Part shown: in pieces, positions 1 to 64,000 of the stretch
Layout: each line of letters starts with the position of its first letter
Position numbering within the stretch: position 1 is the first letter of the stretch
NCBI GenBank assembly: GCA_035610835.1
Contig: CM069445.1
Location: 32,848,811 to 32,912,810 of the forward strand
Length of the DNA: 64,000 bases
Origin: Ophiura sarsii
Taxonomy: Eukaryota > Echinodermata > Ophiuroidea > Amphilepidida > Ophiuridae
Reading direction: 5' to 3'
Position numbers and translations under genes: made by a program
The notes under the pieces: generated by a model
The model's database searches: none
What the model was told of the DNA's origin: nothing
Seen by the model: only the letters and a program-made list of their open reading frames with translations

Positions 1-278
1 CGCACTCCCATACGTATCTCTCAATGCTTTAAGCGTTAAGATGTTTCATCATCATACCATACCACCAAGAAAATTACAATATCTTATTAATTTGTATTGG
101 GTAAGAGCCTTAAATATGATGAATATGAAATCCCACCCCTCACCATTGTACTATGAAACGCACATAAGTGCATAGGTTCTTGGCAACTCCAAACCAAGCC
201 ACATGTATGTTTTGCTTGCTTGCTTATGGTGACTTAAAAGGTCGGACTTTTGTGATGGCCTTCCACACTGCTCTATCA

Positions 279-1160
279 TTAATGCAATTTTTTCAGATCT
301 TGTTCACTTAAGCCGGTGTCCTCTGTAAGAATCACGATGTAGTCTTTTCTGGGTTGTCCTCTGGATCTCCTTCCATGTTTGGGTTGCCACAAGAGAACTT
401 TGGCTGCTTCTTCGTCATTTCTCCGAAAACAGAGTCCGGCAAGTTTTAGTCTCCTCGACTTTAGGCTCACAGAGATCGGCAATAGTTTCCCATACAAATC
501 TTTATTGGTGGTATGCGATTGCCATTAAATATCTAGCGCCTTTCTTAGCAGACGAGTGTAGCAGCCATCTAAGGCCTTCTCTGTTTTGGAAGTGATTGAC
601 CAGGATTCTGCTCCATATATCAGGACTGGTTCCACTGTCGTTGTAAATAGCCCTAGCTTCATGTCCCTTGGGAGCTTACTTTTCCAGATATTATTCAATT
701 TATTACATGCTTTCCAAGCTTGTGCCTTTCTGACGTTGAAGTCCTTTTCACTACTGGCCATCCAAGCACCTAGGTACTTGAAATCTTGAACAATTTCAAG
801 GTCATTTCCATCCACAGTTGTAATATCAGAAGGGGGCTCATTGTATAGCATGGTCTTGGTCTTTCTAGCATTCATGCCTATAGTCCAACTTTGAGTGCAG
901 CAGCTTCCACAAGGTGTAGTAGTTCCTCTGCATCTTTGAGGTTGTTTGCTAGTAGGGCAATGTCATCCTCAAAATCAAGGTCTGTTAAAACTTGCTGACC
1001 CTTTTTTTGTACTCTTCCTGGGTTCTAGTAAAATGCCAAGACGCTCTTCATTGCCGTTCAAAGCTTTTACCAGAACGTGGTCAAGCACAGAGATGAATAA
1101 ATTAAAGAATGGTGCCAGAGTATCTCCTTGGAGATTCAAGGATGACGATATATGTTTTAA
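279..1160 (-). mobile_element. LINE fragment, reverse transcriptase C-terminal part
   Basis: Minus-strand frames read [13 protein letters not shown], then YLGAWMASSEKDF, GAESWSITSKTEKALDGCY and later a basic tail HGRRSRGQPRKD. These are RT palm and C-terminal pieces of the same family as LINE C at 37.5-40.6 kb. At least two frame breaks and a 5' truncation at about 1160 make it inactive. Confidence 0.8.
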
Positions 1161-2105
1161 ATGCATGTTTTAACTGTGATCAAAAGCAATTTGTTCAAGG
1201 TGGTCAATAGACTGTGTGCTGCAAAAACTTCCAACATGTTACCATCTCATGATTCTTCCCAGACATTTCCTGACGACTTTGTCAAGTTCTTTGATGGCAA
1301 GGTTAAGAATCTTGACTTTGTTCAATCTTCAGACACAGCCTATGATTTGTCACACCCACCGGGCCCAGTTCAGTTTGGTGGTTTCCGTGCCTTAACTGAT
1401 GACGAGATTCGTAAATTGATCTCCGAAATGGCATTGCTCACCTGCTCCTTAGATCTTATGCCAACATGAATATTGAAACTTCGTTTGGATGAACTTCTGC
1501 CTGTCATTACGTGTATTATTAACTATTCACTCCAGTCTGATGTCGTTCCAGACAGCTTCAAGATCGACAATGTCATTCCATTGCTTGAAAATGCAACAGA
1601 GGATGCTGAACAGCTAAAGAGATTTTGCAGTGTATCCAATTTGAGTTTTATTTCAAAGGTTTGGAGAAAGCAGCAGCTGAATAGATTCAAGCATATTTCA
1701 CTGAAAATAACTTTTACTCTAACCTCCAGAATGCCTATCAAAAGCACCACATTACAGCATATACCTTGTTGCGTTGAAAAAAGTGAGGACGCTGTACTTG
1801 TATTACTTGATCTCAATGCCGCGTTTGACACCATAGACCACACAATCCTTCTCTTGGACATCTACATCATAATTATGGCATTACTGAGATTCACATTCGT
1901 GGTTCGAATTATACATGGGCTGATGCAAGCAAGCAAGCTGTCAAGATTGGTGACACTCTATCAATGAAAACATTTCCCTGATCCTTTGAGATCTACATTG
2001 GTTGCCCGTTAAAAGTATGATCTTGTATAAACTCTTGCTGATAACCTACAAGGCACCCAAACAGGATTTGTACCCACACACTCCTCATTCACTGGCAATT
2101 TATGC
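1161..2105 (+). mobile_element. CR1/L2-like LINE fragment, broken RT
   Basis: Plus-strand frames read PDSFKIDNVIPLLE, VLVLLDLNAAFDTIDHTILL (RT core) and, near 2000, DLHWLPVKSMILYKLLLITY, the standard C-terminal RT text of CR1/L2 elements. Internal deletions and stops show it is dead. It abuts the LINE fragment on the other strand. Confidence 0.75.
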
Positions 2106-2204
2106 CTGACCTCCAATCATTCTGTTAGCTATAGATGTTCAGGGATTCATGTCCTGAAAATTTGAAACAGTTTACTAGTACCCATAAAACAGCAGGTATG
2201 GCAA

Positions 2205-2537
2205 CACTGATAACCTATATTTCTAAAAGTGTATGATTTAAGATAATAGTTCGAGAAATATTTAATAGGTTTTTATCGATCCGTGCGCAAAAATAAAAAT
2301 AATCCAAACGTACACCATGCAATTACGGCTACATGCACATGGTTTTGTAGTATGCAGGTGTCACACATAGGTTGCACAGTGCGTGTGTTGCCTTCTTGTA
2401 CGCTGCATCCTTAGTATTCATTCTCTGCTTTTATGAGGCTTTGCCAATTTCAAACTGATCAAACTATAGGATCAGTTTAGGAGGTGATAATATCTTGTTG
2501 ATGATGACATAGGGACACTGTCAACCCCTAACTGTAT
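2205..2537. repeat. Repeat copy and intron shared with the paralogue
   Basis: 2277-2470 matches 63411-63590 (ending AACTGATCAAACTATAG). 2205-2245 and 2470-2537 match 55110-55235, in the intron after exon 1 of the main gene, and the match resumes at 4098. This ties the two gene copies together outside the coding exon. Confidence 0.65.
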
Positions 2538-3578
2538 ACAAATAATGAATGTTTATGAGTGCATGCAATGGTATGGATATTTTCATGAGGTGAAATATGA
2601 AATGTTCCATTCAACGAAGTGGAAGCTGAGTTAAATGGAACATTTCATCTTTCACCGAATGAAAATATTCATACCATTGCACCTGAGACGAATATACCTG
2701 AAGGGATAGACAGCTCCGTGTATTGCCATTCAATTCTACGAACCAGGTCTTGCACGGCAGTGCACAGTATTGTTCTCAAACCAACCCAAGCAGAACCTAC
2801 AAAGCAGGCTGTGCGCATGCACATGCATGCGTCGATTTGTCCTGCTCTCACTTCTGGGTTTAAACCATGATCATGATGATTACGCATACAGCCTGTGATT
2901 GATTTCTAAAATGATTACGCATTTATATTGCTACAATTATGGTATTTCAGAAAAAGTATGCCAATTAAAACCTACTAGTGCCCTACTTCAACCCATAAAC
3001 AATGTATTATAATATTCAAAGTTCATGATTTGTGTTTAGAATTTAGATTTAATGTGAATTGAAACACAACAAATTTGGTACTTTTATACATCAACAGATA
3101 AGCGTATCAGCTCAACCACATCTGAATATTTGTATTTCAATTCATATTAAATCTAAACACAAACCATGCACTTTGAATATCATAATACATTGTTTATGTA
3201 TTGAACTATGGCTCTAGTAGGTTTTAATTGGCATACTTCTCATGAAATGCCATAATTCTAGCAATATAAACGTGTAATCATTTTAGAAATCTATCACAGT
3301 CTGTATGTCGGTGACCGTCCGATACTACAGGGTGTTCAGGTTGTTAAGAAGATCGTAACACACGCGTGGATAACACTAAATTTGAAATAGCGCGGTAACT
3401 CACATAATGAGGTCGTGCTACAAATTAAACTGAATGATGATAATCGATTGGCATCAAGCATAACACTAACCGTGTTAGACTTGCACCGCAGCACATAACA
3501 GGAATGAATAGAGCTTCTTATCCCTTCAGGTATATTCGTCTCAGATTGCATAAATGAAAACATTCATTATTTGTTTTA
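2538..3578. mobile_element. Foldback element in the intron after paralogue exon 1
   Basis: Outer inverted ends ACAAATAATGAATGTTT lie at about 2538 and 3573, with long imperfect arms (for example GAATATACCTGAAGGGATA near 2692 and its reverse complement near 3520; the 2907-3060 region matches 3125-3290 inverted). TA flanks both ends. A small hairpin, 2600-2645, sits in the left arm. The related intron at 55.2 kb lacks this DNA. Confidence 0.75.
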
Positions 3579-4152
3579 TATAACAGTAACACATTCGATA
3601 GCTTATTTGTCATAAAAAACGGAAGCTGACAGGCCTACGCTACTGACTGAGTATAGGCCTAAGCTTATTTTGATTTAAAATTGATCATTTTAATTAGACC
3701 TAGCCCTCGCCTGGAAGCTTGCGTTCTCACTTACAATATTTGTTTCATGTAGAGCATTAACATTAGTCCCATCAGTACAAGAAGGCAATATAATCTAAGA
3801 TATACAGGCAGCAGAACATAGGCCTCCCAGTGGCTATGCTACGGCACTTTCACCGGAAGATTGGTTGTTGGGAGACGCTGCCCTACACACAGGCTGGCCA
3901 TAAAAACAAATGCATCGTAATAGTGGCGCGGTTTAATATTAGCCCGTGTACAGTGACTGTTGCCTGCGGAAAAACATGAGGCGCGCAATGGTACAAAACG
4001 TATGGAACCAAATTGCACGGCAAATGGGACAAATATTTCATGTCATGTGACATACAATCCACCAATCAAAGGACAAGGAAATTTCCAACTGTTATATAAT
4101 ACTTGGTATCTAACATTATTATACATCTTGCAATATCACATAGTTTACTCAC

Positions 4153-5271
4153 AGTTGTACTGCAGACACTTCCTGATGCATATACAAGTTTAAATGGATC
4201 ACCCCCAGTAAGACATCCAAATATGGCATCAATGAATGCCTCTTCAATATCTTGAAGTTTGTACACACACAAAGCTGACTGGGTGCTTGGTACATCTGAT
4301 GACAAAGCTTGTCCTTCATTCTTGGCAAATACTGCATACAGGACATCATCACCAGTGTTAACACCAAGTGATTCAGCTAAGGTGGTTCCGGCAGGGCCAA
4401 CATGGGCAGATTGGACTAAGTTGTATTTGGTGCCTGGAACGCTACATTCAAGAAGTATTTCTGCATATGAAGTAAAATCATTGTTGTGACAAACACGATT
4501 GATTTTTGAAACAAAAACATTGATATCATCATTAGCATCTTGTCTTTGTGATGTCACAAAATAGGTAAAGTCCTCCCATATATAAACGCTCACATAGTTG
4601 ATGATAAATTGAACGTTGGGAAATTTATCTCGGCTTAATAATATGTATGCATCCTTTTCTTGATTGAATAATAAATCATCAGATACATTCAGTGATCTTC
4701 TGCTCACTGGATAAACACGAGCATCATATCTTTCCATCTTGTATGTTGCACCTACATAGAGTGTGTCTGAACTACCATTTGCAGGTAATGGTCCAGGGGC
4801 AATGATAGCTTCTGTTGTAAGCTTTCCAGAGGCAACTACAGGAGTATTATATTCAAGCAAAACATCATCAATGCTAGTCAAAGCACGAGTCTGACAGGTT
4901 CCACGACTCTCTAATGCATCAACAAAAGTATCCTCACTACCGCATGTAATGAGTCTATTATGTGTATAGTCTATGAGTAGAATCTTGTTATAATTGGGGC
5001 ATTCAATGACATCTTCTTCACATTCCACCTTTGTATTCACCACCTGTTCTCTAGTGAAATCTTCTCTCAGCTGATACAATGCATCACTAGCTCCAATGTA
5101 CACAGTTCCTGTCACATTATGTGTCACAAAATTGGTGAATTCTGATGTCCCAACACGGTTTCTGTATGACTGTGTTTCGTAAACTGACAAATCAAGGCAA
5201 AAGGTCAAGTGCTGACATAAAACAGATATCAAGAGTGTCACATCTCTCAGTAGATGTCGGTTGATATTCAT
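4153..5271 (-). CDS. Paralogous receptor, exon 1 only (signal peptide and Sema)
   Basis: 373 codons from Met at 5271 to donor GTGAGT, phase 0, with the same exon end as the 55-56 kb exon. The leader is hydrophobic (LLISVLCQHLTF). From [18 protein letters not shown] onward nearly every residue matches the first gene, with no frame breaks, so it looks functional. Its leader and upstream DNA differ from the first gene. No exon 2 equivalent was found between 1 and 4152, so the rest of the gene should lie to the left of the window. It is tandem and in the same orientation, with about 14 kb between the stop of the first gene and this start. Confidence 0.9.
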
Positions 5272-6878
5272 GATTGTAGATATTTCTGTCTATTAATGTA
5301 TACGGTTCCTTTGGTTTTTTTCATGCATAATTCTAGTTCAGTTTCATCCACAGCAACATGCTGAATAAAGCCACATTATTATACAAATCAGGTGCTACAA
5401 AGGTTATGAATATTCTCGAGTGCCTGCTGCCATTGTTATTGATTAAAGTCATTCATTTTAGGTTATGATCAGTTCTGAAAGAAATAGAGAAAAAGGAAAG
5501 GATTAGAAGTTTATCAAAGTTCATGAAGTGAATAATATATCATTGAAAATAAAAGTAACATTTCTCCATGCTACGGCTGATACATCAAAATAAAACCAAA
5601 CTAGATTAGCCAAAAGGTATGACATAATAACTATTTTTTTCATTTTAGGCAGGCTGATGATTACAAAGCTTCCGCAAGGGGCAGATCCCCCTCCACATTA
5701 TCCCCCTCCCCTGATAACTTCTAGGTGTATCCTTGGTGCAATATGTACATGAGGTATTATAAGACTAGTGTAATGACTATATTATACATGTAGGTTAAAA
5801 AGCAATTTTTTATTCTCCTTTTTAAAATATTTAAAAAAATATTTAAAAATGTCATGCTAGGTGAACATGTGTGAACTCATTACTCCATGAATAAACCTTT
5901 TTTACAATTTCATTCGTTGAAATCCAATACCATTGGCATCATTGATTTCCTGACTTTTTAGGAATATACTCAAAATCAATATCTCTTTTAGGTTTCTTGG
6001 CGGTAAATAACTCTTATTTTACATTCTATCCTTGACAGGCACTGGCATTTCCTACCCATAGAATAAGACCAAGACTTAATGACCTTCACATACATGGACG
6101 GCATGTTTACTAAAATCTAGACATGTTCTTTTTCTACTCTTATTTGTGCTTGCAATACAGTAATAAACCTTTTTTAATATTAGTTTACTTCTGCTGATAA
6201 TTCCACTGCAACAGTCATAGAAAAACTGTACTAAAAATAGTAATTTCAGTACAAACTCTTAGTTATTAAGCTATGTGAACTTGGGTTTGTAGTGCATATC
6301 TGGATGAGCTCCCACAAAACTGGAAATAAGACATAGTGCAACCAAGATACTACACTTGACTTATGACTGACATTTATGGCAGAAATGTCAGATCTAAACT
6401 TAATGCCAAAAAGCTTACTAATGTTACACTATGTATGCAATAGACAGCTTGTCTAGCGAATGAAAAATTTGCCTTTTGTGACACCCCTGTTTTTTCTGTT
6501 GGTCACGCTTTTCGGGGGTAAATGGAGAGCATTCTAATTTAATTAACCCTTTATTGAGAATCGCCAAATGCGGTTGTTTGGACCATACAAGGTAAAGTCA
6601 ACTGGTTATGTGACACCAGCTAATCACATGCTCTCTATTCTTTCGCATTTTCCCCCAGTTGCACAGTGCACATCACTTTGTTGGCTGGGATCATCAGGAA
6701 CAGTCAGTTAAATTCCCTCCTGCCCACCCTCTGTGCTTTTTTTCTGGGGATGGGTAAGGTAGCCAGGTGTTCCAGTTCACCTGGTGCGGTTTGGGTTAGG
6801 GAGAAATGGGAGGTAACCCTCATGCGCTATGTTGGTGGTCCTGTTTGGACCTTTGTTCTCTCGTACCCCTTGCCTACT
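5272..6878. other. Upstream region of the paralogue, no gene seen
   Basis: AT-rich single-copy-looking DNA. It should hold the 5' UTR and promoter of the paralogue, but no motif decides their position. Confidence 0.4.
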
Positions 6879-7561
6879 CTACAGGGTGAGTCAAAAAGAC
6901 TGCAATAGTGGAAAGGAGCCATTTTGTTTACAAAACCAAAATGAATTTTAAAACTGTTTAAACGTTGCAAGAATGATGTATCTAATCCTAACTTTGTGTG
7001 AAAAAATGAAGTCAATATCATTTTCCGTTTGCCTTTGGTGAACCTTTAGACCAGTGCACCCATTTCAGACGTTTGTCCACGAGATACCCAAAATATGCAT
7101 CAGATCGCAAAATGTGCCTCTCATTCAAATTTGGAAACTTGAGTTCATTTGTGATGTTATTGGAATTTGATGCATCCTTTCTTGTTTAGGGCCTACATGT
7201 GATTTAGCATAATCAATTATAATCATACCCATGCTATAAAAACCGTTATAATGTTCTAAATTTTAATAAAAAATTGACATTTTCCATTTTTTTGTTGGTG
7301 GGATATTCAAATATGAAAATGCAATGTGTGCCATTTCAAATGAAAATCACTGTGCTCGTGGACAAACAGGTAAATTTGGTTGTGCAGCAAAGAGGGTCAC
7401 CAAAGACAAACAAAAAATGCGATCGACTTCATTTTTTCACACAAAGTTAGGATTAAATACATCATTCTTGCAACGTTTAAAAAGTTTTTAAAATTCATTT
7501 TGGTTTTGAAAACAAAATGGCTTCTTTCCACTATTGCAGTCTTTTTGACTCACCCTGTAGT
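6878..7561. mobile_element. Palindromic Tc1/mariner-like MITE
   Basis: The ends are CTACAGGGTGAGTCAAAAAG and its reverse complement. Arms of roughly 330 bases each pair across almost the whole element. No transposase frame is present, so it is non-autonomous. The ends resemble those of the 13.8-kb element (TACAGGGTGAATCAAAAAG). Confidence 0.8.
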
Positions 7562-7964
7562 TAGGACGTGGTCATTTGTGTGGCGTGAAGTGAGGGTCGG
7601 ACAGGAGCATTTTCCACGTCACGACTGTTTGCGGTGAATATATGAGTATTGAGATTGCGGGGCTCATGGGAATGTTCTCGCCCCGGCTTCCTCCGGATCT
7701 CATTTCTGCTATGTCCCCGGTGTGTTTGTATATTTTGTGTGCCATTCGCTCTTCCTTCAATATTCTTAAATTGTTTAAATTCAAGTCTATATAAATGTTA
7801 TAAAAGTTGTGAAATTTGATGAATTCTGTCATCGTTGTAACCCATTTAAAATTGGGTATGTTCTAAAATCAAACTATTCCAATATGGTCTCAGCCAATCC
7901 TTTATATTCTTCTCTTGAGTTTGCCTTATTTATGTTTTATGCGGGAATCTATGGGCAAATTCCT

Positions 7965-8084
7965 AAACTGGCTCCTCCTATCCCTAGAATCCAAGACCAA
8001 AATCCAAAGACCTCTACATAGAATCTGTGGGGGTAGGCGGGGTTACCAAAGACCAGGCGAGAAAGCTGTTTGGATATTTGATGA
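7965..8084. repeat. Copy of the 10.4-kb repeat, into which LINE A inserted
   Basis: GTAGGCGGGGTTACCAAAGA and its flanks recur at about 10500 and 10930. The copy here stops where LINE A begins. Confidence 0.7.
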
Positions 8085-9990
8085 AACCATCATCATCATC
8101 ATCATTGGTCGTCCGTGGACGAAATGGAGGAAGCAATCGCAACATATTGGGCCCAGACTTTCCTGTCATTCATGAGTTGGCGGATCTGGAGGATCTAAAC
8201 CCATATCATTTTTGACAGTATCAGGATACTGAAGGTGTCTTCTGCCTCTGTTAGCTTTCCCACCAGGAGGGGTCCAGAAAATTAGACGGGAGATAGGCTG
8301 GTTTGTTGTTCGCATGCAGTGGCCAGCGAAACATAAACGGCGCTGCCTGATTATTGATGTTATAGGGGGGATATCGCCATATACCACGCTGTTTGGGATG
8401 TGATCTCTCCAGCTGATGTCAAATATTCTACGTAACAGTTGAGTATAACATCCGTTGATTCTGTCTTCAATTTTCCTGCTGATGGTCCATGTTTCAGATC
8501 CGTACAACAAAATGCTTTCTACGCAGGCTTTGAACAGTCTGATTTTTGTTGTTCTTTCGAGATCAGACTTCCAGATCTTCTGCAGTTTGTTGCAGGCGAC
8601 CCATGCTTGTGCTTTCCTGCATTTGAAATCCTGGGATGTGTCTAGAATGTAGGCCCTCAAGTATTTGAAATTGGGGACGTTTTCCAGCTCTACTCCTTTG
8701 ATGGTCTTTACACTGGCTGAGGTGGCAATATTTATAAGAAGGCTTTTTGTTTTTCCTTCATTTAAATGCAGGCCAACTGCATTTGATGCTGCCTCAACAC
8801 TCTGTAACAGTAATTCCACTTTACCGATTGATGTTGCTAGGAGAGCTATATCATCTGCGAAATTGAGATCGTGAAGACGAATTTCAAGATAGCGTCTACT
8901 CCTCCTAGGCTCCAGCAGTATACCTGTTTCATCATGGATATCTGTCAGGGCACAGCGCATTACGTAGTCAAGAATTGTGATGAAGATGAAGGGTGCCAAG
9001 GTGTCACCTTGAAGAACGCCAGCTAAAATCTTAAAGGGTTCCGTCTCCCCATCGGGCGATGTGACAATAGCCGAAGAGTTGTCATACATTAACTTTATTG
9101 CCTTGACAATGGGTCCAGGGATACCATAGGCACTGAGGATGTCAAACATGCGATCGTGGTGTACTGAGTCAAAAGCCTTAGAGAAGTCTATGAACACGGC
9201 AGCCAGTGGAAGGTTTCTTTCTTTCATTCCTTCAATTATTCTTCTCAGTGCTAGAATCTGGGAGATTGTGGATCGTTTCTCTCTAAAGCCATTTTGATTC
9301 CATCGAAGAAGAGGGTCCACAAATGGGCGTATTCGGTTCAGTAACATACGATTGTAGACCTTAGCCCCAATACAGGAGAGGCTAATCCCTCTGTAGTTGG
9401 TTGGTTGAGAGAGATCTCCCTTTTTTGGGATAGGAATTATGGCACTCACTAACCACTGGCTAGGTATTTCATGGTGAATAAATGCTCTGTTGCAGATTTC
9501 CAGTAAGTGTGATCGGAATTGCTTTGACTTCCAAAGCTCAAGTGGAATGTTGTCCAGTCCAATGGCCCCTCCTGATTTAGCTTGATTGAGAGCAGACTCG
9601 ACTTCGTCTAAGGAAAATTCATTTACAATGATTGGGAGAGTGCCCTCCACTACAGGTGTAATGTCAAAGACAGTGTCTGGAACAGTTGGGGGTTTTCCAA
9701 GAAGGTTTTGAAAGTGGTGCAGCCAGGTTGCGATCCTCTCAACTGGTGAGCCTGCTAAGATTGCTGGTTTTCTTACTTTCCTCCCAGTAATTTCATTGAT
9801 GACTCTCCAAGCTTCTGTGTGTTTGTTGGAATGAGATGCATGCTGAATTTGGGAGATCTTCTCGTTTAGCAAGTTTTCCTCTTCTGAGAGATATGCTTCC
9901 TTGAGTTCGTGGCGGGGTTGAATAGTAGCATCACCCTAGTCAATTGCATTTTGAAGTCTACTTCTTGCCGCTCTTACATTACATACTTTG
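8085..9990 (-). mobile_element. LINE A, 5'-truncated, intact RT frame
   Basis: The open frame 9872-8166 (568 codons from its first Met) covers a full reverse transcriptase: [61 protein letters not shown], catalytic FADD, and C-terminal LLYGSETWTISRK. An upstream in-frame stop and missing endonuclease mark 5' truncation near 9990. The 3' end is a short ATG-repeat tail near 8085-8105. It is an APE-type non-LTR element related to LINE C; the clade was not decided. The product would copy its own RNA into DNA. Confidence 0.85.
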
Positions 9991-10067
9991 TGGACTTAGA
10001 ATATACATGTATTTCTAACCCTAAATTTTACAAAAGGAAATAAATTAATTAAAAAAGTGGTCCTAGT

Positions 10068-10140
10068 GGCAATCAAACCATGGGTCTCTGCATTGCAAAG
10101 CATGTCTCTCAACCACTAGACTAGCAAGGTGTGGTCTGGC
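10068..10140 (-). repeat. tRNA-like sequence (possible SINE head or tRNA relic)
   Basis: The minus strand shows an A-box-like TAGTCTAGTGGTTGAGAG, an anticodon-like CATGCTTTGCAATG and a B-box-like GGTTTGATTGCC at tRNA spacing. The stems do not pair cleanly, so a functional tRNA is unlikely. Confidence 0.4.
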
Positions 10141-10179
10141 CCGGACATGATTTTAATCCCTTTTAAACATTATGGAATA

Positions 10180-11400
10180 ATGTAATACTACTTCTATGAT
10201 CAGTACATACACTATTATGAATAGAGCTGTTGTGGTATATAAACCTTGCTATACTTAATTTACTTGACACTCTGCGTCACTCTGGGTGGATATATTTCTA
10301 AAAATATTAGCAAGTTGCTGAATGTATATTTTCTTAAATTCTTCACTTCAAACAATTTAATGTAATGTGGGGTTTTGATGTGGAATAAAACATCTGCTGT
10401 CTTAAAATTGAATATACTGTAATCCTATTCTTAGCTGGCAGCTCCTACCCCATGATATCCGAGACCATGGTTCAAAGACCTCTGCATGGAATCTATGGCG
10501 TAGGCGGGGTTACCAAAGACCAGTTGAGAAAGCTTTGTTTGTATTGTACATTATCAAACACAAGCTTTCTCTACCCCCTTTCATACAAACCTTGTTATAC
10601 ACAAAGTATTTGATACTTTGCAGGAGGGTGGATATAATATTTCTGAAACAAAATATGTTGTTGTTGGAAATATATTGTCATTACTCTACAATACCATTTA
10701 TGATCATGAAATGTGTATATAAAACAATTGGTGTCCTTCAATTGATTACTTATTATGTTTCTATAGTTGGTGAATTAATTGATCTGTTCATTTCCTATCC
10801 TCTCGAGAATATTGCTCGTAGTTTTGCAACAATAAATAATTCTTATCTGTAATCCTATCCTAAACTGGCAGCTCCTACCCCTAGAATCCAAGATCAAGGT
10901 TCAATGACCTCTGCATGGAATCTGTGGGTGTAGGCGGGGTTACCAAAGACCAGTCGAGAAAGCTTTGTTTGTATACTGTATGAAAATGCACGCTTTCTCT
11001 ACCCCTTTTCTATACAAACCTTAATTACACATAAAGGGCCTAATACTCTGCAGAAGTATTGATATTTCTGAGACCTTTTTAAAACAATTGGAAGTATATT
11101 TTTTTGAATTCATTACACTTCATTAGACATTTTGTGTTCATGTAATGTGATATTCTTTGTACAACAAAACATATCACTTTTGTCCCATACTTCCTTCTGT
11201 CGTGGTGGGGCAGTCTACATGGAATCTGTTTGTACACTGTATGAAAACCTAAGCTTTCTTTACCCTTTTCTATACAAACCTTATTACACAGAAAGTGCCT
11301 CATGCTCTGCAGAGGTATGGATATTTCTAAGACATTTTCTTAAATTTGGAAGTATATTTTGTCTTGAATTCATTTCACTAGACATTTCATGTTCACGTAA
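10180..11400. repeat. Diverged tandem repeat, about four units
   Basis: The motif ACAAACCTT...ACAC...CTCTGCAGAGG...GATATTTCT recurs at about 10245, 10577, 11022 and 11273. Two units include the GGCGGGGTTACCAAAGACCA block. Spacing is uneven (roughly 250-445 bases). Confidence 0.7.
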
Positions 11401-12700
11401 TGTGATCTTTTGTGGATCAAAATATATTCTTTTTAATTTGGTTAGTAATCACAGATCTTGTTTGCAAACAATATCATGAATATCTGGTTCTGCGTTGATG
11501 AAATCACCCTTAAACTAAGTCTACATACAAAAATAAAGGGGAAACTTATCAGCAGTGATTCTTAATAAACATGTGTCAAAATATTTATTTACTGACAGCA
11601 TCAATAACGAACGCTGGCAATTTCTAAAATCTTAATTAAATAAAATGTAGTTTGAAATGATGAAATGTAGTTTGAGATGATCTTCTTAAACAACTGTAAA
11701 CAAACCTTTGTCCACTGTTACGATAACTGCCTAACTAATTTGTAAGCCAAATTTAATTCACCAGCCACTTTTATCCATTACGTAACCGTCCTGACCGGTG
11801 AAGCTATTAAAGGTTCAATTATCTATCTCTAAACCAGATGTTTTTCTATAAAATGGTTAGTAAACATGTTTATCTTTATCTGAAACATGTTTTGTGTGTG
11901 ATTACTCAAAACTAGACACTTATCATAGCAGGGTGGCATAATAGCAGGATGGCAGTTTGATCTTGCGTAAAAGTATGTGAGATCAACCTCACCCCCAAAA
12001 TACATGTACGTTCGACCTAGACCACTCTGATTGGTTCCCCAAGTGAGTGGTCAAGCATTCACAATGAGTTAATGGGAGAGCGCCCTCATGTGTTTGACTG
12101 TGGCCAGGAAAAATATGTCCATCAAATGCAAATATTTGAGCCATTTGTAAATCATGTTTTCATATACCAGCTATTACATATAAAGAATGCTTTTAAAGTC
12201 ATATTATGCAATCTTTTCCAAGTGACACCTTGTATCCTTGATTTTTACTTTGAAACACATTTTCTTGCAGATTTGCACTTTAATTATAAATCGTAAAGAT
12301 CTTCTATGTGACAGAGCAATATGATTCCTAATGACCGCAAAATCAAGTTTGAATAGTTTTATATAAACTGTGGGGGTCTGCTCCGACAACTTACTTTCTA
12401 ATTGTTTTTCCGTTCATAAATAGAATGCCATGGTTTGACAAGGTGTTAACACTGTTTACAGTGTTTCCAGCTACAATCGCAACTGTACACACACCCCAAC
12501 ATAATAGTATGGAATGATTTATGATGAAAATCAAAACAAATATGTTGAGAAATTCCTAAAATTGGAATCAGACTTCCCGTATGATTTAGTCAAGTTCTAT
12601 GGTTTTTCACAGAAAATACAGTCAAGATAGATTTATAAGTGCATGATAGTGTTATCCGATGAGTCAAATTTCGTCAGTAGAGAGACAAAAATATACAAAT
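11401..12700. other. Intergenic, one interspersed repeat copy
   Basis: 12160-12400 is related to 57290-57500 (CTTGCAGATTT..., GACAGAGCAATATGATTCCT versus ACAGAGCGATACGATTCCT, then ATATAAACTGT). Nothing else is recognised. Confidence 0.5.
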
Positions 12701-13440
12701 TGAAAAAGATCATATAATATTGCTTTAATAAGAGAATCCAATTAACTAAATCTGTATATTATAATGATAAAAATGTAATATATATACAATGTTTTTGCTC
12801 TGAATAAAATAAATATATGTGCAAAATGTACATAGTATCTTTACTTCCCCAGTTGGGTTTGATGGTTAAAATATCTTAATATCTTTGTAAGCTAAGTTTT
12901 CTATATAATCAATCATGTAGTTACATAAAAACACCAAACTACTTTTAATACAATCCAATGAACTAAATCCGTATATTATAAAAATAAAAACGTAATGTTT
13001 TGCTCTGAGTAAAATAAATATGTATGTGCAAATTGTACATAGTATATATGAGGTTTGACGGTAATATATTTGATGGTAACATGTATTTCATATACCATTT
13101 TGGTTAGATAAAAAACACCAAAATACTTTTAATACAATCCAATGAACTAAATCCGGATATCTAAAATAAAAATGTAATCCCTAAAACCTTTTTGCTCTGA
13201 GTAAACTAAATATACACATATGCAAAATTTACAAGTACTACCCAAGCGAGGTGTTAAAAATTATCTCATGGCTGAAATCAGGCCTATCATTATTCCAAAA
13301 ACAATTATCACATGGCTGGAATCAGACCTAACATTATAAAATAAAATACATGTATCTTGTTAACATAATTTTGTTCTCTATTGTGCTTTTGCTTACTTAT
13401 TGTACATTTCAGATCTTATTTCCAGATCTTTGATAAGATC
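12700..13440. repeat. Older copies of the AT-rich repeat found in the 15-18 kb array
   Basis: Three units with AATCCAATGAACTAAATC, TATTATA, TTTTGCTCTGAGTAAAATAA and TGTACATAGTAT at about 12740, 12955 and 13140. The same words occur twice per unit in the 14.85-18.5 kb array. Confidence 0.7.
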
Positions 13441-13765
13441 TATTGATTTTCACACAGCAAAGGCATAAAAGCACATTGTCAGGAACCTTTTGTGTTTGTA
13501 CAAAAGATGCTAGTCAGTACCACTCAAAAATCCTGAAATGGTGAACAATTCTGGAAACAATGCATAAATTAGGGTAAAACACCTCAAATGGACCTACTGA
13601 AATAACAATAACGATCCACTCAGCAACATCGTATCTCAACAATCGAGGTGTCAAAGTATGCAGAACAAATTATGCACTGAGTTTGCTTCAAATAATATAT
13701 ACCCTTTTGGGCCGTTAATTATTGGCTCATTTGTTAAGTGTCTCGAAACTTTTTGTGAGGAGTAT

Positions 13766-14967
13766 ACAGGGTGAATCAAAAAGAAATTGCGGCCATTTAA
13801 AGCGGCCATTTGACCTTGATGCGTGCATTGAACCATGGAATTTTTGTTTTTTGTTTGTATAAAGCGTTGTTAATCTAGTTTATCCTCCCAAAGTATGAAA
13901 GTAATCGACATAAAAATAAGCAAACTGTGGCAAGTTTTGTAAACTGACCGCGGATTTACACACAGTAAAATTGGTTTTGCTAAAATGGTCATTATTATCG
14001 CATTAATTGTCAAAATGTTCCTGTAAAATCATTCTTTCACTCTTGGATAAGTAATTAATAGTCTGATACTGAGTTGTCAAATGAAAAGGCAAATCTGAAT
14101 ACAAGCATCACCTGTTACAGACCAAGAAGGCAAGAAGTCTTCAAGAAGTGGAGGTACGTGTCACCCTGCTAACACACAACGTTCTAAAAACGTTCTAAGA
14201 ACGTTAAAAACGTTCTAAGAACGTTTTAAACGTTCTAAGAACGTTTTAAGAACGTTGTGTGTTAGCAGGGCAGAGCCGAAGTGACAGGCTACACCGCAAC
14301 AGGGGAATGGTTAGACGAGCTGTTCACAACATGTTGGACAGGGCACTTACAGTCTTCAGCAAAATGGTGGCCATGTTGAAGGACGGCTTCATTAACAAAT
14401 CTTAATATCAGCAAACAATGAAATTATTTCTATTTTGAATTGCAAGGAAGCTAAAATTTTATTGTATGCCTTACAAAAACACCTTTACCAGAAGACCGTA
14501 ACTCATACCGTGTGAACCTAAAGGCAAATGTGAATGACTTTTCAATGCAATTATCAAGAAACAAAGTGTCTTCAGAACATTTCATTTGTACAATATTTTT
14601 AGTTTGTGAAGTATTATTTATTTCTACAATGTTTTACCACCTTTGGCTCATTTAATATACCAGGAACCTGGAATAAATTACAAGCACAACAATGCCTTTC
14701 TTGTAGACTCTCACTCCATATCATCATGCTGCTGCAATATTCATGTCTGAACAGTGTAAATCCCATTGGAATGGCGAAAAATGCGGACAGTTTACAAAAC
14801 ATGGTACAGTTTGCTTATTTTTTAGTCTATTACTTTCATTTTTAGGGAGGATAAACTAGATTAACAACACTTTATACAGACAACAAGAATTCTATGGTTC
14901 AATGCACGCATCAAGGTAAAATGGCCGTTTCAAATCGTGCACAATGTTTTTTGATTCACCCTGTATA
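13766..14967. mobile_element. Tc1/mariner-like non-autonomous element
   Basis: Ends TACAGGGTGAATCAAAAAG at 13767 and its near-perfect reverse complement ending at 14966, with arms of about 200 bases. The interior has remnants of coding-like text near 14270-14400 but no open transposase. A 107-base palindrome has inserted at 14164-14270. A partial relative lies at 24880-25360. Confidence 0.8.
14164..14270. mobile_element. Palindromic AACGTTCT MITE nested in the mariner-like element
   Basis: It begins CCCTGCTAACACACAACGTT and ends with its reverse complement; the inside is repeated AACGTTCTAAGAACGTT. The related element at 25.06 kb has the same flanks joined directly (ACGTGTCAGAGCCGAAGTG), giving an empty site and a 2-bp CA duplication. 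Confidence 0.8.
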
Positions 14968-17900
14968 TGCAAAGTGGTGTTTTCTGATGTAAAAATATCT
15001 TAATATATTTGTACACCATGTTTTCCATATACATTTAATAGAATCTGATGAACTAAATCTGTATATTGTAAAAATAAAAATGTATTGTATAACAACCTTT
15101 TTGCTCTGAGTAAAATAAATATATATGCAAAATGTACATAGTATCTTTTTCTGATGTTAAAATATCTTTTAAGATATTTTAACATCAGAAAAAGATATAT
15201 ACGGAATATTTGGTATTTGGTATACTTGGTATTTGGTATACGGGAAAACATATTAAAATATGTTTTCCGTATACCAAAATACATTTAATAGAATCCGATG
15301 AACTGAATCTGTATATTATAAAAATGCAATGTATATAAATGTTATGCTCTGAGTAAAATAAATATATATGCAAAATGTACATAGTATCTTGACCACCCCA
15401 ACGAGGTGTGATGGTATACAAACAAATATTGTACGCCTGAGAGTGTGATAGTAAAAATTGTACCACAAGATCAAGTTTAGACTTTTCCTTTGCCTCGTGT
15501 AATGGAACAATCATAATTGAATCGAGTGATATATTTTTACTATTAACAAAAAGCACACAATATCTTTTTATATAATGATATCACACAATCAATTTCACAC
15601 CATGTGATAGACAAAATTATCACATGGCTGGAATCATGCCAATCATAATAACAACAACAACCACAAAAACCTGTTCTACGGGCCTGACCGATTCATTTTT
15701 TTGTATTGGATTTAAAAAAAAAAATAAGTACAGGTATTGACATTTGATAAACTAGATTAACAACACTTTATACAGACAACAAGAATTCTATGGTTCAATG
15801 CACGCATCAAGGTAAAATGGCCGTTTCAAATCGTGCACAATGTTTTTTGATTCACCCTGTATATGCAAAGTGGTGTTTTCTGATGTAAAAATATCTTAAT
15901 ATATTTGTACACCATGTTTTCCATATACATTTAATAGAATCTGATGAACTAAATCTGTATATTGTAAAAATAAAAATGTATTGTATAACAACCTTTTTGC
16001 TCTGAGTAAAATAAATAAATATGCAAAATGTACATAGTATCTTTTTCTGATGTTAAAATATCTTTTAAGATATTTTAACATCAGAAAAAGATATATACGG
16101 AATATTTGGTATTTGGTATACTTGGTATTTGGTATTTGGTATTTGGTATACGGAAAACATATTAAAATATGTTTTCCGTATACCAAAATACATTTAATAG
16201 AATCCGATGAAATGAATCTGTATATTATAAAAATGCAATGTATATAAATGTTATGCTCTGAGTAAAATAAATATATATGCAAAATGTACATAGTATCTTG
16301 ACCACCTCAACGAGGTGTGATGGTACACAAACAAATATTGTACGCCTGAGAGTGTGATAGTAAAAATTGTACCACAAGAGTAAAAATTGTACCACAAAAT
16401 CAAGTTTAGACTTTTCCTTTGCCTCGTGTAATGGAACAATCCTAATTGAATCGAGTGATATATTTTTACTATTAACAAAAAGCACACAATATCTTTTTAT
16501 ATAATGATATCACACAATCAATTTCACACCATGTGATAGACAAAATTATCACATGGCTGGAATCATGCCAATCATAATAACAACAACAACCACAAAAACC
16601 TGTTCTACGGGCCTGACCGATTCATTTTTTTTTATTGGATTTAAAAAAAATTTAAGTACAGGTATTGACATTTGATAAACTAGATTAACAACACTTTATA
16701 CAGACACAAGAATTATATGGTTCAATGCACGCATCAAGGTAAAATGGCCGTTTCAAATCGTGCACAATGTTTTTTGATGCACCCTGTATATGCAAAGTGG
16801 TGTTTTCTGATGTAAAAATATCTTAATATATTTGTACACCATGTTTTCCATATACATTTAATAGAATCTGATGAACTAAATCTGTATATTGTAAAAATAA
16901 AAATGTATTGTATAAAAACCTTTTTGCTCTGAGTAAAATAAATATATATGCAAAATGTACATAGTATCTTTTTCTGATGTTAAAATATCTTTTAAGATAT
17001 TTTAACATCAGAAAAAGATATATACGGAATATTTGGTATACTTGGTATTTGGTATTTCGTATTTGGTATACGGAAAACATATTAAAATATGTTTTCCGTA
17101 TACCAAAAAACATTTAATAGAATCCGATGAACTGAATCTGTATATTATAAAAATGCAATGTATATAAATGTTATGCTCTGAGTAAAATAAATATATATGC
17201 AAAATGTGCATAGTATCTTGACCACCTCAACGAGGTGTGATGGTACACAAACAAATATTGTACGCCTGAGAGTGTAATAGTAAAAATTGTACCACAAGAG
17301 TAAAAATTGTACCACAAGATCAAGTTTAGACTTTTCCTTTGCCTCGTGTAATGGAACAATCCTAATTGAATCGAGTGATATATTTTTACTATTAACAAAA
17401 AGCACACAATATCTTTTTATATAATGATATCACACAATCAATTTCACACCATGTGATAGACAAAATTATCACATGGCTGGAATCATGCCAATCATAGTAA
17501 CAACAACAACCACAAAAACCTGTTCTACGGGCCTGACCGATTCATTTTTTTTTATTGGATTTAAAAAAAAAATTAAGTACAGGTATTGACATTTGATAAA
17601 CTAGATTAACAACACTTTATACAGACAACAAGAATTATATGGTTCAATGCACGCATCAAGGTAAAATGGCAGTTTCAAATCGTGCACAATGTTTTTTGAT
17701 GCACCCTGTATATGCAAAGTGGTGTTTTCTGATGTAAAAATATCTTAATATATTTGTACACCATGTTTTCCATATACATTTAATAGAATCTGATGAACTA
17801 AATCTGTATATTGTAAAAATAAAAATGTATTGTATAAAAACCTTTTTGCTCTGAGTAAAATAAATATATATGCAAAATGTGCATAGTATCTTTTTCTGAT

Positions 17901-18470
17901 GTTAAAATATCATTTAAGATATTTTAACATCAGAAAAAGATATATACGGAATATTTGGTATTTGGTATACTTGGTATTTGGTATTTGGTATTTGGTATAC
18001 GGAAAACATATTAAAATATGTTTTCCGTATACCAAAATACATTTAATAGAATCCGATGAACTGAATCTGTATATTATAAAAATGCAATGTATACAAATGT
18101 TATGCTCTGAGTAAAATAAATATATATGCAAAATGTACAAAGTATCTTGACCACCTCAACGAGGTGTGATGGTATACAAACAAATAGTGTACGCCTGAGA
18201 GTGTGATAGTAAAAATTGTACCACAAGATCAAGTTTAGACTTTTCCTTTGCCTCGTGTAATGGAACAATCCTAATTGGATCGAGTGATATATTTTTACTA
18301 TTAACAAAAAACACACAATATCTTTTTATATAATGATATCACACAATCAATTTCATGCCATGTGATAGACAAAATTATCACATGGCTGGAATCATGCCAA
18401 TCATAGTAACATTTCTTGTTAAGGCAACAACAACAAAAACCTGTTCTACGGGCCTGACCGATCCATTTTT
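14850..18470. repeat. Four-copy tandem array, unit about 0.9 kb
   Basis: Unit starts GATAAACTAGATTAACAAC at 14850, 15746, 16674 and 17595 (spacing 896, 928, 921). Each unit begins with the right end of the mariner-like element and then holds two perfect hairpins and a TTTGGTA micro-repeat. The array therefore arose after the element inserted. Sequence identity between units is very high. Open frames here are repeat artefacts. Confidence 0.92.
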
Positions 18471-19708
18471 TGGAAATTTGATTTTTTTTCTTCTTTTGTT
18501 GAAAATATTTGACATTTTGTGACATTTTCCCCCAACTTGTTTGGGAACCCCCCCCCCCCCCCCCCCCGCCCCCCAAAAATAAAATCCAGGCCGACCGACC
18601 CTACCTGAGAGGTCTAATTGCCCGTAGAGCATGGTGGGTTTTTTCGTCGCCCAAAATAAAAACTTAATTGTGCATTTGCCCACTTACCGTACAGTTCAGA
18701 TTTTTGATAAGATTTATAGATTTTCAATAAAATAAAATAATAGCTCATTGTCAGGAACCTGTTGTGTCAGGGGTGCAGTACAAAGATATCATTCAGTACC
18801 AAATCCTGAAATGGTGAAACATTCCTGAGAAAAACGCATACATTATTACAATGTACATCCTCATATTAAACTTCTTGGAAAAAGGTTAAGATACAGATAG
18901 AGCGTGTCAAAATATTCAGGTCCCGTTTTTAAAAATACTTCTTTAGTTAAAATGTGTCAATTTTTAAATTGAGTATGAAAGTGTAAACCCTGTTTCATAT
19001 TTGGTGAAGTTTTCATGGCAATAATTGCCTGCCAAAATTACAATTCATTGAAGAAAAAGCACAACATCTAAAGAGTGCCACAGAATTAAATGTACCCAGG
19101 TTGATAGCATTATATTGCAGCATTAGTTATGTACATGTCTCATAGACATTTTATCAAAATTGTTGTCTTTCAGCTTTAATTAATAAACAATATTGCTGGT
19201 TAAATAAAAACACAAACAACAAAATCAACACCAAATATAATTATACATATCCAGCTGAATATATATATTGACACCCTGCAATCATCGGTAATACCAACAA
19301 TCCATGCATTGTCTCATTGAACAATGAAAAAGTGTGTGCTTTAATTATACTTTCACAGAGTTTCCATGGAACAATTGGATTTCCCCATTTTTGAGAAAAT
19401 GCACATATATTCTATTTGGGAACTGAACAAAATAAATAATCAGTTTATGGTCTAGAATATGTAATTTTCAGAAATTAGTAAGATACTAATATTTTTCGAT
19501 TTTTTTAAAATTCAAATTGGTTTTAAAAATCAATGAAATTGGGACCTGAATATTTGGACTCACGATACACTGGTGTAACTTCAAATGCCAGTTTCCTGTG
19601 GTAATTTTAAATGATTATTCAAAATGTCAAATTGTGAGTTGTTGGTTACCCATAAGGATTCTTTTAAATTTCATTATGTTAATGTTTCCTTGGATTCCTG
19701 ATGAAATT
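18471..19708. other. Downstream region of the receptor gene
   Basis: Holds a C run (18550-18577) and AT-rich DNA. It should contain the 3' UTR and polyadenylation site of the receptor; no clear AATAAA on the minus strand near the stop was found, only ATTAAA-type variants near 19175 and 19345. Confidence 0.4.
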
Positions 19709-19961
19709 TTACACGCTGTTAATTGTTTCCATCTCCAAAACATCACTAGGGCCGTCCATTGGATGTAAATATGAATCGCGAATGATAGGCTCATGTTGGG
19801 TCAATTTGTGATATGCTGGATTGTCAATCCCTTGGGGCGAAGATTGTGCAGTCCCTGCGTGCATCTGCAGGTTCAAGATAAAGCTAAGTCTTTGTGCCAG
19901 TTCCCGGAAAGTACAACGACCTTTGGGGTTGCGGCTCCAACAAAGCTTCATAACATCATAC
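19709..19961 (-). CDS. Receptor exon 27: end of kinase and C-terminal tail
   Basis: 253 bases including stop TAA at 19709-19711. It encodes [20 protein letters not shown], then [12 protein letters not shown], then a 48-residue tail. The tail holds NPAY (NPxY form, a PTB-domain binding motif) and DSYLHPM. The paired docking tyrosines of vertebrate MET are not seen in the same spacing. Confidence 0.92.
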
Positions 19962-22900
19962 CTAAGATAGAAAAAATGATTTCTTCTGTGAATTGATTAA
20001 TCAAATATAAGAGGTTGGAAAATGACTGTTTTGCTAATATCTTTTTCATTAAATAAAATTGTAATGTTTCACCGTATTGAGCTCATAATTTGGTTCTGGC
20101 AGCTATATTTATTTTGATAATTTTCTTTATGTCAAGTTAATTACACACTATTTGGCAATCAATGAAATATATTGACAAACTGACATATAGCCTCTCCTGA
20201 CAGGGTACATGGAGAAAAGAAAACAAACAAATATGCAAATAAAATCTTTGCCTAACTGAGCAAAACTACAGCATGCTTAATTTCTCAATCCCCTTGGTGT
20301 AATACGTTATGTGATGTAGTATGAAAACGTAATCATAATTTTTGTACAAGACCATAGTCTTTAAATAAAAACTTTTACATACAAGAAACTTACACATCTT
20401 GACAGCAGTCCCCTGGACATGAAAGGCGGTCTCCCTGCATGATATGATAATACATATCTTTGTTGGCTATCTGTCGGTATGGTTTAGCTCCATTGGTATA
20501 GATCTCCCAAAGAAGTACACCATAAGACCACTGGTTTGTGAAAATCAACAAAACAAATATTTGTAAATATTACAAATAAGGGGGTAAGTAACAATTTACA
20601 AAAGACATGAAACTTTAATGAAAAGGTAATAACTTGTTTTTTAATTAGAAATATAAATAAATCATTTAAACAAAACCATCATATTTCACACAACAGCAAC
20701 GTAGAGCCAACCAATTCACCAGACTAATACACAGCCGTTTTCTTATGATCAGCATCATGATTACTGTCGGTACTTGTACAAGTATTGTATGCTTAGTATC
20801 TGTATGGAGAACTTACAGTACCTGTGTGGTAAAACCAAAGTAGAGCGCCGCACAGTAGCAAAGTTACTGGTACTGTGCAGCTACTTTGGTGGTACTTTAA
20901 AAGTACCCATGCAGCGGTACCAGTAAAGGTACTGGCAGCAGAGTAACCATGATGTCAAGCATAAGAACATAGATTGGATGACGTATTAATGTGAATACAA
21001 CATCAAGACAACGTACTGAAATACATATACTTAACTGGCTTGGACAGGAGTAGGGTGGGGTAGAACATTTTTATCATCTCAGTATTGTACATTATCCATC
21101 TTACCTGTAAAGCTACACTCAGTCATTTGGCATAAGAATTGTATAAAGATTTTGAGTTTTGTGCTTTTTATAATGACTTTCTATGCAATAACTCATATAC
21201 AGACGCCAATAATTCAAATACGCTTCTATAGCATTTTCAGCTGGTAGACCGTTCAGTATCTGACCAAATTATTTTAATACAATTTATGTGAGCCAGCAGA
21301 CATTAGTTAAGATGATCTATAATCTTTGTCAAATGTAGGTATTTTACCCTGTTTACAAATTTTTGGAATAAAAATAAAAGATCACTGTGACATTGGCAAT
21401 TCCTTAGTGTATTCTACAGTATTTGAAATTATTAAAGAAATAATATCTTTAATTGAAATCACTGAATGTACCTTTAATTTAAGATCAAGATATGTACTGA
21501 AAATTTTGAAAATGTTTACAAACCTTGCAAATTCCATAAAAACATTCTTAGCACATGCTTATAGGTAAAAACCAGAGATGCCATGCCGCTCAAAATACTG
21601 GAATGGTTAGGGAAAAAACTGGGGAAAATGCATTCACTTAAAAAAAAATCCGTAACACAAACTGACAATAAATAAGACCAAGTGAATTTTGACTGATAAA
21701 TTTCCCAAAAAATTGCATATATGGGTATAAACCATGGCCAGGATTCTTACCACGTCAGTCTTTTCATTATAGACACGTCGCCCTAGACTTTCAGGTGCCA
21801 TCCATTTCACGGGTATTTTGGCTTTCTTGTCCTGGCTCACATAATCGTCGGAATCTTCCAAATCACGAGAACGACCAAAGTCACCAATTTTCACAACCAA
21901 GTTTTCATCAACCCTGGTGTTGAAAAAAAATAAAAATTATAGAAGTCTAAACAGAATGACATTTCTTTCTTATCTAAAAGAATATGTCTAGAACCTTTAC
22001 AATCAGCACATAGGGCTTTGCATAGCACTGAGTCAGCGCTTGTGAAAGTTAAGGATGACATAATGCAGAACTTATCTCAACGGAAAGGTGTTTTCCTTGT
22101 CCTTCTTGACCTGAGCGCAGCATTTGATACTGTGAATCAATCTATCTTGCTCAACCAACTTTCCCATGACGTTGGGATCAAAGGAGTTGCACTCAAGTGG
22201 ATAGAGTCATACCTTACTGGCAGAACGACTAGCGTTTGAATCAATGGAGTCTCCTCTGATGTAAACAAAAATCTAAGAGCTTGTACGATGATGGTGTTAT
22301 GAAGCCATGATTTCTTGCATGTCTATGGGAACTGAGTTAGGGACCGGATTTACAATGTTAGCAAAAATGCAATGAATTGTGGTGCTGTCATTGGAGTGCA
22401 AGTGTCTTTTGATCTAATATAGCTATCATATGCATTCATAGACTCAAATACCTATGTTTTATGTGCGGGAAATATTTAAAAAAATCAATTGGATATGAAT
22501 ATTTTGGAGCTGTGAAACAAGTTTAGCAATAAATGTTCTTACATGCAGTTTCTAGCCGCTAGATCACGATGTACAAACTTCTTATCAGAGAGATAGGTCA
22601 TACCGTTAGCAGCATCAATTGCAAACTTCAGTTTCTGTTCACTTGTAATCTCCTGAATAAATACAATCATATTTGATGTGTTTAGGCAATCATCATGGTT
22701 AATAACAATATGCAAATATTGTTCCTGATTACAGATGTTCAAATGTTTTGCAATTGTCAAAGTTCTTAATATGCAGTGAGCATGTAATTTCACAGACAAC
22801 GACAGCTAGTTATGACAAAAAAGCGTGTACATGACAAAACAAAATGCATGCATTTTATGTTTAATCAAACAAATTTAAAAAAAATGTAAACAAAAAAAGA

Positions 22901-25900
22901 TGCATTTTACACAATGTTTAAAATATCACAACAGGCACCGCTCTATTTTGAGCGTTTACACATGTATACGTTGAAAAACAACAAATAATGAATTATCACT
23001 CATTTATTAAGCCTAATAACAGATATAAACATTAAAAATTCATAAAAGAGGGGTATTTTTTCAAATAAAGGCTCAGGTCTCTTTCATTGGCATACAGTCC
23101 AACCATACCTCAAGAAGAGAGGCTAGCCCGGAGGCCATATTAAATTTAAATTCATCCTTTATTATTTTTATTTTTTAGACTCACCAATGTCGTTTTCTTC
23201 AGAAATGATTTTAAGTCACCATTTGTCATCAATGGAATCACCACCAGTGGGCTTCCTTCTGGGTCAAAGGTCATTCCAATCATACCTAATACATTATCAT
23301 GGTCGAAATCTTTCATAATGAGACCTTCTTCAAGGAATTCAATGATGCTGGATGCGTCTTTTTCTCCTACCAAATACAATAACATGCACAGTAAAAAGAT
23401 TAAATGTTGACTCAAGTCAGTATGCAGAAATTTAGGTCCACCCAAGCTGCTCTGCCCCACCCCACTCCCACACACACAAAAAAACCTAATTCTAACTCCA
23501 TAGGCGTTAAAACTAGGGAGTATAGTATTATTCACATATATTTTAAGGATTCATACATATTTGAAAGTAATTTCATGCAGTTTGGGCACTGGACATTATT
23601 TGAATGCAATAACATATAAGTCATTACTGCTTGAATGGCTAAATGGAGACTAGCACGAGGGCTCTGCTGACTATATTAGCTAGCCCATCTATTGCCAAAC
23701 AAGTTTGATAACATATTCAACAAATACCTTGTATCGATTTGACTGCAACTTGGCGTCTTGAAATACCACCATGAGTTGTAAGACCGGCTTCATACACTTT
23801 TCCAAACGCCCCTTGATAATGATAAATTTGAGGATAAAAATATAACTTGATAAATTGCTAGTATACTAGGGAACTATTATACCTGCAATTTAATTTTAAG
23901 GATAATTGTAATGAATAAAGAGTGTATTATTAAGTGTATGCTGTGCGATGTAATCATTCAGCTCAAACTGAGGGATTTTATTGAAAACAGAATTGTATTA
24001 TCTATAAAATCGAATAAAGGTAGTGTCTGTTTTGATGATGAAATATTTACAAATTCTGCTATACTGCCAAAGTTAATAACACATGTGCACAGTCACTACA
24101 CCCATCCTATCTCATCAGCACATAACCAAATAGATTGATAGAAAAATGTGCTAATGGACTGTTAACGCTTTCCACACGGCTATTGGCTTTACAGTATACA
24201 AAAGAGATTTTTTAGAAACCTTTTCTTATTTTCAAGGTATATCTCAAGGATTACTGAACCAATACTATACTCTGTTTGGCCATCTCGAGACAGTGACGTA
24301 ACTGAACAGGCGCAGCTTTTACGCACGCGTGTGTATCTTCCGCCTTTCAACGCTCGTGTTTGTACGCCAGCGCCGCGATTATGCGCGCACATTATGTGAT
24401 GCAATTAGTAGAATACGCGGTTACGTCACTGTCTCGAGATGGCCAAACAGAGTATAGGCATATTTGTACTTATTTCAATGCATTTCTCATGATGATTCCA
24501 AATATGGTAATGAAATTCAATTACTTTGACATTTTTGAAATGTGAAATGTTGTAATGTCGTCTGTAGAAGCCTGCTGCGTGGAAAGTGTTATACTTAGAT
24601 ATTACCTTGTCCTAATATTCTTCCCATAGTTAATGCATTGTATCGTATGACATCTTCCGAGCTAATCTGCACATTATTTGGTAACATGATGCTTGCATGT
24701 TGCTTACAACTGCTTTCGGACTTCAGATTTCCAAGGTCATCTTCAACATCTGTAAAATGAATAAATAAATGTTCATGACATTCAGCATCGTTATATTTTG
24801 GCTTATGTTGCAAAAATTGCCTGAAATTAGATTAATTTGTTCTAAATGAGACATTTCATACTAATTTTAAGTAATTTTGACATTAAATTGAACATTTTTT
24901 ATTGCTTGAGAGACAAAATGTTCCTGAAATATTAATTCTTTAACTCTGGGATAAGCAGTTAATCTTCTGGTACCAAAGTGTCAAATAAAAAGACACATCT
25001 GAATACCTGCATCAGTGACTGGTGATACTGCATCACCAGTCAACCTTCAAGAAATGGAGGCACGTGTCAGAGCCGAAGTGAGATCCCTGCGCCGCAACGG
25101 TATGTGCTTCATATCACCATGCTGCAGTAATATTCATGTCTTAACTGTGTAAATCCCATAGGAAGGGCGAAAAACACGGACAGTTTACAAAACGTGTCGC
25201 AGTTTGCTTATTTTTCAGTCGATTACTTTCATGTTTTGGGAGGATAAACTAGATTAACAACGCTTTATACAAACAACAGAAATTCCATGGGTCAATGCTC
25301 GCAGCAAGGTCAAATGGTCGTTTCAAATTGTGCACAATGTTTTTTGATTCACCCTGTATACACTAGATAACAAATCAATTTCCATAAATATCCATGACTT
25401 ACTCTTTTGTAATAAAACAAGCCGTTCAAGGATCAAAGCATCCCTTTCTCTCAACAATTTCCTGTGTTGTACGACATAATGAGCTAGTGCAATAACCAGT
25501 AAAACCAGTAAAACCAGGACAAACGTCACAACTACAGCCAGGATAATTTGCTGTACGTTTGATTGTGAAGGGTATTGCAAACTACCGATATTAATTTCAA
25601 GATTCCCATGACGGACCTGAAAATACAAATTACACAAATGTATTCATCAATGACAATAACAATGACCACAACATTAAAAATACTAATAACCAATACTATA
25701 ACAACAGCAGTAGCAAAAAATACACAATAATAAGTCGTACAAAAGAAATTACGATAACAGTCATTGCTTTTATTTCTAGTATACAAATATTATCTGGCTA
25801 TGAGTGTGATGGTTGAAATATAATCATGAGGTGAGAGATAGACAGCTCCATTCCATGAGCTGTTACAGTTCTGGGCCAAGAGCACTTAGGCCAAACAAAA

Positions 25901-28900
25901 AAATAGGTTTGTCTCAAAGCTTGCGCGCGCATTGGTTTTGAAATGCCAAAAATACCGCATCTAAAATGCAGGAAATTGTCAAATCAATTTTTTTTTTCCC
26001 TACAAATTTTTATTTCAAGTTTTTATTAAAAATATCGGCAGATTTTTCTTTTCTCAAACTTTACATGACTCAGTTCTTCAAGAAACGCTGCACAGTTGTT
26101 CTTTACATAACTACATCACACTATTCATTTCAAATAGAAAAAACCAATATCAGAAAGTGTTAACGGTTGCAAATAGTAAGAGTAAAAATTGACACACAAA
26201 AAAAAAAAAGTAAAAAAAAAAAGAAAAAAGGAAGACAAAAAATTGCGCGCATCGCCCGATTTTAAAGCTTTCGCAAGCTTTGAGACAATTTTTTTTTTTT
26301 TTTGCCTTACAAGGTGTTGATATATATGTGTTTTTGGCCCTTGAACATACTTAGAGCAGATGGTCCAAGGGTTATACCTAGGAAGTATTACTAAATGCAT
26401 GCTGAAGGGCCAAATAGAGTTACGAGGTTTTGTCAGAACAGTAACGATTACATTCAAAACTTACCACAACACATGGATGAGTTGTTTTATTTCCATTAAT
26501 ACAATTCTTTCCTGGATTCTTCTTAGGTAAAGTAATGGTGAGTGTGGCGGTATCTAAGCTGGTAGTTTCTGCAGGCTCTGAACCAATGTAAACAGTGACG
26601 TCCCTCTCCAAACTTGCAATGTCAAGGTTGCTGCCCTGCAAATAAAAAACACATATAGAAAGTAGTTTTGATTATTATCTAAATTTTATTGAATTAGAGC
26701 GCCATATATCATAATCCATATTAGACATAAATATACACCTTTTAGTCCCATGATTTATAGTAAATAGTCATAGAAAACAGTGTTAGAAATGCTTAGAATG
26801 AGTAAAAAATATACAAATAAAAATAGCTAAATAGATTGAAATTATGTAAGGCATATGATTTAATACACACAAATAATCATAACATCAACATGTTTCTTAA
26901 TCATTATCAGTATTAAAGGGACATTAAGTAGTGTTGAAGATTTTAAAAAAAAAATTAATTTACTTCAGAATTCAAGATGAACATTAAAAATTACCATTAG
27001 TGTTGTTTCTACTCATAATAACACAGCAAAACCTGATTAAAACAATACCATCGCTATTTATTGAACCTTTTCTTAAAAATGCCCTCTATGTAAATATGGT
27101 TCGCGTTATTTATCACGCATGCTGCAGGGGGACACTGTTTGACATAAAATGCTGGTTACGGCTCAACCAGCATTTTTGAATCGACGTTTTGTTGTACAAA
27201 GAGGGCTGATTTTTCTTAAACCTTATAGGTGTAAGTTCATACATGTAATACAATTGTAAAAATATACAAATTCCAGTTTTATCATAATTGAGGGCGCAGC
27301 CTCCAACACATCTCTTCATGCCCTTTAACGCATATGTAAGTACATACCATTATTATCTCAACATCACCACTCTTCTGTTTTGGATTCTCTTCAAACGGAA
27401 AATACACAGGATCCTCATAGTACTCCAAATTCACATTGTTGTTGTCTGACCACCTCAGGAGATCCATGACATCCCCGATGATGAAGCCAAAGCTCGCTTG
27501 TCCTTCTGGTGCTCTTTTCCTCCTTCTTGAGACATCATCAGTTGAGGTACTAGTATTTGGGGTCTTGCAGTGTAGCATCGTATCATTTAGCATCAGACAA
27601 TCCTAAAGTTTGATGATAAGTTGAAAATAGCAGTTTAGATTGAAGCATTACAATTTAGAAGGAGGAAAGATAAGTTGAAATAATAAAAAAAAAAGTATTT
27701 TAAAAATAATTATTTTGATCATTGTTACTGGTGATATCAGAGTAGAGAGACTATCCTGATAAAACCAACTGATAATTTTCTTCTAATGAAGAAATGTTAA
27801 AAAGTGATTAAAGAAGTCAACTGCAGTTCATTGTGCTGGGAATAAAATATCTCAATATTTGGAAGTGTAGAATTATATGTCAACCTAACTAAAAGATGTA
27901 CATACAGGGTGTCCAAAAGTATTGATACCTTTTTAAAGCTCTCTAAAAATAATTTGCAATATAAATTTGAAAACAAATTTGGATAGCCAAAACTAGAAGA
28001 ATTATTTGTATACCATTTGCTTATTACAGCTATCTTTATTGCCGTGTTATAGGAGAAAGTTTTCCAAATTGTAAAGCTGCACTTTCGTAACCCAAAGTAT
28101 AATGTTTATGTAATGAATGAAAGGAAGTGAAGAGAGGAAGAGTGGGAGCTTATAGAAAGGTTTTTCCATGGATATTTCTTTGAATTTCAGATTAAAACAA
28201 TCATAATAATAAACTTTAACAAACAAACTTACATCCATTGAATTAAGCCAGAAGAAAACCTTTTCTCAGAATTTTTGAGGGGCTTACACATCATATGATT
28301 ACAACTACAAGTAATTACAAGTAATTACAAGTAATTCTTGAGATAAGAATTGGGGAAAGTTTGTGAAAAATCTGTTTTGGTAATCTTGTTCCTGTCACGG
28401 TCAGTATAATACCTCCGCTTAAATGGTGATAAATTTGAGAAAATGTTACCTCTTTAAATTGTTCATCAGCAATATACATAATCATCTGAGGTTGTTGGGA
28501 TAGTCCGAATCCTGTTCCTGTCACGATCAGAGTGATGCCTCCACTAATGCATAGAACATTGAAAAGCAAAAGGGATGTATATAAGAAAGAGGTACATTTA
28601 GATATACCCATGTTGGGAATGCTTACAAAAGGAGAATATACATATATCTTATATAAAACTAAAAACATATAACACAAGTATATTCCTACTCCTAAATATG
28701 AATATGCCTTGCTATCCTGTGCACTGGATATATGTAACAATTATAACTGTATACTCTGCTCATCAAACTCTTTGCAGTGACGTCAGCATGCATTCTAGTT
28801 ATTGGTGCAGCATTTACACGCATGTGTTGGGATTCGTCTTTGATTGCATGGATACTTTTGCCAGCGTATTACAATCATGCATGTGATAATGAGGTGCAAT

Positions 28901-31900
28901 CATTGGAATACACTCTCACATCACTGCAGAGTTAGATGATTGCAGTGCAAGTATAGAAATGCAAATAAACAAACCTTATAATGGTCTTTAGTGGTTGAAC
29001 ATCAGACACGGTTGGATTAGGTTTATATGTGAATGTATCCTGTGATTGTCTCGTAGCCCCATCAAATAATATGACTAATGGATAGGATGAGTCAGTGGAT
29101 GAACTTGTAGTACGACACATGGCGGTGGTTTCATTCAACACATCATTCATCCTAGAAATGGAGGCAGAGCAGGAGCTTACTTATAAATGTATTTACTATA
29201 TTTTCCAAAATTATTTAGTCAATAACTGTGAATCATTAAGTAGATAACTGGTATCAACTTAAAAAATGAAAGCTGTTGTTATTTCAGTGCCTTCACACGC
29301 CGCTGCCACTCAGTTCGGTTTTGGGCGGCATCAACGGCGGCATTAGGTTGTAAGCCTATGGCGCTCAAGTCCTCTTGGAGCTGCGCTTGATATGTACGGC
29401 GTAGTGCGCCACCGAGGCAGTACGGTTCAGTTGCCTGGTTTTTGGGTGCAGGAACATGGCGAGTGGCAGTTCTGGTCTCCGGAGGGCATGGCCTACCAGA
29501 CGAAGTCTATTACGGGTCAGTGTCAGAGTCGCGGGCTCAATCAGTGCGCGGGCATACAGGTTGTCATTTGAGAGCCGCTCCGGGTAGTGCACGCCAAGAC
29601 AGTAGCGCATCAGGGCACGATGAGATGCATCAATGCGACTGCCCAATGTTTCTGTAATTGCCAAAGCTTCGCAACTGTACAAGAGGACAGATTCCACGGT
29701 AGACTTGAACAGCTGCATTTTGGCGCCGTCGCTGGCTGAACTGTTCCACACAGCTGTGAGTTTTCGTGCTGCAACCCATGCAATCTGTCGCCGTCGTTGG
29801 AAAGCACTAATGTTCTCTGCCACATTGCATCCCAAATAGCAGAAGTCGTCGCATACCGCAAGGGTGACACCTGATGTGGTATGAATGTCCGTGTGTGGAG
29901 TGTCGCCAACAAACATGACCTTGGTTTTAGAGGCGTTTAGACGAAGGCCGACCTTTGCTGATGCTGTCTCGAAACGGTGCAATTGGCGCTGGGCAGCCTC
30001 TCCGTTGTCGGACATCAGTGCAGCGTCATCTGCATATGCAAGAGCAGGGATTCTGACGGCAATATGACGTGCGGACATGCGCCTTCTCACAGTGTAACCG
30101 TCCTCAGTGGTGAGCGATGTACGCATGATGTAGTCCATGACTATCACAAATAAGTACGGTGCCAGCGTATCGCCCTGTAGTACTCCCGAAGTTGTGTCAA
30201 ACTCATCGGTGCAACCAGATGATGTACGAACGCACGCAGCGGTATCAGTGTATAGGGACATAATGGCGTTGATGAAAGTCACAGGAGTGTCGTATAAAGC
30301 CAAAATGTCTTTTAGGGCCTTACGATCAACACAGTCAAATGCTTTGGAGAAATCTACAAAGGTTATAACAATGCTTCGTTTTCTAGAACGGCATGCGTCG
30401 ATTGCCATTCGGAGACATATGATTTGCTCGACTGTGTTGCGTCCGGGTCGGAATCCTGCCTGCCATGGCAATAGTAACATCTCCAATCGCTCCCGAAGTC
30501 GAACTAGCAGAACACGGTTGAATAGTTTAGCATTGACACACATGAGGCTAAGTCCACGCTGGTTGGTCAAAAGAGTGCTGCTTCCCTTTGGGATGGCGAC
30601 GATGGTGGAGCGTCGCCATATCTGTGGAGGTTCCTCGCCGGCGAGCATGTCATTCATGATGGGAAGAACACAGGTCAGGAGTGGAAGAACGCCAACAATG
30701 TCAGATGGTAGCTCGTCAGGACCGGCTGACTTGCCAGAAGGTGTTAGTCGAGCAGATGTGTGGAGTTCTTCCATTGTGATTGGACCCGTGTTCACGTCGG
30801 GTGCCTGTGGCAGTGCGTCTAGAGGAGTAAGATCCAGATCAACAGGGGGTACATTGAGGAGTCCATGAAAATAGCTAGCTGTTTTAACCAACCTAGCTTC
30901 GATGGATTCTGCAGCAACAATGGCATTGGGGCGCTTTTTTCGTCCTGTGATTTTGTCAATGGCTCTCCAGACGGCTTGACTACGTCCTGCCTCATGATGT
31001 TTTGAGATCTCGATCGCCATTTCATGGATAATTTCCTCTCTTCGACGCGAGTACGTAGCTTGCAGATCAGCTTCTAGTTGAATATAGCTCGCAACAAGGT
31101 TTGCTCGGTGAGCAAGAATGAGTCGGTGTCTGGCTTTTTCCACTTCTGGATCGCTATCCCACAGACAACCCTTCGGTGTAGGGCGACGCTTGGGTAGCAC
31201 TATTGCCGCAGCATGCTTAACCGATTCCACGAATGCTGGGTAGTCTGTCCTGTGATCATACTTTTTCAGGGTTTCGATAATGAAACGTTGTCGTATGTCG
31301 GGCAATTGGAGTGCGGGCCAGAGTGGCGGGCGTTCTGTCTTGGCATGTTTCGTTGGCCTCCAAAGTCGAAGGCTAAGAGTGCATGTCAACAGTATATGAT
31401 CAGACCGGACGCTCTGTGGTTTAATATTGCGCACCTTACGCATCAGACGTGTCCATTTCTTGTCAACAAAGACGTAGTCCAAACGACATTTGCACTGTCG
31501 TGGTCCAAAGAAGGTCAACAACTGGGAGCGACGTTGCCGCATAACTCTGTTGCATGCCACTAAATTAGTGCTAGTGATGAAATCTGTCACAGCTTCAGAG
31601 TGAGGCGTTGCGCGAGTTTTATCATGATATTGATGACTGTTCTTTATCGCATTTCCATCAGGGGGCAGGTCAGCATTGAGATCACCTAGAAAAGCTGTGA
31701 AATCGCGATTCGGCCTTGATGAGAGGTACACTCCAATGATGTCAATGCAATCATGTGTCTCCGTGATGTCAGCGGCGCAGGCAGTGGGCATGTGACAGTT
31801 GATGATGTGCATCCTATTGTGCTGCAGTTCGACTGTCATGCAGGGGCGTACCGACCGGGGGGGGCAGGGGGGGCAAGTTGCCCCCCCTGGCTCCAAATAT

Positions 31901-34900
31901 CGGGACGCTAAATTCGTAGCACCGGGTCGCTAAAAATTCGCATAAGGAAAAAAAATAGTGCCTAGGCCGAAAACACTGAGGATTGGGCATTATTTGTTGA
32001 TTGTTGTGCTTTTTGGGCTGCGAAATGTTGTGACCGTGCGAAAATTTGTGACCGTGCGAAAATTTGTGACCGTGCGAAAAATTTTGACCCTACATGCTGC
32101 TGTGTGTACATCACTATACAGCTTTGATAACCAGTAGTACAGCTTTGGTATGGCAGATGTAATAATAGTTCAATGACAAAACCAAAATATCAGGCAAAAC
32201 AGCAAAATCAAGAACAAAATTGCTAGTCCATTGTGATCCTTGCAATAATTAATGAAGACAGTAGTTCATTTTAAAACTGTAGTATTGCTGCAAGAGATAT
32301 ATTTCACAGATTGCCACAGAGCTCTGAAAGAGTGCAACCAATAGGCGCTACATCTTAACATCCTGTTGTATGTCACAGATCCCTTCTTTGACAGAAGCAC
32401 CATGTGTTTGAGCAGTGAACTGGGCAAATTGAAAATGAATAAGATCATAATTATATTGAGTTATCATACTAAGAGAACAGCTGCAGACTAGGGCATACTA
32501 CTTTTTCAGAATTTTGCAAACTTTCAAATTTAAAAAGTACTAATTTTCTGATTATGCAGTAAATATGTTTGTAATAGGTTTTTCGATTTATTGTTGACTG
32601 TGGAAAACAACCTTTTTGACTAGTTTTATACAAGTAAGGCTTACTGAAAAATTGGCAAATTATGGGAACAGGTCCGTCAATATGAAATACATGACCCACC
32701 CGACTGGTCAGTTGCCTGACGAAATCCAACGATGTTGGATGCAACATAGCACTTTCAAATAGTAAGTCCAGTTCTTGATTAAATGTTTACATGCACTAAT
32801 TGTTGCTAATTTCTCACTCACCAGCTTCTAAATATTGCCCAGTAGGTAGCAAAAAGTGTAATTGAATGAAACGATATGATACTGCGACCCATAACTATAC
32901 TTATTCATGATACATTATGACCCGATCGTGGCTGATATCTAACAACAGGCATCCAGATATTGACAATGGTAGCAAAACAATCAATTTACTCAAAAATACA
33001 AGGGCAATATCTATTATTATATAACGCATGAAAATATTCCTGTCATTTTATTGGTGGAAACTGCATCACGTGACATAAACTAGTTTCACCTTTTCACCCA
33101 AATAACGGGTCAAGCGGTCAATAGTACATTTTGATCGGAGCTTTTGGACCTGGCGGTCAATAGTACATTTTGATCGGAGCTTTTGGACCTGGCAGTCGCC
33201 CACTTTTCCCCCGACTCGCCCACGCCCCACACCGCGCCCATCCCTACCTTCATTTCGTGAGAGACGAGACGGTGAGAAAGTAAACAAAACGCGTCGTCTG
33301 CAGCTGTTGCTGTGCTCCCGGTTGCACTGTATGTATTTATAGTACAGTTTTGTGTAACTTTCCTAGATAAAATGGATCAATTAGGATTTGAATTACTTGT
33401 GTCGACATTTTCGCTATTTAAAAGCCTACATTTCGTGTTCGGACTGATTATAAACCTAGCCTAGCGGCCTAGGCTAGGTCCAGCAGCTTGGCTTGACCCA
33501 CCGCTGGGCCTAGCCTAGTATAGCATAGGACTACATCATTTGCCAGTTGAATTATTTGAACTTGAACTATTTCGCGTGGAATAATTACACGATAAAGACT
33601 TTTTGACGAGGAATCAATTTGTTTTGGATTGTTTTATGAACTTGGGGAAATGATTTCGGAATGATGGGAAGCTCAACTCTGCTAAATTAGGTGAGTACCG
33701 TATCACTATCAGTATCAGTCACTGATTGATGGTTGATGAAAATGTATAAAATGACAGAAATATTTTCATGCGTTATATAAAACAAATATTTAATGATCTT
33801 TATTCGGGAAATGGTGCAAACTATTGGCCCCTCGGTGACTGGAGGCCGTGGGCCTACTATTTTCCCTCGACCTACGGTCTCGGGAAAATAGTAGGCCCAC
33901 GGCCTCCAGTCACCTCGGGTCCAATAGTTTGCACCATTTCCCTCATGATCATTAAATATTTGTATAATGGTACACTGTGACCCAATTGTAGCTGATATCT
34001 CACTACAAGCGTCCAGATATTGACCAGTAACGTAGCAAAACCTTTGGTTTGTTCAAAAGAAATAATAAAATGACCAACACTTACCTATTCATGATGCAGT
34101 CTGACCCAATTGTAGCTGATATTTCACTACAAGCATCCAGATATTGGCCAGTAATGGTTACCATGGTACCGCCTGCAGCAAAACCTTCCATTGGCTCAAA
34201 AGATGTAATGGAAGGATCCTGCAATATAATGAGTAATTCAAAATGCACTATAATAATAAGTACTACATAGTGATCTGTACTGTACTGTATACCATCAGGA
34301 TTAGCATGCTATGGGAAGGAGAAGTGTGAGCATAATTGACCAGTAATGATTACCATGGTAACGCCTGCAACCATGATTTGGTTGGTTCTGATATAGGCCT
34401 AGATAGATAAGGTCAATAATCTACCGATAAAAGTTGTAAAAACAAAAACTCCAAGTGATTAATTTAATTTATTATTTTAATTGAAAGATTAAATTCAAAT
34501 CAAAATACTACTAAAACAGATGTACTTTTATTGAGATAAGTGAATGAGTTTTCAATGAGTTCAATAAAGATCAGTCTGGTTACATAACGAAAGTACCAAT
34601 GCATTTATATTAATGTTAGAAAAGCCTATATTTTTAGGCAAAGAAACTTTGTAGGGATTACAAACTTAACTCAAAATGCTCTTATTAGAGAATAATGACT
34701 GCGTAACAACTGTTTTCCGAATAACCAGAACAAAACCCAAGGATTTCAAAACAAATTCACGAAAACAGTTGTTAAGCAGTCATTATTCTCATTCATTACT
34801 GAAAAAGATACATATTTTATCCAAATCGTTGATTTGTACCGATATAATCTTGCTAAAATTAATTAGTTTTCTGTTTATTTTGTCCACCCCTTCTTAGTTA

Positions 34901-37900
34901 TTGAAACAGTCCAAGTCGGGTCATCCCCTCATTAACATTTTTATCATTCAACCAATCAGAAATAAGCTTTAATTGTGTTCCTCATAACTCATTGAATATT
35001 CAGTTTAGGGGCGTGAGGCGTTAATTTGATTGGTCGGTCAGTGAGCAAAACAATGGAACACTTTGGCGCAGTACTTTCGGGCAATTATTAGAAACCCGCG
35101 CTCGGCGTACGCGTTCTCATCTAACGATTAATTTGATTGGAACGCACTTGGTACGCAGCTATCGCGGTTTATTCATGAAGTAATGAATGATCAATATTAA
35201 CCCAATATGCATTATCTGTGTGCCAGCTTAAAAATTCATATAACATACTTTGGTATTGGACATACTAAGATCAAACGGGGAGATAATTAAAAGGGGAAAT
35301 GATTTTATCATAAGGCTTTCATTTGATTCAGAAATAAATTGTAGATGAAATACTTTAATGAATATGAATTACAAATAGAACACAGAAAAAGGATGGCAAC
35401 TTATTTGGCTATTGATCAATCTTGGGGCACATACCCGATATGTGAATAACACTTCTCCAGTACTTTGTTGTTGGTTTCCATTGGCTCCTGTAACCGTCAC
35501 AACAATGGGCTCCATAGAGTCAACACGTCCAGGCAGCGTTTTACAGCTCACACTTGAAATAACACAAAACATATAAATTTGCATGAAACACGATAGAAAA
35601 TATGACAGTTAAAACCAAGAAGATTATTTTCAATAAGAGTTTCTTTTTCTTTCCATTATGCCTTTATTCTCGCCATCAATTATTTTCAGACAGACCCTGG
35701 TTTGCCATCAGCTCGTTTGACTGATTATTCCAAATCATACTTATCTTATTAAATGACAGCATAACATTTATGTGATTGATATTACATGTATATGGATTCT
35801 GCTAAAATATAAAGTTTGACTTAGTACGAAAACCATGTAGTTTAATTTCCTTCTATTGGAGTGCAACAAAATATGACGAAAAGAAAAGAGATCACCTGCT
35901 TGCAGCCTTGTATCTCTCACTCAAGCCATCTGTGCTACACTCTTTGCCTCCAACTGTTATTGAAGCTATGTCCATAAATTGTTTCCCAAGATCAGTGCCA
36001 GAGATGGTGATGGTAGTATTACCCTGCAGTGGACCAGATGAGGGAAATACCTGAAAAGAGGAAAACAAAAATGAATTAGATATGTTTCATTTCCAAGCTT
36101 AACAGTCTGCGGCAGGGTTGATCAGGCTTTTCTAATCTTTACTTAAGTCTCAAGATGTCCCCCTCAATGAGAACGGGGGAAAATGTATATCTTGATCGTA
36201 TAACATCTAGAAATGTTAATAAATGCTCCATTAATCAGTTCTTAAGATTTAGTTTTAATCTTACTTTACTATAGTACCAAATGTGGAGTTCTAACAGAAC
36301 TTTGTAACAGATTCAGTACAAAACAATAAGCCTTTTGTTAATAAAACTTTACCTCTTCCAAAAATGGATTTGGGCAGTTCGCAGATGATGATGAAGAGAT
36401 CCACCCTCCACTACAACCTGAGCTGTCTTCCACTGTGCAAATATTGTTCATACTACACCATCCACAATTCAGTTCAGATCTGCCTGTAAGACTAGATTGG
36501 CAGCGACTACAGTCTGGTCGATTTACAGCACATTTGAAGAGAGTCACTGAATATGAGGGATGGATAATTTATAACTGTAATTAATAACCTTACAACTTAA
36601 AGGCTTGAACAACCCCCCAAAATTGCATTTAACCAATATTGCCCACCATATTTCTGTGTTTTATATTTTGTTCAAACCATTTAATAACAGAAATAGAATC
36701 CTGTGCAGGTACAAAAAGTATCATTTGTTTAATTATCATTCTGTATCACATCTGTGTGATTGGATACCAGTATCCTTGTAAACTTACGACGAGTGATGGT
36801 CACATTTTGCAAAATAAAGGATATTCTGAATCCTAATCCTGGTCATAACCCTCCTCTATTCACAAGACACACCTCTTCACACTTACAGTTAAATTCGTTT
36901 CTGTACCTGTGGTAGAGGACTTACCTTTGAATCCAAAGACATCGTCCAACCTCCTAACACCATTCCACAACACATAGAGACCAACTGGTAGCTCTTGCAC
37001 AACTGAATCATAATTGTACTGTAAGAGAATTCAATATCAGCATGAAGTATTCAAACAATCTATATACCATGTTCACTTTTTAACTAATAATTTGTCACAG
37101 ATCTCAACCGAAGTTTTATTCCCATTAAAGTAAACATTATATAATGAGCATTGAGCGCAAAAGATTTAGAAAAGTCCATTCTGAAAGGGGGAAATGTTTG
37201 AAGATAAAAACACACTGTAAGGCAATGTGAAATTTCAAATTTCCATGCAATTTTGTTCAATCAAAACATACATTGGCAATTACCAGATTTGTGCACTTAC
37301 TAGAGTAAATCTTACTACACCATGCACAAAACCAGTTAGACTTGGTCTAACTATAAACCTGGTCTAAATGAAGAATTGTCCTTCCACAAAGGACATTTGT
37401 ATTCATTTATGACCGCATTCTACATGATCAATGAACCTTGTGAGGGCAATACATTTTATTAGTTTTATTAGGTGACTCCACTTTTACTTTTGGACTTTGC
37501 TTGACTTACTTGACTTGACTTAGGGCGGATGATTTTTCCGAACCACAATGCCTCTCCAGATCTTCCTATCCAACATAGCTGTCTTGATTTCTTCCACCTG
37601 CAGTCCTGTATCACGTTTGAGTATGTCAATGTAGGTCAGGGCTGGTCTACCACGCTTTCTTGCTCCGTGCTTTGGGATCCAATGTATAAGTTTGTGTACA
37701 AGCTCCTTGGACCCTCTGAAGCAGTGTCCAGCAAATCTTGCTCTGCGTTCTCTGATCTTGTCCGAGACTTTTGGCATATCCCCATACAGGTCCTTATTTG
37801 TCACATGCTGATTCCAGTTGATGTTGAACACAGATCTTAGCATCCTAGTGTAGCATCCATCCAGTTGTTTACCAAGCTTTGGGGTGACTGTCCATGCCTC

Positions 37901-40900
37901 ACATCCATAAAGAAGGACGGATTCTACTGTAGCTATGAACAGTCTTTCTTTGAGCTTTCTGGATAGTGATTTAGCCTTCCATAGCTGACTAAGTTTGCCA
38001 CAAGCTCTCCATGCAGCTTTGCGTGTTTTGATGTCCTTTTCAGTGCTGTTCATCCAGGCTCCAAGGTATTTGAAGTCTTCCACTTTATCAAGGCGCATGC
38101 CTTCACTTGTGGTAATTACAGGTACTTGCACCTGGTTGAAGGACATGTACTTCGTCTTTGCAGCGTTCATTTTGAGCCCAACTCTTCCCACTGAAGTCTC
38201 CACTCTGTTTAGTAGTGATTGCGCTTGAGACACTTCCTCAGACAACAGTGCAATGTCGTCAGCAAAGTCTAAGTCTGTTAATACGGTTGGTCCTATTCTT
38301 CTGCTGCTTCTTTTTGTTAGGTGGAATCCTAGCTCTTCTTCTTTGCCATCTATGGCCTCTCTTAGGGCATAGTCAAGAACAATGACAAAAAGATATGGAG
38401 CCAGGGTGTCTCCTTGTAGTACTCCAGCCAGTATCTCAAACACTTCTGTTTCTCCATCTGGTGATATGACCTTTGCCTTGGTGTCTTTGTATATGTCTGC
38501 TATCGCATTTGTAAGCTGATCGGGTACACCATAGGCTTTCAATATTTGCAGCATTCGTCCCCTATGTATTGTGTCAAACGCTTTCTTAAAGTCGATAAAG
38601 GTTATGATGGCTGGTAGGTTATTTGATCTTATTCCCTCAATAATTCTTCGAAGGGCAAGTATATGACCTACAGTGGTACGTCCTACTCTGAAGCCATTTT
38701 GATTAGCTCTTAGGTGGACGTCGAGCTCCGGTCTAATTCTTATCTAAGTATCATCTTGTTGTATAGCTTGGCAACAATTGAACTCAGGCTTATTCCACGG
38801 CAGTTACCTCCCAAGCTGAGATCGCCTGATTTCGGTATTGGTACTATGTTGAGAACGGACCACTGTTCTGGCTTTTTCCCGTTCAACAAGGCATCATTGC
38901 AGAAGTCGAGGATAATGTTATCCAAATCACATATTTTGAGCATTTCAGGTGTAATACCATCTTCCCCCCACAGCTTTTCCCCTCTACTAGTGCCTTCTTA
39001 GCCTTCTCATATTCCTCCAAGTCAAAGGTTCCTACTTTAATGTTGAGATCTGATAATATTGGAGCAATTTCCTCATCTTCATACTTATATGTGGTGGGCT
39101 CCCAAGTAGATTTTTGAAGTGAGTGTACCAGTTGTTTAATCTCTCCTTTTGCGTGGACCCTTTGATTTGCCCCTTTCTTGTTGTCAGTCTTCCTGATATT
39201 TGGTTTATCAGTTTCCAACTCTTACCATGCTTGCTGTTTATGTGAGCATTTTCTACCTCTCTTAGCTTATTGGTAAGGTCTTTCTCTTTCACTTGATCAT
39301 AAGCCTCCCCTAGGCTCTTCTTAGCATCCTTATAATCTCTGCTATTTTCCTCATTGTTAGTGTCTAGTTGATATTTTGCGTAAGCTTCATCAATTTTTGT
39401 TCTCGCCCCGATAACCTGGGCGTCTTTTGAGAAGTAGGTTCTTTTCTCTTTCTTCCTCGCCGGAATGACTTCTTCTGCAGCTTCTTGAGTGGCTGTAATG
39501 AACCTTGTGTATTTCTCAGTTGCAGTTTCTACGTCATCCTGAAGGGGCTGAAACCTATTGCGCACCTCTATACTGTATTTAGCTTGTAGATCTTGATCAG
39601 TTGTCAATAGATTCCAATCGTACTGCTTTTTCCGTTTGATGATCTTACTCTTCCTGAGGCTTAATCGGATGCTAGCAGAGACTATTCTATGGTCAGATCC
39701 CACACTAGCAAAGGTGTTGTATGCTTCAGAATTTTGAACACTGTTTCGCCATTTCCGCCTGACAAGGATGTAGTCCAGCTGTAGTTTATTGCCGCCTGGG
39801 CTGACATATGTCCACAACTTGCATTTTTTCTTGCGAAAGTAGGTATTTGCGACTATTAGATCTTTCTCTTTAGCTAGTTCTGCTAGATACTCTCCATTTC
39901 TGTTTGTATCATCATGGTATGAAAATTTGGCGTCATCCTTTCCAAGTCTGGCATTGAAGTCGCCGACAACAAGCAAGATGTTGTGTGCTGGAATGGAGTC
40001 AATCGTCCCCTTTAGACTGTTGTAGTGCTCTTCTATGATGTCCTCTTCCGCCACATTTGTAGGGCAGTAGGTCACCACTACAGTTGTTGCTGGGTTACCA
40101 TGGAAGTTAACTATGAGTGTACGATCAGAATGTGGTTTAATACTCGCTAATGATCGGAGTGCTGTGTTGTTGAGTAGTATCCCTACTCCACCTGCAGCTG
40201 CACCTGCTTTATTTCTTGTTGCTGAGGTAGTGATCAGTGTTCTGCCCAAAATGATCTCATATTTCACTGGGTCATCATGGACAATGCGGTGCTCCTGTAT
40301 CCCGATCATGTCAATTTTATATTTGATTAGATTTGATACAAGCTCCTCCCTACATCGACTCTGTCTGATAGTTCTCACATTCATGGTAGATATAGTGATA
40401 TTTGTCTTGCATGTTGCAAGTCGTCTCCTCTTGCGCGCTCTGCCGTTAAGCTTACTCCTCCCTTCCGGGTTTGGGGGCATGCCGTCATCAGTTGATTTTG
40501 AAAAATCCGAGTCTGCTCCAGGAGACGTTAGGTTAGTAGGGACTTTAACCCTAGTGTTGGTTTGGTTTGACATCATGGTTTTTCTATTGCTATAATCACT
40601 GCGGTCGCAACTCCTGCAGCATGGTTTATTATCAAAGTTGTCCTTCTTCTAGAATACTTGCCAGCCAAGGCTAATGAGTATATTCTACCCGAGTCTCAAT
40701 GGACTTTGCTAGAGCATATAAAAAGGGATATAAACTAATAAAATGATCCTTTGAGAAGGATTACTGATCATTTAGACCAGGTCTAAAGTTAGACCTGGTT
40801 TAACTTGTCTCGAACATACCGACCTAGTGTTTTCATGATATGCAAACTCTTAAACTCATCAACATTTAATTTGAAAGGTCCATGCTCCAAGCACTTGATA

Positions 40901-43900
40901 CATATTATTAATTGATTGATTGTAATTGCCTATCAATCTCCAATGCTAGAGTTATATGAGCAGGGTCCAAATGGCACACTGACATAGTAGGTCTTGGACC
41001 CAAAAATAATAACAAATGGGCAGATTTGGCAGCCTCTAGAGCTACCATCGGAAACGGTGGTAGAGCCAAGGAAATAATTTATTTAAATCATACCATTCTG
41101 GCATTACATGTGAATACATCTCCACTACGTGTTGCTTCTGTCTCTGATTTTTGACCCTCAATATCCAGTACACATTTGTAGTTACTTGCCTGTGAAATAA
41201 AAGTAGTATACAAATATAACGAGGTATGAGGGAAAATGGGGCAAACTATTTTCCTGAGGTACAAGCTATTATAGGCCTATCACATTAAACATGAAGAGTG
41301 AGAGGTGATAGGCCAATAGCTAATACCTAGGGATATAGTGTGCCATTTTACCATGACAGAAGCCATGTAGTATTCATTGTATTACACCTCTCTATAATTA
41401 TCTGGCCAGGCATGAGGTTATAGGGAATTAGTAACAAAATTCCCATGGCATGATTAGTTCATGAATATTTATGAGGTGTATGATGTTGCATGCATACTGC
41501 ATTTCTGTGTGATTAAGTTAAGTACATTTTTGGTGGGCATGCATGAATGCATACATTACAAAATGTAATTTGAACTATGTCTGTGCAGTATGTATATAAA
41601 ACAACTTCATATTCCGGAATTATCAGGGATTTTCTTGTAATAAATCAATCATGGAACACCAGACAGGCGACGGTGTACTCAAATCAAGAGCCATAGGTTA
41701 AATAAGTGTAGTTACTCAATGATTTCTAATTTCTAATTTGAATCTAAATAAATGACTGTACTATCAAGGTAACTTACTCTATATTCCGCTGGTAAATTGG
41801 TCCCTGTGACACTTATACTTTTACTGTGTGTGATTAGCCAATGTAAAGCGCTTTGAGACGGTGTTCCACATGGTGTAAAGCGCTATATAAAAACCGACTT
41901 TTATTATTATTATTATTACTGACACCATCTGATACTAATATCTCACCACTCTGTGCAATCAACTGAGGACACTGTTCATAGCCTTGTCTAGGACTTTGGT
42001 CAGGTGGATATTAACTTACTATATCTTCCGCTGGTAAATTGGTCCCAGTGACACTTATACTATTACTGACACCATGTGATACTAATATCTCATCATTCTG
42101 TGCAGTCAATTGAGGACACCATTCATAACCTTGTCTTGGACTTTGTTCAGGCTTCTGTTAAATTCATGACAAAAGAAGTAAGTATAGTCAAGGAAAAACA
42201 ACAACAACAAAAACCTGTTCTACATTGCGCAATCACAGAAAGCTACACATGGTCTTAGAAAATTTGCTTTGGGAGCTTGACACCTGCGCGGCCTGATGCA
42301 CTGTGGCCTGGACTTTAGGGAGTTGGGGTTAATTTCAAGAAATTAAATATAATACTCCTATTAAGTCTGCACTATTCAGAGCAAAACAGGCCAATTAAGC
42401 ACAGTTGGGCCTTTGATTGCCGCCCTTGTTAACCTTTAATCAGATTTTAATTCAGACACCACATATTACTATGCAATTAGAATAAGAAATAACTAACAAA
42501 CAACAACTCACATTGACACCATTTATAATACTGTTTTGGTCATCCTCTGAGCATGTGCTGTTGTCATGGGTACACTGGTTGCTATAGATACACCAATCAC
42601 ATGCCCAGCTACTATTGGTACAGGCTACACACCTAAGTAAAAAATACAACATATGGTTAGGTTACCATTGTAATGCTAGGATTGTTTTTTCATTAGTATT
42701 ATTTTTCTTAGAATATCTGTCTGAACTCCCCAACATTCAATTCTGAAATGTGTTTGAAACTTTAAAATCTCTAGCTTGAAACTGTAGGTCTTTAACTTTC
42801 AAAGTTGATATAGGGACCCTTTACAATATCTAGTTTGAGAAATTGGCGGTCTTGGCTTTCAAATGTTTAGCAAGGAACATTAAAAATGTTATCTTCAGAT
42901 CAAAGAGTTTCAGTAATCTGATATGGACTCCCTCAGGAGTTATTTCTATTTAATTTCAAAATAATTTTATTCTAAACCAAGTTGAACAGGTAGATCTGTT
43001 TGCTTCCCTTCCTTATGGTTGTCTCTCTTTCTTTCACTGACATAACCAGATCCCAATATTTAACCAAGTCTGATGGTATTATGATATTTATTATCATGAT
43101 GTCACTATTCATAGGTATTTCATAAACTTGACAAGTATTGCTGACCATGGGTATTGTTTATCTCTCTTAATAATCCAAAATAGTAATAAATGGTCTTAAC
43201 AGGGTTGTAGCTAGGCCAACTTTTGTGCCAGGTGGCAAAATGGCGAACGGAGGGAGCGAAGCGACTGGACGGGCTCAATATTTTGCTATTTGGTTACATA
43301 ACTCTCGCGGCTCAGGGGCCGGGATGTTTTTTAGGCTTTTTTAATGCACTTTGAGGGTTCATGCCACATCATTTCTTGTTTTATGAGGCAGTTTATTTTT
43401 TTAATTTATTTTTTACATTTTTTTTAGAGTGCCAGGCGGGTGCCAGGCGGCCTAGCCCCGTGCCAGGCGGGCCCACCCGGCGCCGCCTGGCGTAGCTACA
43501 ACCCTGGGTCTTAATATTCATTAGAAACTGGTTAATCTTGAGTCAATGTATCTGTACATTGTACAAAATGTCCTTTCATAATAAAGCTGGCTGTTGAAAC
43601 AGAAATGGTACTTATTTAATGCACAAATTATATGTACCGGTACAGCAGATGGGATAGAATATGAAGTGAACACACTTTCTTTAAAATTGAAAACTTACAT
43701 TTTATGTGAGTTACATTCATAGAAGTAGAAATCTCTCTGCACAAATTTGACTTGTGTCTCCGTAGAGAACACATACAAAAGCATCGTCACATGATCTGAT
43801 AAGAAATTTGTAAACAAATTGAAATATTTGTTATATAACTAAATATTAGTTGTACTTTTAACACTCAAAAGATAAAATTACTTGATCCAATTTCCTTGAA

Positions 43901-46900
43901 ATTAAGACACTTATGTATTACAAGTGGGATACCCTCGCTACGCTCAGGTCCCCGCTAGATGAGCAAATGAGATTCATGAGTTGTAACTTGAGTTCATGAG
44001 TTGTCAATTACTTGAAAACTTGAGTTCATGAGTTGTAAATAAACTCCGGTTTAATATGTTTATAAACCGCGGCGCCACAGGCGGTATGTGAAACTCGGCA
44101 CCTGATAGACGGTACGTTTACTTCCTTGCCGACTAAAAACTCACACAAATCTGTGAGTTCTGTATTTTTGAAGCAACCCGTCATGTCCACAGTTGTAATG
44201 TATTAAGAAACCACATTATGTTTAATATGTTTAATTACCTGACATGACCCTCCCATGCGTTATAACAATATTTATAAATATATGGTTATGCCACATTACT
44301 TTATTAACCCCTACCTCTGAAACCACATAACCTCCACACGCACAAACCAGGTTGATTTATATATAATCATAACCCTTCTAAACCATTTCCTGTGGCTACT
44401 TTATTAATCCCTACCTCTTAAACTGTATACTTTATTACCCATCAGTCCCGTGGATAGGCCTACAGCTATTTCCCATGTGGCTTAAGGTCCGTTCAGATCG
44501 ACGCATGAGTTGAAGTAATGTCAACCTTTATCCGGCAACATCGGCCAATGCGGAACAACAGGAGTATGAACGGGCTTTTATATGCGCCATGTGTAGGAGT
44601 GCGTATTGTGCCTCGGCAGTTAGCCCATGCGCAAACATGCACGCATAACCATAACCCTTAGACCACTAAATCCAACAGAATCCAACAGAAGCACCGCGCC
44701 CATTCCCCAGTAATTTCATTGTCCAATCATTCAATGGTACATATAGGCTCGGAAAATTTAATTTTTGGAGCGTGACCCACATAGCGTGATGCAGGATCCC
44801 CTGGACTCTGGCCAAGGCCCGGGGGCGACACACACCACTTTTTCCGTCCTGATTTGTCCCATGTTTCGCCCCTGTTAGGTTGATTGCCACAACTCCCCCC
44901 CCCCCCCCACCCCCGAATAGGTTAAGGATAAACCATTTGCTTACCTTTACCAGCCTGTATTGGTGGTATATTTGCCCCAGCAGGTGTAGTACATGACAAC
45001 TCATTGCCAGATTTAGTGGCGACTGAAGGTGGGGATTCATCAAATACACACTGGTAGGAGTGGTCGTCTTTCAAATCTGGTAGCTCTTCCACTGTGAGAG
45101 TTATCTGGATTAAGAACAGAAATATGATAATGTACAAATATCGAATGCCTGATAGTGTGATCGTGTGAGATTTGCTGGATGTTTGTTTTGCAGAAACATG
45201 GTCATAGGCAAAGGGCTTGATAGTAATCTGTCACCAAGCTGCTTATCTTTCCCTATAAATTCATCAAAAATTAAATATTGTTAGTTTCATATGTTATGAT
45301 TAAACCCTAATAATTAGGGTTGATCGGTATTTTAAAAACACTTTAAAGCTTACCGTTTGTTGAGTTTCAGTAATAGGAAGCCTGTCATATGGTGTTATAT
45401 TACTTATGCTAATACATTGAGCATTGTTATAGGCAAGCCATCTAGTAGAGACATCAGGCATTGGACATGCATCATAACGGGTGCACCTGTAATGGAAGCA
45501 TGGATTGTTTAGAAATTGCCATTGTTTGAAAATAACAAAGTCAAGAAAGTAAGCAACAGCATCAAACAAATGTAAAATGCCAACCCTTTCAGAATGCTTC
45601 ACACTTACAGCCATCTGGGTTGACCTCAGTAAAGATATACTGTACTTTTCTCCCATGTTCATCATCCACAGTATGGATCCTAAAAGCTGTGTATAAAGGC
45701 TGTTTTCATTTACCACAGTGGATTAGATAGGTCATGTGAGCAAAATATCTTGCCTAGACAGACTGGATTATGATCAGCCACTTCCGTAGAGCCGGTGTGG
45801 CTGAGCGTTAGCATAATACGCCATAGGTCCCTGGTTCAGATCCGGGCGACGGTGTGTTGCTCCATGATTGTCTAGGGTTTTCTGTATCTCTGTTAATACA
45901 TTATCTAATTTATTTATAGAGTGCGCATCTGTTGATCCCCGCTAAGAATACTACACTCTGGACCTCTGGGATTCCCACCACCTGTGTATATACTATCTAT
46001 CATCTATCTATCTAATTATACATACCTCTTTTCCAGTGTACACCATCCACAGTACGGATCCCCATATGCGCCTCCGCTCACACCTATACATTCCTCACAG
46101 CTGGTATACTCCAGACAATTCTCAACAAGTAGTTTCACAAGCTAAAACAAAAAGGGAGGGGAACAATTGATTCTGTAGCTGAATAAGAGAAAGGGCCTCT
46201 ATCTGCATGAAGATAGCAATGTTATCAAGATTAAGCTAGGCAATATGTAGGATAGGAGAACAGCATATGTTGTATGGGTTAAATACATTTTCTAGTGGGC
46301 TTGTATTGAACAAAACTACTTTGTTTACTGAAATTGGTTGCATTTGAAAAACCTTGACATTCTTGGGCATGGGTTGTTTGCAGGGTTTCTTTGGAGCATT
46401 TATTTTTGGATTTGGTGGGGGTTTTTTTCATTCATTTTTGGTAACCATATGAAATAGGCATCTCATCTTGTATGTAAGGTTGCCAATACTTTACAGATTG
46501 TGAGATTTGTCCAAAAGGGAGGTTCGCAAACAACCATGTCCACAAACATCACTTTGTATTGCAACTGACAACATATTTGAAACTCACCTTAATGAGTTTG
46601 TACTGAAATGTATAAGGTGATCATACAACATCATTATGTATGACTTATAGCAAGTGCTATAAGGAATTAATAGCACTCATCGACAGTGATGATTTATGTG
46701 GCAGAACTCTACCCCTACACACCCAGACACCTCAATATACATGTAGATACACACCACTTTCACAGTAGGACACCTCTCACTCACCCAGACCATGGTCTGC
46801 TACTTTCATGCCCAGACTTAGACAATCATCTACTATACACACACACACCAAGTTGGGTAATAATTACAGCTCTGTAATTAATCAGGTTATTTACGATGTC

Positions 46901-48998
46901 AAATTTATAGCATTCTGAAGCTGTACAATAAGTGAAATTTGTGGAACCCTGGACTTGCTGTGTATGTGCTATTATGCTAATTGTTGTGCTGGTATCAAAC
47001 CATTTCGTATTCTACACTTACTTCTGCATCTTCCAATAATGAACCTAAACTTAACCCTTACCCACAACCCCCTATGCTGCTACAATCTGGTACCCCGTGA
47101 AACTTAATGGGTTTTAAGCTGATCCATATATGCATGCGGAGACTGATTTCCCAAAATAAATGTGAGGCGTTTTCCTCCCCTGATACTTTAATTCACAAAA
47201 ACACGCCTGGGGAGTTAGGGTTATCAATGTTAATATCAAAACAAAACTTTGTCCTTACCTTTTGCTCTGTCAGTAGTGTTACCATCATTTGATCTCCACT
47301 TATTTCTGCATCTCTCAATACTGAGCTACCCATGTTGAATCTCTCATATTCTCTTGCACTGGTTTTACTCTCAATATGCACCTAAAAAATCACATCAAAT
47401 ACTATAAGCTGATTAGAAATTACATGTACATACACTGGCAGGGACAGGACAGTATCATGTTAGCATCAAGATACTATTTAATACTAAACATTTAAAAGAT
47501 CAAGTTTTTAGCTGAGACTAATACAGGGTGAGACAAAAAGAATGGGCACTTTTTTGCGAAAGTGCCACAGAAATTGTAGGCCTGCATATTCAAAACCAAA
47601 ATATAGTGCTACAAAGACCACACATTTGGCGTTTATTCAAAAAAAGATTTTTTGAATTCGGACATTGCGTCATAATGTTGCAACAATTTTAGTAGAACCC
47701 GGCATTTTAAAGCCAATCCACGGAATGGCAATAACGCATAGTATTGTTGCCTGCCATATTCAGAGATTAATGAATCTAATGACAAATCTGAAAAGGAACA
47801 TGAATGTTGGATACAAAATCTTAGAATGACTGGAAATAAATAGAACTGTGAAATTATGAGTAATACAAAGCCTAAAATCAAGAAAGAAAAAGTAAAAATA
47901 CTGCAAGTCACGATTTGCGAATCCCCCTGGCTTGGAGATTAACCAAATGAGGTCAATAGGGTCATGTTCCCCCGGTGTTCATGTTTCTTTTCTCCAAGTT
48001 TGAGGTCAATCTGGCAACTTTTACCATTTTACCTCTGAATGACCTTTGACCTCAGATGACCTCGGATGACCTCTCATTATTTTTTGACGTGTTCCCCCAG
48101 TGTTCGTTGCACGATTTAACCTCTTATTGACCTTTGACCTTGGTTGACCTCTGATAACCGTTGACCTCGGATGACCTCTAATTTATTTTAGACATGTTCC
48201 CCTGGTGTTCATGTTTCTTATCTCCAAGTTTGACGTCAATCGGGCAACTTTGACGATTTGACCTCTGGATAACCCTTGACCTCAGATGACCTCAAATTAT
48301 TTTTTGACATGTTCCCCCAGTGTTCATTGCACGATTTAACCATTTGTTGACCTTTGACCTTGGATGACCTCTAATGACCGTTGACTTCGGATGACCTATA
48401 ATTTAATTTATACATATTCCCCCGGTGTTCATGTTCCTTGTCTCCTAGTTTGATGTCAATCGGGCAACTTTTATGATTTGACCTCAGGATGACCTTTGAC
48501 CTCAGATGACCTCGGATGACTTCTAATTATTGTTTGACATGTTCCCCTGGTGTTCATTGTGCGATTTAACCCCTTGTTGACCTCGGATGACCTCTAATGA
48601 CGGTTGACTTGGATGACCTCTAATTTATTTTAGACATGTTCACCCGGTGTTCATGTTTCTTTTCTCCAAGTTTGAAGTCAATCGGGCAACTTTTACAATG
48701 TGACCCCTGGATGACCTTTGACTTCGGATGACCTATGCAAATTAGACCCCAAAAAATGTTCACCCGGCGTTCATTTTCCTTTCTTCCAAGTTTGAAGTCA
48801 ATCGGGCAACTTTTACAATTTGACCTCTGGGTGACCTTTGACCTCAGATGACCTATGCAAATTGGACCCCCAAAAAACCAGCCACAGTGTTTGACCATGG
48901 CCTACCTATTGCTGAAGGTTTGAAGTCAATCCGTCCATCCGTTCAAAAGATACAGCATTCGGGGAAAAGGCTAACCAAAAGGCGCCCCCCCCCCCGCG

Positions 48999-49041
<43 letters not shown>

Positions 49042-52000
49042 TAGGCACAGACACACATTACATGATGAAAAAATACCCTTCTGGTTTTACAAACTAGGGG
49101 GATAAAAAATAGGGACAGCGGTCCCAAATATGTCATCCGTTTATATGGGTAGATTAAAAAAAAGGTGGCTCTAAAACCACAGGCATCAGGCAACTAGAAA
49201 GAAAGAGGACATATACACTGCCGCGCAAAAGTATTTCTCCCCCTGGAAGCTTGCCAGTTATCACTGTGTTGTCGACAAAGTATTAAACCATCAGACCCAA
49301 TAACCATTTCATTGTGTTCATTGTACATTTTATACCAATAAATACCATGTTTCCTATTCAGATTCATGATTTAAAAGCATTGCAATTCATGATTTTATCG
49401 AGCAAGTCAAAATTCCAATGTAAAATCGCTGTAGTAAATCACCTCATGAATATCAATTAGCTCATTATCGGCAGTGTAACGCTATGAGAATTTTCAACTG
49501 AGATCAAAAGGTGATGGAAAACTCCATGTGCAGAAATGTATAAATGATAATTGGCATGCGCAGTTTATTGGAATACCTTTAGAAGGAACCATTCAAGCTA
49601 TATCAAGTTATTTTTCTGACGCCGATCTATGTTTTTGGCAGATATTCATCTTTTTAAAACCAAATCATATCGGGCTGTAATAGCGCAAATTCGGCAAGTT
49701 AAAAAAGCACCGGGGACCCATTGACTGTAAATAAGTACTGTTAGAGGTTGGACACAATAAGTATCCTATTCATCTGATTTGAATAGGATTGTGTAGCTCC
49801 CTATTGTTTGGGATTGAGAAGAGACGGTGGCATAGTAGAAAAAAGGATTTATTATGTCTTGGTATGTTGTTTATTGAGCGGTCCTTTGTGAAGATGAAAT
49901 AGAGGGAAACTCTACTGCTTTGAATCATTCTATTGATAACGTGGTTTGTTACGTCACTGGAGCAAATAGGTCAATGAACTACGTGCATGCACACTTTGTA
50001 ATTTTCTGGTTCTCCATGTTATTTCAGCCCGATTGTATTGAAAATAATTTTAGATGTGCCTTAAATAAAGATGAATATCTGCAAAAAACATAAACCGTCG
50101 TCACAAAAATAACTTTTTAAAGCTGGAATGGTTCCTTTTGAAGGTATTCCAATAAACTGCACATGCCAATTATCATTTATAAAAGTCTGCACATGGAGTT
50201 TTCCATCACCAGTTGATCTCAGTTGAAAATGCCCATAGCGTTACACTGCCGATAATGAGCTAATTGATATTCATGAGGTGATTTACTACGGCAATTTTAC
50301 ATTGGAATTTTGACTTGCCCTATAAAATCATGAATTGTAATGCTGTTAGATCATAAATCTGAATAGGAAACATGAATTTATTGGTATAAAATGTACAATG
50401 AACACATTGAAATGGTAATTGGGTCTGATGGTTTAATACTTTGTCGACAACACAGTGATAACTGGCAAGCTTCCAGGGGGAAAAATACTTTTGCGCGGCA
50501 GTGTATATAGTATAGCCTCCTTGTAAGTCATAATAAGGTAACATCATAATGTAAATAAATAAATATCCTGGAATTTGGTTGCAATTGTACTTCACCTGTT
50601 TAAATGTAATACATATGCAGCCAATTTTACATCTTGACCTCAGATGACTTTTGACCTTGGTATTTGACCTTTGAACTCATTAACATATGAAGGTTTCCAT
50701 GTTGCATCTATGACCCAAGTTTGGTATGCAATTGGTCATTGTATGAAAAGAAATGGACAAATGTAATCAATTTTACATATGCAGCCAATTTTACATCTTG
50801 ACCTCAGATGACCTTTGACCTTGGTATGTGACCTTTGACCTCATTAACATATGAAGGTTTCCATGTTGCATATATGACCCAAGTTTGATATAAAAGGCCA
50901 ATATCGCTCCAGCTGACATAATGTGCAGAATAATAGGTGTTTTCTATTGCACTAAATATTATGAAGCAAATCATATACAGAGTAAGATTATAGCAGTGAT
51001 ATAAAATAGGAACAATATAAAAGCAATGAAGTTGTTATACTTGTTAATGTGTCAGTCCATTTCATATGATCATAGGGGAGGGGAATTATATGTTTCCTTA
51101 CCTTGACTAACTCCCCTCTAGCTGTTCCTACAAATCCTACAGTGTGATCTCTATGTGTAGTTGTGATAATAGATGATGGTAATGTGTCAGTCCATGTTAT
51201 ATGAGGTTGATAGGGAGGGGCAATATATGTTTCCTTACCTTGACTAACTCCCCTCTAGCTGTTCCTACAAATCCTACAGTGTGATCTCTATGTGTAGTTG
51301 TGATAATAGATGATGGTAATGTGTCAGTCCATGTTATATGAGGTTGATAGGGAGGGGCAATATATGTTTCCTTACCTTGACTAACTCCCCTCTAGCTGTT
51401 CCTACAAATCCTACAGTGTGATCTCTATGTGTAGTTGTGATAATAGATGATGGTAATGTGTCAGTCCATGTTATATGAGGTTGATAGGGAGGGGCAATAT
51501 ATGTTTCCTTACCTTGACTAACTCCCCTCTAGCTGTTCCTACAAATCCTACAGTGTGATCTCTATGTGTAGTTGTGATAATAGATGATGGTAATGTGTCA
51601 GTCCATGTTATATGAGGTTGATAGGGAGGGGCAATATATGTTTCCTTACCTTGACTAACTCCCCTCTAGCTGTTCCTACAAATCCTACAGTGTGATCTCT
51701 ATGTGTAGTTGTGATAATAGATGATGGTAATGTGTCAGTCCATGTTATATGAGGTTGATAGGGAGGGGCAATATATGTTTCCTTACCTTGACTAACTCCC
51801 CTCTAGCTGTTCCTACAAATCCTACAGTGTGATCTCTATGTGTAGTTGTGATAATAGATGATGGTAATGTGTCAGTCCATGTTATATGAGGTTGATAGGG
51901 AGGGGCAATATATGTTTCCTTACCTTGACTAACTCCCCTCTAGCTGTTCCTACAAATCCTACAGTGTGATCTCTATGTGTAGTTGTGATAATAGATGATG

Positions 52001-55000
52001 GTAATGTGTCAGTCCATGTTATATGAGGTTGATAGGGAGGGGCAATATATGTTTCCTTACCTTGACTAACTCCCCTCTAGCTGTTCCTACAAATCCTACA
52101 GTGTGATCTCTATGTGTAGTTGTGATAATAGATGATGGTAATGTGTCAGTCCATGTTATATGAGGTTGATAGGAAGGGGCAATATATGTTTCCTTACCTT
52201 GACTAACTCCCCTCTAGCTGTTCCTACAAATCCTACAGTGTGATCTCTATGTGTAGTTGTGATAATAGATGATGGTAATGTGTCAGTCCATGTTATATGA
52301 GGTTGATAGGGAGGGGCAATATATGTTTCCTTACCTTGACTAACTCCCCTCTAGCTGTTCCTACAAATCCTACAGTGTGATCTCTATGTGTAGTTGTGAT
52401 AATAGATGATGGTAATGTGTCAGTCCATGTTATATGAGGTTGATAGGGAGGGGCAATATATGTTTCCTTACCTTGACTAACTCCCCTCTAGCTGTTCCTA
52501 CAAATCCTACAGTGTGATCTCTATGTGTAGTTGTGATAATAGATGATGGTAATGTGTCAGTCCATGTTATATGAGGTTGATAGGGAGGGGCAATATATGT
52601 TTCCTTACCTTGACTAACTCCCCTCTAGCTGTTCCTACAAATCCTACAGTGTGATCTCTATGTGTAGTTGTGATAATAGATGATGGTAATGTGTCAGTCC
52701 ATGTTATATGAGGTTGATAGGGAGGGGCAATATATGTTTCCTTACCTTGACTAACTCCCCTCTAGCTGTTCCTACAAATCCTACAGTGTGATCTCTATGT
52801 GTAGTTGTGATAATAGATTATGGTAATGTGTCAGTCCATGTTATATGAGGTTGATAGGGAGGGGCAATATATGTTTCCTTACCTTGACTAACTCCCCTCT
52901 AGCTGTTCCTACAAATCCTACAGTGTGATCTCTATGTGTAGTTGTGATAATAGATGATGGTAATGTGTCAGTCCATGTTATATGAGGTTGATAGGGAGGG
53001 GCAATATATGTTTCCTTACCTTGACTAACTCCCCCCTAGCTGTTCCTACAAATCCTACAGTGTGATCTCTATGTGTAGTTGTGATAATAGATGATGGTAA
53101 TGTGTCAGTCCATGTTATATGAGGTTGATAGGGAGGGGCAATATATGTTTCCTTACCTTGACTAACTCCCCTCTAGCTGTTCCTACAAATCCTACAGTGT
53201 GATCTCTATGTGTAGTTGTGATAATAGATGATGGTAATGTGTCAGTCCATGTTATATGAGGTTGATAGGGAGGGGCAATATATGTTTCCTTACCTTGACT
53301 AACTCCCCTCTAGCTGTTCCTACAAATCCTACAGTGTGATCTCTATGTGTAGTTGTGATAATAGATGATGGTAATGTGTCAGTCCATTCAATGGCAGCAG
53401 TAGAAACCAGGGGTTCTATGCCACCTGCTTTTCTCCAATTTTGTGCACTACATTGTTGTGCTATTGCGCTATCACGAGTAGCCAACTGAAACATAAATAG
53501 AGAGAACAAGTCAATTCAATATCACAAGATGATAATAAATTATAAGCATCTAAAATACAAAATACTGTAAGTCACGACTTGCAAATTCCCCTGGCAGGAG
53601 ATTTCCCTCATGGGAGTAGTTAAGAATACTCCTTTAACATGCCTGGAAACAGCACCCACCCATCGGCCAATAGCGGATAACCTTTGCGTTGGCAGGTAAA
53701 ATAGTTCAAACTCACAGTATAAAATGAGTGAATTATAATGGCTGGTGGAATTTTTGTTGGGCAGGTATTTTTGTGACTTACCTGCCCAACTGGCTGGTTA
53801 AATCAAATCTGAAGTTCCAGCCCTGCCCTTTAATCAGCGAAGGCAAGGGCATCTTGTTAGGTGCTCATATTCGAAAATTTAATTTGCAGAATTAACCAAG
53901 ATATTTAAACTGTAACACCTATATAACATACGTAGGCAAACATGTGAATGCATAATATTTAGTATGTAAGTAATGATTGTGAATAAATCTCTTGCATGGA
54001 GAAAAAAAGTTTGGTTGAGATTGAAGTCTACCTTTTCATAATAGGGTCAAAGGTCATGTAAGGGTCATTAGATGTCAATCTGGGTACAACCCCATGATGA
54101 GTGATCTCAAGCCCACCTTACCCCAAGATTATTATCACCAATTTGGTTGAGATTGAACTTGGACTTTTCATACGAGAGTACTGAACAGGCCAAACCTAAC
54201 CAAAAGGGAATACACATACCCACCTCACCCCACCCCTACATGACATGATGATTATATCCCTGTGGGATTTTAGTCAGGGGGATGATCAATCAAAATATGA
54301 AGGTTACATGAATTCATTACTGTAAACTGAATGTAATCAAATTGAATCACATTGTAACCAAGATAAATCCAGCCAATCTATAAACATGTATGCCTTTAAA
54401 AAATACAAATTGCTCAAAGTAGTTTTTGTTCATTATCATACAACCATGTTTTTAGATCAATGCTTTATATAAGATAAACACCACTTATAGCCCCTTGTCA
54501 TTGTATCTTGGTGTAAAATTCATACACACATGCACATTCTTAGCAACTCAAATATAATGGGGGAGGGGGAGGGTTAACATAGTAAACAATGCAAAACACA
54601 CTTCCGCTTTCATTTTGTTTGTTTTCCGCTTCAATTTTATTTTATTTTATTTTAATTTTAGTTCTAACTTTTTTGTTCAGGTGTTTCAGAGTTTAAGATG
54701 TTTATAATAGGTTAAGCATTTTAAACAAGTATTGTGGTGACCAACCCCCAGAACCATGAAATAAAAAAATTAAAAGAGGCCTCCTCCTCTTTAAGGTTTG
54801 CAAAGTATATTACTAACAAGGGCGGTTTTGCACTAAAAAAGTTTTTTAAAAGGCCTCCTCCTTTTTTTTGAAAAAGTCTGGACGCTAAACATGTTTTTTT
54901 TTAATGTGCCTTATATCATAACCAGGGTTTATAATAATAACTAATTTGATCAGCCTACATTCTATTTGGGGTATGCAATCTACCAGCAATGCCAAGTATG

Positions 55001-56390
55001 TGCAGGTATTAAATTAGATTAATGGGTAAGATTTGAAAAAATATAAACCAAAATCTTTTGATTTTCATTAACCATTATGATGTCAAGTATTTGGTAGGAT
55101 ACATTTTATGATATGCTCTGATATCCTATATTTCTAAAATTGTATGATAAGAGAATGTTGTTACTAGGCTCAGTTTAGGAGGTATAATATATTGTCGAAG
55201 ATGACATCGGGACCCTGTCAACGCCTAACTGTACTTGATATCTAATATACTTATACATCTTGCAACATCACCAATAGTTTACTCACAGTTGTACTGCAGT
55301 CCCCTCCTGATGCATATACAATATCAAATAAATCACCCTTAGTAAGACATCCATATATGGCATCGATGAATGCTTCTTCAATATCTTGTAGTTTGTACAC
55401 ACACAAAGCTGACTGGGTGCTTGGTACATCTGATGACAAAGCTTGTCCTTCATTCTTGGCAAATACTCCGTACAGGACGTCATCACCAGCATTAATACCA
55501 AGAGATGCAGCTAAGGTGGTTCCAGCTGGGCCAACATGTGCAGATTGGATCAAGTTGTAATTGGTGCCTGAAGTGCTACACTCAAGAAGTATTTCTGCGT
55601 ATGAAGTAAAATCATCTTTGTTGTGACAAACACGATTGATTTTTGAAACATACCGATTGATACCTGATGAATCAACATCTTGTCTTTGTGATGTCACAAA
55701 GTAGGTAAAGTCCTTCCAAATGAATACACTCACATAATTGATGATCAATTGAATGTTCTCAAATTTAACTCTGCTTAATAAGATGTAAGCTTCTCTTTCT
55801 GTATTAAATAAAAAATCATCAGATACATTCAGTGATCTTCTGCTCACTGGATAAACAAAAGCATTATATCTTTCCTCCTCATATGTTGCACCTACATAGA
55901 GTGTGTCCATACTACCATTTGCAGGTAAAGGTCCAGGGGCAATGATAGCTTCTGTTGTTAACTTTCCTGAGACTACTACAGGATTATTATCTTCATGCAA
56001 AACAACATCAATGTTGATTAAATCACGAGTTTGGCAGGTTCCACGACTCTCTAAAGCATCAACAAAAGTATCCTCACTACCGCATGTGATGAGTCTATTA
56101 TGTGTATAGTCTATGAGTAGAATCTTGTTATAATTGGGGCATTTAAGGAAATCTCCTTCACATTCCACCTCTGTTTTCACCACCTGTTCTCTAGTGAAAT
56201 CTTCTCTCAACTGATACAATGCATCACTAGCTCCAATGTACACAGTTCCTGTCACGTTATGCGTCACAAAATGGGTGAATTCTGATGTCCCAACAGGGTT
56301 AACGTAGGATGCTGCCTGGTACGCAGTCAAATCCAACCCGTATGTGTAGTAACACATGAATGAGAGGAGGAGAAGCGAGGGCGCTCCCAT
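19709..56390 (-). CDS. met-like: Plexin-ectodomain receptor tyrosine kinase, MET/RON-like (27 coding exons)
   Basis: Spliced model, about 1651 residues; all 27 exons join in phase with canonical GT donors and AG acceptors. Domains by residue: signal peptide 1-18; Sema about 25-475; PSI1 about 481-520; plexin-type IPT about 521-641; PSI2 about 642-672; plexin-type IPT about 683-790; PSI3 about 791-835; three further IPT-like units about 856-1223 with basic motif RRRKR at 1107-1111; membrane helix about 1247-1269; kinase about 1335-1600; short tail to 1651. Kinase landmarks: glycine loop GQGAFGKV, Lys1367 (VAVK), Glu1384, HRDLAARN with Asp1461, DFG at 1479, MAPE. The wording GLIMKDF and SPLVVIP resembles the MET family. 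It is expected to sit in the plasma membrane, bind a ligand through Sema and signal by tyrosine phosphorylation. The ligand is unknown; HGF-like or semaphorin-like are both possible. Untranslated exons and promoter were not found. Confidence 0.9.
20394..20530 (-). CDS. Receptor exon 26: kinase C-lobe
   Basis: 137 bases, phase 0 to 2. It encodes [18 protein letters not shown] then [27 protein letters not shown] is the conserved F helix. Found by frame and splice continuity. Confidence 0.9.
21751..21913 (-). CDS. Receptor exon 25: DFG and activation loop
   Basis: 163 bases, phase 2 to 0. It encodes [14 protein letters not shown], then the loop [15 protein letters not shown], then [16 protein letters not shown]. 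There is a single tyrosine where MET has an adjacent pair; the position of the first is Asp. Donor GTAAGA. Confidence 0.93.
22010..22240 (+). mobile_element. CR1/L2-like RT fragment in intron 24
   Basis: It reads [34 protein letters not shown] and then [10 protein letters not shown], the classic CR1/L2 RT core. Only about 75 residues remain and it lies opposite to the host gene. Confidence 0.85.
22543..22652 (-). CDS. Receptor exon 24: catalytic loop
   Basis: 110 bases, phase 0 to 2. It encodes [19 protein letters not shown], then [20 protein letters not shown] is the tyrosine-kinase form of the catalytic loop. Acceptor TTCAG, donor GTAAGA. Confidence 0.93.
23185..23366 (-). CDS. Receptor exon 23: kinase N-lobe, helix C and hinge
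   Basis: 182 bases, phase 1 to 0. It encodes [19 protein letters not shown] with the helix C Glu, then [19 protein letters not shown], the hinge. G-x-I-M-K-D-F-x-H-x-N-V and E-G-S-P-L-V-V are especially close to MET/RON. Donor GTGAGT. Confidence 0.92.
23728..23811 (-). CDS. Receptor exon 22: ATP-binding loop and catalytic lysine
   Basis: 84 bases, phase 1 to 1. It encodes [16 protein letters not shown] then [14 protein letters not shown]-x-V is the glycine loop and the Lys of VAVK is the ATP-binding lysine. The exon is too short to show as a long open frame. Confidence 0.9.
24180..24600. repeat. Interspersed repeat that hosts the 24.3-kb MITE
   Basis: The flanks GGATTACTGAACCAATA and GTACTTATTTCAATGCATTT through GTCGTCTGTAGAAGCCTG match 57490-57660. 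Confidence 0.7.
24267..24455. mobile_element. MITE with 36-bp terminal inverted repeats, TA target
   Basis: Ends TACTCTGTTTGGCCATCTCG... and exact reverse complement, about 189 bases, in intron 21. The related repeat at 57505-57520 carries the same flanks without the insert (ACCAATAATAGGCAT), an empty site showing duplication of TA. Confidence 0.88.
24606..24749 (-). CDS. Receptor exon 21: juxtamembrane segment and start of kinase
   Basis: 144 bases, phase 1 to 1. It encodes an acidic stretch [17 protein letters not shown], then [19 protein letters not shown] and LGQG. The final glycine opens the ATP loop and is split across the intron. Confidence 0.87.
24880..25362. mobile_element. Fragment of the 13.8-kb mariner-like family, right end
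   Basis: Shares AATCTTCTGGTACC..., GGAGGCACGTGTCAGAGCCG, GGAGGATAAACTAGATTAAC and the end TTTTTGATTCACCCTGTA. The left end is missing. Confidence 0.75.
25403..25616 (-). CDS. Receptor exon 20: stalk, membrane helix and juxtamembrane start
   Basis: 214 bases, phase 0 to 1. After [19 protein letters not shown] comes a hydrophobic run of about 23 residues (core [20 protein letters not shown]) followed by basic [14 protein letters not shown]. This is the single membrane pass, with positive residues on the cytoplasmic side. Confidence 0.9.
25617..26464. other. Intron 19: low-complexity DNA
   Basis: A-rich and T-rich runs at about 26195-26240 and 26287-26302 and GCGC words; the two runs with their CAAGCTT/AAGCTTGCG flanks form a loose inverted pair (25915-26300). 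No gene. Confidence 0.5.
26465..26635 (-). CDS. Receptor exon 19: last IPT strand before the membrane
   Basis: 57 codons, phase 0 at both ends. It encodes [18 protein letters not shown], then [17 protein letters not shown] and sequon NKT. G-S-N-L and the V-T-V-x-I-G strand are IPT-like. Acceptor TTTGCAG, donor GTAAGT. Confidence 0.85.
26641..27347. other. Intron 18: nothing recognised
   Basis: AT-rich DNA without a repeat partner that I could see in this window. Confidence 0.4.
27348..27602 (-). CDS. Receptor exon 18: fifth IPT unit with RRRKR motif
   Basis: 85 codons, phase 0 at both ends. It encodes [16 protein letters not shown], then the strongly basic [10 protein letters not shown], then [14 protein letters not shown] and an acidic stretch. 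The R-x-K/R-R form fits a furin-type proprotein convertase site. MET is cut by furin inside Sema and some plexins nearer the membrane; here the motif lies in a membrane-near IPT unit, at residues 1107-1111. Confidence 0.87.
27603..28449. other. Intron 17: mariner-like end and decayed exon copy
   Basis: CATACAGGGTGTCCAAAAGT at 27903 resembles a mariner-type end; no partner end was found. A 10-base ACAAGTAATT repeat lies at about 28305-28337, then the exon 17 partial copy. Confidence 0.5.
28365..28432 (-). pseudogene. Decayed partial copy of exon 17
   Basis: Just downstream of exon 17 the minus strand again reads [13 protein letters not shown] after an AG, matching the opening of exon 17 and its acceptor, but the second half of the exon is absent and no matching donor is seen. 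It could also be the remnant of a lost extra IPT exon. Confidence 0.6.
28450..28543 (-). CDS. Receptor exon 17: fifth IPT unit, first part
   Basis: 94 bases, phase 2 to 0. It encodes [19 protein letters not shown] then [14 protein letters not shown]-x-x-L-x-V-x-G-T-G-F is a textbook IPT strand. Donor GTAACA. Confidence 0.87.
28975..29151 (-). CDS. Receptor exon 16: fourth IPT unit, second half
   Basis: 177 bases, phase 2 to 2. It encodes [18 protein letters not shown] then [12 protein letters not shown] and [18 protein letters not shown], ending one IPT unit and opening the next. Acceptor TTCTAG, donor GTTTGT. The intron before it holds LINE B. Confidence 0.87.
29270..31850 (-). mobile_element. 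LINE B, endonuclease and RT, long open frame
   Basis: One uninterrupted frame runs from about 31850 to 29365 (843 codons with a non-element start). It holds the later part of an APE endonuclease ([29 protein letters not shown]) and a full RT ([40 protein letters not shown]). The endonuclease N-terminus is missing, so it is 5' truncated. The open frame and higher GC than the surroundings indicate a young insertion. It lies in intron 15, same strand as the receptor. Confidence 0.88.
31851..32000. repeat. G/C-run junction and unknown repeat at the 5' edge of LINE B
   Basis: A G-run of about 32 bases with a GGGGGGCAAGTTGCCCCCC palindrome marks the edge. Beyond it the plus strand has ATTTGTGACCGTGCGAAA repeated about three times (32030-32085). 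Confidence 0.55.
32895..32990 (-). pseudogene. Second, older decayed copy of exon 15
   Basis: This resembles the 33976-34070 copy and lacks the same central segment. The former donor is visible but reads AATAAGTATAG in place of AATAGGTAAGT. It is more diverged than the first copy. Confidence 0.65.
33011..33786. mobile_element. Inverted-repeat bounded segment in intron 15
   Basis: TTATATAACGCATGAAAATA (33018) and its reverse complement (to 33780) bracket about 770 bases that include the 39-bp duplication and a CTAGCCTAG/CTAGGCTAG-rich patch near 33460-33530. Possibly a non-autonomous DNA element; no target duplication confirmed. Confidence 0.55.
33114..33191. repeat. Two tandem 39-bp units
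   Basis: GCGGTCAATAGTACATTTTG... starts at 33114 and 33153 with identical text for 39 bases each. Confidence 0.9.
33776..33968. mobile_element. Near-perfect 190-bp palindrome
   Basis: AACAAATATTTAATGATC... then GGGAAATGGTGCAAACTATT and GGAGGCCGTGGGCC pair with their reverse complements around a centre near 33873. A cruciform-forming foldback element with no coding capacity. Confidence 0.85.
33976..34070 (-). pseudogene. Decayed partial copy of exon 15
   Basis: Minus-strand text from SFE... through [14 protein letters not shown] is recognisable at DNA level, but about 22 bases of the exon centre (the GGTACCATGGTAACC region) are missing and the donor end is altered. It lies immediately downstream of the real exon. 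Confidence 0.75.
34085..34218 (-). CDS. Receptor exon 15: fourth IPT unit, first half
   Basis: 134 bases, phase 0 to 2. It encodes [20 protein letters not shown], then [18 protein letters not shown]. Pro-x-x-G-x-x-x-G-G-T and I-T-G are IPT signatures. Donor GTAAGT. Two decayed partial copies of this exon lie downstream in the intron, at about 33976-34070 and 32895-32990. Confidence 0.87.
34688..34790. mobile_element. Small inverted-repeat element
   Basis: GAGAATAATGACTGCGTAAC at 34688 and its near-exact reverse complement ending at 34790 (arms about 31 bases, one mismatch). Confidence 0.7.
35435..35552 (-). CDS. Receptor exon 14: third IPT unit, second half
   Basis: 118 bases, phase 2 to 0. 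It encodes [19 protein letters not shown] then GEVLFTYR. The C-x-T-L/P and final F-x-Y strand complete an IPT fold. Donor GTATGT. Confidence 0.85.
35896..36050 (-). CDS. Receptor exon 13: third IPT unit, first half
   Basis: 155 bases, phase 0 to 2. It encodes [18 protein letters not shown] then TDLGKQF and [10 protein letters not shown]-x-x-G-P-x-x-G and I-x-I-x-G-T-x-L are IPT/TIG signatures. Donor GTGATC is a weaker form. Confidence 0.85.
36353..36546 (-). CDS. Receptor exon 12: PSI domain 3
   Basis: 194 bases, phase 1 to 0. It encodes [19 protein letters not shown] and the PSI core LNCGWC, then [15 protein letters not shown] and a serine run. This third PSI makes the set PSI-IPT-PSI-IPT-PSI that defines plexin ectodomains. 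Confidence 0.9.
36925..37018 (-). CDS. Receptor exon 11: end of second plexin-type IPT unit
   Basis: 94 bases, phase 0 to 1. It encodes [18 protein letters not shown] then [10 protein letters not shown]. The strand pattern parallels exon 7 before PSI2, here before PSI3. Acceptor CTTACAG, donor GTAAGT. Confidence 0.85.
37335..40803. repeat. Inverted 36-bp repeats flanking LINE C
   Basis: GTTAGACTTGGTCTAAC... at 37337 matches the reverse complement of 40767-40802 (TTTAGACCAGGTCTAAAG...). LINE C appears to have landed inside a small inverted-repeat element. Confidence 0.6.
37500..40590 (-). mobile_element. LINE C, near full length, three frameshifts
   Basis: The frame from Met at 40576 carries an APE endonuclease ([44 protein letters not shown]). 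RT follows in other frames: [83 protein letters not shown], ending at 37520. Frame breaks lie near 39100, 38968 (an extra G in a G run) and 38745. The 3' tail is a short AAGTC repeat at 37505-37520. Inactive, moderately old, in intron 10. Confidence 0.87.
41094..41189 (-). CDS. Receptor exon 10: second plexin-type IPT unit, middle
   Basis: 32 codons, phase 0 at both ends. It encodes [15 protein letters not shown] and VFTCNARM, with the same Tyr-x-Cys ... Cys pattern as exon 6. Acceptor CACAG, donor GTATGA. The intron that follows holds LINE C. Confidence 0.85.
41778..42002 (-). pseudogene. Partial duplicate of exon 9 broken by a SINE-like insertion
   Basis: The sequence matches exon 9 from its CCTGA-CAAAGTCC region to the donor GTAAGT, but no AG acceptor precedes it; the copy begins about 18 bases after the donor of the intact exon. 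About 90 bases ending in a TTA repeat interrupt it, and the frame reaches a stop in the insert. The last codons read PAEYR where the intact exon has PAEDI, so either one may be nearer the ancestral form. It is a dead partial exon in the present arrangement. Confidence 0.85.
41830..41925 (+). mobile_element. SINE-like insertion in the exon 9 duplicate
   Basis: The text AAAGCGCTTTGAGACGG and AAAGCGCTATATAAAAACC ending in (TTA)n is a LINE/SINE 3' tail type common in marine animals. TTACTG on both sides is a target duplication; the intact exon copy has the site once (TATTACTGACACC). Confidence 0.8.
42020..42154 (-). CDS. Receptor exon 9: second plexin-type IPT unit, first half
   Basis: 45 codons, phase 0 at both ends (acceptor TTTAACAG, donor GTAAGT). 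It encodes [16 protein letters not shown] and then [14 protein letters not shown], the IPT opening between PSI2 and PSI3. A partial, broken copy of this exon follows at 41778-42002. Confidence 0.87.
42512..42632 (-). CDS. Receptor exon 8: PSI domain 2
   Basis: 121 bases, phase 2 to 0. It encodes [14 protein letters not shown], a clear PSI core, then [17 protein letters not shown]. Acceptor TTAG, donor GTGAGT. Confidence 0.9.
43200..43506. mobile_element. hAT-type MITE with 8-bp target duplication
   Basis: Terminal repeats CAGGGTTGTAGCTA on both ends, flanked by perfect 8-bp GGTCTTAA (43192-43199 and 43507-43514). Internal GC-rich GTGCCAGGCGG repeats. 307 bases, no coding. It lies in intron 7. 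Confidence 0.92.
43699..43795 (-). CDS. Receptor exon 7: end of first plexin-type IPT unit
   Basis: 97 bases, phase 1 to 2. It encodes [18 protein letters not shown] then [11 protein letters not shown]. The DHV opening and the F-Y-F-Y-E-C ending are typical of the plexin IPT strand that runs straight into PSI2. Found by frame and splice continuity; it is too short to show as a long open frame. Confidence 0.87.
43903..44900. other. Intron 6: short direct repeats, C run
   Basis: ACTTGAGTTCATGAGTTGT occurs about three times at 43980-44040; a C run lies at 44898-44912. No gene seen. Confidence 0.5.
44945..45104 (-). CDS. Receptor exon 6: first plexin-type IPT unit
   Basis: 160 bases, phase 0 to 1. 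It encodes [19 protein letters not shown] and then [16 protein letters not shown]. The pattern Tyr-x-Cys ... Cys-x-x-Pro is that of the plexin-type IPT between PSI1 and PSI2. Vertebrate MET has no such unit at this place. Confidence 0.85.
45354..45486 (-). CDS. Receptor exon 5: PSI1 end and start of first IPT unit
   Basis: 133 bases, phase 2 to 0. It completes Arg with exon 4 and continues [16 protein letters not shown], then [18 protein letters not shown], the usual opening of a plexin IPT unit. Donor GTAAGC. Confidence 0.87.
45788..46015 (+). mobile_element. tRNA-derived SINE in intron 4
   Basis: The head has an A box TGGCTGAGCGTTAGC and a B box GGTTCAGATCC at tRNA spacing; the body is unrelated DNA and the tail is a TATC/TATCTA micro-repeat at 45995-46015. 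It lies opposite to the receptor. Confidence 0.75.
46026..46141 (-). CDS. Receptor exon 4: PSI domain 1
   Basis: 116 bases, phase 0 to 2 (donor GTATGT). It encodes [18 protein letters not shown] and then the PSI core DPYCGWC. The Cys spacing and the CGWC motif are diagnostic of plexin-semaphorin-integrin domains. The reading frame is too short to stand alone as a long open frame. Confidence 0.9.
46142..47258. other. Intron 3: nothing recognised
   Basis: No repeat partner or exon seen. The plus-strand frames here are short and lack family text. Confidence 0.4.
47259..47381 (-). CDS. Receptor exon 3: end of Sema domain
   Basis: 41 codons, phase 0 at both ends (acceptor TTTTTTAG, donor GTAAGG). 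It encodes [13 protein letters not shown] through [10 protein letters not shown], matching the last Sema strand that leads to PSI in the MET/plexin families. It joins in frame to exon 4. Confidence 0.85.
47520..47930. mobile_element. Possible mariner-like end
   Basis: TACAGGGTGAGACAAAAAG at 47524 matches the ends of the 6.9- and 13.8-kb elements. No second end was found. Confidence 0.5.
47930..48880. repeat. TGACCT-rich satellite-like repeat
   Basis: A unit of very roughly 240 bases, diverged, with GTTCCCCCGGTGTTCATGTT, CTCCAAGTTTGA-GTCAATC and runs of TGACCTTTGACCTCAGATGA. About 29 TGACCT words occur in 0.9 kb. A shorter relative is at 50630-50880. Confidence 0.85.
48986..49041. repeat. Long C homopolymer
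   Basis: About 55 nearly uninterrupted C residues with two G interruptions near the left side. Its true length is uncertain in any assembly. Confidence 0.9.
49216..50503. mobile_element. Tc1-like foldback element, 1.29 kb
   Basis: Ends CACTGCCGCGCAAAAGTATT and exact reverse complement, with TA on both sides. Arms of about 470 bases pair imperfectly around a loop of about 340 bases. No transposase frame. In intron 2. Confidence 0.87.
50630..50890. repeat. Two tandem TGACCT-rich units
   Basis: ACATATGCAGCCAATTTTAC followed by CTTGACCTCAGATGAC occurs at about 50610 and 50777, each ending CATATGAAGGTTTCCATGTT. Confidence 0.8.
51045..53387. repeat. 137-bp tandem array of partial exon 2 plus splice donor, 17 copies
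   Basis: AATGTGTCAGTCC recurs at exactly 137-base steps from 51181 to 53373, with a diverged partial edge at 51045. Seventeen copies of the donor context (minus-strand GTCAAG then GTAAGG) start at 53288 and descend to 51096. Only a few single-base differences occur (for example near 52163, 52819 and 53033). The copy nearest 53294 is the real exon end; the others lack an acceptor. Confidence 0.95.
53294..53485 (-). CDS. Receptor exon 2: Sema domain, continued
   Basis: 64 codons, phase 0 at both ends. The acceptor is a pyrimidine-rich tract ending TTTCAG; the donor is GTAAGG. It encodes [13 protein letters not shown] through GTARGELVK, a late Sema blade. The 3' part of this exon, its donor and about 37 bases of intron are the unit of the 137-bp tandem array that follows it. 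Reading through the donor adds about 13 residues and then a stop. Confidence 0.9.
53486..55286. other. Intron 1: no gene; left part shared with the paralogue
   Basis: 55110-55286 matches 2205-2537 plus 4098-4152. The rest is AT-rich with no partner found. Confidence 0.5.
55287..56390 (-). CDS. Receptor exon 1: signal peptide and most of Sema domain
   Basis: 368 codons, phase 0 at the 3' end (donor GTGAGT). It starts at the Met at 56390, followed by a hydrophobic leader ([18 protein letters not shown]) of secreted type. The body carries Sema-type text such as [17 protein letters not shown], paired cysteines and sequons NVT, NGS and NVS. One large first coding exon covering most of Sema is also seen in MET and plexin genes. 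The paralogue exon at 4153-5271 aligns along nearly its whole length. Confidence 0.93.
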
Positions 56391-58340
56391 GGTTGTGTTG
56401 GGTTCTAAAGAAGGCTATGGATACTTGCATGCAATGATGATATTTCTACCAAGGAAAAAAGAAAGAAAGATATCAGACCTGTTTCTCAATAAGTCCATTC
56501 ACACAAAGAACTCATACTTCATTCACCTAACTCTGTGCAGCAGTGACATCAGAGTGTATTCCAATGATTGCACCCTAATATCACATGTGTGATTTTAATC
56601 CCCTGGCGTAATAGTATACGCTACTAGCATGCAATCGCCATTTTAAAATGAAAGCAAGGCTCACCCCTCTTATCAGCGCGCACAACCGCATCTCGCGATG
56701 CACAAAACCTGTGTGAAACCACCAACGCAGTGTGGCGTTATAGTGCGTGAGGGGAAAGCCTCGCTTTCAATGTGGTTCAATCTGTACCGGGCAAGTAGCG
56801 TATAGCCAAGCAAAGAAAACCCCTGAGAATCGTGTGTAAATACTGCATTAATCATTATAGAACGCTCTGACGTCACTGGAGAGAATTATACAAACAAGGT
56901 ATAAAGACTAAACTGTGGATATTGTGGAATAAGTCAAAGTTATATAAGTGTTAGCAATTCACTGTTATATCCAATAATACACTGGCAGTACTTATCTGGG
57001 TTAAATTCTGACAACATATATTTTGGTACATCATACAATAACTTAGATCATACCAATGAAATAGTTAAGTCTCGATGTCTCTCGAAAAATATGAAAATTT
57101 CTCAATCCATCAGGCATCGCAAAGTGTATTATGTGTGCCACGGTTTGGTCTTATACTCAATCTAATTTAGTTGATATGTTATTTCTATTCATTTATCATA
57201 AACTAGTTCCTGTTGTGATTTCTTTTAATGCAACAACAGACTTTCTACTGATCACATTGAGCAATCCATCAAGAGTTGGTTCAACTTAATTGCATATTAT
57301 GTGATCTTTTCCAGAGAGCGCCCTCTATTCATGATTTTTTTAGAGAGTAGATTTTCTTGCAGATTTACATTTCTGATCATACATCGTACATACATTCCAA
57401 GTTACAGAGCGATACGATTCCTAATTACCTCAAAATCATGGTTTTAGAGTGAATTTAGAGTGAAAATATAAACTGTCGTGTTAACCCGACAGTTTATTTA
57501 AGGATTACAGAACCAATAATAGGCATGTTTGTACTTATTTCAATGCATTTCTCATAGTGATTCCAAATAGGGTAATGAAATATGATTATTTTTACATTTT
57601 CTAAACATTTGGTGACATTTTGGAATGTCGTCTGCAGACGCCTGTCGCATGGAAAGCATAATTAACAAGACCTTCAGAAATACCAGTTTTAAGGTGTTTG
57701 TACACGGTGTCTTTCAGCTGATTATTTTGACAAAATCTTGACCGCAAAATTGCTATGTGCCTGTAAAACTAACAACTGTGTGGTCTTTGAGGCGAGCATA
57801 ATATATTTAATTTACCACACAGATCAAATTTACCACACGCAATATAGAGCATGGAAAGCACTGCGCTGGAGCTAACACACCTTTAAAAAACAACGATGAA
57901 GAAGCCCGTCGCTTTAATAAGAATGATTGTGTGTTCATAGTCGAAGTCGGTATATGCAAATGTACCACCAAAAATGCAGAATGATTTACAATTGAGTTTT
58001 AAACATTTTAGTGTTGTCATTTCTGATGATAAAAAAGTAGTTTTCCAAAGGCTCGTGATACAGCACTGGATGTATCGGACTGTTATAACATTGATTACCA
58101 TCTACTGAAGGTCTATGCAAGGTAGCAAGGGCTTGGAAAAATATGAAAATGTTGGCTTCAAAATTGAAAACGGACTAAAACAATTGCGAGCAAAACACTG
58201 TATGCTTCTCGTGCTTAAACAGGCATGGTGACCCCTATTTTCTTTTATAGAAATGGTTTGTATATCGATGGAACTTTATACCAAATCTAGATCTAAAGTG
58301 ATGAATAACCCTTAAGAACCATGCACATCGCAGATGCAAG
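56391..58340. other. Upstream region of the receptor gene
   Basis: It should hold the promoter. A small inverted pair lies at 56648-56771 (GAAAGCAAGGCTCACC and GGGAAAGCCTCGCTTTC). 57280-57660 is an interspersed repeat related to 12.2 and 24.2 kb and carries the empty site of the 24.3-kb MITE. Confidence 0.5.
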
Positions 58341-58343
58341 TGT

Positions 58344-58410
58344 TGAGTTAGTACACAACATTCTTAAAACGTTCTTAGAATGTTTTTAGAACGTTGTGTG
58401 TTAGCTGGGA
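58344..58410. mobile_element. Second copy of the AACGTTCT palindrome
   Basis: It ends GAACGTTGTGTGTTAGC and starts with its near reverse complement; shorter than the 14.2-kb copy. Confidence 0.7.
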
Positions 58411-58502
58411 TTATGCCCAACGAACACAGAGGCAGCATCTTGTAGCACACCTTATACATGTCAAATTGTGTATTTCTGGATCCCAAAACACATATAAATG
58501 CC

Positions 58503-59002
58503 AGCAGACATCAGTGTCCCCTCCCTGGCTTCTGTTCCCCCTCCCTGGGTACTAGCAGACATCAGTGTCCCTCCCTGGCTTCTGTCCCCCTCCCCTGGGT
58601 ACTAGCAGACATCAGTGTCCCTCCCTGGCTTCTGTCCCCCTCCCCTGGGTACTAGCAGACGTCAGTGTCCCTCCCTGGCTTCTGTCCCCCTCCCCTGGGT
58701 ACTAGCAGACGTCAGTGTCCCTCCCTGGCTTCTGTCCCCCTCCCCTGGGTACTAGCAGACATCAGTGTCCCTCCCTGGCTTCTGTCCCCCTCCCCTGGGT
58801 ACTAGCAGACGTCAGTGTCCCTCCCTGGCTTCTGTCCCCCTCCCCTGGGTACTAGCAGACGTCAGTGTCCCTCCCTGGCTTCTGTCCCCCTCCCCTGGGT
58901 ACTAGCAGATGTCAGTGTCCCTCCCTGGCTTCTGTCCCCCTCCCCTGGGTACTAGCAGACGTCAGTGTCCCTCCCTGGCTTCTATCCCCCTCCCCTGGGT
59001 AT
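58503..59002. repeat. 50-bp minisatellite, about 10 units
   Basis: The unit has GTGTCCCTCCCTGGCTTCTG and CCCCTCCCCTGGGTACTAGC. Units differ at one C/T or A/G position (GACATC, GACGTC, GATGTC). The plus-strand open frame through it is a by-product. Confidence 0.93.
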
Positions 59003-59217
59003 TACCCAACCCATACCGACTCTATTCACACTACAGAATGACATGGTCACAGTTCCCTCAGATACCTCTATCAAAGCTGTCACTATATAGCCTATGTGAG
59101 GTAATATCGTCACAGGCAACTGTGAAAACCATGCATCCTGTTGTCAAATTGTAGTTTTGCTTTATATTTGGTAGGCATTACATGTTATGTACATTTTAAA
59201 CATGTTACTATTAAGAA

Positions 59218-59423
59218 AGAAATATGTGATGCAGCACATCAAAAGGAGGGACTTTGCTGCTGTGTGTTTACAAGATACAGGTGAAAACAGACAGAAAAAA
59301 ATCTGAATGCCTTGATAAATTTGTTATTATTTAAAGCTTAGAAAATGCTCTGAGAGCATACATAATAAACTCAAAATTATCTTCACCTGCAAAGTCCCCC
59401 CTTTTGATGTTCTGCATCACATA
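59218..59423. mobile_element. Inverted-repeat element
   Basis: ATGTGATGCAGCACATCAAA at 59225 pairs with TTTTGATGTTCTGCATCACA near 59400; about 200 bases. Confidence 0.7.
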
Positions 59424-59426
59424 TCG

Positions 59427-59887
59427 TCAGCCTGCTTCGATAATTGCCTAACTCACTTTTCAGCAAAATTGAGTTTTTTGCATAAATCATGACTTCATTA
59501 CATTATGCACATGCTGTTATAATACCTAAGTCATTGACCAATCAAAAGTGTTGAAAAATGAAGGGCTTTGTTGCAAAAGGGCCACCAGACTACTCCAACA
59601 TGTTACTAATTTTGCATTATTGAATTTGCATTGACAAATCCAAGGAATTAATCAAATTATTGTATGGCTGTCTGTGTTCATATATCTGTTTCTATATGAC
59701 TTGGATTAGTGCATCCATGCACGCCAATTGAGGCATCAACAATACAAGTCACATTCCACATAATGAATATCCATCCATCAATAATGCAAAATGAGTAACA
59801 GGTACACAGGTAACAGGTTTCATACTTTTGTTGTTTTCTAAGAACTAGAAAAAATGAGTTAGGCAATTATCGAAGCAGGCTGACAAT
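59427..59887. mobile_element. MITE with 33-bp inverted ends
   Basis: TCAGCCTGCTTCGATAATTG at 59427 and its exact reverse complement ending at about 59882. It directly abuts the previous element. Confidence 0.8.
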
Positions 59888-60106
59888 ATAGCATAATAAA
59901 GAATTTAGCATAGAATGATATAATACTGATTTATACTAACGCTACTTGTCAAATGTTTTGTAATAAGAATATAAGTCATGGAATACAAGCATTCTCCTCT
60001 CCCACCCACCCCAACCCCCATTGATCCCTCCAACCACAAAATATTAGAATGAGTCTGCATACAAGCCTATTCATAATATATTCATACTACATTCACATTC
60101 TATTCT

Positions 60107-60207
60107 AATCAAATCAAATCAAATCAAATCAAATCAAATCAAATCAAATCAAATCAAATCAAATCAAATCAAATCAAATCAAATCAAATCTAATCTAATC
60201 TAATCTA
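60107..60207. repeat. AAATC pentanucleotide microsatellite changing to TAATC
   Basis: About 16 AAATC units followed by about four TAATC units; interrupted by the element below. Confidence 0.95.
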
Positions 60208-60952
60208 AATTGCTCACAAAAAGTTAGGAAACTTTTTTTAATCAAGTATACTTTTATTATTCATTACCCTCTTTGTATATGTTATATATCAATGGAAAGC
60301 TGAAGTGTTCCTCTTTAAAATGATACCACATTTGCAATGATTACATGTTAATGAACTTGGCCACATGAATGAGAATGAGGCAAAGTGACAAATCAAATGT
60401 GCCAAAATTACCGTTATCTGTGCTAAACAGTCGATAGGTAATGATCAATAATCAAACCAGTCATGCTTGAGAACCATGAATGGTTTACACAAAGATTTTC
60501 ACCAGTGAGCACAACACACACCCCCAACCCTCATCTCTTTAGAAAACCATTGTCTGGGTATTTACAAGACTGGGTTAACAGGTGGAAGGTCATGAAGGTA
60601 AGTGATGAAAGTTTTAGGCCTACAACTTGTAAATTTTTCTCAATAAAGTGGATTAAGATCTACTGATCTTAATCCACTTTATTGAGTTGTCTTGCTTGTT
60701 TTCATTACAGTGTCAATTTGTTTGTTCACACAGTAACACAAAATTGCTAATTTTGGCACATTTGATATGTGACTTTGTCTCATTCTCATTAATGTGGCCA
60801 AGTCCAGCAACATGCCATCATTACACATTTGGTATCATTTTAAAGAAGAACACTTCAGCTTTCCATCGATATGCAACATAATACAAGAGGGTAATTAATA
60901 GTAAAAATATACTTGATTAAAAAAAGTTTCCAAACTTTTTGTGAGCAGTTTA
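60208..60952. mobile_element. Foldback element inside the pentanucleotide microsatellite
   Basis: TTGCTCACAAAAAGTT-GGAAAC at the left end pairs with the right end; arms of about 350 bases meet at a hairpin centre near 60660 (GTGGATTAAGATCTACTGATC). TAATC repeats lie on both sides. Confidence 0.87.
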
Positions 60953-61026
60953 ATATAATCTAATCTAATCTAATCTAATCTAATCTAATCTAATCTAATC
61001 TAATCTAATCTAATCTATTCTATTCT
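60953..61026. repeat. TAATC microsatellite, right part
   Basis: About 13 units of TAATC, the same phase of repeat as on the left of the foldback element. Confidence 0.93.
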
Positions 61027-61430
61027 AAAATAGCATGGCGATTTGAAATCTCCTGTTGCCTTTACCGAGTATTATAGTTTTCAAATGTGTTTTTTTTCAA
61101 AATGAACTAATCATTTTTGCAGTCGAAGCACTCAACATATGTAATATAAAATATATGTGACCCAAAACGAGTAAATAAGGCACAACGAGGGACATATGAA
61201 TATTGATTTACTTATATTACGATAACAATAACGAGTGCTCTTTTATCAAATTTGCTACTGCTGCATTGTGGCTCATTTACTCATGTTGGGTCACATATAT
61301 GGTGAATAGTTCACACTCTTGACTCGAAGTGTTATTTAGAATTAACAACAAATCATCATCTTACAAAAAGGTTAAATTGATAATTCAAGTTCAAATTATG
61401 GCAATGTCAAATCCTAGCTTAAAAAGCATG

Positions 61431-62456
61431 TACCGTATTATCCCTATTAAAGGTAGATGACCCGATCACATTTCCAATTTTCAACTTGAAGTTTTCTATT
61501 CTACATGAAAGGTCATCCTTAAAAATGTCGTGTTCCAAAGTTTGAGTTGCATAGCTCTAATGGTTCTTATTTTAGACGCACAAGATGCTGTGAACTGTAC
61601 CCATTGAGTTGTACACAAACTATATCGGTGGTATACCACCATTCGCGGTAATTCGACGTTATTTCATCGATTTCTCCGTAATTATACCGATTTAGGCCAT
61701 CAAATTTCAGTATGATGATGAGAAAAATACGAGCTTTCATATGATATGAAAATCTCCGTATGTTTGAAATAATTCTGTGTTACGAAAATGTGATCGGGTC
61801 ATCTACCTTTAAGTGCCCAGGGCGGTTAGCAAATTCATTTTGGGTAGGCGCTTATTATGTTACCTTTTGTAAACTCATTTATCGTGGGGACTGTCGAATC
61901 GGGCAAGGTTGCAAAGACATTTTGTTCGGTAAACATACCAATAATATTTCAGCTCATAGAAAAAAATAAAATGTGATTTTTCACACACATTCAATGAATA
62001 GTTGTGAAAGACGCTAACGATTTGTTACAAAAACTGCGTAAGAAAAGAAAAAAATTTAGCCGAAAATGCCATCAATATTTATCTGGTTTCATGTGGGCGG
62101 CCATCTTTGCTTTTCATTTGTGGCTAAAATACAACACTACGCATATTCGTAAGCATTCCGCATGTTCAAAACCATTACAGGTACACTAGCCAGTCACTGT
62201 ACAGGCAGTGGTATCAGTGGCACTGTACGCGTGGCAGTAAGTGCCTAGTGAGATCGGGAGAGTGGGCAGCGGCTGCGATCGGACCAGGCTTACTGGTACT
62301 GCTTTACCGAAGGATGCCATGGCGAAAAATGTTGATGTACAGTGCTATAGTAATTGAAAAGGTGGGCGCTTATAAGAGATTGTTTGTTGGTAGTCATTGA
62401 GAAAACGGGGATGGGCGCTTAAAAGGGCATGGGTGCTTAATAGGGATAATACGGTA
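61431..62456. mobile_element. Inverted-repeat element with another nested inside
   Basis: TACCGTATTATCCCTATTA at 61431 and its exact reverse complement ending 62456. The left end is split from the body by the TTAA element below. Internal GGGCGCTTA words recur. No clear transposase. Confidence 0.8.
61451..61808. mobile_element. TTAA-flanked MITE (piggyBac-like target)
   Basis: Ends AGGTAGATGACCCGATCACA and exact reverse complement, flanked on both sides by TTAA (61447-61450, 61809-61812). 358 bases, non-coding. Confidence 0.85.
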
Positions 62457-63009
62457 TCATACAATTGGATTATTGATCGTAAACATATTCTTAATTATAC
62501 ACAGTCGTTACTAAAAATCCTTGTAAGAGTGCTCGACTCATGTTTAACATAAGGAGCTATGTTATATATAGAGTCATCATCCACCTCCTCAAAACAAGTT
62601 TGACAAATACAGGTGCAGAGAATGACATGAAACGGTCTCTAATTTTATCTCTATTCTAAATTATAGTAAGTGTCAAAATACTATGGACATAATTCCAACA
62701 ATGTGTGCATACCGGGCACTTTCAAAATGACCGACCGCCCTGATTGGTCAATCGTGACACAAATGCATGCATAGTTTGATCTGGATGCAGCTTTGCGAAC
62801 AGCAACAAAACACCCTTGCAAGAAATAACTTGAATTATGTCCATATTATTAAGACAGTGACTATACATATCCAGCTTAGATTTGTTATAGTTATATATAG
62901 TTAAATCAGCTCCAAATTGGCGAAGCCTGCTTACAGCAGCACATGAATACAGAAGGACGCTGGCGCGCATGAAGGTAACAGCGCACTGTGCATCATATGC
63001 GTGATGCGT
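62457..63009. other. Upstream intergenic, one repeat relative
   Basis: 62885-62935 has an inverted relative of the CAAATTGG-GC...CTGATC family seen at 63.1-63.6 kb and 2.4 kb. Nothing else seen. Confidence 0.45.
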
Positions 63010-63600
63010 GCGTGAATCCAAAACTGCAACCCTGTGGCTATAATTGCGACCGTGTGCCTAGATTACTTTTGCACGCGGAGAGATAAGAACTGAATATTTC
63101 TCGCCAATTTGGAACTGATCAAACTATAGTCTCTATCGTTACAGAATAACGGATAAAAGGTGGTGTTTCATGCATTACTCCTGACGGCAGCAAATCATTT
63201 ACTATCTCTGTCAACCCAAACTGACCTTGGCTTGAATTTGATTAGCCAGCAAGTTTAGTTATTGATTTGGTGGGAAATCAAATCAAATAGTAACATTGAA
63301 CGATGTTTGAATTGCTCACTATACCAAGATTCAAATTGGAAACACAAACACTGCACCCTAGTATAGTTTGATCAGTTCAAAATTGGCGAGAAATATTCTG
63401 GTTTTATCTCTCCGCGCGCAAAAGTATCCAAGCATACATGTACGTGAGCGAATATATGGCAACACACGCACGGTTTTGGTCGCACGCATAGGTTACCAAT
63501 ACGATGCATTCATGCATGCACGCATCCTTCTATATTAATTTGCTGTTGTAAGGAGGCTTCAACAATTGGAGCTGATCAAACTATAGCAATTTGCATCAGC
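63010..63600. repeat. Inverted copies of the ACTGATCAAACTATAG family
   Basis: 63030-63135 and 63350-63430 are inverted copies (CTCGCCAATTTGGAACTGAT and reverse complement); a third end lies at 63565-63588. 63411-63590 matches 2277-2470. Confidence 0.7.
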
Positions 63601-64000
63601 TTTAATTGAGCTTCCAACCAACAACACACCAATGAAGCTTCTCTTTCTCCAGATGATGAACTTATTTATAAATGGCAACATTAATTTGCAAAAACAAAAA
63701 TTTCAGAATTCAAACTACTACAATACTATAACAAAACAAAACTCAATACACATGCATTATTCTATTAGAAGCAATATTTATTGCAGTGTCTTGAATACTG
63801 AATTTAACCAAATACCATTATTAAGAATAAAGTTGTTAATACATATTTATATTTGAAATACATTTTGTGATTGTTGTCATTCATTCAGGTCGATATACAT
63901 GTAAACAATAAAATGAATAAATCTGTTCTCTTCATCTGGACTGTTGAGAGCTGCAATTTTTTGTATGTTTGCTAGAAAGTTTGATAATTTAATTTAATAT
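63601..64000. other. AT-rich, nothing recognised
   Basis: No gene, repeat partner or RNA was recognised. Confidence 0.4.

What the first reader, a model, noticed from the sequence alone, without database searches (positions are those of the whole stretch)
19709..56390. A receptor with a plexin-type ectodomain and a MET-type tyrosine kinase
Seen: three PSI cores ([21 protein letters not shown]) alternate with plexin-type IPT units ([10 protein letters not shown]...[19 protein letters not shown]), then three more IPT-like units, one helix and a kinase with HRDLAARN and DFG. Known: plexins have Sema-PSI-IPT-PSI-IPT-PSI-IPTs with a GAP inside; MET and RON have Sema-PSI-4 IPT with a kinase inside. 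Inference: this gene keeps or has regained the full plexin ectodomain on a MET-type kinase, and may show the step by which MET arose from a plexin-like ancestor, or a receptor answering to semaphorin-like ligands by tyrosine phosphorylation.
Basis: partly seen in the sequence, partly recalled or inferred. Interest (0 to 1): 0.93.

Follow-up and report, generated by a model that had tools for sequence, protein, structure and literature searches.

The report
Plexin-headed MET-type kinase receptor (Met-LP)
This stretch, probably from a brittle star, carries a predicted intact gene that joins a complete plexin-type outer part to a MET-type tyrosine kinase, a receptor layout already published as Met-LP, and comparison with relatives suggests that in echinoderms such outer parts have likely been swapped repeatedly between kinase tails and ordinary plexin tails.

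Summary
On the minus strand, 27 predicted exons with GT-AG introns and matching phases run from 56390 to 19709 and encode 1659 residues without an internal stop: Sema, PSI1, IPT1, PSI2, IPT2, PSI3, IPT3-6, one helix, a complete tyrosine kinase. The ectodomain aligns end to end with solved plexin-A ectodomains. The kinase matches MET best among the single-kinase chains shown.

The layout is not new: Junqueira Alves et al. 2019 (PMC6374515) named it Met-LP in an annelid, a mollusc and a starfish. The nearest proteins are from the brittle star Amphiura filiformis.

The 'step towards MET' reading is not supported. Seven MET ectodomains form one clade and this one lies outside it, among plexins (quick tree).

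What appears new is a conflict between the halves. Echinoderm Met-LP kinases form one clade. Their ectodomains are interleaved with GAP-tailed plexins; one clade is rejected (p-AU 1.8e-8). This gene's ectodomain is closest to an Amphiura GAP plexin, its kinase to Amphiura Met-LPs. Recurrent tail exchange is the likely cause; mis-joined public gene models are the main rival.

The parts
55287..56390 (-). exon 1: signal-peptide-like start and most of Sema (aa 1-368)
   Evidence: Pfam Sema; tblastn
53294..53485 (-). exon 2: Sema, [15 protein letters not shown] (aa 369-432)
51045..53387 (.). 137-bp minisatellite, 17.1 copies, made of the last part of exon 2 plus its splice donor; 17 exact donor copies incl. 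the real one
   Evidence: TRF; donor count; sequence
47259..47381 (-). exon 3: end of Sema
46026..46141 (-). exon 4: PSI1 (DPYCGWC)
45354..45486 (-). exon 5: PSI1 end / IPT1 start
44945..45104 (-). exon 6: IPT1
43699..43795 (-). exon 7: IPT1 end ([16 protein letters not shown])
42512..42632 (-). exon 8: PSI2 (SSWACDWC)
42020..42154 (-). exon 9: IPT2 start
41094..41189 (-). exon 10: IPT2
36925..37018 (-). exon 11: IPT2 ([13 protein letters not shown])
36353..36546 (-). exon 12: PSI3 (LNCGWC)
35896..36050 (-). exon 13: IPT3
35435..35552 (-). exon 14: IPT3 end
34085..34218 (-). exon 15: IPT4
28975..29175 (-). exon 16: IPT4/IPT5
   Evidence: its acceptor lacks a good pyrimidine tract but is phase-consistent
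28450..28543 (-). exon 17: IPT5
   Evidence: P0002 only
27348..27602 (-). exon 18: IPT5, with RRRKR furin-type motif (aa 1115-1119, 27527-27513)
26465..26635 (-). exon 19: IPT6
25403..25616 (-). exon 20: HGNLE stretch, hydrophobic helix (aa 1255-1277), juxtamembrane coil; similarity to GAP plexins ends here
   Evidence: no tblastn hit
24606..24749 (-). exon 21: juxtamembrane, kinase start
   Evidence: no tblastn hit
23728..23811 (-). exon 22: glycine loop, VAVK
   Evidence: no tblastn hit
23185..23366 (-). exon 23: kinase, [11 protein letters not shown]
22543..22652 (-). exon 24: kinase, HRDLAARN
21751..21913 (-). exon 25: kinase, DFGR (21882-21871) and activation loop DDYV (21849-21838)
20394..20530 (-). 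exon 26: kinase
19709..19961 (-). exon 27: kinase end, tail with NPAY and SYLHPM, stop
   Evidence: (P0003, E 4.7e-4)
4066..5289 (-). open frame with the first Sema exon of a second, downstream paralogue (81% identical over 363 aa); the rest of that gene was not found in the window
   Evidence: Pfam Sema; dN 0.12, dS 0.30 over 366 codons

Best explanation
The window holds a predicted intact 27-exon gene for a Met-LP receptor, that is, a complete plexin-type ectodomain, one membrane helix and a complete MET-family tyrosine kinase, probably from a brittle star, and it would signal by tyrosine phosphorylation when an outside ligand, possibly a semaphorin, pairs two receptors. Shown from sequence: the exon chain, the domains, the catalytic motifs, a furin-type RRRKR site in IPT5, and no detectable plexin GAP exons in the window. 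Inferred: cleavage at RRRKR into two associated chains, ligand-driven pairing, trans-phosphorylation at the activation loop, and docking of adaptors at the tail tyrosines (NPAY, SYLHPM). Evolution, inferred from trees: the kinase half descends from one echinoderm Met-LP kinase lineage inside the MET family, whereas the ectodomain half descends from a plexin ectodomain of its own lineage. The likely process is repeated recombination or gene conversion between plexin and Met-LP paralogues, with the join near the transmembrane exon.
For: Gene model: 27 exons, consistent phases, no stop; 24 of 27 exons recovered with Amphiura proteins. Domains. Ectodomain colinear with plexin-A4 over residues 37-1205, E 1.2e-133; the best MET chain matches in two stretches, E 9.8e-45. 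Kinase, 60 best chains shown: MET about 250 bits, MER 237, RON 234; an EGFR chain listed first carries two kinase copies at 157 bits each. Published layout. Kinase tree: 15 of 15 echinoderm Met-LP rows on one side of a branch, 100/99*, among 40 rows. Ectodomain tree: 25 tail-labelled echinoderm rows (16 kinase, 9 GAP) need 5 changes of tail, all 5 forced by starred branches; one kinase-tailed clade rejected, p-AU 1.81e-8; starfish alone, 11 kinase and 7 GAP, p-AU 1.17e-93. For this gene: it joins GAP-tailed P0002 and truncated P0004 (100/99*, 92/96); holding it with Amphiura kinase-tailed P0003 and P0018 costs 304.9 lnL, p-AU 7.8e-59. Identity to P0002 against P0018/P0003 is 75 against 52/54 in IPT4 and 61 against 45/42 in IPT5b, then turns to 12 against 27/31 in the juxtamembrane coil. 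No GAP-tail hit in the window at E 0.1 with 5 query tails.
Against: No transcript or protein evidence. The species is inferred. GAP or kinase tails of the relatives are public gene predictions: P0009 contains odd inserts and P0002 repeats the exon-3 stretch. Support for exchange rests on those pairings. In PSI2, PSI3, IPT3 and the stretch before the helix this gene is about equally close to P0002 and to the kinase-tailed rows, and Sema1-3 could not be compared. The switch at the membrane is not seen in every pair: Patiria P0005 is no closer to P0016 than to P0026 in the juxtamembrane, P0018 is closer to P0003 already in IPT6, and P0024 already in IPT5 leaves its GAP partner. In the 50-row kinase tree the echinoderm Met-LP clade has 92/93, not starred, and the 98/98* branch that holds all MET and Met-LP rows also holds Csf1r, sponge and tardigrade rows. 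The place of the clade relative to METs is unresolved. The window's kinase has Arg after DFG, seen in 0 of 113 other kinases (L 107, M 5, Q 1), and Asp for the first activation-loop Tyr, which may mean altered activity. Ligand and activity are untested. The groups tested by AU follow the tails, but were tested after first trees had been seen.
Confidence: 0.8

Rival explanations
1. Met-LP gene as above, but without any tail exchange: the GAP-tailed relatives of this ectodomain in public annotation are mis-joined models of neighbouring tandem genes.
For: Amphiura P0002, P0004, P0009, P0018, P0023, P0130 and MET-type P0187 share one longest-contig length of 86,336,683, so neighbours could be joined wrongly; P0009 contains insert-like junk and P0002 a repeated stretch.
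Against: The pattern recurs in three starfish annotations (P0027, P0028 and P0026 nest stepwise around seven Patiria kinase rows, 100/99* to 100/100*), and Patiria P0026 has another longest contig (23,093,800) than the 18 Patiria kinase-tailed rows listed (46,651,055), so a local mis-join is unlikely to make it. P0018 and P0009 are 63-99% identical by segment outside the helix and juxtamembrane, so they are probably different loci.
Confidence: 0.2
2. Living relic of the plexin-to-MET step: the common ancestor of MET had this layout and this gene kept it.
For: Kinase of MET family; the Met-LP kinase clade as sister to the other METs is not excluded (p-AU 0.068 for the other METs as one clade).
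Against: Ectodomain groups with echinoderm GAP plexins, not at the base of METs; the 7 METs are one clade at 100* (quick tree). The hemichordate Met-LP kinase P0204 is nested among five hemichordate MET-like rows, 100/100*, as sister of P0203, 99/94*, which fits a later separate origin. The 2019 paper also infers separate origins of Met-LP.
Confidence: 0.07
3. A decaying or signalling-altered copy: the open frame survives but the kinase no longer works normally.
For: DFG followed by Arg, and one Tyr instead of the Tyr-Tyr pair of the activation loop found in all 40 other Met-LP and MET rows printed; several partial exon duplicates and a minisatellite in the gene.
Against: 27 intact exons and all catalytic motifs; dN/dS about 0.41 between the two first Sema exons of the window. 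Arg at this position is recalled as activating in EGFR (L858R), so it need not mean loss.
Confidence: 0.1
4. One ectodomain spliced to either a kinase or a GAP tail from a single locus.
For: Same ectodomain type occurs with both tails.
Against: No GAP-tail hit in the window, including the 14 kb up to the next paralogue (E 0.1); kinase- and GAP-tailed relatives differ in ectodomain sequence.
Confidence: 0.03

Closest known systems
Met-LP receptor tyrosine kinases (Junqueira Alves et al. 2019, PMC6374515; Capitella, Aplysia, four in Acanthaster planci)
   Same: Complete plexin ectodomain plus transmembrane helix plus tyrosine kinase; in the starfish, ectodomain of the plexin-B kind, with a Plexin-B and a Met-LP gene side by side.
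   Different: Here probably an ophiuroid; kinase carries DFG-Arg and a single activation-loop Tyr. The paper built its tree on Sema plus PSI; the conflict between kinase tree and ectodomain tree was shown here.
MET / RON
   Same: Kinase family.
   Different: MET has Sema, one PSI and four IPT only (stated in PMC6374515); the 7 MET ectodomains used form a separate clade; its furin site lies in Sema (recalled), here in IPT5.
Echinoderm GAP-tailed plexins (Amphiura P0002, P0009; starfish plexin-B-like)
   Same: Ectodomain 54-78% identical to P0002 segment by segment.
   Different: Plexin RBD/GAP tail replaced by a kinase; no GAP-tail hit in the window.
Hemichordate P0204 (Glandiceps talaboti, 'plexin-A2-like', plexin ectodomain plus kinase)
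   Same: Same layout.
   Different: Its kinase nests with hemichordate MET-like rows, so likely a separate origin.

Membership tests
Met-LP RTK | Complete plexin ectodomain: Sema, PSI, IPT, PSI, IPT, PSI, several IPT | tested here: met
   Pfam; colinear with plexin-A4 chain over residues 37-1205
Met-LP RTK | Single transmembrane helix followed by a complete tyrosine kinase | tested here: met
   Hydrophobic helix read at aa 1255-1277, no predictor run; kinase profile 1-258 of 258
Met-LP RTK | Kinase grouping with other echinoderm Met-LPs | tested here: met
   15 of 15 echinoderm Met-LP rows together 100/99*, 92/93 with distant rows added; includes Acanthaster P0134. Lophotrochozoan Met-LPs were not among the rows listed
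Met-LP RTK | One transcript joining both halves | not testable with these tools
   no RNA data; splice phases fit
MET/RON receptor | Truncated ectodomain: Sema, one PSI, four IPT | tested here: not met
   three PSI cores and plexin-specific TIG_plexin and TIG_2 present; outside the MET ectodomain clade
MET/RON receptor | Kinase inside the MET family | tested here: met
   best single-kinase PDB match MET; groups with MET and Met-LP rows, though the 98/98* branch also holds long-branched Csf1r, sponge and tardigrade rows
Plexin | Cytoplasmic RBD/GAP domain | tested here: not met
   no plexin-cytoplasmic Pfam match up to E 1; no GAP-tail tblastn hit in the window
Plexin | Plexin ectodomain | tested here: met

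The most novel reading that the evidence does not exclude
In echinoderms the plexin ectodomain is an interchangeable head: recombination or gene conversion has several times moved heads between a GAP tail (collapse signalling) and one old MET-type kinase tail (growth-type signalling), so that the same family of outside cues can be read in opposite ways, with the join near the transmembrane exon; the window gene is one such chimera, whose head matches an Amphiura GAP plexin and whose tail matches Amphiura Met-LPs. A naturally DFG-Arg, single-Tyr activation loop may make it a primed kinase.
Probability: 0.6. Interest if true: 0.75.

Novelty: new member of a known kind. Interest (0 to 1): 0.5.

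Why it matters
It confirms that the plexin-ectodomain kinase exists outside the species first described, gives a complete gene structure for one, and makes a testable case that receptor outputs can be rewired by swapping tails while keeping the ligand-reading head. It also weakens this gene as a candidate for a MET ancestor. If semaphorins bind it, one guidance cue could drive GAP signalling through one receptor and tyrosine phosphorylation through its neighbour.

Tried and rejected
Exon 21 was first taken to start at 24820, which breaks the phase with exon 20; the acceptor at 24749 restores it. Exon 13's donor was first searched with a wrong string and then corrected.

Candidate exons 9b/9c (within 42010-41736) and a second copy of exon 15 (from 34052) were rejected as partial duplicates: the second exon-9 copy is split by an insert and the exon-15 copies are truncated.

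Tardigrade P0039 looked like a Met-LP in Ecdysozoa. It lacks the kinase N-lobe, and its C-lobe matches KIT, PDGFR and FGFR chains rather than MET among the 60 shown, so I treat it as a likely mis-joined model; it was kept and dropped.

Kinase as sister of echinoderm METs: held together it is weakly disfavoured (p-AU 0.0375). Other METs as one clade: p-AU 0.068. So the origin of the Met-LP kinase within or beside METs is left open.

Breakpoint inside exon 20 as an argument against mis-joined models: the 16 residues before the helix are too alike in the ophiuroid rows to decide.

Rows dropped: P0045 (35 of 36 rows used); ten of 50 rows (six distant kinases, the tardigrade, the sponge, P0015 and P0090). 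Of 18 Patiria kinase-tailed rows listed 8 were used in trees. The listings are capped at 120 rows. A third protein search, meant to reach lophotrochozoan Met-LPs, listed none.

Literature: (93 papers, 20 listed, titles and abstract starts only), gave no second paper on this layout; subscription journals are mostly not in that library.

Full report
What is there. A gene on the minus strand runs from 56390 (ATG) to 19709 (end of stop). I read three-frame translations, listed splice signals and assembled 27 exons with GT-AG introns and consistent phases, giving 1659 residues and no internal stop. Six proteins of the brittle star Amphiura filiformis recover 24 of the 27 exons by tblastn, with breaks at or near the chosen boundaries; exons 20, 21 and 22 gave no hit at E 1e-3 and rest on phase, splice signals, the kinase profile and alignment. 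Pfam finds Sema (2.1e-12), PSI, PSI_PlexinA-B, TIG_plexin, TIG_2, five TIG stretches and a complete tyrosine kinase (7.6e-88). The ectodomain aligns from residue 37 to 1205 with the solved plexin-A4 ectodomain (1.2e-133); the best MET chain matches in two stretches. The kinase matches MET best among the single-kinase chains of the 60 shown (about 250 bits; MER 237, RON 234); the EGFR chain listed first holds two kinase copies of 157 bits each. Glycine loop, [18 protein letters not shown] and a hydrophobic helix are present, and RRRKR stands at 1115-1119 in IPT5.

Where it comes from. The closest proteins are from Amphiura filiformis and then starfish; the highest identity listed is 61% (best 120 of 204). 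So the source is probably an ophiuroid without annotation in that database; this is inference. The genome search did not complete.

Already known. I searched for the layout and found Junqueira Alves et al. 2019 (PMC6374515; I saw the abstract, the outline, passages and the first part of section 11). They named Met-LP, 'Met-like with plexin ectodomain': one each in Capitella and Aplysia, four in Acanthaster. They place Acanthaster Met-LPs with Acanthaster Plexin-Bs (PP 1.0, Sema plus PSI), infer two separate origins, note a Plexin-B and a Met-LP gene side by side, and say that ligands are unknown, possibly semaphorins. Five other searches gave no second paper on it (by titles and abstract starts only).

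Kinase half. In a 50-row tree all MET and Met-LP rows lie beyond a 98/98* branch that also holds long-branched Csf1r, sponge and tardigrade rows, and echinoderm Met-LPs group at 92/93. Without ten distant or short rows (40 rows) the 15 echinoderm Met-LP rows form one side of a branch, 100/99*, with the window beside Amphiura P0003 and P0018 (88/91). Their place relative to METs is open: with echinoderm METs and Glandiceps P0044 p-AU 0.0375; other METs as one clade p-AU 0.068. The Glandiceps Met-LP P0204 lies among five hemichordate MET-like rows, 100/100*, which points to a further origin in hemichordates.

Ectodomain half. In a 29-row tree the window joins Amphiura P0002, which has a plexin GAP tail, and P0004, which is truncated, at 100/99*. 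Amphiura kinase-tailed P0018 joins GAP-tailed P0009 at 100/99*. Seven Patiria kinase rows nest inside GAP-tailed rows of Asterias amurensis, Acanthaster and Patiria. The 25 labelled echinoderm rows need 5 changes of tail, all forced by starred branches; kinase-tailed rows as one clade cost 1646 lnL, p-AU 1.81e-8. A 35-row quick tree with other animals needs 8. Starfish only: 11 kinase, 7 GAP, 3 changes, p-AU 1.17e-93. For the window with P0003 and P0018: p-AU 7.8e-59; P0003 with P0018: p-AU 0.00245. In one search the window's own branch to P0002 and P0004 has 92/96, not starred.

Where the switch lies. By segment, the window is closer to P0002 than to P0018 or P0003 in Sema4, PSI1, IPT1, IPT2, IPT4, IPT5 and IPT6 (where both could be compared), about equal in PSI2, PSI3, IPT3 and before the helix, and closer to the kinase-tailed rows in the juxtamembrane (12 against 27/31, 21 against 39/46). 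P0018 and P0009 are 99% identical in IPT5b and 8% in the juxtamembrane coil, while P0018 and P0003 are 69% there; in IPT6 P0018 is already closer to P0003 (76 against 63), where the P0009 model has inserts. Arub P0024 leaves its GAP partner in IPT5. Patiria P0005 is no closer to P0016 than to P0026 in the juxtamembrane (12 against 15, 19 against 26), so the switch is not visible there (all). If the kinase clade had one origin, vertical descent does not give these trees; exchange does. Mis-joined public models are the main alternative: P0009 has inserts and P0002 repeats an exon-3 stretch. Against it: Patiria P0026 lies on another contig than the 18 Patiria kinase rows listed, judged by the longest-contig lengths 23,093,800 and 46,651,055. 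In Amphiura, 7 of 8 rows, MET-type P0187 included, share the length 86,336,683, which would allow local recombination, and also local mis-joins.

No relic. With METs added, the 7 MET ectodomains form one clade (100*), and the window stays with echinoderm plexins and Saccoglossus P0218 (100*) (quick tree, long branches among METs). So the gene does not look like a plexin-to-MET intermediate.

How it likely works. Shown: layout and motifs. Inferred: proteolytic maturation at RRRKR (a furin-type motif stands at the aligned place in P0002, P0009, P0018, P0130, P0023, P0016, P0025 and P0033, and is absent in most starfish rows), ligand-driven pairing, trans-phosphorylation, and docking at NPAY and SYLHPM. 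SYL.PM also occurs in the Patiria P0005 and P0014 tails. The window's activation loop is unusual: DFG is followed by Arg (0 of 113 fetched kinases that my motif search caught; L 107, M 5, Q 1), and DDY replaces the Tyr-Tyr pair found in all 40 other Met-LP and MET rows printed. Arg there recalls EGFR L858R (recalled, no call), so a primed kinase is possible, as is a damaged one.

Second copy. A Sema first exon at 5289-4066 is 81% identical to exon 1 over 363 residues, dN 0.12 and dS 0.30, so a paralogue follows downstream.

Verdict. Observation confirmed; layout known; evolutionary inference replaced by a likely head-and-tail exchange model that rests partly on public gene predictions.

Noticed in passing
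window 51045-53387: A 137-bp minisatellite (17.1 copies, 99% matches) built from the last part of exon 2, its splice donor and the start of intron 2: 17 identical donors in a row. Use of a later donor would add 137 bases and an in-frame stop, so only the first gives the open frame.
   Followed up: partly
window 42157-41736 and 34420-32900: Partial tandem duplicates of exon 9 (second copy split by an insert) and of exon 15 (several truncated copies).
   Followed up: partly
window 5289-4066: First Sema exon of a second paralogue, so the receptor genes lie in tandem.
   Followed up: partly
window 8166-9935, 29365-31929, 37520-38743, 39032-40648: Reverse-transcriptase and endonuclease ORFs, probably of non-LTR retrotransposons; the last three lie inside introns of the gene.
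   Followed up: no
window about 14956-18340: About four near-identical copies of a roughly 900-bp unit, seen from repeated ORFs.
   Followed up: no
window 58503-59001: 50-bp minisatellite, 10 copies, 98% matches.
   Followed up: no
P0204 (Glandiceps talaboti): A hemichordate Met-LP whose kinase nests among hemichordate MET-like kinases; the 2019 paper reports Met-LP for Lophotrochozoa and Echinodermata.
   Followed up: partly
P0005-P0008, P0010-P0017, P0019-P0022, P0135, P0136 (Patiria miniata): 18 kinase-tailed Met-LP protein clusters with one shared longest-contig length: a large starfish expansion; among seven of the eight rows used in trees, kinases are nearly identical and ectodomains more varied.
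   Followed up: partly
P0048, P0051, P0060, P0172 and others: MET-like receptors annotated in ticks, a spider and a horseshoe crab, although the 2019 survey found no Met in Ecdysozoa.
   Followed up: no
P0039 (Paramacrobiotus): Annotated plexin-kinase in a tardigrade; kinase N-lobe missing and C-lobe KIT/PDGFR/FGFR-like, so probably a mis-joined model.
   Followed up: yes
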